The translations under genes and the position numbers were made by a program. The notes beneath the pieces were generated by a model that was not told where the DNA came from, searched no databases, and saw only the letters and a program-made list of their open reading frames with translations. Shown one piece after another: positions 1 to 64,000 of a stretch of DNA of 64,000 bases. The stretch is from Owenia fusiformis (taxonomy: Eukaryota; Annelida; Polychaeta; Sabellida; Oweniidae): positions 41,881,366 through 41,945,365 of the forward strand of contig CAIIXF020000001.1 in assembly GCA_903813345.2 (NCBI GenBank), in the 5' to 3' direction. Position 1 is the first letter of the stretch; the number at the start of each line of letters is the position of its first letter.

Positions 1-167
1 AATTCACTTATATGGAATAAGCAGTTACAATCCATTACTAGAAATAAATGGTTACAATTCATATGTGACATAAAAGGTGAGAATTCATTAATGTTAATTG
101 ATAATACAAACAAGACAATAACAATATGGCAATTTTTAAAGTGTGATAGAAAGTAAGTGGTATTTTT

Positions 168-521
168 ATGTCACCACCAAAAAGTGGTGACATATTGTTA
201 TGGTCTCCGTTTTTTTGACGGCGATCGGTGGTTGGTGGTTGACTTCAATTGTTTTCAAAATAATTTACAAATGTTTTCAGAAGTTCAAATCTGACTTTAT
301 ATTTAAGATTTGACCTTCAATTACCTTTTCAAGGTCAAAAAGCGTCAAAAAGTTTTTTTCAACTTGCTTCAAATTGACCAATTTTTTTTCAAAGTGCTCA
401 ACAGTTCAAATCTGACTATAGATTTGACCTCCAATGACATTCTCAAGGCCAAAATAGATTTGACCTTTAATGACCTCAAGGTCAAAAATGTCTTATATCT
501 TGCTTCAACTAGGTGGTGACA
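168..521. repeat. Short inverted-repeat element with diverged internal duplication
   Basis: ATGTCACCACC at the left recurs inverted as GGTGGTGACAT at about 512-522. The left end also forms its own hairpin: TGTCACCAC at 169-177 pairs with GTGGTGACA at 184-192. The interior is a diverged tandem duplication of about 120 bp (TTCAAATCTGACT occurs at about 284 and 404). It carries TTGACCTT...AAGGTCAA inverted pairs, for example around 457-490. It lies in the intron after NOG1 exon 13. The reading frame at 310-519 is repeat-derived and looks non-coding. Nothing else is seen in 1-649. Confidence 0.55.
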
Positions 522-649
522 TTTTGTAATGTTAATGCCTTGTTTTTACTAAAACTGTCTACTGAAAGAATGTCTCATACGAGTGTAATATCCTTTTTAT
601 CCTTAAGTTTTTGTATGTTTTACATTTAGTTAAAACAAGAATATCATAC

Positions 650-793
650 CTCCTTGTCTCTGATGCCAGACTTGTCTCTTGGGGTCCTAGATGAGCTACG
701 TTGTCGACTAGCTGAAGGGTCACGCGATTCAGATCTTTTGCGCTTCAATGCTTGTCTACTGGCACTCTTAGACCTCTCTCTACCAAGGTGGGA
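650..793 (-). CDS. GTPBP4: NOG1 exon 13 (last exon in window)
   Basis: Residues 539-586, [20 protein letters not shown] then [16 protein letters not shown] and [12 protein letters not shown]. This is the Arg/Ser-rich nucleolar tail, and the family motif SRTPRD is intact. Acceptor TATTTCAG, donor GAG|GTATGA, so at least one further exon lies beyond the left edge. Confidence 0.93.
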
Positions 794-3700
794 CTGAAAT
801 ATATCCATATATTCATTATTTATCAATTGAAAATCCATAGCTGTTAATTACTGATGACATTCTAGAGATCACATTTTGTAATATATATACCATAGATTAA
901 AATGTATATATACATTTTGTACAATTGATAACAGCTATTTGGTAAAGTCCAAAATATTCCATCTCAAAGAATATATTTATTAATTAGTCTTATTCAGAGC
1001 TTCTATGCAAATCCATACAGCTGAGTAAAATCTGAGATGAAATATTTTGAATTATGCAAATTACCAGAATGATGACTTTTCATTGTGATTTACTTAATAT
1101 GACTTTTCATTATGATTTACATGACTTTTCATTGTGATTTACTTAATATCACTTTTCATTGTGATTTACTTAATATCACTTTTCATTGTAATTTACTTAA
1201 TATGACTATTGATTTCCTGTCACACTTACATCTTCTCCAAACTCCACATCTGCCCCCATTGCCCTCATCTTTCTCTCCATCTGCCTCTCCCGTAGCTTGA
1301 TTGCTGTCCTGGGTAGGTGAGGCTTCTCTACTTTCCTCTTGCCCTTTGATTCTATCATTATCAGACCTTTCACTTCTCGGATTCTGAGCACAATCATTTT
1401 CATTTAAGTTATATTGATGGGGTTCCTTTCAATGTGGCTGTATTAGCACAACCAAGCAGATTACAGAAAGGGTCAACAGACTAGAGACAAGTTGAGCTTA
1501 ACATCAATTAATTAAAAACAGAAGATTTACATGGGACTCCAAACTGTAAAGTTCAACAAAGTTTTCTCATTGTAAGGTTAATCGAAAATGTTCACATACA
1601 GGGTTCAGCATATTCAATCAAATAACTCACTGTTTTGCAGTCTTTCTAATTTCCTTCATTTCTTCATCTTCATCACTCATGTCAGAGTCATAAGCCCCAG
1701 CCTTCTCTCTTAATTCTTCCTCTCTCTCCAGGGCTTCTAGTTTCTGAAACACAGTAGAGACATCTATAATATTCTTTACAAAAGATTAAATACATCTACA
1801 CTCTGCTTAAATACATCTATACTCTGATTAAATACATATATCTACTAACTGATTAAAACACCAACATTTTGTTTGCATAAAGTGGCTGACCTTCATTTCA
1901 CACTTAAACTCAGATAACAGACAAGGAATTCAAATTTATATTTCAGATCAGTGGTATTTTACCAACATCAAAACTGTTAATCATCTGGAGGTTACAAAAG
2001 GGCTAAATGCAATGACGAATTATTACCTGGGAAACTTTAATATGAGTCTCATGTAAAAATAATATATCTTCATGAACTATGAAACTAGGGAATAAAAGTC
2101 CTCTTAAAACATGTAACTTAACATTATTTCTGTGAATACTGCTATAAACTATATTCAGTTGATGTATTGATAAATGGGTGAATCAATTTAAACTTTAACT
2201 CAATTCAGCTATACCTCCATGATATCTGGATCAACAAAGTCTGCAATGTTGTGACCCTCCCAAATCTCAGGTATGACATCATACTTCTCCTCATCATTCT
2301 TCAGGTCGTAATGTTTCTGTAGATCCAGTATGTAGTCATCATCTTCCTCCTCCATTATATCTCTCTCCAATTTACGTTTTGGCTTCTCTCCTGTGTCCAT
2401 TGCTTGCCTCTTCTTTAGCACAGATTCAGGTATACAAGGTGGTCTAGCCTGAAATTACAAAATGTGCATGAAAAACTATTAGGAATACATGGCGTACTGG
2501 ACTGAAATCACAAAATGCACATGATAGATTCAAGTATACATCGTGGTCTAGCCTAAATGCACTCAACAGACCATGGTCTGGCCTAAAATTGCAACCACAG
2601 ATGAGCCTTCCCTCAGAGGAGTGCATAATTCCAACTTTGCCAATTCTTTCTGAATTCTGGATTATTGTGGTTATTATTGAGTGTTCTTATTCACATTCTT
2701 AATTACTTCACATATACGAGTAGGTTTCTGTTGATCTTTTACATACATTGGCCCACCCTGTAATATGTGAAATGTAGCTATAACAAATACCAACCTTTGT
2801 GTCTCGTTTGGCTGGTACTGCAACATGAAGTCTGTTTAGCATACTGGTTACCTTCTTTCCCTTCATCTTAACCTCCACTCTCTGAGCTAAAAGTCTGTCA
2901 CAAGCCTATAGTATTACGAGAAATAATCAGTATATGCAAAGCAAAACTTGATAAAGAAGACTCCAGGGGTCAGAATGTATTCATTTTAATACCAGTTACC
3001 AAGTCAGAATGATGACATTATTTGGATACAATAAGTTCTATGTACAATATTATCTAAATAGATGATGCAGTAAACTACACAGACTACAATAGGAGTGATC
3101 TAACAATGAACCTTCAGTAATCAAAATATAATCTTATATATGAAGATGAGATTTTTATTCACAAACTATATGTAGTTTTTTTTGTTCCCATTTCACTAAT
3201 GCCTCTTTTTGCAGAACAAAGGAACAAAAATTTGCCTATTTGTTAACGCTTCTACCATTACTTCTACCATTCTTAGCATGTTCACACAGGGAAATGAGGA
3301 CTATGGTACATTATAAAAAGCAAATTTTCTCACCTCAGTTTTTACATTCATTACACCCTCCTCTGACACTGTACTCATCTCCATGACTGATATACCATCT
3401 GCTTTGAATTCATCAAACACTTTCTGAAAGGCATATTAATCGAATTTGCAATGAAACAGAAATTTTCAAGTAGTATTCATTCACAGAGACAATCTCTAGA
3501 ATCACATTTAAAAGTTTTCAGCATAGTTGTGACAATGGCATGAACTCTATTTTTCTTGCATATCTTTTAACAGATTATGTGTTATGCTGTTTATAGAGTG
3601 TTACCAATCCGATACTCTAGATGATAAACTTGATTGAAGAAAATGAATAACAATATGTTAATAGAAATACGACATCAAGAAATTGACAAGTCCTGATAAG

Positions 3701-6700
3701 TCTTTTATAAAATCCGATGATATCCTGTTGAGTCCCATGAAGTTTGCAATGAAAAGACCGAAGAGCAATTCCATTCTTCCACCTATCTTCACCAGATTTA
3801 TTTGTTAAATGATCATGTGATACTTTCATCCTACATACATGACTCCACAGGACCCCAGAGGACTCAACAAGACTCCATGGGACTCGGCAGGAGTCCCAGG
3901 AGGGGACTATCGTGGCTATCAAGCTATCGTGCAAGACACTTTTAGCTCTTTTGAGGACTCAAAAAGAGCTGTCAATGTGAACCTAGCATAAACAGGGAAT
4001 TTGTAATACTATGCAATATGATAAGAAACTAGACCCAAAATAAATGACAACGATCAAGAAACCATTGTGTACCTTTCTCTCATCATCCAACTCATCTATA
4101 CGCTTCACATCAATCTTATTAACACACACGATCAGGGGTTTATTGGTGAACAGAGGCTTTATATTGTGAAACAGCTCAATCTGTTCTTCCAGGGATTTCC
4201 CACACTGTTCAGAGACATCCATAATGTACAGGATGGCAGCCCGGAGATGGGCAAGTGCTGTGATTGCCTGCATCTCTATAGTATTGCGCTCTTCTAGAGA
4301 ATGGTCCAGAATACCTGGTGTATCTACTACCTACAGATAGCATAATAAAAAGATTATATGTATTTTTAGGAACAGCCTAATTTGAAACAAGAATAATGGA
4401 AAATATCTTTTATACTTTAGTTCAACATCCACAGTATTTATATGTGATATAAAAACATAGAATATACTTGCTAATTACCTGCCAGCGTAGATACTTGTAG
4501 TCAGTATGTCCTACAAACAGTGATTTAGTTGTAAATGCATAAGGCTGCACCTCAACATCAGCCCTGGTGATCTGAAACAACAATGCAACTCTCTTTAAAT
4601 GTATACTTCAATTTCCTTCAATTATCATTGCATCACTTTTGAAGATGTAATACTAAATGTAGAACATTGGCTTTTTCATTAATGCAACTGACCCTTAATA
4701 TTTTACTGTTCCTCATTCTATTTGAAATCTGAGTGTTCATTAATTGTACAATATGAGATGCCTCTTGTAAACAAAACACCTGATAATCCACATTCACATA
4801 CTAGCCCTCACTCCCTTCCAAAATCAAAAATGTTTTTCTCCGCAACTATGATGTGTCAAAATGCAAAATACTTTCTCTTGTGAAATCATTATACAAGAGC
4901 ATGACTCTAGTGAAATCATTATACTAAGAGCATGACTCTTGTGAAATCATTATACTAAGAGCATGACTCTTGTGAAATCATTATACTAAGAGCATGACTC
5001 TTGTGAAATCATTATACTAAGAGCATGACTCTTGTGAAATCATTATACTAAGAGCATGACTCTTGTGAAATCATTATACTAAGAGCACGACTCTTGTGAA
5101 ATCATTATACTAAGAGCACGACTCTTGTGAAATCATTATACTAAGAGCATGACTCTTGTGAAATCATTATACTAAGAGCATGACTCTTGTGAAATCATTA
5201 TACTAAGAGCATGACTCTTGTGAAATCATTATACTAAGAGCATGACTCTTGTGAAATCATTATACTAAGAGCATGACTCTTATGAAATCATTATACTAAG
5301 AGCAAGACTCTTGTGAAATCATTATACTAAGAGCACGACTCTTGTGAAATCATTATACTAAGAGCACGACTCTTGTGAAATCATTATACTAAGAGCACGA
5401 CTCTTGTGAAATCATTATACTAAGAGCACGACTCTTGTGAAATCATTATACTAAGAGCACGACTCTTGTGAAATCATTATACTAAGAGCATGACTCTTGT
5501 GAAATCATTATACTAAGAGCACGACTCTTGTGAAATCATTATACTAAAAGCATGACTCTTGTGAAATCATTATACTAAGAGCACGACTCTTGTGAAATCA
5601 TTATACTAAGAGCACGACTCTTGTGAAATCATTATACTAAGAGCACGACTCTTGTGAAATCATTATACTAAGAGCACGACTCTTGTGAAATCATTATACT
5701 AAGAGCACGACTCTTGTGAAATCATTATACTAAGAGCACGACTCTTGTGAAATCATTATACTAAGAGCATGACTCTTGTGAAATCATTATACTAAGAGCA
5801 CGACTCTTGTGAAATCATTATACTAAGAGCATGACTCTTGTGAAATCATTATACTAAGAGCATGACTCTTGTGAAATCATTATACTAAGAGCACGACTCT
5901 TGTGAAATCATTATACTAAGAGCATGACTCTTGTGAAATCATTATACTAAGAGCATGACTCTTGTGAAATCATTATACTAAGAGCATGACTCTTGTGAAA
6001 TCATTATACTAAGAGCACGACTCTTGTGAAATCATTATACTAAGAGCAAGACTCTTGTGAAATCATTATACTAAGAGCATGACTCTTGTGAAATCATTAT
6101 ACTAAGAGCACGACTCTTGTGAAATCATTATACTAAGAGCACGACTCTTGTGAAATCATTATACTAAGAGCACGACTCTTGTGAAATCATTATACTAAGA
6201 GCACGACTCTTGTGAAATCATTATACTAAGAGCACGACTCTTGTGAAATCATTATACTAAGAGCAAGACTCTTGTGAAATCATTATACTAAGAGCACGAC
6301 TCTTGTGAAACCATTATACTAAGAGCACGACTCTTGTGAAATCATTATACTAAGAGCACGACTCTTGTGAAATCATTATACTAAGAGCACGACTCTTGTG
6401 AAATCATTATACTAAGAGCACGACTCTTGTGAAATCATTATACTAAGAGCACGACTCTTGTGAAATCATTATACTAAGAGCACGACTCTTGTGAAATCAT
6501 TATACTAAGAGCAGGACTCTTGTGAAATCATTATACTAAGAGCACGACTCTTGTGAAATCATTATACTAAGAGCATGACTCTTGTGAAATCATTATACTA
6601 AGAGCACGACTCTTGTGAAATCATTATACTAAGAGCACGACTCTTGTGAAATCATTATACTAAGAGCATGACTCTTGTGAAATCATTATACTAAGAGCAC

Positions 6701-9700
6701 GACTCTTGTGAAATCATTATACTAAGAGCACGACTCTTGTGAAATCATTATACTAAGAGCATGACTCTTGTGAAATCATTATACAATAGGATCGTAACAA
6801 ACCTTATTTATGAAGCTTGATTTTCCAACATTTGGGAAACCACATATCAGCAGAGTTCTTGTGTTTGGATCAATAGAGGGCAGTCTGGATAAATGTTGTC
6901 TCACTTGCTCTAAATATGCCAAACTCTGTGCCTGCCTCTTCATGATAGTGCACATCCTAAAAGATGAATATTATGTTAAAAGTAGACTATAACATTTGGA
7001 AAGAACTGTAATTAACACAAAACATCTACAGGGTATGTAATTTCCCAAAATAAAGTATGGAAATAGAAATCAAGTTGAGACAATTTAAACAAGCCATTAA
7101 CATTACAAAATGTCCCCAAATGATAAATTATTGCAAATGGTTATAACTTATAAAAGTGTAACTACTGTACTTGTTACAGATAGAAAATGGTGAATGTAAA
7201 TGCTAAATGTAAATAAAAAGTGATGGCTTTAGCAATACGCCAACACTTCTTCATTATGGCGTACAAACCTGGGAATGCACTGAACTCATTTTCAATCAAT
7301 TATGTTTGGCCAAGAAGTAATTCTCTGAATAGTAAATCTTACCTTCCCAAGGCAGCTCTTTTAAGTTGCTTACATCTGTACAGTGAGTCTCCATACTTCA
7401 TCAGCCTTGTATAATCTTTGGATACACTACAACACATACAGTACATACAGTGCATTTAGCCAATTAAAATCAAACAAATTAAACAAGACAAAGAACAACT
7501 TTAAATTATAATTTTCATGAGGAAACAGTTGAAGAATTCTTCATAACAATCAACAACTTTGGAAAAAGTAGTCGAGAAAATTGCCTGTTATAAATGAAAC
7601 ATCTGATTACTTATGTCAGGGATATTCAAAGCACTGAAGCAATTAGTCAAAGGAAAATTTAAATATGAGCTTTTAAAAATTATTATGCATCCAGTCGAAA
7701 ATCAGCTTTACAATTTGGGAAACACTAAAATATTGATATTTGACTTGCTTTGGATCATTTGACTTGTTGCTTGTCTGATGTCGGGACAAAGGACTCTTTG
7801 CTGGAATTTATTTTCGCCAATCATGGAAAGTGCCAAAGTTTTCTAACGATACTTTCTAACATTTACTACTACTAGAATTGATTGACGGAAGATTCCTCAC
7901 CTGTCTATTAGATGTCTAGCTGTGTTGATCTGACCAAGGGCAAGTTTGTAATGGTCTCTATCATACAATACATTCATCAAGTCGGCATAGAACGGATGAA
8001 TGTCCTTGAAGTAGGAAAATAAGCTGATCATTGACTGACTGTTGAGTGCAAGACACTTAAAACATTTTTATGACCAAACAGTTGCTAAATCAAGAGTTGT
8101 ATAAACTGAAGCTATTAAATCAAAATACACGTGTACATGGTTGATTGCTTTAATATCACACTAAAATCATGAGATTGAAAGGAATCTACTGATGAAATGT
8201 CTAAAATTGTTGATATAGTGCGCATACAGATATTTACCTGCAATTTTGGAAAATCTGTAAGAATCATTGTAAGCTTATCATGATAGTTCTGTTGAGTATA
8301 CTTGATTTTGCGCATGTAGAAGGTTCGTATTCTCCCAATGGCATATTGCTTATGTATAACTGTAGGGGTTTTCCTCTGTGTTTTTGATAAAACAATATCA
8401 ATGAAGTCCTGGAAAGATAGAGAGTACATGTAATGCTTCAGAAGACAACTAAAAACAAGATGAATATAATAGAGTACACAGACACAATAATAGCACTTTT
8501 TAGACAATCCAAAAGTTGTTACAGTGGGGGACATAAAGAATTGCTATAGCTATGAAAATTACATGCTGTCGCACCTCAGTGTATTCAGTGCTCTATTTTC
8601 TCTGTCCTAGTAAATCCAAATATAGTGGAATTTGTGCCCATAATGACAAATAGGAACTTAAAAAGTTGAAGTGGATATTCACATGTTAATGCCCACTCTT
8701 CAAATGTTGAGGTGATTTTGGAGCCTGATTACGCTGCAAGGGAGGATAGGCTCCCAGAATGCAACATGACACGTGCCAGCTTTGAAATGCCTCTCCACCA
8801 TTTTGAAACCTGTCACGAGTAAATAAGGTTAACTGATGTTGCATTGTGGGAGTCAATCCTCCTTGGATCACAAACATGGCGATTCATAAAAAAATTTGTT
8901 CGATTTGGTAGGGATTTATCCATCATTTGCAGGTATGAAGCTTTGGATTCATTTATTGTGCTACTTAAAGTGAACGGGAATTATTTTTCTACCACTTGGG
9001 TTACTTAGTTTGCACAAAGCTATCTCTTGGGAGATAGCTTTGCATATCTTGACATACCAAGTCCATGTTAAAGGTCTTTTACAGAAATGTAAGAAATCGT
9101 TGGAACACTTACACTACTTCAATTGATGTATAACATCATAAAATATCGGTTTAATATTCGTAGAACGCTACCTGGGGTCGGGAGACAGTGTAATCGACAA
9201 AAAATGTATTTGGAACTTGTTATATCCATGACGTCTGACCAGGAAGTCTTGCAAATGCGCATGCGTGTAAGCGGAAATCTCATGGCATGGAAGTGCATGC
9301 GCATTACCAAACTTCCTGAGAAGCCATCTTGGAAATTATCGACTCTTCAACATTTTTTGTCAATTACGCTGTCTCCCGACTCCGGATAGCCCGATATGGT
9401 TAGAAAAACTTTATTTTAGAATGTTATGCATCGATTGAAGTAGTTTCCAAGATTTCCACATGCTATCTATTGCAAGACTTACGCCTGCCACAACCGTCAC
9501 CATGTTAATCAGTGTTTTTTAAGTAGCGCAAGGATCCTGCCATGACCGTGGTAGTGTTATCGTGTAAGCCTGGTATAACCGTGACAGGCTGGTATAACCG
9601 TGACAATGCTGTATTCTATTGCAAGGCCTGTCATGACCCTGGAAGTGTTATCGTGGAAGCCTGGCGCGACCGTAGCCTTTATTGTGGTTTATAAGCGAAT

Positions 9701-10992
9701 GTGAATATTGATGTATAGTAGTAATTTTGATTTTGACATGATTAAGGTAGTTAAACACCATGATCATAGTATTAAACTGTTTAATTGTAATGAGGATCAC
9801 TTAAAATTGTTAAGGATATTCCTGGCATTAATGTCATACATATTTACTAGTCATTGCAATACATTATAACGGTCATAGTAGAACTAAGCCTAAATCTCTA
9901 TATTACCACCCTCATACCTGGCCTTGCAATACTATATTACATTGTCACGGTCATACCAGGCTTTGCGATCCCATAATACATTGTCATGGTCATGCCAGGT
10001 TTTCAAATACACATTGTCACGGTCAATTATAGCAATCATAAATTTCTACATCACCACTCTCATACCCGAACTTGGAATACTATATCACATTGCCATGGCG
10101 GTCATACCAAGCCTTGCAATACTATATTACATTGCCATGGTCATGCCAGGCTTTGCAATACACATTGTCACGGTTATAGCAGTCCTAATCGTAAATTTCT
10201 ACATTACCACTCTCATACCTGAACTTGCAATACTATATTACATTGTCACGGTCATGCCAGGCTTTGCAGTACTATATTACATTGTTACGGTCATACCAAG
10301 CCTTGCAGAACTATATTACATTGTCACGGTCATGGCAGGCATTGCAATATAATACAGCATTGTCGCGGTTATACCAGGCTTTCACGATAACATTACCACG
10401 GTCATGGCAGGATCCTTGCGCTACTTAAAAAACACTGAATAACATGGTGACGGTTACGCCAGGCGTTAGTCTTGCAACAGATAGGGTCTCAAGATTTCTT
10501 ACATATTTCCAAAATACCTTTATAAAGGACTGTGAATATTGAGTTTTGCATAGCCATCTATCTAAAAGATGGTTATGTGCAAATATAGTTACACTTGGGA
10601 GAGTTTGAGACACGAAACTTAGAATTTAGCTCACTGTGACAACTTTTGATGGTTGAGGTTTAGTTTTGTCCCCCAATTTATATACAGTGCAAACGAGAAA
10701 TTTATGTGCACAAAATATCGCCGAGATTTCCATGCGAAAAGTATTAATCATAACAGACCGAATATTATATTCGGTCTGTTGGATACATACTGTAACTTGT
10801 GAACATTCATGATCATCACGATGACATATTTTTATTTTCAAGACCGATAATTAAATCTATTCAAACCAACTCTAGATCTATTTAAAAACTCATATGAGAG
10901 TAATTTAAGTATCGATTTATATAGTGTTGTTAGTGAATACTAACCTTTGACGATGGTACGACCGTAATCTTCTTAAAATTGTAGTGAGACAT
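650..10992 (-). CDS. GTPBP4: Nucleolar GTP-binding protein 1 (NOG1/GTPBP4 family), 13 exons, 3' end outside window
   Basis: Coding exons in transcript order: 10992-10945, 8408-8238, 8004-7901, 7426-7343, 6956-6803, 4571-4479, 4330-4073, 3423-3334, 2905-2795, 2448-2215, 1743-1631, 1383-1230, 793-650. All joins keep one reading frame with GT-AG introns and give about 586 residues. The protein starts [12 protein letters not shown]. GTPase motifs are G1 GFPNVGKSS (about 175-183), G2 threonines in AFTTKSL (about 201-202), G3 DTPG (221-224), G4 NKID (289-292) and G5 near ST (321-322). The tail is charged, with [14 protein letters not shown], then an acidic stretch, then an Arg/Ser-rich stretch ending [19 protein letters not shown]1 is a conserved Obg-class GTPase of the nucleolus needed for 60S ribosomal subunit maturation. 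Family members are about 630-650 residues, so roughly 50 C-terminal residues should lie left of position 1. Exon 13 ends at a good donor (GAG|GTATGA), and no continuation is visible in 1-649. Identity rests on recognition of the family, not a search. Confidence 0.96.
1072..1209. repeat. 27-bp tandem repeat, about 5 copies, in NOG1 intron 12
   Basis: Units begin at 1072, 1099, 1121, 1148 and 1175. Four are 27 bp and one is shortened to 22 bp. Each contains ACTTTTCATT and GATTTACTTAAT or a close variant. On the gene's sense strand the block starts about 20 bp after the 5' splice site at 1229. Confidence 0.9.
1230..1383 (-). CDS. GTPBP4: NOG1 exon 12
   Basis: Completes Gln487, then [40 protein letters not shown] and [11 protein letters not shown]. 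It matches the basic family segment with the motif PRTA. Acceptor GCTCAG, donor GAT|GTAAGT. A 27-bp tandem repeat starts about 20 bp into the next intron. Confidence 0.93.
1631..1743 (-). CDS. GTPBP4: NOG1 exon 11
   Basis: Residues 450-486 plus two bases of codon 487: [18 protein letters not shown], then the acidic [19 protein letters not shown]. Acceptor GTTTCAG, donor AAACA|GTGAGT. Reading through instead of splicing would hit TGA at once. Confidence 0.93.
1784..1850. repeat. 21-bp tandem repeat, 3 copies, in NOG1 intron 10
   Basis: Three adjacent copies carry TTAAATACAT and a CTCT-type end: 1784-1804, 1805-1825, and 1826-1850, the last lengthened by 4 bp. Confidence 0.8.
2215..2448 (-). 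CDS. GTPBP4: NOG1 exon 10
   Basis: Residues 372-449: [15 protein letters not shown], then [20 protein letters not shown], then [19 protein letters not shown]. This is the NOG1 C-terminal domain with its signature IPEIWEGHN. Acceptor ATTTCAG, donor GAG|GTATAG, phase 0. Confidence 0.95.
2421..2600. repeat. Diverged duplication of NOG1 exon 10 start and acceptor
   Basis: The real exon 10 start at 2421-2448 reads GATTCAGGTATACAAGG and then TGGTCTAGCC. At about 2526-2553 the same order recurs as GATTCAAGTATACATCG and TGGTCTAGCC, with a third worn copy near 2570-2586 (CCATGGTCTGGCCT). The neighbouring AAATTACAAAATGTGCATGA is likewise echoed as AAATCACAAAATGCACATGA. The copies lie in intron 9 upstream of the true acceptor. 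Read in the exon 10 frame, the second copy meets TGA after 14 codons, so it cannot replace the exon. Confidence 0.75.
2795..2905 (-). CDS. GTPBP4: NOG1 exon 9
   Basis: Residues 335-371, [19 protein letters not shown] then [18 protein letters not shown]. This is the conserved basic segment immediately after the G domain. Donor AAAG|GTTGGT. Intron 9, which follows, contains decayed duplicates of the exon 10 start. Confidence 0.94.
3334..3423 (-). CDS. GTPBP4: NOG1 exon 8
   Basis: Residues 305-334, [18 protein letters not shown] then [12 protein letters not shown]. It matches the part of NOG1 that closes the G domain (G5 region around the ST pair). Acceptor CTTTCAG, donor GAG|GTGAGA. Confidence 0.93.
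3650..3990. other. Intron 7 segment with GACTC-rich and short inverted motifs
   Basis: GACTC or GAGTC recurs many times in 3837-3960. Around 3940-3972, AGCTCTTTT and AAAAGAGCT form a hairpin. GAGTCCCATG near 3729 has an inverted partner near 3874. It could be a decayed inverted-repeat element. The 105-codon open frame on the minus strand here shows no conserved protein. Confidence 0.35.
4073..4330 (-). CDS. GTPBP4: NOG1 exon 7 (G3 and G4 motifs)
   Basis: Residues 219-304. It begins [20 protein letters not shown] (G3 DTPG), continues through [20 protein letters not shown] and ends near [16 protein letters not shown] (G4, guanine specificity). Acceptor CTGTAG, donor AAAG|GTACAC, 86 codons, phase 0. 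Confidence 0.96.
4479..4571 (-). CDS. GTPBP4: NOG1 exon 6 (G2/switch I exon)
   Basis: Residues 188-218, [19 protein letters not shown] then [12 protein letters not shown]. It contains the G2 threonines of the Obg/NOG GTPases. Acceptor GTTTCAG, donor CAG|GTAATT, both phase 0. Confidence 0.95.
4875..6785. repeat. 31-bp minisatellite, 61 copies, in NOG1 intron 5
   Basis: About 1.91 kb of head-to-tail 31-bp units. Each has the core GTGAAATCATTATACT followed by AAGAG-CANGA-CTCTT, a perfect 5-bp stem with a 5-base loop. I count 61 loops. The middle loop base is C in about 34, T in about 23, A in 3 and G in 1. Outside that base only a few single changes occur, for example near 5281, 5547 and 6310, and the first unit is 1 bp short. 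It fills most of intron 5 (4572-6802) and ends about 17 bp from the donor of exon 5. No spacers exist between units, so it is not a CRISPR array. Confidence 0.97.
6803..6956 (-). CDS. GTPBP4: NOG1 exon 5 (P-loop exon)
   Basis: Residues 136-187, with [36 protein letters not shown] and the G1/P-loop GFPNVGKSS followed by FINK. K181 and S182 are the expected phosphate- and Mg-binding residues. The donor AAG|GTTTGT is weaker than its neighbours, and a 31-bp minisatellite starts about 17 bp beyond it. Confidence 0.95.
7343..7426 (-). CDS. GTPBP4: NOG1 exon 4
   Basis: Completes Ser108 and codes to residue 135 plus two bases, including [20 protein letters not shown] and RAALG. Acceptor TTGTAG, donor GGAAG|GTAAGA. 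The split-codon phase (AG|N) is matched by the flanking exons. Confidence 0.94.
7901..8004 (-). CDS. GTPBP4: NOG1 exon 3
   Basis: Residues 74-107 plus two bases of codon 108: [20 protein letters not shown], then [14 protein letters not shown]. Acceptor TTCAAG, donor CAG|GTGAGG. It continues the N-terminal helical domain. Confidence 0.94.
8238..8408 (-). CDS. GTPBP4: NOG1 exon 2
   Basis: Residues 17-73, from [20 protein letters not shown] to LTDFPKLQ. This is the conserved NOG1 N-terminal helical domain, which precedes the G domain. The acceptor is CTTTCCAG and the donor CAG|GTAAAT, both phase 0. The preceding intron 1 (2,536 bp) carries most of the mobile-element-like sequence of the gene. 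Confidence 0.95.
8735..8866. repeat. Short inverted-repeat element (MITE-like) in NOG1 intron 1
   Basis: The left arm, about 8735-8767, includes GGGAGGATAGGCTCCCA and GAATGCAACAT. The right arm, about 8836-8865, is its imperfect inverse, with ATGTTGCATTGTGGGAG and TCAATCCTCC. The arms are about 30 bp and roughly 80-85% alike by eye. No target-site duplication is clear. Confidence 0.6.
9015..9042. repeat. Perfect 12-bp hairpin in NOG1 intron 1
   Basis: CAAAGCTATCTC and GAGATAGCTTTG are exact reverse complements separated by TTGG. Confidence 0.85.
9167..9390. mobile_element. 224-bp palindromic MITE-like element
   Basis: The terminal inverted repeats are 41 bp, at 9167-9207 and 9350-9390. They share GTCGGGAGACAG and GACAAAAAATGT and differ at five positions, all of them transitions. 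The interior is also loosely palindromic: AGGAAGT...ATGCGCATGC at about 9240-9266 faces GCATGCGCATT...ACTTCCT at about 9296-9317. No open frame of note and no clear target-site duplication. Likely a non-autonomous DNA transposon remnant in intron 1; its family is not identified. Confidence 0.75.
9457..10489. mobile_element. 1.03-kb foldback element with 9-bp flanking direct repeat
   Basis: The left arm (about 9463-9672) and right arm (about 10290-10486) are inverted copies of roughly 200 bp, about 90% alike. For example CAGTGTTTTTTAAGTAGCGC and AAGGATCCTGCCATGACC occur in both. The left arm has about 19 extra bases that repeat GGTATAACCGTGAC. CAAGATTTC lies immediately outside each end (9448-9456 and 10490-10498), as a target-site duplication would. 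The right half (about 9905-10400) is a run of imperfect 39-bp repeats containing ATTGTCACGGTCAT and CAGGCTTTGCAATA. Segment 9680-9900 looks unique. A 9-bp duplication with long arms is typical of Mutator-like foldback elements; that assignment is inference. Confidence 0.75.
9905..10400. repeat. Imperfect 39-bp tandem repeats inside the foldback element
   Basis: Units run as ACATTGTCACGGTCATACC then AGGCTTTGCAATACTATAT, with many variants and some interruptions near 10024-10065 and 10170-10210. Because 39 is a multiple of three, a 142-codon frame stays open and reads as repeats of [11 protein letters not shown]. That is a side effect of the period, not evidence of a protein. Confidence 0.85.
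10752..10780. repeat. Perfect 13-bp hairpin in NOG1 intron 1
   Basis: AACAGACCGAATA and TATTCGGTCTGTT pair exactly around the loop TTA, 165 bp downstream of exon 1 on the gene's strand. Confidence 0.85.
10945..10992 (-). CDS. GTPBP4: NOG1 exon 1 (start codon exon)
   Basis: Codes for residues 1-16, [16 protein letters not shown], the nearly invariant start of the family. It ends in phase 0 at AAG|GTTAGT. The ATG is at 10992-10990. Only 87 bp separate it from the satellite array, so the 5' UTR and core promoter must be very short or must extend into the array. Confidence 0.95.
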
Positions 10993-11110
10993 TTTTCCGA
11001 AATTTCACATGTGGCGGAAGTACTTTAAAATGTCACGAGCTTTACGGACTGAATAAATCACTTCTTTTATTTTGTTTAGGTAGAAAGCAACTTACTTTTT
11101 CACCCATTGG
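10993..11110 (-). promoter_or_regulatory. Presumed NOG1 promoter and 5' UTR, running into the satellite edge
   Basis: Unique sequence upstream of the start codon spans only 10993-11079. It contains an E-box palindrome CACATGTG (11006-11013) directly next to an ETS-type site, ACTTCCGC on the minus strand (11014-11021). ETS sites near the start are common in housekeeping and ribosome-biogenesis promoters. The first satellite module adds a minus-strand CCAAT at 11106-11110, about 115 bp from the ATG. The transcription start cannot be read from sequence. The promoter role is inferred from position and motifs. Confidence 0.5.
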
Positions 11111-11552
11111 AATACATGTAAAATTGGCAAAGTTCAAATCATAATTTCTCAAATCCCAGCCCATCGAATCCTCACATCCATTCAGATCATGTAGTCCTAT
11201 TCAAAAACTTCCCGTTCGGTTATATGGTGAAAAAAATATCCCACGAACGAAAAAAGATTTTGCTACATTTATAAGCGAGCATTGATTTCTGGGCCTGTAA
11301 AAAGCACGTAGGACCTGATTACCCCATTGATTTACTGAGACCGCCAAAAATTTAATTCAATTTTTTGGTTCAAAATAATAATCTGTCAGCGGTCCCTGAC
11401 ACTCCTACTAGCTATCACCAAACATTAATTGCCAATACATGTACACATATACGTGCCATACATCTACAAAGTAGCGAACTAGTGTATTAAGTACTACTTT
11501 TCCTATACGATGAGCAAAACAAATCTCAAGTAGGTTATATTGACCCTATTAG
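11080..11552. repeat. Satellite module X (first copy)
   Basis: 473 bp, from GTAGAAAGCAACTTAC to ATATTGACCCTATTAG. Its last six bases, TATTAG, equal the last six of module Y, so X lies between two TATTAG hexamers wherever it follows Y. It contains ATTTTGCTACATTTAT (11257-11272), the exact inverse of a Y segment. No terminal inverted repeats and no TG...CA ends are visible. Confidence 0.95.
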
Positions 11553-12417
11553 TGTCATGGTTGACTGAATATGCATTTTATTCAATATGAATTTTAAAGT
11601 TCGGGGTTTTATGAAGTGATATGTACATTTTTGCTCAAATCCCCTCAGCACTTTTGATTCTATAGGGTTCTCTTGACCCCTGGGGTCATTATATTTTGTG
11701 ACAATTTATTCCAGACTAAATGTAGTTATTTTGTCATTAAAATATCTTATTAGAGAAACGTTCAGGAAAAGTTGCGCTATCCACAAGACTTCTTGTCACT
11801 GCACTGATAAATGTAGCAAAATAGTCAAAATAATTCAGCCTTGAGCATGAAATTTTTGAATTTTTGGACAAATTTTGGGCTATTTTGGGGGATTTTTGCC
11901 CATAACGATACTAATCTACTTAAAACAGCTGTTTAAAGTTGTACAAATTGCTTAAGTGATTTATATTCTCTCATAAGTAGGACTATTTGCTACTTTACTA
12001 AACTGAACATCATTGATTTTTCGTTTTTCATGAACTTCTGATGGCTAGTTCAAGTAGCATTGTCTTTTGTGCAGGTTTACTGAATACGTCCCTTTAAAAT
12101 TGGGTCTTTCGTGGGTTTAAAGGGTCAAAATGTTGGAACTTTGCACACTGTGGAACGTTTGGGGTGTGTTTCCTTTAATTTGGCAAGAACTGCATCAAAT
12201 TACTTGATAAGAGAGCAGAAATGTAGCAACTTAGGCTGAAAAGTACTGTTTTCAATGAAAAAACGAAAATTGCTGACTCAGCAAAATTTAGATCGTCGTC
12301 TCCAGAATTTTAGGGGTTAATTTGCAAAACTTTAAATGGTCCCATAGAAACATATGCGAAATATGGCTAAATTCGACATATTTCTCGAAATTCACTAATA
12401 AATGTGGTTGATATTAG
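11553..12417. repeat. Satellite module Y (first copy)
   Basis: 865 bp, from TGTCATGGTTGACTGAATAT to GTGGTTGATATTAG. It holds a dyad GACCCCTGGGGTC (11675-11687), ATAAATGTAGCAAAAT (11807-11822, the inverse of a module X segment), a related GAAATGTAGCAA near 12219, and a hairpin GAAATATG/CATATTTC (12358-12384). No coding potential is seen. Confidence 0.95.
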
Positions 12418-15400
12418 GTAGAAAGCAACTTACTTTTTCACCCATTGGAATACATGTAAAATTGGCAAAGTTCAAATCATAATTTCTCAAATCCCAGCCC
12501 ATCGAATCCTCACATCCATTCAGATCATGTAGTCCTATTCAAAAACTTCCCGTTCGGTTATATGGTGAAAAAAATATCCCACGAACGAAAAAAGATTTTG
12601 CTACATTTATAAGCGAGCATTGATTTCTGGGCCTGTAAAAAGCACGTAGGACCTGATTACCCCATTGATTTACTGAGACCGCCAAAAATTTAATTCAATT
12701 TTTTGGTTCAAAATAATAATCTGTCAGCGGTCCCTGACACTCCTACTAGCTATCACCAAACATTAATTGCCAATACATGTACACATATACGTGCCATACA
12801 TCTACAAAGTAGCGAACTAGTGTATTAAGTACTACTTTTCCTATACGATGAGCAAAACAAATCTCAAGTAGGTTATATTGACCCTATTAGTGTCATGGTT
12901 GACTGAATATGCATTTTATTCAATATGAATTTTAAAGTTCGGGGTTTTATGAAGTGATATGTACATTTTTGCTCAAATCCCCTCAGCACTTTTGATTCTA
13001 TAGGGTTCTCTTGACCCCTGGGGTCATTATATTTTGTGACAATTTATTCCAGACTAAATGTAGTTATTTTGTCATTAAAATATCTTATTAGAGAAACGTT
13101 CAGGAAAAGTTGCGCTATCCACAAGACTTCTTGTCACTGCACTGATAAATGTAGCAAAATAGTCAAAATAATTCAGCCTTGAGCATGAAATTTTTGAATT
13201 TTTGGACAAATTTTGGGCTATTTTGGGGGATTTTTGCCCATAACGATACTAATCTACTTAAAACAGCTGTTTAAAGTTGTACAAATTGCTTAAGTGATTT
13301 ATATTCTCTCATAAGTAGGACTATTTGCTACTTTACTAAACTGAACATCATTGATTTTTCGTTTTTCATGAACTTCTGATGGCTAGTTCAAGTAGCATTG
13401 TCTTTTGTGCAGGTTTACTGAATACGTCCCTTTAAAATTGGGTCTTTCGTGGGTTTAAAGGGTCAAAATGTTGGAACTTTGCACACTGTGGAACGTTTGG
13501 GGTGTGTTTCCTTTAATTTGGCAAGAACTGCATCAAATTACTTGATAAGAGAGCAGAAATGTAGCAACTTAGGCTGAAAAGTACTGTTTTCAATGAAAAA
13601 ACGAAAATTGCTGACTCAGCAAAATTTAGATCGTCGTCTCCAGAATTTTAGGGGTTAATTTGCAAAACTTTAAATGGTCCCATAGAAACATATGCGAAAT
13701 ATGGCTAAATTCGACATATTTCTCGAAATTCACTAATAAATGTGGTTGATATTAGTGTCATGGTTGACTGAATATGCATTTTATTCAATATGAATTTTAA
13801 AGTTCGGGGTTTTATGAAGTGATATGTACATTTTTGCTCAAATCCCCTCAGCACTTTTGATTCTATAGGGTTCTCTTGACCCCTGGGGTCATTATATTTT
13901 GTGACAATTTATTCCAGACTAAATGTAGTTATTTTGTCATTAAAATATCTTATTAGAGAAACGTTCAGGAAAAGTTGCGCTATCCACAAGACTTCTTGTC
14001 ACTGCACTGATAAATGTAGCAAAATAGTCAAAATAATTCAGCCTTGAGCATGAAATTTTTGAATTTTTGGACAAATTTTGGGCTATTTTGGGGGATTTTT
14101 GCCCATAACGATACTAATCTACTTAAAACAGCTGTTTAAAGTTGTACAAATTGCTTAAGTGATTTATATTCTCTCATAAGTAGGACTATTTGCTACTTTA
14201 CTAAACTGAACATCATTGATTTTTCGTTTTTCATGAACTTCTGATGGCTAGTTCAAGTAGCATTGTCTTTTGTGCAGGTTTACTGAATACGTCCCTTTAA
14301 AATTGGGTCTTTCGTGGGTTTAAAGGGTCAAAATGTTGGAACTTTGCACACTGTGGAACGTTTGGGGTGTGTTTCCTTTAATTTGGCAAGAACTGCATCA
14401 AATTACTTGATAAGAGAGCAGAAATGTAGCAACTTAGGCTGAAAAGTACTGTTTTCAATGAAAAAACGAAAATTGCTGACTCAGCAAAATTTAGATCGTC
14501 GTCTCCAGAATTTTAGGGGTTAATTTGCAAAACTTTAAATGGTCCCATAGAAACATATGCGAAATATGGCTAAATTCGACATATTTCTCGAAATTCACTA
14601 ATAAATGTGGTTGATATTAGTGTCATGGTTGACTGAATATGCATTTTATTCAATATGAATTTTAAAGTTCGGGGTTTTATGAAGTGATATGTACATTTTT
14701 GCTCAAATCCCCTCAGCACTTTTGATTCTATAGGGTTCTCTTGACCCCTGGGGTCATTATATTTTGTGACAATTTATTCCAGACTAAATGTAGTTATTTT
14801 GTCATTAAAATATCTTATTAGAGAAACGTTCAGGAAAAGTTGCGCTATCCACAAGACTTCTTGTCACTGCACTGATAAATGTAGCAAAATAGTCAAAATA
14901 ATTCAGCCTTGAGCATGAAATTTTTGAATTTTTGGACAAATTTTGGGCTATTTTGGGGGATTTTTGCCCATAACGATACTAATCTACTTAAAACAGCTGT
15001 TTAAAGTTGTACAAATTGCTTAAGTGATTTATATTCTCTCATAAGTAGGACTATTTGCTACTTTACTAAACTGAACATCATTGATTTTTCGTTTTTCATG
15101 AACTTCTGATGGCTAGTTCAAGTAGCATTGTCTTTTGTGCAGGTTTACTGAATACGTCCCTTTAAAATTGGGTCTTTCGTGGGTTTAAAGGGTCAAAATG
15201 TTGGAACTTTGCACACTGTGGAACGTTTGGGGTGTGTTTCCTTTAATTTGGCAAGAACTGCATCAAATTACTTGATAAGAGAGCAGAAATGTAGCAACTT
15301 AGGCTGAAAAGTACTGTTTTCAATGAAAAAACGAAAATTGCTGACTCAGCAAAATTTAGATCGTCGTCTCCAGAATTTTAGGGGTTAATTTGCAAAACTT

Positions 15401-18400
15401 TAAATGGTCCCATAGAAACATATGCGAAATATGGCTAAATTCGACATATTTCTCGAAATTCACTAATAAATGTGGTTGATATTAGTGTCATGGTTGACTG
15501 AATATGCATTTTATTCAATATGAATTTTAAAGTTCGGGGTTTTATGAAGTGATATGTACATTTTTGCTCAAATCCCCTCAGCACTTTTGATTCTATAGGG
15601 TTCTCTTGACCCCTGGGGTCATTATATTTTGTGACAATTTATTCCAGACTAAATGTAGTTATTTTGTCATTAAAATATCTTATTAGAGAAACGTTCAGGA
15701 AAAGTTGCGCTATCCACAAGACTTCTTGTCACTGCACTGATAAATGTAGCAAAATAGTCAAAATAATTCAGCCTTGAGCATGAAATTTTTGAATTTTTGG
15801 ACAAATTTTGGGCTATTTTGGGGGATTTTTGCCCATAACGATACTAATCTACTTAAAACAGCTGTTTAAAGTTGTACAAATTGCTTAAGTGATTTATATT
15901 CTCTCATAAGTAGGACTATTTGCTACTTTACTAAACTGAACATCATTGATTTTTCGTTTTTCATGAACTTCTGATGGCTAGTTCAAGTAGCATTGTCTTT
16001 TGTGCAGGTTTACTGAATACGTCCCTTTAAAATTGGGTCTTTCGTGGGTTTAAAGGGTCAAAATGTTGGAACTTTGCACACTGTGGAACGTTTGGGGTGT
16101 GTTTCCTTTAATTTGGCAAGAACTGCATCAAATTACTTGATAAGAGAGCAGAAATGTAGCAACTTAGGCTGAAAAGTACTGTTTTCAATGAAAAAACGAA
16201 AATTGCTGACTCAGCAAAATTTAGATCGTCGTCTCCAGAATTTTAGGGGTTAATTTGCAAAACTTTAAATGGTCCCATAGAAACATATGCGAAATATGGC
16301 TAAATTCGACATATTTCTCGAAATTCACTAATAAATGTGGTTGATATTAGGTAGAAAGCAACTTACTTTTTCACCCATTGGAATACATGTAAAATTGGCA
16401 AAGTTCAAATCATAATTTCTCAAATCCCAGCCCATCGAATCCTCACATCCATTCAGATCATGTAGTCCTATTCAAAAACTTCCCGTTCGGTTATATGGTG
16501 AAAAAAATATCCCACGAACGAAAAAAGATTTTGCTACATTTATAAGCGAGCATTGATTTCTGGGCCTGTAAAAAGCACGTAGGACCTGATTACCCCATTG
16601 ATTTACTGAGACCGCCAAAAATTTAATTCAATTTTTTGGTTCAAAATAATAATCTGTCAGCGGTCCCTGACACTCCTACTAGCTATCACCAAACATTAAT
16701 TGCCAATACATGTACACATATACGTGCCATACATCTACAAAGTAGCGAACTAGTGTATTAAGTACTACTTTTCCTATACGATGAGCAAAACAAATCTCAA
16801 GTAGGTTATATTGACCCTATTAGTGTCATGGTTGACTGAATATGCATTTTATTCAATATGAATTTTAAAGTTCGGGGTTTTATGAAGTGATATGTACATT
16901 TTTGCTCAAATCCCCTCAGCACTTTTGATTCTATAGGGTTCTCTTGACCCCTGGGGTCATTATATTTTGTGACAATTTATTCCAGACTAAATGTAGTTAT
17001 TTTGTCATTAAAATATCTTATTAGAGAAACGTTCAGGAAAAGTTGCGCTATCCACAAGACTTCTTGTCACTGCACTGATAAATGTAGCAAAATAGTCAAA
17101 ATAATTCAGCCTTGAGCATGAAATTTTTGAATTTTTGGACAAATTTTGGGCTATTTTGGGGGATTTTTGCCCATAACGATACTAATCTACTTAAAACAGC
17201 TGTTTAAAGTTGTACAAATTGCTTAAGTGATTTATATTCTCTCATAAGTAGGACTATTTGCTACTTTACTAAACTGAACATCATTGATTTTTCGTTTTTC
17301 ATGAACTTCTGATGGCTAGTTCAAGTAGCATTGTCTTTTGTGCAGGTTTACTGAATACGTCCCTTTAAAATTGGGTCTTTCGTGGGTTTAAAGGGTCAAA
17401 ATGTTGGAACTTTGCACACTGTGGAACGTTTGGGGTGTGTTTCCTTTAATTTGGCAAGAACTGCATCAAATTACTTGATAAGAGAGCAGAAATGTAGCAA
17501 CTTAGGCTGAAAAGTACTGTTTTCAATGAAAAAACGAAAATTGCTGACTCAGCAAAATTTAGATCGTCGTCTCCAGAATTTTAGGGGTTAATTTGCAAAA
17601 CTTTAAATGGTCCCATAGAAACATATGCGAAATATGGCTAAATTCGACATATTTCTCGAAATTCACTAATAAATGTGGTTGATATTAGTGTCATGGTTGA
17701 CTGAATATGCATTTTATTCAATATGAATTTTAAAGTTCGGGGTTTTATGAAGTGATATGTACATTTTTGCTCAAATCCCCTCAGCACTTTTGATTCTATA
17801 GGGTTCTCTTGACCCCTGGGGTCATTATATTTTGTGACAATTTATTCCAGACTAAATGTAGTTATTTTGTCATTAAAATATCTTATTAGAGAAACGTTCA
17901 GGAAAAGTTGCGCTATCCACAAGACTTCTTGTCACTGCACTGATAAATGTAGCAAAATAGTCAAAATAATTCAGCCTTGAGCATGAAATTTTTGAATTTT
18001 TGGACAAATTTTGGGCTATTTTGGGGGATTTTTGCCCATAACGATACTAATCTACTTAAAACAGCTGTTTAAAGTTGTACAAATTGCTTAAGTGATTTAT
18101 ATTCTCTCATAAGTAGGACTATTTGCTACTTTACTAAACTGAACATCATTGATTTTTCGTTTTTCATGAACTTCTGATGGCTAGTTCAAGTAGCATTGTC
18201 TTTTGTGCAGGTTTACTGAATACGTCCCTTTAAAATTGGGTCTTTCGTGGGTTTAAAGGGTCAAAATGTTGGAACTTTGCACACTGTGGAACGTTTGGGG
18301 TGTGTTTCCTTTAATTTGGCAAGAACTGCATCAAATTACTTGATAAGAGAGCAGAAATGTAGCAACTTAGGCTGAAAAGTACTGTTTTCAATGAAAAAAC

Positions 18401-21400
18401 GAAAATTGCTGACTCAGCAAAATTTAGATCGTCGTCTCCAGAATTTTAGGGGTTAATTTGCAAAACTTTAAATGGTCCCATAGAAACATATGCGAAATAT
18501 GGCTAAATTCGACATATTTCTCGAAATTCACTAATAAATGTGGTTGATATTAGTGTCATGGTTGACTGAATATGCATTTTATTCAATATGAATTTTAAAG
18601 TTCGGGGTTTTATGAAGTGATATGTACATTTTTGCTCAAATCCCCTCAGCACTTTTGATTCTATAGGGTTCTCTTGACCCCTGGGGTCATTATATTTTGT
18701 GACAATTTATTCCAGACTAAATGTAGTTATTTTGTCATTAAAATATCTTATTAGAGAAACGTTCAGGAAAAGTTGCGCTATCCACAAGACTTCTTGTCAC
18801 TGCACTGATAAATGTAGCAAAATAGTCAAAATAATTCAGCCTTGAGCATGAAATTTTTGAATTTTTGGACAAATTTTGGGCTATTTTGGGGGATTTTTGC
18901 CCATAACGATACTAATCTACTTAAAACAGCTGTTTAAAGTTGTACAAATTGCTTAAGTGATTTATATTCTCTCATAAGTAGGACTATTTGCTACTTTACT
19001 AAACTGAACATCATTGATTTTTCGTTTTTCATGAACTTCTGATGGCTAGTTCAAGTAGCATTGTCTTTTGTGCAGGTTTACTGAATACGTCCCTTTAAAA
19101 TTGGGTCTTTCGTGGGTTTAAAGGGTCAAAATGTTGGAACTTTGCACACTGTGGAACGTTTGGGGTGTGTTTCCTTTAATTTGGCAAGAACTGCATCAAA
19201 TTACTTGATAAGAGAGCAGAAATGTAGCAACTTAGGCTGAAAAGTACTGTTTTCAATGAAAAAACGAAAATTGCTGACTCAGCAAAATTTAGATCGTCGT
19301 CTCCAGAATTTTAGGGGTTAATTTGCAAAACTTTAAATGGTCCCATAGAAACATATGCGAAATATGGCTAAATTCGACATATTTCTCGAAATTCACTAAT
19401 AAATGTGGTTGATATTAGGTAGAAAGCAACTTACTTTTTCACCCATTGGAATACATGTAAAATTGGCAAAGTTCAAATCATAATTTCTCAAATCCCAGCC
19501 CATCGAATCCTCACATCCATTCAGATCATGTAGTCCTATTCAAAAACTTCCCGTTCGGTTATATGGTGAAAAAAATATCCCACGAACGAAAAAAGATTTT
19601 GCTACATTTATAAGCGAGCATTGATTTCTGGGCCTGTAAAAAGCACGTAGGACCTGATTACCCCATTGATTTACTGAGACCGCCAAAAATTTAATTCAAT
19701 TTTTTGGTTCAAAATAATAATCTGTCAGCGGTCCCTGACACTCCTACTAGCTATCACCAAACATTAATTGCCAATACATGTACACATATACGTGCCATAC
19801 ATCTACAAAGTAGCGAACTAGTGTATTAAGTACTACTTTTCCTATACGATGAGCAAAACAAATCTCAAGTAGGTTATATTGACCCTATTAGTGTCATGGT
19901 TGACTGAATATGCATTTTATTCAATATGAATTTTAAAGTTCGGGGTTTTATGAAGTGATATGTACATTTTTGCTCAAATCCCCTCAGCACTTTTGATTCT
20001 ATAGGGTTCTCTTGACCCCTGGGGTCATTATATTTTGTGACAATTTATTCCAGACTAAATGTAGTTATTTTGTCATTAAAATATCTTATTAGAGAAACGT
20101 TCAGGAAAAGTTGCGCTATCCACAAGACTTCTTGTCACTGCACTGATAAATGTAGCAAAATAGTCAAAATAATTCAGCCTTGAGCATGAAATTTTTGAAT
20201 TTTTGGACAAATTTTGGGCTATTTTGGGGGATTTTTGCCCATAACGATACTAATCTACTTAAAACAGCTGTTTAAAGTTGTACAAATTGCTTAAGTGATT
20301 TATATTCTCTCATAAGTAGGACTATTTGCTACTTTACTAAACTGAACATCATTGATTTTTCGTTTTTCATGAACTTCTGATGGCTAGTTCAAGTAGCATT
20401 GTCTTTTGTGCAGGTTTACTGAATACGTCCCTTTAAAATTGGGTCTTTCGTGGGTTTAAAGGGTCAAAATGTTGGAACTTTGCACACTGTGGAACGTTTG
20501 GGGTGTGTTTCCTTTAATTTGGCAAGAACTGCATCAAATTACTTGATAAGAGAGCAGAAATGTAGCAACTTAGGCTGAAAAGTACTGTTTTCAATGAAAA
20601 AACGAAAATTGCTGACTCAGCAAAATTTAGATCGTCGTCTCCAGAATTTTAGGGGTTAATTTGCAAAACTTTAAATGGTCCCATAGAAACATATGCGAAA
20701 TATGGCTAAATTCGACATATTTCTCGAAATTCACTAATAAATGTGGTTGATATTAGGTAGAAAGCAACTTACTTTTTCACCCATTGGAATACATGTAAAA
20801 TTGGCAAAGTTCAAATCATAATTTCTCAAATCCCAGCCCATCGAATCCTCACATCCATTCAGATCATGTAGTCCTATTCAAAAACTTCCCGTTCGGTTAT
20901 ATGGTGAAAAAAATATCCCACGAACGAAAAAAGATTTTGCTACATTTATAAGCGAGCATTGATTTCTGGGCCTGTAAAAAGCACGTAGGACCTGATTACC
21001 CCATTGATTTACTGAGACCGCCAAAAATTTAATTCAATTTTTTGGTTCAAAATAATAATCTGTCAGCGGTCCCTGACACTCCTACTAGCTATCACCAAAC
21101 ATTAATTGCCAATACATGTACACATATACGTGCCATACATCTACAAAGTAGCGAACTAGTGTATTAAGTACTACTTTTCCTATACGATGAGCAAAACAAA
21201 TCTCAAGTAGGTTATATTGACCCTATTAGTGTCATGGTTGACTGAATATGCATTTTATTCAATATGAATTTTAAAGTTCGGGGTTTTATGAAGTGATATG
21301 TACATTTTTGCTCAAATCCCCTCAGCACTTTTGATTCTATAGGGTTCTCTTGACCCCTGGGGTCATTATATTTTGTGACAATTTATTCCAGACTAAATGT

Positions 21401-24400
21401 AGTTATTTTGTCATTAAAATATCTTATTAGAGAAACGTTCAGGAAAAGTTGCGCTATCCACAAGACTTCTTGTCACTGCACTGATAAATGTAGCAAAATA
21501 GTCAAAATAATTCAGCCTTGAGCATGAAATTTTTGAATTTTTGGACAAATTTTGGGCTATTTTGGGGGATTTTTGCCCATAACGATACTAATCTACTTAA
21601 AACAGCTGTTTAAAGTTGTACAAATTGCTTAAGTGATTTATATTCTCTCATAAGTAGGACTATTTGCTACTTTACTAAACTGAACATCATTGATTTTTCG
21701 TTTTTCATGAACTTCTGATGGCTAGTTCAAGTAGCATTGTCTTTTGTGCAGGTTTACTGAATACGTCCCTTTAAAATTGGGTCTTTCGTGGGTTTAAAGG
21801 GTCAAAATGTTGGAACTTTGCACACTGTGGAACGTTTGGGGTGTGTTTCCTTTAATTTGGCAAGAACTGCATCAAATTACTTGATAAGAGAGCAGAAATG
21901 TAGCAACTTAGGCTGAAAAGTACTGTTTTCAATGAAAAAACGAAAATTGCTGACTCAGCAAAATTTAGATCGTCGTCTCCAGAATTTTAGGGGTTAATTT
22001 GCAAAACTTTAAATGGTCCCATAGAAACATATGCGAAATATGGCTAAATTCGACATATTTCTCGAAATTCACTAATAAATGTGGTTGATATTAGGTAGAA
22101 AGCAACTTACTTTTTCACCCATTGGAATACATGTAAAATTGGCAAAGTTCAAATCATAATTTCTCAAATCCCAGCCCATCGAATCCTCACATCCATTCAG
22201 ATCATGTAGTCCTATTCAAAAACTTCCCGTTCGGTTATATGGTGAAAAAAATATCCCACGAACGAAAAAAGATTTTGCTACATTTATAAGCGAGCATTGA
22301 TTTCTGGGCCTGTAAAAAGCACGTAGGACCTGATTACCCCATTGATTTACTGAGACCGCCAAAAATTTAATTCAATTTTTTGGTTCAAAATAATAATCTG
22401 TCAGCGGTCCCTGACACTCCTACTAGCTATCACCAAACATTAATTGCCAATACATGTACACATATACGTGCCATACATCTACAAAGTAGCGAACTAGTGT
22501 ATTAAGTACTACTTTTCCTATACGATGAGCAAAACAAATCTCAAGTAGGTTATATTGACCCTATTAGTGTCATGGTTGACTGAATATGCATTTTATTCAA
22601 TATGAATTTTAAAGTTCGGGGTTTTATGAAGTGATATGTACATTTTTGCTCAAATCCCCTCAGCACTTTTGATTCTATAGGGTTCTCTTGACCCCTGGGG
22701 TCATTATATTTTGTGACAATTTATTCCAGACTAAATGTAGTTATTTTGTCATTAAAATATCTTATTAGAGAAACGTTCAGGAAAAGTTGCGCTATCCACA
22801 AGACTTCTTGTCACTGCACTGATAAATGTAGCAAAATAGTCAAAATAATTCAGCCTTGAGCATGAAATTTTTGAATTTTTGGACAAATTTTGGGCTATTT
22901 TGGGGGATTTTTGCCCATAACGATACTAATCTACTTAAAACAGCTGTTTAAAGTTGTACAAATTGCTTAAGTGATTTATATTCTCTCATAAGTAGGACTA
23001 TTTGCTACTTTACTAAACTGAACATCATTGATTTTTCGTTTTTCATGAACTTCTGATGGCTAGTTCAAGTAGCATTGTCTTTTGTGCAGGTTTACTGAAT
23101 ACGTCCCTTTAAAATTGGGTCTTTCGTGGGTTTAAAGGGTCAAAATGTTGGAACTTTGCACACTGTGGAACGTTTGGGGTGTGTTTCCTTTAATTTGGCA
23201 AGAACTGCATCAAATTACTTGATAAGAGAGCAGAAATGTAGCAACTTAGGCTGAAAAGTACTGTTTTCAATGAAAAAACGAAAATTGCTGACTCAGCAAA
23301 ATTTAGATCGTCGTCTCCAGAATTTTAGGGGTTAATTTGCAAAACTTTAAATGGTCCCATAGAAACATATGCGAAATATGGCTAAATTCGACATATTTCT
23401 CGAAATTCACTAATAAATGTGGTTGATATTAGTGTCATGGTTGACTGAATATGCATTTTATTCAATATGAATTTTAAAGTTCGGGGTTTTATGAAGTGAT
23501 ATGTACATTTTTGCTCAAATCCCCTCAGCACTTTTGATTCTATAGGGTTCTCTTGACCCCTGGGGTCATTATATTTTGTGACAATTTATTCCAGACTAAA
23601 TGTAGTTATTTTGTCATTAAAATATCTTATTAGAGAAACGTTCAGGAAAAGTTGCGCTATCCACAAGACTTCTTGTCACTGCACTGATAAATGTAGCAAA
23701 ATAGTCAAAATAATTCAGCCTTGAGCATGAAATTTTTGAATTTTTGGACAAATTTTGGGCTATTTTGGGGGATTTTTGCCCATAACGATACTAATCTACT
23801 TAAAACAGCTGTTTAAAGTTGTACAAATTGCTTAAGTGATTTATATTCTCTCATAAGTAGGACTATTTGCTACTTTACTAAACTGAACATCATTGATTTT
23901 TCGTTTTTCATGAACTTCTGATGGCTAGTTCAAGTAGCATTGTCTTTTGTGCAGGTTTACTGAATACGTCCCTTTAAAATTGGGTCTTTCGTGGGTTTAA
24001 AGGGTCAAAATGTTGGAACTTTGCACACTGTGGAACGTTTGGGGTGTGTTTCCTTTAATTTGGCAAGAACTGCATCAAATTACTTGATAAGAGAGCAGAA
24101 ATGTAGCAACTTAGGCTGAAAAGTACTGTTTTCAATGAAAAAACGAAAATTGCTGACTCAGCAAAATTTAGATCGTCGTCTCCAGAATTTTAGGGGTTAA
24201 TTTGCAAAACTTTAAATGGTCCCATAGAAACATATGCGAAATATGGCTAAATTCGACATATTTCTCGAAATTCACTAATAAATGTGGTTGATATTAGGTA
24301 GAAAGCAACTTACTTTTTCACCCATTGGAATACATGTAAAATTGGCAAAGTTCAAATCATAATTTCTCAAATCCCAGCCCATCGAATCCTCACATCCATT

Positions 24401-27400
24401 CAGATCATGTAGTCCTATTCAAAAACTTCCCGTTCGGTTATATGGTGAAAAAAATATCCCACGAACGAAAAAAGATTTTGCTACATTTATAAGCGAGCAT
24501 TGATTTCTGGGCCTGTAAAAAGCACGTAGGACCTGATTACCCCATTGATTTACTGAGACCGCCAAAAATTTAATTCAATTTTTTGGTTCAAAATAATAAT
24601 CTGTCAGCGGTCCCTGACACTCCTACTAGCTATCACCAAACATTAATTGCCAATACATGTACACATATACGTGCCATACATCTACAAAGTAGCGAACTAG
24701 TGTATTAAGTACTACTTTTCCTATACGATGAGCAAAACAAATCTCAAGTAGGTTATATTGACCCTATTAGTGTCATGGTTGACTGAATATGCATTTTATT
24801 CAATATGAATTTTAAAGTTCGGGGTTTTATGAAGTGATATGTACATTTTTGCTCAAATCCCCTCAGCACTTTTGATTCTATAGGGTTCTCTTGACCCCTG
24901 GGGTCATTATATTTTGTGACAATTTATTCCAGACTAAATGTAGTTATTTTGTCATTAAAATATCTTATTAGAGAAACGTTCAGGAAAAGTTGCGCTATCC
25001 ACAAGACTTCTTGTCACTGCACTGATAAATGTAGCAAAATAGTCAAAATAATTCAGCCTTGAGCATGAAATTTTTGAATTTTTGGACAAATTTTGGGCTA
25101 TTTTGGGGGATTTTTGCCCATAACGATACTAATCTACTTAAAACAGCTGTTTAAAGTTGTACAAATTGCTTAAGTGATTTATATTCTCTCATAAGTAGGA
25201 CTATTTGCTACTTTACTAAACTGAACATCATTGATTTTTCGTTTTTCATGAACTTCTGATGGCTAGTTCAAGTAGCATTGTCTTTTGTGCAGGTTTACTG
25301 AATACGTCCCTTTAAAATTGGGTCTTTCGTGGGTTTAAAGGGTCAAAATGTTGGAACTTTGCACACTGTGGAACGTTTGGGGTGTGTTTCCTTTAATTTG
25401 GCAAGAACTGCATCAAATTACTTGATAAGAGAGCAGAAATGTAGCAACTTAGGCTGAAAAGTACTGTTTTCAATGAAAAAACGAAAATTGCTGACTCAGC
25501 AAAATTTAGATCGTCGTCTCCAGAATTTTAGGGGTTAATTTGCAAAACTTTAAATGGTCCCATAGAAACATATGCGAAATATGGCTAAATTCGACATATT
25601 TCTCGAAATTCACTAATAAATGTGGTTGATATTAGTGTCATGGTTGACTGAATATGCATTTTATTCAATATGAATTTTAAAGTTCGGGGTTTTATGAAGT
25701 GATATGTACATTTTTGCTCAAATCCCCTCAGCACTTTTGATTCTATAGGGTTCTCTTGACCCCTGGGGTCATTATATTTTGTGACAATTTATTCCAGACT
25801 AAATGTAGTTATTTTGTCATTAAAATATCTTATTAGAGAAACGTTCAGGAAAAGTTGCGCTATCCACAAGACTTCTTGTCACTGCACTGATAAATGTAGC
25901 AAAATAGTCAAAATAATTCAGCCTTGAGCATGAAATTTTTGAATTTTTGGACAAATTTTGGGCTATTTTGGGGGATTTTTGCCCATAACGATACTAATCT
26001 ACTTAAAACAGCTGTTTAAAGTTGTACAAATTGCTTAAGTGATTTATATTCTCTCATAAGTAGGACTATTTGCTACTTTACTAAACTGAACATCATTGAT
26101 TTTTCGTTTTTCATGAACTTCTGATGGCTAGTTCAAGTAGCATTGTCTTTTGTGCAGGTTTACTGAATACGTCCCTTTAAAATTGGGTCTTTCGTGGGTT
26201 TAAAGGGTCAAAATGTTGGAACTTTGCACACTGTGGAACGTTTGGGGTGTGTTTCCTTTAATTTGGCAAGAACTGCATCAAATTACTTGATAAGAGAGCA
26301 GAAATGTAGCAACTTAGGCTGAAAAGTACTGTTTTCAATGAAAAAAACGAAAATTGCTGACTCAGCAAAATTTAGATCGTCGTCTCCAGAATTTTAGGGG
26401 TTAATTTGCAAAACTTTAAATGGTCCCATAGAAACATATGCGAAATATGGCTAAATTCGACATATTTCTCGAAATTCACTAATAAATGTGGTTGATATTA
26501 GTGTCATGGTTGACTGAATATGCATTTTATTCAATATGAATTTTAAAGTTCGGGGTTTTATGAAGTGATATGTACATTTTTGCTCAAATCCCCTCAGCAC
26601 TTTTGATTCTATAGGGTTCTCTTGACCCCTGGGGTCATTATATTTTGTGACAATTTATTCCAGACTAAATGTAGTTATTTTGTCATTAAAATATCTTATT
26701 AGAGAAACGTTCAGGAAAAGTTGCGCTATCCACAAGACTTCTTGTCACTGCACTGATAAATGTAGCAAAATAGTCAAAATAATTCAGCCTTGAGCATGAA
26801 ATTTTTGAATTTTTGGACAAATTTTGGGCTATTTTGGGGGATTTTTGCCCATAACGATACTAATCTACTTAAAACAGCTGTTTAAAGTTGTACAAATTGC
26901 TTAAGTGATTTATATTCTCTCATAAGTAGGACTATTTGCTACTTTACTAAACTGAACATCATTGATTTTTCGTTTTTCATGAACTTCTGATGGCTAGTTC
27001 AAGTAGCATTGTCTTTTGTGCAGGTTTACTGAATACGTCCCTTTAAAATTGGGTCTTTCGTGGGTTTAAAGGGTCAAAATGTTGGAACTTTGCACACTGT
27101 GGAACGTTTGGGGTGTGTTTCCTTTAATTTGGCAAGAACTGCATCAAATTACTTGATAAGAGAGCAGAAATGTAGCAACTTAGGCTGAAAAGTACTGTTT
27201 TCAATGAAAAAACGAAAATTGCTGACTCAGCAAAATTTAGATCGTCGTCTCCAGAATTTTAGGGGTTAATTTGCAAAACTTTAAATGGTCCCATAGAAAC
27301 ATATGCGAAATATGGCTAAATTCGACATATTTCTCGAAATTCACTAATAAATGTGGTTGATATTAGGTAGAAAGCAACTTACTTTTTCACCCATTGGAAT

Positions 27401-30400
27401 ACATGTAAAATTGGCAAAGTTCAAATCATAATTTCTCAAATCCCAGCCCATCGAATCCTCACATCCATTCAGATCATGTAGTCCTATTCAAAAACTTCCC
27501 GTTCGGTTATATGGTGAAAAAAATATCCCACGAACGAAAAAAGATTTTGCTACATTTATAAGCGAGCATTGATTTCTGGGCCTGTAAAAAGCACGTAGGA
27601 CCTGATTACCCCATTGATTTACTGAGACCGCCAAAAATTTAATTCAATTTTTTGGTTCAAAATAATAATCTGTCAGCGGTCCCTGACACTCCTACTAGCT
27701 ATCACCAAACATTAATTGCCAATACATGTACACATATACGTGCCATACATCTACAAAGTAGCGAACTAGTGTATTAAGTACTACTTTTCCTATACGATGA
27801 GCAAAACAAATCTCAAGTAGGTTATATTGACCCTATTAGTGTCATGGTTGACTGAATATGCATTTTATTCAATATGAATTTTAAAGTTCGGGGTTTTATG
27901 AAGTGATATGTACATTTTTGCTCAAATCCCCTCAGCACTTTTGATTCTATAGGGTTCTCTTGACCCCTGGGGTCATTATATTTTGTGACAATTTATTCCA
28001 GACTAAATGTAGTTATTTTGTCATTAAAATATCTTATTAGAGAAACGTTCAGGAAAAGTTGCGCTATCCACAAGACTTCTTGTCACTGCACTGATAAATG
28101 TAGCAAAATAGTCAAAATAATTCAGCCTTGAGCATGAAATTTTTGAATTTTTGGACAAATTTTGGGCTATTTTGGGGGATTTTTGCCCATAACGATACTA
28201 ATCTACTTAAAACAGCTGTTTAAAGTTGTACAAATTGCTTAAGTGATTTATATTCTCTCATAAGTAGGACTATTTGCTACTTTACTAAACTGAACATCAT
28301 TGATTTTTCGTTTTTCATGAACTTCTGATGGCTAGTTCAAGTAGCATTGTCTTTTGTGCAGGTTTACTGAATACGTCCCTTTAAAATTGGGTCTTTCGTG
28401 GGTTTAAAGGGTCAAAATGTTGGAACTTTGCACACTGTGGAACGTTTGGGGTGTGTTTCCTTTAATTTGGCAAGAACTGCATCAAATTACTTGATAAGAG
28501 AGCAGAAATGTAGCAACTTAGGCTGAAAAGTACTGTTTTCAATGAAAAAACGAAAATTGCTGACTCAGCAAAATTTAGATCGTCGTCTCCAGAATTTTAG
28601 GGGTTAATTTGCAAAACTTTAAATGGTCCCATAGAAACATATGCGAAATATGGCTAAATTCGACATATTTCTCGAAATTCACTAATAAATGTGGTTGATA
28701 TTAGGTAGAAAGCAACTTACTTTTTCACCCATTGGAATACATGTAAAATTGGCAAAGTTCAAATCATAATTTCTCAAATCCCAGCCCATCGAATCCTCAC
28801 ATCCATTCAGATCATGTAGTCCTATTCAAAAACTTCCCGTTCGGTTATATGGTGAAAAAAATATCCCACGAACGAAAAAAGATTTTGCTACATTTATAAG
28901 CGAGCATTGATTTCTGGGCCTGTAAAAAGCACGTAGGACCTGATTACCCCATTGATTTACTGAGACCGCCAAAAATTTAATTCAATTTTTTGGTTCAAAA
29001 TAATAATCTGTCAGCGGTCCCTGACACTCCTACTAGCTATCACCAAACATTAATTGCCAATACATGTACACATATACGTGCCATACATCTACAAAGTAGC
29101 GAACTAGTGTATTAAGTACTACTTTTCCTATACGATGAGCAAAACAAATCTCAAGTAGGTTATATTGACCCTATTAGTGTCATGGTTGACTGAATATGCA
29201 TTTTATTCAATATGAATTTTAAAGTTCGGGGTTTTATGAAGTGATATGTACATTTTTGCTCAAATCCCCTCAGCACTTTTGATTCTATAGGGTTCTCTTG
29301 ACCCCTGGGGTCATTATATTTTGTGACAATTTATTCCAGACTAAATGTAGTTATTTTGTCATTAAAATATCTTATTAGAGAAACGTTCAGGAAAAGTTGC
29401 GCTATCCACAAGACTTCTTGTCACTGCACTGATAAATGTAGCAAAATAGTCAAAATAATTCAGCCTTGAGCATGAAATTTTTGAATTTTTGGACAAATTT
29501 TGGGCTATTTTGGGGGATTTTTGCCCATAACGATACTAATCTACTTAAAACAGCTGTTTAAAGTTGTACAAATTGCTTAAGTGATTTATATTCTCTCATA
29601 AGTAGGACTATTTGCTACTTTACTAAACTGAACATCATTGATTTTTCGTTTTTCATGAACTTCTGATGGCTAGTTCAAGTAGCATTGTCTTTTGTGCAGG
29701 TTTACTGAATACGTCCCTTTAAAATTGGGTCTTTCGTGGGTTTAAAGGGTCAAAATGTTGGAACTTTGCACACTGTGGAACGTTTGGGGTGTGTTTCCTT
29801 TAATTTGGCAAGAACTGCATCAAATTACTTGATAAGAGAGCAGAAATGTAGCAACTTAGGCTGAAAAGTACTGTTTTCAATGAAAAAACGAAAATTGCTG
29901 ACTCAGCAAAATTTAGATCGTCGTCTCCAGAATTTTAGGGGTTAATTTGCAAAACTTTAAATGGTCCCATAGAAACATATGCGAAATATGGCTAAATTCG
30001 ACATATTTCTCGAAATTCACTAATAAATGTGGTTGATATTAGTGTCATGGTTGACTGAATATGCATTTTATTCAATATGAATTTTAAAGTTCGGGGTTTT
30101 ATGAAGTGATATGTACATTTTTGCTCAAATCCCCTCAGCACTTTTGATTCTATAGGGTTCTCTTGACCCCTGGGGTCATTATATTTTGTGACAATTTATT
30201 CCAGACTAAATGTAGTTATTTTGTCATTAAAATATCTTATTAGAGAAACGTTCAGGAAAAGTTGCGCTATCCACAAGACTTCTTGTCACTGCACTGATAA
30301 ATGTAGCAAAATAGTCAAAATAATTCAGCCTTGAGCATGAAATTTTTGAATTTTTGGACAAATTTTGGGCTATTTTGGGGGATTTTTGCCCATAACGATA

Positions 30401-33400
30401 CTAATCTACTTAAAACAGCTGTTTAAAGTTGTACAAATTGCTTAAGTGATTTATATTCTCTCATAAGTAGGACTATTTGCTACTTTACTAAACTGAACAT
30501 CATTGATTTTTCGTTTTTCATGAACTTCTGATGGCTAGTTCAAGTAGCATTGTCTTTTGTGCAGGTTTACTGAATACGTCCCTTTAAAATTGGGTCTTTC
30601 GTGGGTTTAAAGGGTCAAAATGTTGGAACTTTGCACACTGTGGAACGTTTGGGGTGTGTTTCCTTTAATTTGGCAAGAACTGCATCAAATTACTTGATAA
30701 GAGAGCAGAAATGTAGCAACTTAGGCTGAAAAGTACTGTTTTCAATGAAAAAACGAAAATTGCTGACTCAGCAAAATTTAGATCGTCGTCTCCAGAATTT
30801 TAGGGGTTAATTTGCAAAACTTTAAATGGTCCCATAGAAACATATGCGAAATATGGCTAAATTCGACATATTTCTCGAAATTCACTAATAAATGTGGTTG
30901 ATATTAGTGTCATGGTTGACTGAATATGCATTTTATTCAATATGAATTTTAAAGTTCGGGGTTTTATGAAGTGATATGTACATTTTTGCTCAAATCCCCT
31001 CAGCACTTTTGATTCTATAGGGTTCTCTTGACCCCTGGGGTCATTATATTTTGTGACAATTTATTCCAGACTAAATGTAGTTATTTTGTCATTAAAATAT
31101 CTTATTAGAGAAACGTTCAGGAAAAGTTGCGCTATCCACAAGACTTCTTGTCACTGCACTGATAAATGTAGCAAAATAGTCAAAATAATTCAGCCTTGAG
31201 CATGAAATTTTTGAATTTTTGGACAAATTTTGGGCTATTTTGGGGGATTTTTGCCCATAACGATACTAATCTACTTAAAACAGCTGTTTAAAGTTGTACA
31301 AATTGCTTAAGTGATTTATATTCTCTCATAAGTAGGACTATTTGCTACTTTACTAAACTGAACATCATTGATTTTTCGTTTTTCATGAACTTCTGATGGC
31401 TAGTTCAAGTAGCATTGTCTTTTGTGCAGGTTTACTGAATACGTCCCTTTAAAATTGGGTCTTTCGTGGGTTTAAAGGGTCAAAATGTTGGAACTTTGCA
31501 CACTGTGGAACGTTTGGGGTGTGTTTCCTTTAATTTGGCAAGAACTGCATCAAATTACTTGATAAGAGAGCAGAAATGTAGCAACTTAGGCTGAAAAGTA
31601 CTGTTTTCAATGAAAAAACGAAAATTGCTGACTCAGCAAAATTTAGATCGTCGTCTCCAGAATTTTAGGGGTTAATTTGCAAAACTTTAAATGGTCCCAT
31701 AGAAACATATGCGAAATATGGCTAAATTCGACATATTTCTCGAAATTCACTAATAAATGTGGTTGATATTAGTGTCATGGTTGACTGAATATGCATTTTA
31801 TTCAATATGAATTTTAAAGTTCGGGGTTTTATGAAGTGATATGTACATTTTTGCTCAAATCCCCTCAGCACTTTTGATTCTATAGGGTTCTCTTGACCCC
31901 TGGGGTCATTATATTTTGTGACAATTTATTCCAGACTAAATGTAGTTATTTTGTCATTAAAATATCTTATTAGAGAAACGTTCAGGAAAAGTTGCGCTAT
32001 CCACAAGACTTCTTGTCACTGCACTGATAAATGTAGCAAAATAGTCAAAATAATTCAGCCTTGAGCATGAAATTTTTGAATTTTTGGACAAATTTTGGGC
32101 TATTTTGGGGGATTTTTGCCCATAACGATACTAATCTACTTAAAACAGCTGTTTAAAGTTGTACAAATTGCTTAAGTGATTTATATTCTCTCATAAGTAG
32201 GACTATTTGCTACTTTACTAAACTGAACATCATTGATTTTTCGTTTTTCATGAACTTCTGATGGCTAGTTCAAGTAGCATTGTCTTTTGTGCAGGTTTAC
32301 TGAATACGTCCCTTTAAAATTGGGTCTTTCGTGGGTTTAAAGGGTCAAAATGTTGGAACTTTGCACACTGTGGAACGTTTGGGGTGTGTTTCCTTTAATT
32401 TGGCAAGAACTGCATCAAATTACTTGATAAGAGAGCAGAAATGTAGCAACTTAGGCTGAAAAGTACTGTTTTCAATGAAAAAACGAAAATTGCTGACTCA
32501 GCAAAATTTAGATCGTCGTCTCCAGAATTTTAGGGGTTAATTTGCAAAACTTTAAATGGTCCCATAGAAACATATGCGAAATATGGCTAAATTCGACATA
32601 TTTCTCGAAATTCACTAATAAATGTGGTTGATATTAGGTAGAAAGCAACTTACTTTTTCACCCATTGGAATACATGTAAAATTGGCAAAGTTCAAATCAT
32701 AATTTCTCAAATCCCAGCCCATCGAATCCTCACATCCATTCAGATCATGTAGTCCTATTCAAAAACTTCCCGTTCGGTTATATGGTGAAAAAAATATCCC
32801 ACGAACGAAAAAAGATTTTGCTACATTTATAAGCGAGCATTGATTTCTGGGCCTGTAAAAAGCACGTAGGACCTGATTACCCCATTGATTTACTGAGACC
32901 GCCAAAAATTTAATTCAATTTTTTGGTTCAAAATAATAATCTGTCAGCGGTCCCTGACACTCCTACTAGCTATCACCAAACATTAATTGCCAATACATGT
33001 ACACATATACGTGCCATACATCTACAAAGTAGCGAACTAGTGTATTAAGTACTACTTTTCCTATACGATGAGCAAAACAAATCTCAAGTAGGTTATATTG
33101 ACCCTATTAGTGTCATGGTTGACTGAATATGCATTTTATTCAATATGAATTTTAAAGTTCGGGGTTTTATGAAGTGATATGTACATTTTTGCTCAAATCC
33201 CCTCAGCACTTTTGATTCTATAGGGTTCTCTTGACCCCTGGGGTCATTATATTTTGTGACAATTTATTCCAGACTAAATGTAGTTATTTTGTCATTAAAA
33301 TATCTTATTAGAGAAACGTTCAGGAAAAGTTGCGCTATCCACAAGACTTCTTGTCACTGCACTGATAAATGTAGCAAAATAGTCAAAATAATTCAGCCTT

Positions 33401-36400
33401 GAGCATGAAATTTTTGAATTTTTGGACAAATTTTGGGCTATTTTGGGGGATTTTTGCCCATAACGATACTAATCTACTTAAAACAGCTGTTTAAAGTTGT
33501 ACAAATTGCTTAAGTGATTTATATTCTCTCATAAGTAGGACTATTTGCTACTTTACTAAACTGAACATCATTGATTTTTCGTTTTTCATGAACTTCTGAT
33601 GGCTAGTTCAAGTAGCATTGTCTTTTGTGCAGGTTTACTGAATACGTCCCTTTAAAATTGGGTCTTTCGTGGGTTTAAAGGGTCAAAATGTTGGAACTTT
33701 GCACACTGTGGAACGTTTGGGGTGTGTTTCCTTTAATTTGGCAAGAACTGCATCAAATTACTTGATAAGAGAGCAGAAATGTAGCAACTTAGGCTGAAAA
33801 GTACTGTTTTCAATGAAAAAAACGAAAATTGCTGACTCAGCAAAATTTAGATCGTCGTCTCCAGAATTTTAGGGGTTAATTTGCAAAACTTTAAATGGTC
33901 CCATAGAAACATATGCGAAATATGGCTAAATTCGACATATTTCTCGAAATTCACTAATAAATGTGGTTGATATTAGGTAGAAAGCAACTTACTTTTTCAC
34001 CCATTGGAATACATGTAAAATTGGCAAAGTTCAAATCATAATTTCTCAAATCCCAGCCCATCGAATCCTCACATCCATTCAGATCATGTAGTCCTATTCA
34101 AAAACTTCCCGTTCGGTTATATGGTGAAAAAAATATCCCACGAACGAAAAAAGATTTTGCTACATTTATAAGCGAGCATTGATTTCTGGGCCTGTAAAAA
34201 GCACGTAGGACCTGATTACCCCATTGATTTACTGAGACCGCCAAAAATTTAATTCAATTTTTTGGTTCAAAATAATAATCTGTCAGCGGTCCCTGACACT
34301 CCTACTAGCTATCACCAAACATTAATTGCCAATACATGTACACATATACGTGCCATACATCTACAAAGTAGCGAACTAGTGTATTAAGTACTACTTTTCC
34401 TATACGATGAGCAAAACAAATCTCAAGTAGGTTATATTGACCCTATTAGTGTCATGGTTGACTGAATATGCATTTTATTCAATATGAATTTTAAAGTTCG
34501 GGGTTTTATGAAGTGATATGTACATTTTTGCTCAAATCCCCTCAGCACTTTTGATTCTATAGGGTTCTCTTGACCCCTGGGGTCATTATATTTTGTGACA
34601 ATTTATTCCAGACTAAATGTAGTTATTTTGTCATTAAAATATCTTATTAGAGAAACGTTCAGGAAAAGTTGCGCTATCCACAAGACTTCTTGTCACTGCA
34701 CTGATAAATGTAGCAAAATAGTCAAAATAATTCAGCCTTGAGCATGAAATTTTTGAATTTTTGGACAAATTTTGGGCTATTTTGGGGGATTTTTGCCCAT
34801 AACGATACTAATCTACTTAAAACAGCTGTTTAAAGTTGTACAAATTGCTTAAGTGATTTATATTCTCTCATAAGTAGGACTATTTGCTACTTTACTAAAC
34901 TGAACATCATTGATTTTTCGTTTTTCATGAACTTCTGATGGCTAGTTCAAGTAGCATTGTCTTTTGTGCAGGTTTACTGAATACGTCCCTTTAAAATTGG
35001 GTCTTTCGTGGGTTTAAAGGGTCAAAATGTTGGAACTTTGCACACTGTGGAACGTTTGGGGTGTGTTTCCTTTAATTTGGCAAGAACTGCATCAAATTAC
35101 TTGATAAGAGAGCAGAAATGTAGCAACTTAGGCTGAAAAGTACTGTTTTCAATGAAAAAACGAAAATTGCTGACTCAGCAAAATTTAGATCGTCGTCTCC
35201 AGAATTTTAGGGGTTAATTTGCAAAACTTTAAATGGTCCCATAGAAACATATGCGAAATATGGCTAAATTCGACATATTTCTCGAAATTCACTAATAAAT
35301 GTGGTTGATATTAGTGTCATGGTTGACTGAATATGCATTTTATTCAATATGAATTTTAAAGTTCGGGGTTTTATGAAGTGATATGTACATTTTTGCTCAA
35401 ATCCCCTCAGCACTTTTGATTCTATAGGGTTCTCTTGACCCCTGGGGTCATTATATTTTGTGACAATTTATTCCAGACTAAATGTAGTTATTTTGTCATT
35501 AAAATATCTTATTAGAGAAACGTTCAGGAAAAGTTGCGCTATCCACAAGACTTCTTGTCACTGCACTGATAAATGTAGCAAAATAGTCAAAATAATTCAG
35601 CCTTGAGCATGAAATTTTTGAATTTTTGGACAAATTTTGGGCTATTTTGGGGGATTTTTGCCCATAACGATACTAATCTACTTAAAACAGCTGTTTAAAG
35701 TTGTACAAATTGCTTAAGTGATTTATATTCTCTCATAAGTAGGACTATTTGCTACTTTACTAAACTGAACATCATTGATTTTTCGTTTTTCATGAACTTC
35801 TGATGGCTAGTTCAAGTAGCATTGTCTTTTGTGCAGGTTTACTGAATACGTCCCTTTAAAATTGGGTCTTTCGTGGGTTTAAAGGGTCAAAATGTTGGAA
35901 CTTTGCACACTGTGGAACGTTTGGGGTGTGTTTCCTTTAATTTGGCAAGAACTGCATCAAATTACTTGATAAGAGAGCAGAAATGTAGCAACTTAGGCTG
36001 AAAAGTACTGTTTTCAATGAAAAAACGAAAATTGCTGACTCAGCAAAATTTAGATCGTCGTCTCCAGAATTTTAGGGGTTAATTTGCAAAACTTTAAATG
36101 GTCCCATAGAAACATATGCGAAATATGGCTAAATTCGACATATTTCTCGAAATTCACTAATAAATGTGGTTGATATTAGTGTCATGGTTGACTGAATATG
36201 CATTTTATTCAATATGAATTTTAAAGTTCGGGGTTTTATGAAGTGATATGTACATTTTTGCTCAAATCCCCTCAGCACTTTTGATTCTATAGGGTTCTCT
36301 TGACCCCTGGGGTCATTATATTTTGTGACAATTTATTCCAGACTAAATGTAGTTATTTTGTCATTAAAATATCTTATTAGAGAAACGTTCAGGAAAAGTT

Positions 36401-39400
36401 GCGCTATCCACAAGACTTCTTGTCACTGCACTGATAAATGTAGCAAAATAGTCAAAATAATTCAGCCTTGAGCATGAAATTTTTGAATTTTTGGACAAAT
36501 TTTGGGCTATTTTGGGGGATTTTTGCCCATAACGATACTAATCTACTTAAAACAGCTGTTTAAAGTTGTACAAATTGCTTAAGTGATTTATATTCTCTCA
36601 TAAGTAGGACTATTTGCTACTTTACTAAACTGAACATCATTGATTTTTCGTTTTTCATGAACTTCTGATGGCTAGTTCAAGTAGCATTGTCTTTTGTGCA
36701 GGTTTACTGAATACGTCCCTTTAAAATTGGGTCTTTCGTGGGTTTAAAGGGTCAAAATGTTGGAACTTTGCACACTGTGGAACGTTTGGGGTGTGTTTCC
36801 TTTAATTTGGCAAGAACTGCATCAAATTACTTGATAAGAGAGCAGAAATGTAGCAACTTAGGCTGAAAAGTACTGTTTTCAATGAAAAAAACGAAAATTG
36901 CTGACTCAGCAAAATTTAGATCGTCGTCTCCAGAATTTTAGGGGTTAATTTGCAAAACTTTAAATGGTCCCATAGAAACATATGCGAAATATGGCTAAAT
37001 TCGACATATTTCTCGAAATTCACTAATAAATGTGGTTGATATTAGGTAGAAAGCAACTTACTTTTTCACCCATTGGAATACATGTAAAATTGGCAAAGTT
37101 CAAATCATAATTTCTCAAATCCCAGCCCATCGAATCCTCACATCCATTCAGATCATGTAGTCCTATTCAAAAACTTCCCGTTCGGTTATATGGTGAAAAA
37201 AATATCCCACGAACGAAAAAAGATTTTGCTACATTTATAAGCGAGCATTGATTTCTGGGCCTGTAAAAAGCACGTAGGACCTGATTACCCCATTGATTTA
37301 CTGAGACCGCCAAAAATTTAATTCAATTTTTTGGTTCAAAATAATAATCTGTCAGCGGTCCCTGACACTCCTACTAGCTATCACCAAACATTAATTGCCA
37401 ATACATGTACACATATACGTGCCATACATCTACAAAGTAGCGAACTAGTGTATTAAGTACTACTTTTCCTATACGATGAGCAAAACAAATCTCAAGTAGG
37501 TTATATTGACCCTATTAGTGTCATGGTTGACTGAATATGCATTTTATTCAATATGAATTTTAAAGTTCGGGGTTTTATGAAGTGATATGTACATTTTTGC
37601 TCAAATCCCCTCAGCACTTTTGATTCTATAGGGTTCTCTTGACCCCTGGGGTCATTATATTTTGTGACAATTTATTCCAGACTAAATGTAGTTATTTTGT
37701 CATTAAAATATCTTATTAGAGAAACGTTCAGGAAAAGTTGCGCTATCCACAAGACTTCTTGTCACTGCACTGATAAATGTAGCAAAATAGTCAAAATAAT
37801 TCAGCCTTGAGCATGAAATTTTTGAATTTTTGGACAAATTTTGGGCTATTTTGGGGGATTTTTGCCCATAACGATACTAATCTACTTAAAACAGCTGTTT
37901 AAAGTTGTACAAATTGCTTAAGTGATTTATATTCTCTCATAAGTAGGACTATTTGCTACTTTACTAAACTGAACATCATTGATTTTTCGTTTTTCATGAA
38001 CTTCTGATGGCTAGTTCAAGTAGCATTGTCTTTTGTGCAGGTTTACTGAATACGTCCCTTTAAAATTGGGTCTTTCGTGGGTTTAAAGGGTCAAAATGTT
38101 GGAACTTTGCACACTGTGGAACGTTTGGGGTGTGTTTCCTTTAATTTGGCAAGAACTGCATCAAATTACTTGATAAGAGAGCAGAAATGTAGCAACTTAG
38201 GCTGAAAAGTACTGTTTTCAATGAAAAAACGAAAATTGCTGACTCAGCAAAATTTAGATCGTCGTCTCCAGAATTTTAGGGGTTAATTTGCAAAACTTTA
38301 AATGGTCCCATAGAAACATATGCGAAATATGGCTAAATTCGACATATTTCTCGAAATTCACTAATAAATGTGGTTGATATTAGTGTCATGGTTGACTGAA
38401 TATGCATTTTATTCAATATGAATTTTAAAGTTCGGGGTTTTATGAAGTGATATGTACATTTTTGCTCAAATCCCCTCAGCACTTTTGATTCTATAGGGTT
38501 CTCTTGACCCCTGGGGTCATTATATTTTGTGACAATTTATTCCAGACTAAATGTAGTTATTTTGTCATTAAAATATCTTATTAGAGAAACGTTCAGGAAA
38601 AGTTGCGCTATCCACAAGACTTCTTGTCACTGCACTGATAAATGTAGCAAAATAGTCAAAATAATTCAGCCTTGAGCATGAAATTTTTGAATTTTTGGAC
38701 AAATTTTGGGCTATTTTGGGGGATTTTTGCCCATAACGATACTAATCTACTTAAAACAGCTGTTTAAAGTTGTACAAATTGCTTAAGTGATTTATATTCT
38801 CTCATAAGTAGGACTATTTGCTACTTTACTAAACTGAACATCATTGATTTTTCGTTTTTCATGAACTTCTGATGGCTAGTTCAAGTAGCATTGTCTTTTG
38901 TGCAGGTTTACTGAATACGTCCCTTTAAAATTGGGTCTTTCGTGGGTTTAAAGGGTCAAAATGTTGGAACTTTGCACACTGTGGAACGTTTGGGGTGTGT
39001 TTCCTTTAATTTGGCAAGAACTGCATCAAATTACTTGATAAGAGAGCAGAAATGTAGCAACTTAGGCTGAAAAGTACTGTTTTCAATGAAAAAACGAAAA
39101 TTGCTGACTCAGCAAAATTTAGATCGTCGTCTCCAGAATTTTAGGGGTTAATTTGCAAAACTTTAAATGGTCCCATAGAAACATATGCGAAATATGGCTA
39201 AATTCGACATATTTCTCGAAATTCACTAATAAATGTGGTTGATATTAGGTAGAAAGCAACTTACTTTTTCACCCATTGGAATACATGTAAAATTGGCAAA
39301 GTTCAAATCATAATTTCTCAAATCCCAGCCCATCGAATCCTCACATCCATTCAGATCATGTAGTCCTATTCAAAAACTTCCCGTTCGGTTATATGGTGAA

Positions 39401-42400
39401 AAAAATATCCCACGAACGAAAAAAGATTTTGCTACATTTATAAGCGAGCATTGATTTCTGGGCCTGTAAAAAGCACGTAGGACCTGATTACCCCATTGAT
39501 TTACTGAGACCGCCAAAAATTTAATTCAATTTTTTGGTTCAAAATAATAATCTGTCAGCGGTCCCTGACACTCCTACTAGCTATCACCAAACATTAATTG
39601 CCAATACATGTACACATATACGTGCCATACATCTACAAAGTAGCGAACTAGTGTATTAAGTACTACTTTTCCTATACGATGAGCAAAACAAATCTCAAGT
39701 AGGTTATATTGACCCTATTAGTGTCATGGTTGACTGAATATGCATTTTATTCAATATGAATTTTAAAGTTCGGGGTTTTATGAAGTGATATGTACATTTT
39801 TGCTCAAATCCCCTCAGCACTTTTGATTCTATAGGGTTCTCTTGACCCCTGGGGTCATTATATTTTGTGACAATTTATTCCAGACTAAATGTAGTTATTT
39901 TGTCATTAAAATATCTTATTAGAGAAACGTTCAGGAAAAGTTGCGCTATCCACAAGACTTCTTGTCACTGCACTGATAAATGTAGCAAAATAGTCAAAAT
40001 AATTCAGCCTTGAGCATGAAATTTTTGAATTTTTGGACAAATTTTGGGCTATTTTGGGGGATTTTTGCCCATAACGATACTAATCTACTTAAAACAGCTG
40101 TTTAAAGTTGTACAAATTGCTTAAGTGATTTATATTCTCTCATAAGTAGGACTATTTGCTACTTTACTAAACTGAACATCATTGATTTTTCGTTTTTCAT
40201 GAACTTCTGATGGCTAGTTCAAGTAGCATTGTCTTTTGTGCAGGTTTACTGAATACGTCCCTTTAAAATTGGGTCTTTCGTGGGTTTAAAGGGTCAAAAT
40301 GTTGGAACTTTGCACACTGTGGAACGTTTGGGGTGTGTTTCCTTTAATTTGGCAAGAACTGCATCAAATTACTTGATAAGAGAGCAGAAATGTAGCAACT
40401 TAGGCTGAAAAGTACTGTTTTCAATGAAAAAACGAAAATTGCTGACTCAGCAAAATTTAGATCGTCGTCTCCAGAATTTTAGGGGTTAATTTGCAAAACT
40501 TTAAATGGTCCCATAGAAACATATGCGAAATATGGCTAAATTCGACATATTTCTCGAAATTCACTAATAAATGTGGTTGATATTAGTGTCATGGTTGACT
40601 GAATATGCATTTTATTCAATATGAATTTTAAAGTTCGGGGTTTTATGAAGTGATATGTACATTTTTGCTCAAATCCCCTCAGCACTTTTGATTCTATAGG
40701 GTTCTCTTGACCCCTGGGGTCATTATATTTTGTGACAATTTATTCCAGACTAAATGTAGTTATTTTGTCATTAAAATATCTTATTAGAGAAACGTTCAGG
40801 AAAAGTTGCGCTATCCACAAGACTTCTTGTCACTGCACTGATAAATGTAGCAAAATAGTCAAAATAATTCAGCCTTGAGCATGAAATTTTTGAATTTTTG
40901 GACAAATTTTGGGCTATTTTGGGGGATTTTTGCCCATAACGATACTAATCTACTTAAAACAGCTGTTTAAAGTTGTACAAATTGCTTAAGTGATTTATAT
41001 TCTCTCATAAGTAGGACTATTTGCTACTTTACTAAACTGAACATCATTGATTTTTCGTTTTTCATGAACTTCTGATGGCTAGTTCAAGTAGCATTGTCTT
41101 TTGTGCAGGTTTACTGAATACGTCCCTTTAAAATTGGGTCTTTCGTGGGTTTAAAGGGTCAAAATGTTGGAACTTTGCACACTGTGGAACGTTTGGGGTG
41201 TGTTTCCTTTAATTTGGCAAGAACTGCATCAAATTACTTGATAAGAGAGCAGAAATGTAGCAACTTAGGCTGAAAAGTACTGTTTTCAATGAAAAAACGA
41301 AAATTGCTGACTCAGCAAAATTTAGATCGTCGTCTCCAGAATTTTAGGGGTTAATTTGCAAAACTTTAAATGGTCCCATAGAAACATATGCGAAATATGG
41401 CTAAATTCGACATATTTCTCGAAATTCACTAATAAATGTGGTTGATATTAGTGTCATGGTTGACTGAATATGCATTTTATTCAATATGAATTTTAAAGTT
41501 CGGGGTTTTATGAAGTGATATGTACATTTTTGCTCAAATCCCCTCAGCACTTTTGATTCTATAGGGTTCTCTTGACCCCTGGGGTCATTATATTTTGTGA
41601 CAATTTATTCCAGACTAAATGTAGTTATTTTGTCATTAAAATATCTTATTAGAGAAACGTTCAGGAAAAGTTGCGCTATCCACAAGACTTCTTGTCACTG
41701 CACTGATAAATGTAGCAAAATAGTCAAAATAATTCAGCCTTGAGCATGAAATTTTTGAATTTTTGGACAAATTTTGGGCTATTTTGGGGGATTTTTGCCC
41801 ATAACGATACTAATCTACTTAAAACAGCTGTTTAAAGTTGTACAAATTGCTTAAGTGATTTATATTCTCTCATAAGTAGGACTATTTGCTACTTTACTAA
41901 ACTGAACATCATTGATTTTTCGTTTTTCATGAACTTCTGATGGCTAGTTCAAGTAGCATTGTCTTTTGTGCAGGTTTACTGAATACGTCCCTTTAAAATT
42001 GGGTCTTTCGTGGGTTTAAAGGGTCAAAATGTTGGAACTTTGCACACTGTGGAACGTTTGGGGTGTGTTTCCTTTAATTTGGCAAGAACTGCATCAAATT
42101 ACTTGATAAGAGAGCAGAAATGTAGCAACTTAGGCTGAAAAGTACTGTTTTCAATGAAAAAACGAAAATTGCTGACTCAGCAAAATTTAGATCGTCGTCT
42201 CCAGAATTTTAGGGGTTAATTTGCAAAACTTTAAATGGTCCCATAGAAACATATGCGAAATATGGCTAAATTCGACATATTTCTCGAAATTCACTAATAA
42301 ATGTGGTTGATATTAGGTAGAAAGCAACTTACTTTTTCACCCATTGGAATACATGTAAAATTGGCAAAGTTCAAATCATAATTTCTCAAATCCCAGCCCA

Positions 42401-45400
42401 TCGAATCCTCACATCCATTCAGATCATGTAGTCCTATTCAAAAACTTCCCGTTCGGTTATATGGTGAAAAAAATATCCCACGAACGAAAAAAGATTTTGC
42501 TACATTTATAAGCGAGCATTGATTTCTGGGCCTGTAAAAAGCACGTAGGACCTGATTACCCCATTGATTTACTGAGACCGCCAAAAATTTAATTCAATTT
42601 TTTGGTTCAAAATAATAATCTGTCAGCGGTCCCTGACACTCCTACTAGCTATCACCAAACATTAATTGCCAATACATGTACACATATACGTGCCATACAT
42701 CTACAAAGTAGCGAACTAGTGTATTAAGTACTACTTTTCCTATACGATGAGCAAAACAAATCTCAAGTAGGTTATATTGACCCTATTAGTGTCATGGTTG
42801 ACTGAATATGCATTTTATTCAATATGAATTTTAAAGTTCGGGGTTTTATGAAGTGATATGTACATTTTTGCTCAAATCCCCTCAGCACTTTTGATTCTAT
42901 AGGGTTCTCTTGACCCCTGGGGTCATTATATTTTGTGACAATTTATTCCAGACTAAATGTAGTTATTTTGTCATTAAAATATCTTATTAGAGAAACGTTC
43001 AGGAAAAGTTGCGCTATCCACAAGACTTCTTGTCACTGCACTGATAAATGTAGCAAAATAGTCAAAATAATTCAGCCTTGAGCATGAAATTTTTGAATTT
43101 TTGGACAAATTTTGGGCTATTTTGGGGGATTTTTGCCCATAACGATACTAATCTACTTAAAACAGCTGTTTAAAGTTGTACAAATTGCTTAAGTGATTTA
43201 TATTCTCTCATAAGTAGGACTATTTGCTACTTTACTAAACTGAACATCATTGATTTTTCGTTTTTCATGAACTTCTGATGGCTAGTTCAAGTAGCATTGT
43301 CTTTTGTGCAGGTTTACTGAATACGTCCCTTTAAAATTGGGTCTTTCGTGGGTTTAAAGGGTCAAAATGTTGGAACTTTGCACACTGTGGAACGTTTGGG
43401 GTGTGTTTCCTTTAATTTGGCAAGAACTGCATCAAATTACTTGATAAGAGAGCAGAAATGTAGCAACTTAGGCTGAAAAGTACTGTTTTCAATGAAAAAA
43501 CGAAAATTGCTGACTCAGCAAAATTTAGATCGTCGTCTCCAGAATTTTAGGGGTTAATTTGCAAAACTTTAAATGGTCCCATAGAAACATATGCGAAATA
43601 TGGCTAAATTCGACATATTTCTCGAAATTCACTAATAAATGTGGTTGATATTAGTGTCATGGTTGACTGAATATGCATTTTATTCAATATGAATTTTAAA
43701 GTTCGGGGTTTTATGAAGTGATATGTACATTTTTGCTCAAATCCCCTCAGCACTTTTGATTCTATAGGGTTCTCTTGACCCCTGGGGTCATTATATTTTG
43801 TGACAATTTATTCCAGACTAAATGTAGTTATTTTGTCATTAAAATATCTTATTAGAGAAACGTTCAGGAAAAGTTGCGCTATCCACAAGACTTCTTGTCA
43901 CTGCACTGATAAATGTAGCAAAATAGTCAAAATAATTCAGCCTTGAGCATGAAATTTTTGAATTTTTGGACAAATTTTGGGCTATTTTGGGGGATTTTTG
44001 CCCATAACGATACTAATCTACTTAAAACAGCTGTTTAAAGTTGTACAAATTGCTTAAGTGATTTATATTCTCTCATAAGTAGGACTATTTGCTACTTTAC
44101 TAAACTGAACATCATTGATTTTTCGTTTTTCATGAACTTCTGATGGCTAGTTCAAGTAGCATTGTCTTTTGTGCAGGTTTACTGAATACGTCCCTTTAAA
44201 ATTGGGTCTTTCGTGGGTTTAAAGGGTCAAAATGTTGGAACTTTGCACACTGTGGAACGTTTGGGGTGTGTTTCCTTTAATTTGGCAAGAACTGCATCAA
44301 ATTACTTGATAAGAGAGCAGAAATGTAGCAACTTAGGCTGAAAAGTACTGTTTTCAATGAAAAAACGAAAATTGCTGACTCAGCAAAATTTAGATCGTCG
44401 TCTCCAGAATTTTAGGGGTTAATTTGCAAAACTTTAAATGGTCCCATAGAAACATATGCGAAATATGGCTAAATTCGACATATTTCTCGAAATTCACTAA
44501 TAAATGTGGTTGATATTAGGTAGAAAGCAACTTACTTTTTCACCCATTGGAATACATGTAAAATTGGCAAAGTTCAAATCATAATTTCTCAAATCCCAGC
44601 CCATCGAATCCTCACATCCATTCAGATCATGTAGTCCTATTCAAAAACTTCCCGTTCGGTTATATGGTGAAAAAAATATCCCACGAACGAAAAAAGATTT
44701 TGCTACATTTATAAGCGAGCATTGATTTCTGGGCCTGTAAAAAGCACGTAGGACCTGATTACCCCATTGATTTACTGAGACCGCCAAAAATTTAATTCAA
44801 TTTTTTGGTTCAAAATAATAATCTGTCAGCGGTCCCTGACACTCCTACTAGCTATCACCAAACATTAATTGCCAATACATGTACACATATACGTGCCATA
44901 CATCTACAAAGTAGCGAACTAGTGTATTAAGTACTACTTTTCCTATACGATGAGCAAAACAAATCTCAAGTAGGTTATATTGACCCTATTAGTGTCATGG
45001 TTGACTGAATATGCATTTTATTCAATATGAATTTTAAAGTTCGGGGTTTTATGAAGTGATATGTACATTTTTGCTCAAATCCCCTCAGCACTTTTGATTC
45101 TATAGGGTTCTCTTGACCCCTGGGGTCATTATATTTTGTGACAATTTATTCCAGACTAAATGTAGTTATTTTGTCATTAAAATATCTTATTAGAGAAACG
45201 TTCAGGAAAAGTTGCGCTATCCACAAGACTTCTTGTCACTGCACTGATAAATGTAGCAAAATAGTCAAAATAATTCAGCCTTGAGCATGAAATTTTTGAA
45301 TTTTTGGACAAATTTTGGGCTATTTTGGGGGATTTTTGCCCATAACGATACTAATCTACTTAAAACAGCTGTTTAAAGTTGTACAAATTGCTTAAGTGAT

Positions 45401-48400
45401 TTATATTCTCTCATAAGTAGGACTATTTGCTACTTTACTAAACTGAACATCATTGATTTTTCGTTTTTCATGAACTTCTGATGGCTAGTTCAAGTAGCAT
45501 TGTCTTTTGTGCAGGTTTACTGAATACGTCCCTTTAAAATTGGGTCTTTCGTGGGTTTAAAGGGTCAAAATGTTGGAACTTTGCACACTGTGGAACGTTT
45601 GGGGTGTGTTTCCTTTAATTTGGCAAGAACTGCATCAAATTACTTGATAAGAGAGCAGAAATGTAGCAACTTAGGCTGAAAAGTACTGTTTTCAATGAAA
45701 AAACGAAAATTGCTGACTCAGCAAAATTTAGATCGTCGTCTCCAGAATTTTAGGGGTTAATTTGCAAAACTTTAAATGGTCCCATAGAAACATATGCGAA
45801 ATATGGCTAAATTCGACATATTTCTCGAAATTCACTAATAAATGTGGTTGATATTAGTGTCATGGTTGACTGAATATGCATTTTATTCAATATGAATTTT
45901 AAAGTTCGGGGTTTTATGAAGTGATATGTACATTTTTGCTCAAATCCCCTCAGCACTTTTGATTCTATAGGGTTCTCTTGACCCCTGGGGTCATTATATT
46001 TTGTGACAATTTATTCCAGACTAAATGTAGTTATTTTGTCATTAAAATATCTTATTAGAGAAACGTTCAGGAAAAGTTGCGCTATCCACAAGACTTCTTG
46101 TCACTGCACTGATAAATGTAGCAAAATAGTCAAAATAATTCAGCCTTGAGCATGAAATTTTTGAATTTTTGGACAAATTTTGGGCTATTTTGGGGGATTT
46201 TTGCCCATAACGATACTAATCTACTTAAAACAGCTGTTTAAAGTTGTACAAATTGCTTAAGTGATTTATATTCTCTCATAAGTAGGACTATTTGCTACTT
46301 TACTAAACTGAACATCATTGATTTTTCGTTTTTCATGAACTTCTGATGGCTAGTTCAAGTAGCATTGTCTTTTGTGCAGGTTTACTGAATACGTCCCTTT
46401 AAAATTGGGTCTTTCGTGGGTTTAAAGGGTCAAAATGTTGGAACTTTGCACACTGTGGAACGTTTGGGGTGTGTTTCCTTTAATTTGGCAAGAACTGCAT
46501 CAAATTACTTGATAAGAGAGCAGAAATGTAGCAACTTAGGCTGAAAAGTACTGTTTTCAATGAAAAAACGAAAATTGCTGACTCAGCAAAATTTAGATCG
46601 TCGTCTCCAGAATTTTAGGGGTTAATTTGCAAAACTTTAAATGGTCCCATAGAAACATATGCGAAATATGGCTAAATTCGACATATTTCTCGAAATTCAC
46701 TAATAAATGTGGTTGATATTAGGTAGAAAGCAACTTACTTTTTCACCCATTGGAATACATGTAAAATTGGCAAAGTTCAAATCATAATTTCTCAAATCCC
46801 AGCCCATCGAATCCTCACATCCATTCAGATCATGTAGTCCTATTCAAAAACTTCCCGTTCGGTTATATGGTGAAAAAAATATCCCACGAACGAAAAAAGA
46901 TTTTGCTACATTTATAAGCGAGCATTGATTTCTGGGCCTGTAAAAAGCACGTAGGACCTGATTACCCCATTGATTTACTGAGACCGCCAAAAATTTAATT
47001 CAATTTTTTGGTTCAAAATAATAATCTGTCAGCGGTCCCTGACACTCCTACTAGCTATCACCAAACATTAATTGCCAATACATGTACACATATACGTGCC
47101 ATACATCTACAAAGTAGCGAACTAGTGTATTAAGTACTACTTTTCCTATACGATGAGCAAAACAAATCTCAAGTAGGTTATATTGACCCTATTAGTGTCA
47201 TGGTTGACTGAATATGCATTTTATTCAATATGAATTTTAAAGTTCGGGGTTTTATGAAGTGATATGTACATTTTTGCTCAAATCCCCTCAGCACTTTTGA
47301 TTCTATAGGGTTCTCTTGACCCCTGGGGTCATTATATTTTGTGACAATTTATTCCAGACTAAATGTAGTTATTTTGTCATTAAAATATCTTATTAGAGAA
47401 ACGTTCAGGAAAAGTTGCGCTATCCACAAGACTTCTTGTCACTGCACTGATAAATGTAGCAAAATAGTCAAAATAATTCAGCCTTGAGCATGAAATTTTT
47501 GAATTTTTGGACAAATTTTGGGCTATTTTGGGGGATTTTTGCCCATAACGATACTAATCTACTTAAAACAGCTGTTTAAAGTTGTACAAATTGCTTAAGT
47601 GATTTATATTCTCTCATAAGTAGGACTATTTGCTACTTTACTAAACTGAACATCATTGATTTTTCGTTTTTCATGAACTTCTGATGGCTAGTTCAAGTAG
47701 CATTGTCTTTTGTGCAGGTTTACTGAATACGTCCCTTTAAAATTGGGTCTTTCGTGGGTTTAAAGGGTCAAAATGTTGGAACTTTGCACACTGTGGAACG
47801 TTTGGGGTGTGTTTCCTTTAATTTGGCAAGAACTGCATCAAATTACTTGATAAGAGAGCAGAAATGTAGCAACTTAGGCTGAAAAGTACTGTTTTCAATG
47901 AAAAAACGAAAATTGCTGACTCAGCAAAATTTAGATCGTCGTCTCCAGAATTTTAGGGGTTAATTTGCAAAACTTTAAATGGTCCCATAGAAACATATGC
48001 GAAATATGGCTAAATTCGACATATTTCTCGAAATTCACTAATAAATGTGGTTGATATTAGTGTCATGGTTGACTGAATATGCATTTTATTCAATATGAAT
48101 TTTAAAGTTCGGGGTTTTATGAAGTGATATGTACATTTTTGCTCAAATCCCCTCAGCACTTTTGATTCTATAGGGTTCTCTTGACCCCTGGGGTCATTAT
48201 ATTTTGTGACAATTTATTCCAGACTAAATGTAGTTATTTTGTCATTAAAATATCTTATTAGAGAAACGTTCAGGAAAAGTTGCGCTATCCACAAGACTTC
48301 TTGTCACTGCACTGATAAATGTAGCAAAATAGTCAAAATAATTCAGCCTTGAGCATGAAATTTTTGAATTTTTGGACAAATTTTGGGCTATTTTGGGGGA

Positions 48401-51400
48401 TTTTTGCCCATAACGATACTAATCTACTTAAAACAGCTGTTTAAAGTTGTACAAATTGCTTAAGTGATTTATATTCTCTCATAAGTAGGACTATTTGCTA
48501 CTTTACTAAACTGAACATCATTGATTTTTCGTTTTTCATGAACTTCTGATGGCTAGTTCAAGTAGCATTGTCTTTTGTGCAGGTTTACTGAATACGTCCC
48601 TTTAAAATTGGGTCTTTCGTGGGTTTAAAGGGTCAAAATGTTGGAACTTTGCACACTGTGGAACGTTTGGGGTGTGTTTCCTTTAATTTGGCAAGAACTG
48701 CATCAAATTACTTGATAAGAGAGCAGAAATGTAGCAACTTAGGCTGAAAAGTACTGTTTTCAATGAAAAAACGAAAATTGCTGACTCAGCAAAATTTAGA
48801 TCGTCGTCTCCAGAATTTTAGGGGTTAATTTGCAAAACTTTAAATGGTCCCATAGAAACATATGCGAAATATGGCTAAATTCGACATATTTCTCGAAATT
48901 CACTAATAAATGTGGTTGATATTAGTGTCATGGTTGACTGAATATGCATTTTATTCAATATGAATTTTAAAGTTCGGGGTTTTATGAAGTGATATGTACA
49001 TTTTTGCTCAAATCCCCTCAGCACTTTTGATTCTATAGGGTTCTCTTGACCCCTGGGGTCATTATATTTTGTGACAATTTATTCCAGACTAAATGTAGTT
49101 ATTTTGTCATTAAAATATCTTATTAGAGAAACGTTCAGGAAAAGTTGCGCTATCCACAAGACTTCTTGTCACTGCACTGATAAATGTAGCAAAATAGTCA
49201 AAATAATTCAGCCTTGAGCATGAAATTTTTGAATTTTTGGACAAATTTTGGGCTATTTTGGGGGATTTTTGCCCATAACGATACTAATCTACTTAAAACA
49301 GCTGTTTAAAGTTGTACAAATTGCTTAAGTGATTTATATTCTCTCATAAGTAGGACTATTTGCTACTTTACTAAACTGAACATCATTGATTTTTCGTTTT
49401 TCATGAACTTCTGATGGCTAGTTCAAGTAGCATTGTCTTTTGTGCAGGTTTACTGAATACGTCCCTTTAAAATTGGGTCTTTCGTGGGTTTAAAGGGTCA
49501 AAATGTTGGAACTTTGCACACTGTGGAACGTTTGGGGTGTGTTTCCTTTAATTTGGCAAGAACTGCATCAAATTACTTGATAAGAGAGCAGAAATGTAGC
49601 AACTTAGGCTGAAAAGTACTGTTTTCAATGAAAAAACGAAAATTGCTGACTCAGCAAAATTTAGATCGTCGTCTCCAGAATTTTAGGGGTTAATTTGCAA
49701 AACTTTAAATGGTCCCATAGAAACATATGCGAAATATGGCTAAATTCGACATATTTCTCGAAATTCACTAATAAATGTGGTTGATATTAGGTAGAAAGCA
49801 ACTTACTTTTTCACCCATTGGAATACATGTAAAATTGGCAAAGTTCAAATCATAATTTCTCAAATCCCAGCCCATCGAATCCTCACATCCATTCAGATCA
49901 TGTAGTCCTATTCAAAAACTTCCCGTTCGGTTATATGGTGAAAAAAATATCCCACGAACGAAAAAAGATTTTGCTACATTTATAAGCGAGCATTGATTTC
50001 TGGGCCTGTAAAAAGCACGTAGGACCTGATTACCCCATTGATTTACTGAGACCGCCAAAAATTTAATTCAATTTTTTGGTTCAAAATAATAATCTGTCAG
50101 CGGTCCCTGACACTCCTACTAGCTATCACCAAACATTAATTGCCAATACATGTACACATATACGTGCCATACATCTACAAAGTAGCGAACTAGTGTATTA
50201 AGTACTACTTTTCCTATACGATGAGCAAAACAAATCTCAAGTAGGTTATATTGACCCTATTAGTGTCATGGTTGACTGAATATGCATTTTATTCAATATG
50301 AATTTTAAAGTTCGGGGTTTTATGAAGTGATATGTACATTTTTGCTCAAATCCCCTCAGCACTTTTGATTCTATAGGGTTCTCTTGACCCCTGGGGTCAT
50401 TATATTTTGTGACAATTTATTCCAGACTAAATGTAGTTATTTTGTCATTAAAATATCTTATTAGAGAAACGTTCAGGAAAAGTTGCGCTATCCACAAGAC
50501 TTCTTGTCACTGCACTGATAAATGTAGCAAAATAGTCAAAATAATTCAGCCTTGAGCATGAAATTTTTGAATTTTTGGACAAATTTTGGGCTATTTTGGG
50601 GGATTTTTGCCCATAACGATACTAATCTACTTAAAACAGCTGTTTAAAGTTGTACAAATTGCTTAAGTGATTTATATTCTCTCATAAGTAGGACTATTTG
50701 CTACTTTACTAAACTGAACATCATTGATTTTTCGTTTTTCATGAACTTCTGATGGCTAGTTCAAGTAGCATTGTCTTTTGTGCAGGTTTACTGAATACGT
50801 CCCTTTAAAATTGGGTCTTTCGTGGGTTTAAAGGGTCAAAATGTTGGAACTTTGCACACTGTGGAACGTTTGGGGTGTGTTTCCTTTAATTTGGCAAGAA
50901 CTGCATCAAATTACTTGATAAGAGAGCAGAAATGTAGCAACTTAGGCTGAAAAGTACTGTTTTCAATGAAAAAACGAAAATTGCTGACTCAGCAAAATTT
51001 AGATCGTCGTCTCCAGAATTTTAGGGGTTAATTTGCAAAACTTTAAATGGTCCCATAGAAACATATGCGAAATATGGCTAAATTCGACATATTTCTCGAA
51101 ATTCACTAATAAATGTGGTTGATATTAGTGTCATGGTTGACTGAATATGCATTTTATTCAATATGAATTTTAAAGTTCGGGGTTTTATGAAGTGATATGT
51201 ACATTTTTGCTCAAATCCCCTCAGCACTTTTGATTCTATAGGGTTCTCTTGACCCCTGGGGTCATTATATTTTGTGACAATTTATTCCAGACTAAATGTA
51301 GTTATTTTGTCATTAAAATATCTTATTAGAGAAACGTTCAGGAAAAGTTGCGCTATCCACAAGACTTCTTGTCACTGCACTGATAAATGTAGCAAAATAG

Positions 51401-54400
51401 TCAAAATAATTCAGCCTTGAGCATGAAATTTTTGAATTTTTGGACAAATTTTGGGCTATTTTGGGGGATTTTTGCCCATAACGATACTAATCTACTTAAA
51501 ACAGCTGTTTAAAGTTGTACAAATTGCTTAAGTGATTTATATTCTCTCATAAGTAGGACTATTTGCTACTTTACTAAACTGAACATCATTGATTTTTCGT
51601 TTTTCATGAACTTCTGATGGCTAGTTCAAGTAGCATTGTCTTTTGTGCAGGTTTACTGAATACGTCCCTTTAAAATTGGGTCTTTCGTGGGTTTAAAGGG
51701 TCAAAATGTTGGAACTTTGCACACTGTGGAACGTTTGGGGTGTGTTTCCTTTAATTTGGCAAGAACTGCATCAAATTACTTGATAAGAGAGCAGAAATGT
51801 AGCAACTTAGGCTGAAAAGTACTGTTTTCAATGAAAAAACGAAAATTGCTGACTCAGCAAAATTTAGATCGTCGTCTCCAGAATTTTAGGGGTTAATTTG
51901 CAAAACTTTAAATGGTCCCATAGAAACATATGCGAAATATGGCTAAATTCGACATATTTCTCGAAATTCACTAATAAATGTGGTTGATATTAGTGTCATG
52001 GTTGACTGAATATGCATTTTATTCAATATGAATTTTAAAGTTCGGGGTTTTATGAAGTGATATGTACATTTTTGCTCAAATCCCCTCAGCACTTTTGATT
52101 CTATAGGGTTCTCTTGACCCCTGGGGTCATTATATTTTGTGACAATTTATTCCAGACTAAATGTAGTTATTTTGTCATTAAAATATCTTATTAGAGAAAC
52201 GTTCAGGAAAAGTTGCGCTATCCACAAGACTTCTTGTCACTGCACTGATAAATGTAGCAAAATAGTCAAAATAATTCAGCCTTGAGCATGAAATTTTTGA
52301 ATTTTTGGACAAATTTTGGGCTATTTTGGGGGATTTTTGCCCATAACGATACTAATCTACTTAAAACAGCTGTTTAAAGTTGTACAAATTGCTTAAGTGA
52401 TTTATATTCTCTCATAAGTAGGACTATTTGCTACTTTACTAAACTGAACATCATTGATTTTTCGTTTTTCATGAACTTCTGATGGCTAGTTCAAGTAGCA
52501 TTGTCTTTTGTGCAGGTTTACTGAATACGTCCCTTTAAAATTGGGTCTTTCGTGGGTTTAAAGGGTCAAAATGTTGGAACTTTGCACACTGTGGAACGTT
52601 TGGGGTGTGTTTCCTTTAATTTGGCAAGAACTGCATCAAATTACTTGATAAGAGAGCAGAAATGTAGCAACTTAGGCTGAAAAGTACTGTTTTCAATGAA
52701 AAAACGAAAATTGCTGACTCAGCAAAATTTAGATCGTCGTCTCCAGAATTTTAGGGGTTAATTTGCAAAACTTTAAATGGTCCCATAGAAACATATGCGA
52801 AATATGGCTAAATTCGACATATTTCTCGAAATTCACTAATAAATGTGGTTGATATTAGGTAGAAAGCAACTTACTTTTTCACCCATTGGAATACATGTAA
52901 AATTGGCAAAGTTCAAATCATAATTTCTCAAATCCCAGCCCATCGAATCCTCACATCCATTCAGATCATGTAGTCCTATTCAAAAACTTCCCGTTCGGTT
53001 ATATGGTGAAAAAAATATCCCACGAACGAAAAAAGATTTTGCTACATTTATAAGCGAGCATTGATTTCTGGGCCTGTAAAAAGCACGTAGGACCTGATTA
53101 CCCCATTGATTTACTGAGACCGCCAAAAATTTAATTCAATTTTTTGGTTCAAAATAATAATCTGTCAGCGGTCCCTGACACTCCTACTAGCTATCACCAA
53201 ACATTAATTGCCAATACATGTACACATATACGTGCCATACATCTACAAAGTAGCGAACTAGTGTATTAAGTACTACTTTTCCTATACGATGAGCAAAACA
53301 AATCTCAAGTAGGTTATATTGACCCTATTAGTGTCATGGTTGACTGAATATGCATTTTATTCAATATGAATTTTAAAGTTCGGGGTTTTATGAAGTGATA
53401 TGTACATTTTTGCTCAAATCCCCTCAGCACTTTTGATTCTATAGGGTTCTCTTGACCCCTGGGGTCATTATATTTTGTGACAATTTATTCCAGACTAAAT
53501 GTAGTTATTTTGTCATTAAAATATCTTATTAGAGAAACGTTCAGGAAAAGTTGCGCTATCCACAAGACTTCTTGTCACTGCACTGATAAATGTAGCAAAA
53601 TAGTCAAAATAATTCAGCCTTGAGCATGAAATTTTTGAATTTTTGGACAAATTTTGGGCTATTTTGGGGGATTTTTGCCCATAACGATACTAATCTACTT
53701 AAAACAGCTGTTTAAAGTTGTACAAATTGCTTAAGTGATTTATATTCTCTCATAAGTAGGACTATTTGCTACTTTACTAAACTGAACATCATTGATTTTT
53801 CGTTTTTCATGAACTTCTGATGGCTAGTTCAAGTAGCATTGTCTTTTGTGCAGGTTTACTGAATACGTCCCTTTAAAATTGGGTCTTTCGTGGGTTTAAA
53901 GGGTCAAAATGTTGGAACTTTGCACACTGTGGAACGTTTGGGGTGTGTTTCCTTTAATTTGGCAAGAACTGCATCAAATTACTTGATAAGAGAGCAGAAA
54001 TGTAGCAACTTAGGCTGAAAAGTACTGTTTTCAATGAAAAAACGAAAATTGCTGACTCAGCAAAATTTAGATCGTCGTCTCCAGAATTTTAGGGGTTAAT
54101 TTGCAAAACTTTAAATGGTCCCATAGAAACATATGCGAAATATGGCTAAATTCGACATATTTCTCGAAATTCACTAATAAATGTGGTTGATATTAGGTAG
54201 AAAGCAACTTACTTTTTCACCCATTGGAATACATGTAAAATTGGCAAAGTTCAAATCATAATTTCTCAAATCCCAGCCCATCGAATCCTCACATCCATTC
54301 AGATCATGTAGTCCTATTCAAAAACTTCCCGTTCGGTTATATGGTGAAAAAAATATCCCACGAACGAAAAAAGATTTTGCTACATTTATAAGCGAGCATT

Positions 54401-56867
54401 GATTTCTGGGCCTGTAAAAAGCACGTAGGACCTGATTACCCCATTGATTTACTGAGACCGCCAAAAATTTAATTCAATTTTTTGGTTCAAAATAATAATC
54501 TGTCAGCGGTCCCTGACACTCCTACTAGCTATCACCAAACATTAATTGCCAATACATGTACACATATACGTGCCATACATCTACAAAGTAGCGAACTAGT
54601 GTATTAAGTACTACTTTTCCTATACGATGAGCAAAACAAATCTCAAGTAGGTTATATTGACCCTATTAGTGTCATGGTTGACTGAATATGCATTTTATTC
54701 AATATGAATTTTAAAGTTCGGGGTTTTATGAAGTGATATGTACATTTTTGCTCAAATCCCCTCAGCACTTTTGATTCTATAGGGTTCTCTTGACCCCTGG
54801 GGTCATTATATTTTGTGACAATTTATTCCAGACTAAATGTAGTTATTTTGTCATTAAAATATCTTATTAGAGAAACGTTCAGGAAAAGTTGCGCTATCCA
54901 CAAGACTTCTTGTCACTGCACTGATAAATGTAGCAAAATAGTCAAAATAATTCAGCCTTGAGCATGAAATTTTTGAATTTTTGGACAAATTTTGGGCTAT
55001 TTTGGGGGATTTTTGCCCATAACGATACTAATCTACTTAAAACAGCTGTTTAAAGTTGTACAAATTGCTTAAGTGATTTATATTCTCTCATAAGTAGGAC
55101 TATTTGCTACTTTACTAAACTGAACATCATTGATTTTTCGTTTTTCATGAACTTCTGATGGCTAGTTCAAGTAGCATTGTCTTTTGTGCAGGTTTACTGA
55201 ATACGTCCCTTTAAAATTGGGTCTTTCGTGGGTTTAAAGGGTCAAAATGTTGGAACTTTGCACACTGTGGAACGTTTGGGGTGTGTTTCCTTTAATTTGG
55301 CAAGAACTGCATCAAATTACTTGATAAGAGAGCAGAAATGTAGCAACTTAGGCTGAAAAGTACTGTTTTCAATGAAAAAACGAAAATTGCTGACTCAGCA
55401 AAATTTAGATCGTCGTCTCCAGAATTTTAGGGGTTAATTTGCAAAACTTTAAATGGTCCCATAGAAACATATGCGAAATATGGCTAAATTCGACATATTT
55501 CTCGAAATTCACTAATAAATGTGGTTGATATTAGTGTCATGGTTGACTGAATATGCATTTTATTCAATATGAATTTTAAAGTTCGGGGTTTTATGAAGTG
55601 ATATGTACATTTTTGCTCAAATCCCCTCAGCACTTTTGATTCTATAGGGTTCTCTTGACCCCTGGGGTCATTATATTTTGTGACAATTTATTCCAGACTA
55701 AATGTAGTTATTTTGTCATTAAAATATCTTATTAGAGAAACGTTCAGGAAAAGTTGCGCTATCCACAAGACTTCTTGTCACTGCACTGATAAATGTAGCA
55801 AAATAGTCAAAATAATTCAGCCTTGAGCATGAAATTTTTGAATTTTTGGACAAATTTTGGGCTATTTTGGGGGATTTTTGCCCATAACGATACTAATCTA
55901 CTTAAAACAGCTGTTTAAAGTTGTACAAATTGCTTAAGTGATTTATATTCTCTCATAAGTAGGACTATTTGCTACTTTACTAAACTGAACATCATTGATT
56001 TTTCGTTTTTCATGAACTTCTGATGGCTAGTTCAAGTAGCATTGTCTTTTGTGCAGGTTTACTGAATACGTCCCTTTAAAATTGGGTCTTTCGTGGGTTT
56101 AAAGGGTCAAAATGTTGGAACTTTGCACACTGTGGAACGTTTGGGGTGTGTTTCCTTTAATTTGGCAAGAACTGCATCAAATTACTTGATAAGAGAGCAG
56201 AAATGTAGCAACTTAGGCTGAAAAGTACTGTTTTCAATGAAAAAACGAAAATTGCTGACTCAGCAAAATTTAGATCGTCGTCTCCAGAATTTTAGGGGTT
56301 AATTTGCAAAACTTTAAATGGTCCCATAGAAACATATGCGAAATATGGCTAAATTCGACATATTTCTCGAAATTCACTAATAAATGTGGTTGATATTAGG
56401 TAGAAAGCAACTTACTTTTTCACCCATTGGAATACATGTAAAATTGGCAAAGTTCAAATCATAATTTCTCAAATCCCAGCCCATCGAATCCTCACATCCA
56501 TTCAGATCATGTAGTCCTATTCAAAAACTTCCCGTTCGGTTATATGGTGAAAAAAATATCCCACGAACGAAAAAAGATTTTGCTACATTTATAAGCGAGC
56601 ATTGATTTCTGGGCCTGTAAAAAGCACGTAGGACCTGATTACCCCATTGATTTACTGAGACCGCCAAAAATTTAATTCAATTTTTTGGTTCAAAATAATA
56701 ATCTGTCAGCGGTCCCTGACACTCCTACTAGCTATCACCAAACATTAATTGCCAATACATGTACACATATACGTGCCATACATCTACAAAGTAGCGAACT
56801 AGTGTATTAAGTACTACTTTTCCTATACGATGAGCAAAACAAATCTCAAGTAGGTTATATTGACCCT

Positions 56868-57410
56868 TAGTCATTATATCCACGAGCTGTTATATCTTAG
56901 CGCATATTTATGTATTCAATATTTCATATTTTTATTACAGAGTGAGAAAAAATATTATTGGTAAATTAACTTTGCTACTAGAGGTTTTTAGATTTTTTAC
57001 TGGTATTACTCCACTATTAATCCGCTCGGTAGAATGAACACCACTATTATTAGAAAAAATAATTTGTCGGAATTCTTTCATTGATTTAATAAACTGAAGC
57101 GTCTGGATGATATATAAAAATTGCATTGTTAATCTAATCAATATTTTAAGATGATAGGTTTAGAATTAGGCTTATATAAATTATGATCATTTTTGTGAAA
57201 AAATGATCATTTCTTTCCATTTGTCGTGGTTTCTAGAAGGTTTGAGTTATCTCGTTCCAAGACTATCTCTACGTTCTAGTCTTGCGAACGTCTTATTCTT
57301 TTGTCTGTACGATTACAACATGGGGGAATTTTCTACGCTACTTACACTTAAGATACCTATTTCAATAGATTCCTTGGTATTTTAGCATTCTTTTTGTGTA
57401 GTTGAATCCA
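56868..57410. other. Right flank of satellite array, no gene seen
   Basis: AT-rich DNA beginning TTAGTCATTATATCC (the first T overlaps the array end). Around 56906-56935 it has GCATATTTATG and TATTCAATAT, which loosely echo the start of module Y (GCATTTTATTCAATAT), so a decayed Y fragment is possible. A perfect hairpin of ATGATCATTTTT and AAAAATGATCAT lies at 57183-57210. Short open frames on both strands have no recognisable content. Confidence 0.5.
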
Positions 57411-57640
57411 CAATTGTGTGGGTTTATCGGCAGAACGAAGAGGTTTTCGTTTTTGATAGCAATATTTGCGTGTAATATTTAACTTATTCAACCGTCAAAT
57501 TCCTCCATTCAGTTCCCGGCATGCACCAGTCATAAGGGAAATCCCTGGGGAATTCCCCTTCCGACATTTTGAAAATTGCTGATATATTTCCGATGTAAAA
57601 ACTAAAATCTCTTCGTTCTGCCGATAAACCCATACAATTG
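57411..57640. mobile_element. 230-bp MITE-like element with 42-bp inverted ends
   Basis: CAATTGTGTGGGTTTATCGG at the left is matched by CCGATAAACCCATACAATTG at the right. The match continues inward through CAGAACGAAGAG and a T-rich run, for about 42 bp with few differences. CAATTG at both ends is self-palindromic, so a target-site duplication cannot be told from the inverted repeat. No coding sequence. Probably a non-autonomous DNA transposon. Confidence 0.75.
57536..57558. promoter_or_regulatory. Two adjacent kappaB-like sites inside the MITE
   Basis: GGGAAATCCC (57536-57545) and the palindrome GGGGAATTCCCC (57547-57558) both fit the NF-kappaB/Rel consensus GGGRNNYYCC and are one base apart. 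Match to consensus is seen; binding is inference. Confidence 0.4.
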
Positions 57641-58110
57641 GCGATCTAACAACATAAAAAGAATTCTAAAATACTCTGGAATGTATCGAGGTAGGTCATT
57701 TAATAGTGCAATGCGTAGTTCATTCTCCGACATTGTAGAAAGACAGGCTTACCAATGATACCGGCGTACGACCACAATCTAAAGGGGTCGTAGGATGCGA
57801 TAAGGTTTGAGTAGTTCTAGACCGTGTTCAGAGGAAATGTTGAGACGCAGTGATACAAGAGGTATATCTGCATGGTATGGTCAATGTTTCTACGAAAGAG
57901 AAAGAACCATATTTCAAATTCTTACCCTTGTTCTTCTCAGTGTTATTGAAATATGATTTCAAATGTTTTCTAGTTTGCCAGAGAGATTTCGCAACTCATA
58001 GTAGCATGTTAATCTTTTAAGGATTTAAGCCCTTGACTCAGTGCAATGTGGAATGACCATGTCTTGAAGGTGTTGCTTTCCAAAATTTGCACGAGATGCG
58101 AGAGGATAAT
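57641..58110. other. Intergenic DNA, nothing recognised
   Basis: Mixed unique sequence with no long open frame, RNA gene or clear repeat. Short inverted bases ACGACC...GGTCGT near 57768-57791 are probably incidental. Confidence 0.4.
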
Positions 58111-58114
58111 AGCA

Positions 58115-58250
58115 GCGACGTAGCCAGCTTTCAGTCAGGGTTGGGGGGGGGGGGGGGGGGTGCGATCACCCAAAGAAATTCGGTTTCAGTCAGGGGGGGG
58201 GGGGGTGCGATCGTGGCATAAGCACCCCCACCAAAAGAAATTTAAGCTTT
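58115..58250. repeat. Duplicated segment with two long G-runs
   Basis: TTTCAGTCAGGG, then a G-run, then TGCGATC occurs twice. The G-run is 18 G at 58143-58160 and 13 G at 58193-58205. AAAGAAATT follows in each. The duplication is about 46-48 bp. Such G-runs can form quadruplexes and are prone to sequencing length errors. It may be the degraded end of a dispersed repeat. Confidence 0.7.
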
Positions 58251-58345
58251 GTTTTGAATTTTACAAAAATTGCAAATTGATGCAACTTCCTTCAAAATTG
58301 AGCTAATGAGAAGCTTCAAATAATATTATAATATACTAATATTAT

Positions 58346-59724
58346 GCCTCACTCACATTTGATTGAAGGCAACCGTACGGTGACCGTAGCTTCCCAAATC
58401 GAGAGAAATATGCAATTTAGGGATACGCAGTACGTATATCACGGTGTTATAGCATGACAGTTACGACACCTCTGAAAACGAGATTAGACGACGACGATCA
58501 CTGATTTAGCCAATAAAATGGCCGCGATGGAACAGAAAACTAAGGTTGGTGCATTATTTTCTTCTACTGTGTATCAATGAAAGGATGAACGATTGTTGTG
58601 GGCATCGCATTCGGTGATGCATTTAGTAATGTATATTTTGAACGTATTCTTTGCAAATTGATGCCCGGGGATAACATGAAATAAGCGAAAAACAGTTGAG
58701 TTTGAAATTCAAAACTCCACAAAATTAGTAATTTGTTTGTTTTTGTCGTTAGGGCATGGTCTACATTGCCTAACGACCTCGGGGTATATAGATGACTTAG
58801 ATGTAACCTACATACGGTCATAAAAAGCCAATTGAGCATTGGAAACAACCTAATATGTTGTACTTAAGCCATAATATTGTATTTTTAATTTGCGTTTACG
58901 CAAAAAATTGATTGACGGTTATATGTTTATTGTATCTCAGATTCATTGTTATTAATTTTGTCATATTCATCAGAACTTCAGGCTAATTCTTCTTCTGCCT
59001 CTTCATTGCTATCTTTTTGACTTAATTGGTTTTATAAATAAAGCAAGACACAATTTTTTCCTTGCCCTATAGAGGCTCAAACAAGAGCGTCTCTTGCGAG
59101 TCCTGAAAACAAATATAAGCAATTCAATATTCCATTTTTTACCCATTATAACAATAACGTGGAAAGAGGCTATCAGAACTAGCAACCTTGACTTGAAAGA
59201 TGTACATGCACGTAACCGTCCGCTAAATATCTAATGCACATCTAATACAATACGTTACCGTCCATAGAATTCATGCGTAGTCGTCTAACTAGATTGCGTT
59301 TGAAACCTTATTATTTACAATATGACCACGTTCCTGTTCTGGATTTGTTATTTTATGGCTTGTTTATACACAGTTTACTTACTGTTAATAGTTTGAGTGG
59401 CTCTGGGGCACATATACTGAGAAATCACGAGAATGGACTGAAAAATATGACATCGCAGTCGGTAGGTTTACAGCTTATATTCCACTTCTAGTAAACCACC
59501 TGGCAGATTTGACCCAGTCTTTATAACCATCCATATATACGTCACCGAATGGAACTAGTTGAAAAGGAAATCTTATCTGTGAATATTGCCTACAGGCGAG
59601 AAAGAGGACACGCTGTCTTTCCCATCCGCCATTTTTTGTTATCGTTACCGCAAAATTTTGCAAAACGCCTTGACGTAACCGTCATGCTATAGCACCGTGT
59701 ATATGAAAGCCTCAGTCACATTTG
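58346..59724. repeat. Pair of related dispersed repeat fragments, partly inverted
   Basis: The 36-bp stretch at 58433-58468 (with CACGGTGTTATAGCATGAC) matches 59671-59705 in inverse, with few differences. A second motif, GCCTCACTCACATTTG at 58346-58361, recurs in the same orientation at 59709-59724 with one difference. CGTAACCGTC-type motifs also occur near 59212 and 59254. The order differs between the two loci, so this is either two scrambled copies of one family or the worn ends of a 1.3-kb element. Nothing coding is seen between 58470 and 59670. Confidence 0.5.
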
Positions 59725-60622
59725 TAACGGTGGCCGTGCGGCGAATTTTGTGAAGACATAAAAACCACGGTTGCTGTACGGCTTATAAATTATGGCGCGT
59801 GACCAGGATTAAATTTTGGCGAGGCAAGTTTTCAGCCGAAATGTTTTAAAATAAAATGAAAAATTCGACCCCATCCTCCCCAACCTCTTTAAATACGAAG
59901 TAAAACAGTATAACATAATCCAGGTAATCTGATTGAAGGTGGTTATTATAAAGGTAGAAACAGATGTAAGATGTGTCAGCAAGAAACTTGCCCGACTGAC
60001 CAACCAATATATTTTCTTAACCGTCTCAAACTTATTATCTCCAAAAAGAGAGAGGGTAATTTGAACATCAACATTTGAAAATTTATGGAACAAAGTACAT
60101 GTAACTTTGCGGATTTAAAGAACAAAGTATAACATGAAGGAGTGAAATGAGTCAAAATTATTTTTAAATTAAGACAAACTTAAAAGGATTTGAGTTGGAT
60201 TCGCCTTTTATACGCGAGCCGACACACTCGCAAACGCTGATTGGATAAAGATTGCGAGAATCTTTAAACCAGACATCAACAATTCTGAAAATTTTACACA
60301 TCGTCAATCTAATGATCATCTTTTGAATGGTAACAGTTTAATTTGAAAAAGATATACTTTTCTCCATACTGTTTTAGAAAACACACCAGACACTTCTTTT
60401 GTTCTTGGTCTCATATGTTCGGAATGAAACGAAACATCTATCCGAATCTCATTGGATCAAAACGACATACAAAGTGTAAATTATCCTAAATATCCACATA
60501 GATTTTTGAAAAATTTTGTCCACTTTGTTAAGTATTGCTTTGTAATCATGAAGATAATGTTAGTGCAGATTTACCTTACGCCTAAATTCTCCCACGGTAT
60601 CTATTATCGTATCTGGCATATA
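59725..60622. other. Intergenic DNA, no gene seen
   Basis: AT-rich sequence. The 94-codon minus-strand frame at 59809-60093 lacks any recognisable motif and has no splice or start context that sets it apart. Confidence 0.4.
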
Positions 60623-60795
60623 CCGGTGTAAAAGGGTAGGAGGTGCTATCAAATTATGGTCCTACTTTCCATGGATTTATATGGTGACCTAAATACAACT
60701 CTTTCCCTTATCATCATATCCACAATCAGGGCCAGTAAGGGCCTTTAAGAAAGGGGACCATAATCCCCAGGGGACAATAATTTCTTTTACACCGG
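60623..60795. mobile_element. 173-bp inverted-repeat element (MITE-like)
   Basis: CCGGTGTAAAAG (60623-60634) and CTTTTACACCGG (60784-60795) are perfect inverses. Inside them, AATTATGGTCC near 60652 faces GGACCATAAT near 60757. There is no coding sequence. Probably a short non-autonomous element. Confidence 0.6.
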
Positions 60796-61660
60796 GATCC
60801 ATTTTGATACTTTTCTGTTGAGCTGTTATTTTTAGGATAAATGTACGCATACAAATTGAAATTCCTGAAAAAATCGTTTGACTGACAAATGAATGCTAAA
60901 TAGGAAGTTTAGCCCTACTTGGTGATCACCCTATATAATGTATGTGAAATATCTTTGGACTAGAGTGGACTGGGTTTATAACAGTCCTTAGCGCAGAATT
61001 TCATTAGATGTATTTTCATTAAATGTTGAGCCTAAGTGCCATTGTAGTTAATTGAATATGCCAAAATATGTTTTGCAAATTGTAGATACACGAAATCAAA
61101 ATTCAAATGAAGCTCCGTAATTTCTTATCTTTTTTAATTTTGGTTTTTGTTATGGGTACAAAAATACTCTTCAATTAATATGTGCTAATGAAATTACACA
61201 GAACAACAATGCACTATTCATTAAATAAATGACAATCAGAAATATGAATTTTCAACTTTCATGCATGCAATATGTTAAGGATATTTGGATAAAACATCTC
61301 ATAACCCTAGATTAAGTGAAAACATGTCTGATTCATTGTCAAAATTGGTGATACCATGGGCTTTCAACTAGAAGGGTAGGCAACTTCCCATATTTCATAC
61401 ATAAACATTGCCATGGGTTTTCAAAATTGGAGAATGTACACATTCCAAGAAAATCTTATTTTGTACTTTTTATTGATGATTAAAAGAAATAACTCAAAAA
61501 TAAAAACATGATCTTCTACATACATCTTGATAATTTAATAAAAATTGGAATTTATCATGATTATGACAATACAGAAAGTGAACATTCTCCCACAAATTAT
61601 GTTTTTATTGGAATGTGTTCTTGAATAATTACCCACAATGCAATACTCAAAGAGAACATC
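60796..61660. other. AT-rich intergenic DNA, nothing recognised
   Basis: No open frame, RNA gene or clear repeat. CATGGG and TTTCAA occur together at about 61357 and 61413 as a short direct repeat only. Confidence 0.4.
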
Positions 61661-61661
61661 C

Positions 61662-61710
61662 GAACTCCCGTGCAGTGATATATCTATACCGAGACACTGC
61701 ATAGGAGTTC
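61662..61710. repeat. Hairpin with 16-bp arms
   Basis: GAACTCCCGTGCAGTG (61662-61677) pairs with CACTGCATAGGAGTTC (61695-61710) at 14 of 16 positions, around a 17-base loop. AGAGAACATC lies just outside both arms as a direct repeat, which hints at a very small insertion. Confidence 0.6.
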
Positions 61711-61739
61711 GAGAGAACATCTTGATAACTCTTATTCTT

Positions 61740-62581
61740 ATTGGTCTCTTTTGTTTACTTTTATATGATATTGAATATATTTTATGCTTAAATCATATTA
61801 AAAATTGATTTTTATTCAAAATAATACTAAAACATATACATTTATCTAATACTTTTTGAAATATTGCTATAAAAGGGAAGCATGTCATTGCTCATTTTGA
61901 AGGTCTCATGTTAATATGATTTTTCAAGGTCGTGATTAATACTTTGAGGAAACTTATAGAAAAATGATAAATAGAAATAACACTTTACAGAGCCTCCCTC
62001 GCGCCCCTGTACGGCATTCTTGATTCATTGCAAATCATCCTCATTGGTTGAGAGTAAACAATAACAAACATCAACAATGGTTCATAGATACTAATTAGCA
62101 AGCCGGAATCATCTTTTGAAGCCCTATGCCAAGTAACTCCAACAGTCAATGCGAAGAAATCGGACGAGACACTTGTTAGAGTAGCCAGTATATCTTTGAG
62201 TAGATTAATTACTGATAACGATTCTACCTAAAATGAAGACATAAATGAATTAGACAAATAGAAGTCCTAATTCACAATCAGTGCGGAATAATCCATATAC
62301 AGTTGAGCAAAGGATCTAGTTCATTCATGACAATTATATTTTGAAGATAGAAAGCAAGTAAGTTGGAACAAGAACGGAAATTGGTTGTGTCAATATTGGA
62401 TTTGTTTACTCAATAATAATCGCTTATTTCGAGGAAACATTCATACTGTCCTTTGCTCATCAAGAGGTCGACTCTAACTGAATTGTGGATTCGAGGAGAG
62501 ACAACAACGAGAAGGTGTGACCAACAAGTTCGAACAACACCTAGACTTGTCAAACTAACCTGTAACTTTTCGAAGGTGAAC
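61740..62581 (+). promoter_or_regulatory. Presumed upstream region and 5' UTR of the T-box gene
   Basis: A GC-rich patch (61991-62014), an inverted CCAAT (ATTGG, 62043-62047) and forkhead-type sites TGTTTAC/GTAAACA at 61752-61758, 62054-62060 and 62403-62409 precede the coding exon. An Otx-type TAATCC lies at 62289-62294. The frame of the gene is closed upstream by TAA at 62417-62419, and the first in-frame ATG is at 62582. No TATA box or splice acceptor could be fixed, so the extent of the 5' UTR is unknown. The sites are consensus matches only. Confidence 0.4.
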
Positions 62582-63252
62582 ATGATAAAATCAAGGATTT
62601 GTCTAGAAGGAGATGACTCCTCGAGTCACAACAGCGACGATCAAGATGAAGTATTTTACGATGAAGCTATTCTACCAAAATCAATATCGCAGAACAATCA
62701 AATCCAATCAGATGCGAAAAATGCCTTTGCCAAAAATGGGAACAATGCTTTCAAAAATGCGCTTCAGAATCTCACAAATTATAGCTATAGCCAAGGAGTA
62801 GAGACAAATGGACATGTAAATGAATATAAGATAGAACAGAGTCCATCCGTGATTGCTGCGCTGCAAAATGTCACCAGGGCAAGGAATGAAGCTCAAATAA
62901 TGGCAGGGCAATACCCTCGAGAACCCAACATGGCGAACCTCATGGCTTCAAAAGGAAACGCAATGCAGTTGAACGAACACAATCAGCAAGTCGCAGAGCA
63001 AATTCCGTACGCGGTGAGACAGAACAACGGAATTACAGGCCCACCGAGAAATATCTCCCCACAGCATCAGCAGGCCACGTATCCATACAACGGTATGCCC
63101 GATCAGAGGATGAGATCCACAGGCATTGGCTCACCCCCAGGGATTGCGAACGCCTCATCCACAGGCACGGCGAAGATTCATTTGTGCAATCAAGAGCTTT
63201 GGCAAAGGTTTCATCAACACACCACTGAGATGATTATCACAAAACAGGGACG
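62582..63252 (+). CDS. tbr: T-box transcription factor, T-brain/Eomes/Tbr1 type, first coding exon
   Basis: Starts MIKSRICLEGDDSSSHNSDD at the first in-frame ATG (A at -3). It codes 223 residues plus two bases and ends inside codon 224 at CG|GTATGT. Residues 1-196 look disordered: an acidic patch (about 10-24), then Asn/Gln-rich and Pro/Gly-rich sequence with TYPYNGM. From about residue 197 comes the start of a T-box, with LCNQELWQRFH and then TEMIITKQG. The TEMIITKQG form, rather than the NEMIVTKAGR form of Brachyury, marks the Eomes/Tbr1/Tbx21 (T-brain) subfamily of DNA-binding developmental regulators. The next exon should begin by completing Arg and continuing into the conserved RMFP region. 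It is not found in 63253-64000 and lies beyond the window. If the donor were not used, translation would stop six codons after the split Arg codon. Orthology to T-brain is from motif recognition. Confidence 0.88.
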
Positions 63253-64000
63253 GTATGTAACTTTCTTTGTATAGTGTGATGTTTTTTGCATAATAATCTT
63301 TATTTACATAAACGAAGCATCGGTGGGGAGGCCCGAGGTCCAAAGCCATATCAGGAACGTTCTTCAGGAGTTTGACTCAGTATTGTAACAAATCTTTCTT
63401 GAAACATCCGATATACACAGTATTTGTAATTATTCGTGGATGTATTTTTGTTTTTGGCTGATCAAAATGATGCCATATAAATAAAAATCCACTGCTATAG
63501 CAGCTATAAAATACCCTTGGTCAATGGATCATGGATATATCAGATAATATATCAGATAATCTGATATTATATAATCTTTGCTATCAGCCCATCACATGAG
63601 AAGAATTGCATTTCATAATAAACAATGTATTCTATTGTGCCAACATATTAACGCATACACAGGTGATGCAACTCATAATCAGATGAAATTTAACTGAGAT
63701 GAAATATCTCAAAATACCTTAAATCTGGTCTCTTTGATCACCAGATCTACATGTAACCCATAATAACATGCCATCTCATGGCCGAGAAGAAATGAGATGT
63801 CATGGTTGTTGGTAACTTGATCGTCGACAACCTTTCATAGAGAATGCAGGTGCAAACATTCATTCATTTTCTTACTCAAAAGTTTTCCTAATTTTTGAAT
63901 AATGCAGTCAGGTAGACTAGTGGAAACTTAAAATCATTCAAAACTACAACCAAAAGTAGACTATACATTTCATCCTTTCACCTAGTTTCTTAATCCTCGT
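63253..64000 (+). other. First intron of the T-box gene (partial)
   Basis: Begins GTATGTAAC. No continuation of the T-box was found. It contains a palindrome ATATCAGAT-A-ATCTGATAT (63549-63567) next to a direct ATATCAGATAAT copy. Otherwise unremarkable AT-rich sequence. Confidence 0.6.

Follow-up and report, generated by a model that had tools for sequence, protein, structure and literature searches.

Layout of the array

The stretch analysed here (the window) comprises 64,000 bp of Owenia fusiformis contig CAIIXF020000001.1 (assembly GCA_903813345.2, forward-strand positions 41,881,366 to 41,945,365), and between a NOG1-like gene and a T-box gene it carries an array of 45,788 bp at 11079–56866 on the forward strand. 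A preliminary description had the size right at 45.8 kb, but its limits of 11080–56867 are replaced by these exact ends. Two modules, 42 copies of Y and 20 of X, follow one another in irregular order with X at both termini, the whole having the form X(Y^n X)x19, and a TTA trinucleotide adjoins the array on each side (11076–11078 and 56867–56869). All modules lie on the forward strand. X1 (11079–11546, 468 bp, GGTAGAAAG...TTGACCC) is followed by a single Y (11547–12416, 870 bp, TATTA...TATTA), and X2 (12417–12884) by a run of four Y (12885–16349), whose first Y-Y junction holds a single TATTA (13750–13754) at the site of the missing X. Thereafter come X3 (16350–16817, then three Y), X4 (19418–19885, one), X5 (20756–21223, one), X6 (22094–22561, two), X7 (24297–24764, three, one of them with an extra A), X8 (27366–27833, one), X9 (28704–29171, four), X10 (32637–33104, one, with an extra A), X11 (33976–34443, three, one with an extra A), X12 (37045–37512, two), X13 (39248–39715, three), X14 (42316–42783, two), X15 (44519–44986, two), X16 (46722–47189, three), X17 (49790–50257, three), X18 (52858–53325, one), X19 (54196–54663, two) and X20 (56399–56866), with which the array closes.

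The earlier count of Y after each X (1,4,3,1,1,2,3,1,4,1,3,2,3,2,2,3,3,1,2) is reproduced exactly, and the accompanying claims that Y is obligatory, that X is optional and that the string lacks a regular higher-order period hold inside the array. The module lengths first given are 473 bp for X and 865 bp for Y. The spacings of 865 and 1338 bp are real, but the biological ends give 468 and 870 bp; Y recurs at 865 bp because adjoining Y modules have one 5-bp TATTA in common, and X plus one TATTA makes 473 bp. X is identical in all 20 copies and Y in 39 of 42, the remaining three (Y numbers 14, 21 and 24) differing by one extra A within an A-run.

With identical units, and a copy order that rests on one assembly, the X/Y order or the copy number might have been made by the assembler. 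Common long reads exceed 8,345 bp, however, which is the length of the longest exact repeat within the array. In addition, the exact TTA on both edges, the different strings of the arrays on C1, C5, C7 and C9, and the private bases of the window and C7 arrays (below) all argue against such an artefact, which we consider very unlikely.

The longest repeated substring of the X/Y string has 12 symbols, where 400 random strings averaged 13.0, and by this comparison no internal duplication stands out. The idea that the string records block duplications was rejected, as repeated substrings are not in excess in any of four arrays (P 0.70, 0.45, 0.77 and 0.12). The lengths of the runs vary a little less than chance would give (P of a variance as low as that observed, 0.020; 5000 random compositions). 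The proposal that the string records how the array grew holds in that the string carries information, but it is also a record of X disappearing from an ancestral X-Y repeat. A known structured RNA was rejected too, as no Rfam match at gathering scores and no tRNA were found.

Identity of the two modules

X is the long terminal direct repeat (LTDR) and Y the internal region (INT) of a non-autonomous KolobokP DNA transposon. This family was defined by Kojima and Bao (2022, Mob DNA 13:24, PMC9587614), whose criteria include an LTDR of about 450 or 660 bp with ends 5'-RR...YY-3', inverted repeats of 11–18 bp, perfect or imperfect, and a target duplication of 3–4 (or 4–5) bp; in autonomous members a DDE transposase and a His-Me (I-PpoI-like) nuclease are encoded on opposite strands between the LTDRs. 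X, at 468 bp and present at both ends of X-Y-X, falls in the class of about 450 bp, and its termini are GG...CC, as are those of the autonomous LTDR found in this genome. Its 17-bp inverted ends match at only 10 of 17 positions (those of the autonomous LTDR at 14), a level reached by 75 of 20,000 shuffles at a length picked after viewing the sequence.

The preliminary description had left to a genome-wide search whether X occurs without Y. It does, both as solo X (with both ends at 9 of the first 20 sites) and as an X-X-X trimer, so that the further statement that X never follows X is true within the window but not elsewhere in the genome. X-Y-X and X-Y-Y-X are also present; four further long arrays were read wholly or partly, the arrays on C1, C5, C7 and C9 differ from that of the window in their X/Y strings, and one array of the genome holds 64 INT in about 63 kb. 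X and X-Y-X are scattered across many chromosomes and have a 3-bp duplication wherever both ends were read, except at locus L013. Among solo X copies with both ends, interrupted copies being left out, the duplication is found in 8 of 9. Beyond the outer X ends of multi-module insertions it is exact in 15 of the 15 with both outer ends read, a set that excludes L026, L039, L043 and the C9 array, where an end is missing, interrupted or unread. Solo LTDRs, (LTDR-INT)n multimers and INT-INT junctions with a single tip, all of them KolobokP traits, occur together in this genome, and the ends, duplication length, solo LTDRs and duplication-flanked multimers agree with the published account (PMC9587614).

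X also shows homology to the LTDR, 470 bp long, of the autonomous element L062 (E 1.7e-13); 305 of 448 aligned bases are identical, and the alignment scores 369, where none of 200 shuffles exceeded 214.5. The INT of L062 encodes a 691-aa transposase placed solely by its match to PF20700 (E 2.7e-45), a family that Pfam names 'Mutator-like', and the opposite strand encodes a His-Me nuclease of 125 aa (PF05551, E 9.9e-10; I-PpoI weakly, E 0.037), an arrangement like that described for autonomous KolobokP (PMC9587614). L067 has the two partners as ORFs of 668 and 199 aa, and L069, checked for nuclease and LTDRs, has both; the LTDRs of these nuclease-bearing relatives measure 470, 459 and 653/655 bp. 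Among ten of the 54 nuclease loci, none combined a nuclease or transposase with an LTDR near-identical to X, and Y gave no match to the autonomous INT at E 1e-3. The start of X with its tip, TATTAGGTAG, had seemed a possible half-site of the I-PpoI site CTCTCTTAAGGTAGC (PMC6294500), but we dropped this idea because the nuclease-bearing L069 begins GAATATAG, so the resemblance is not general.

Terminal direct repeats, solo repeats, repeats shared in tandem and near-identity within a locus would also suit tandem copies of a small LTR retrotransposon (TRIM). LTR retrotransposons, TRIMs included, have TG...CA ends and a 4–6 bp duplication, and a primer-binding site and polypurine tract adjoin their repeats. 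X instead ends GG...CC with a 3-bp duplication, inspection by eye of the Y ends beside X revealed neither tract, and the fact that X has a homologue in the LTDR of an element with a DDE transposase contradicts a TRIM origin, which we regard as extremely improbable. Tandem TRIMs such as Wukong of maize (PMC4528315) likewise have direct repeats through which unequal exchange and repeat-sharing tandem copies can arise; they are retroelements, and X is set apart from them by its ends, by the length of its duplication and by its homology to a DDE element. The homogeneity of the array and its growth in place are satellite-like, as an ordinary non-mobile satellite with two unit lengths arisen by chance deletion would be, but the dispersal of X and X-Y-X with 3-bp duplications already contradicts this, and its probability is negligible. 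The name satellite in the preliminary description was not borne out: this is a single multimeric transposon insertion within a TTA/TTA target duplication. It represents a known kind of mobile DNA, of very large size and very recent origin, and not a novel type of satellite. Near-identity of the two X at a locus also led us to reject a composite in which two X had inserted independently on either side of a genomic Y.

Founding and growth in place

A C at Y position 684 is private to this array: its 27-mer has 42 exact matches genome-wide, and all 42 lie in the window array. Since this base is present in every Y here and nowhere else, the array grew in place from one founder; the C7 array similarly has its own private bases in the 4 of 4 Y read. 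We put at about 90% the probability that the array as a whole is one KolobokP insertion that was multiplied in place and lost LTDRs from between its INTs. The founder would have been LTDR-INT-LTDR (1806 bp), inserted once between the NOG1-like and T-box genes with formation of the TTA duplication. Unequal exchange or repair between identical repeats is the simplest way in which it could then have become (LTDR-INT)n-LTDR. If LTDRs were being lost in parallel, intact X-Y units (1338 bp) and Y units lacking X (865 bp) would both have been copied, giving the irregular string. Transposase was presumably supplied in trans by the autonomous KolobokP relatives of the same genome, as perhaps was a nuclease that provoked the exchange; induced unequal crossover is the model proposed for KolobokP, for which its authors await experiment (PMC9587614).

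Kojima and Bao (PMC9587614) also put forward a route in which X-Y circles recombine homologously into a solo X already in place, which would likewise keep the 3-bp duplication and leave X at both ends. Such integration predicts, however, that the outer X should often be chimeric with an older solo X, whereas in the window the outer X do not differ from the inner ones, and the paired X are near identical at all 7 monomers and small multimers with both read (in the X tree, pairing by locus is mostly weakly supported, with 1 of 23 inner branches well supported). Moreover, the private base in all 42 Y means that no circles from other loci entered the present array, and we think this route unlikely.

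With one founding insertion and growth in place, this is a DNA transposon that became a satellite-scale array between two genes. The kind has been described before; new to it are an array of satellite size, a trimer made of LTDRs alone, a constant spacing of 5 bp and signs that the growth took place in situ. The published account names runs of up to 4 abutted INTs (PMC9587614), compared with 42 INT in 45.8 kb here; 'satellite' and 'LTDR-LTDR' are absent from its main text, supplementary multimer sizes apart, and the X-X-X trimer differs from KolobokP as that main text describes it. Because the units hardly differ in any other respect, the X/Y string can serve as a clean barcode, and comparing strings between individuals would directly measure the rates of growth and LTDR loss and would test the induced-unequal-crossover model.

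Junctions left by missing LTDRs

Y-Y junctions hold exactly one TATTA in 93 of 93 cases (exact flanks, with 0–14 bases permitted between them), as if LTDRs had been lost from between INTs with one 5-bp INT tip kept each time. That these five bases might be the last 5 bp of X, left by a microhomology deletion inside it, was rejected, as the junction holds a single TATTA. In the arrays of autonomous elements the LTDR is present just as irregularly: INTs are spaced at about 3346 (LTDR absent) or 3821 (LTDR present), and one spacing is 4295 (two LTDRs). There the two INT tips differ, TAATA and TATTA, and a single tip is found at all 20 junctions, 12 with TAATA and 8 with TATTA. Both outcomes are mixed within C313 and within C513, so the LTDR was lost on more than one occasion in these arrays, unless conversion or mutation mixed the tips. 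The published KolobokP micro-deletions are of 3–4 bp (PMC9587614) and the tips here of 5 bp; since the lost segment includes a 5-bp tip whereas the target duplication is 3 bp, loss of X is no simple mirror of insertion.

Each arrayed X is flanked by 5-bp direct repeats (TATTA/TATTA or TAATA/TATTA), and ordinary deletion between them, rather than excision by transposase, has only slightly less than an even chance of being the cause. The 12 TAATA and 8 TATTA are the outcomes to be expected from crossovers to the left or to the right of the middle base, where the two tips mismatch, the same rule would make X-X junctions with one 5-bp tip by loss of an INT, and a 5-bp spacer is unlike the 3-bp target duplication. 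On the other hand, five bases are very short for a host deletion, and in the non-autonomous family Y-Y junctions outnumber X-X junctions by 93 to 2, although these are copies rather than events and per insertion the comparison is a weak one of about 6 to 1. One-sided footprints in another species, likened to IS3/IS256 (Kojima and Bao, PMC9587614), also point away from plain deletion.

Enzymatic loss of X could take the following form, which we offer as a doubtful but possible reading of these junctions. LTDR and INT may be detachable cassettes always 5 bp apart, the KolobokP transposase repeatedly excising X with one 5-bp flank and rejoining X-5bp-X, while the I-PpoI-like nuclease would drive growth by cutting in or at LTDRs; the strings would then be a live excision ledger, and satellite strings a readable excision history of a eukaryotic DNA transposon. 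As in the composite transposons of bacteria and in copy-out elements of the IS3/IS256 type, which PMC9587614 discusses, the outer ends define the mobile unit and single end-modules can be lost or stand alone, and X-5bp-X resembles abutted ends with a spacer between them. It differs from them in a 5-bp spacer set against a 3-bp duplication and in its eukaryotic host, and a circle is not among the observations here. Finally, in the array at 17.6 Mb of C1 the mean run length falls from 6.4 Y over the first 8 runs to 1.9 over the last 7 (P 0.0009 by permutation, in an exploratory comparison whose split point was picked after looking).

Anatomy and family of the array

The window holds a single array at 11079-56866 (45,788 bp), built of 20 copies of module X (468 bp) and 42 of module Y (870 bp), adjoining Y having the 5 bp TATTA in common. 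The modules follow one another in the order that the preliminary description gave, and its observation as a whole stands. The 20 X are identical to one another, as are the Y copies but for one additional A in 3 of the 42; X occupies both extremities of the array, with TTA directly outside each side. Minus-strand NOG1-like ORFs matching PF17835 and PF06858 lie to the left, and a plus-strand T-box ORF (27-residue match to PF00907, E 5.5e-07) lies to the right. A 31-bp minisatellite (4875-6784; ~62 copies, 98% matches) is possibly intronic, judging from its position between the NOG1-like ORFs, and 9854-10382 is a degenerate tandem repeat with periods of 39, 78 and 151 bp.

By the account of Kojima and Bao (2022; PMC9587614), the anatomy is that of a KolobokP DNA transposon, X being its long terminal direct repeat (LTDR) and Y its internal region (INT). 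No stop-to-stop ORF of at least 80 residues is present in the window array, and the family is therefore non-autonomous. Searching the same genome with the nuclease profile PF05551 gives 54 matches. One autonomous element (locus L062), whose 470-bp LTDRs can be aligned to X, encodes a transposase of 691 aa and, in the reverse orientation to it, a His-Me nuclease of 125 aa. A second (L067) has LTDRs of 653/655 bp and encodes proteins of both kinds, the transposase 668 aa and the nuclease 199 aa long, and a third nuclease-bearing locus (L069), read for nuclease and LTDRs, has 459-bp LTDRs and the duplication GAT; the LTDRs of these two match neither X nor Y. A fourth locus examined (L068) has no direct repeats longer than 60 bp.

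Autonomous KolobokP arrays lie on unplaced contigs C313, C513, C443 and C418, their ORFs having been read in one C313 stretch (L062); the nuclease recurs at regular spacing over stretches of C313 (~58 kb) and C513 (~46 kb), and LTDR presence is irregular. A 22-bp block, ACTACTTTTCCTATACGATGAG, is identical between X (415-436) and the autonomous LTDR (417-438), which are otherwise 68% identical, and is a candidate protein-binding or cutting site.

The window array is a known kind of element, unusual in its scale. Measured against PMC9587614, what the present analysis appears to add is satellite-size arrays, an LTDR-only trimer, exact 5-bp spacing at each Y-Y and X-X junction found, and private-base evidence for growth in place.

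Copies elsewhere and the mobile unit

In the assembly (498 Mb, 525 contigs), the X-end pattern (at most 2 mismatches) has 247 matches and the Y pattern 250. Twenty X sites were cut out from the matches listed (~100 per pattern); nine are solo X with both ends, and the others are interrupted, partial or joined to Y. Whether X occurs without Y, a question raised by the preliminary description, is thereby answered: it does, as these solo copies and as X-X-X. Also read, whole or in part, were X-Y-X monomers, a 4X-3Y tandem, X-Y-Y-X, and long arrays on C1, C5, C7 and C9, that on C1 spanning ~63 kb with 64 Y as counted by spacing. Foreign insertions inside X recur at few positions (~188 in L027, L028 and L029; ~350 in L037 and L039; ~112 in L030 and L031), and a comparison of five of the inserts (L027-L031) revealed no mutual similarity.

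An exact 3-bp repeat lies immediately outside the outer X ends in 15/15 multi-module insertions with both outer ends read (L033-L038, L040-L042, the window, C1:17.6 Mb, C7, C5:37 Mb, L063 and L064). L041 and L042, whose right-hand X is partial with its right end intact, are counted; L026, L039 and L043, each with an end that is absent, interrupted or unread, and the C9 array, whose ends lie beyond the stretch read, are left out. The repeats are TTA four times, TCA twice, and ACA, ACT, TAA, GTA, GAA, AAA, CAT, ATT and ATA once each. The mobile unit is therefore delimited by the left end of the first X and the right end of the last X, whatever the number of modules between. Among solo X with both ends, interrupted copies excluded, 8/9 have a 3-bp repeat, and none is visible at L013.

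Loss of X

In the intact X-Y repeat, X has TATTA on either side. Exactly one TATTA remains at 93/93 Y-Y junctions genome-wide, with 0 to 14 bases permitted between flanks required to be exact, so that diverged junctions could be missed. These junctions fall at six places (C1:17.6 Mb, 49; window, 23; C5:37 Mb, 14; C7, 3; C9, 3; C8, 1), and the share of missing X varies strongly among four arrays (23/41, 49/63, 3/21, 14/19). In the autonomous family with LTDRs homologous to X the tips differ, TAATA on the left and TATTA on the right, and one tip is kept at 20/20 junctions (TAATA 12, TATTA 8). C313 and C513 each contain both kinds, which means that this family lost X more than once, unless the tips were mixed by conversion or mutation.

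In all four families read, that of the window and three bearing nuclease, the INT tips carry a 5-bp repeat (imperfect in one), as against target duplications of 3-4 bp where read. Both deletion between the 5-bp repeats and excision by transposase fit the junctions. X-X junctions are rare, numbering two in each family, non-autonomous and autonomous, and every one found has exactly one 5-bp tip; the non-autonomous pair lies in one insertion. The occurrence of Y-Y at about six places versus X-X at one leans weakly toward an X-specific process in the non-autonomous family.

Growth in place and the X/Y string

The C at Y 684 is private to the window array: its 27-mer has 42 exact matches genome-wide, 42/42 of them inside that array, and T occupies this position at every other locus read across it. 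On C7, the 4/4 Y read carry bases private to that array, and L038 has three tandem Y that are mutually identical and differ from the window Y at 15/870 sites. Hence these arrays each grew in place from their own founder. The ~45.7 kb of window units contain no substitution, so either growth was recent or homogenisation is constant; taking a star-shaped tree, with rates assumed at 1e-9 to 1e-8 per site per generation, the mean depth of the units is below ~66,000 to 6,600 generations.

The lengths of the Y runs in the window are irregular and vary somewhat less than expected by chance (P 0.020). We read the string as a mixture of duplication in place and repeated X loss. The proposal that it can record how the array grew is retained in part, as a duplication history mixed with X loss; a decodable series of block duplications was set aside, repeated substrings showing no excess in the window string. 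Because the longest exact repeat in the array is 8,345 bp, long reads could have resolved the order. In C1:17637642-17700573, Y runs are mostly 5-12 on the left side and 1-3 on the right.
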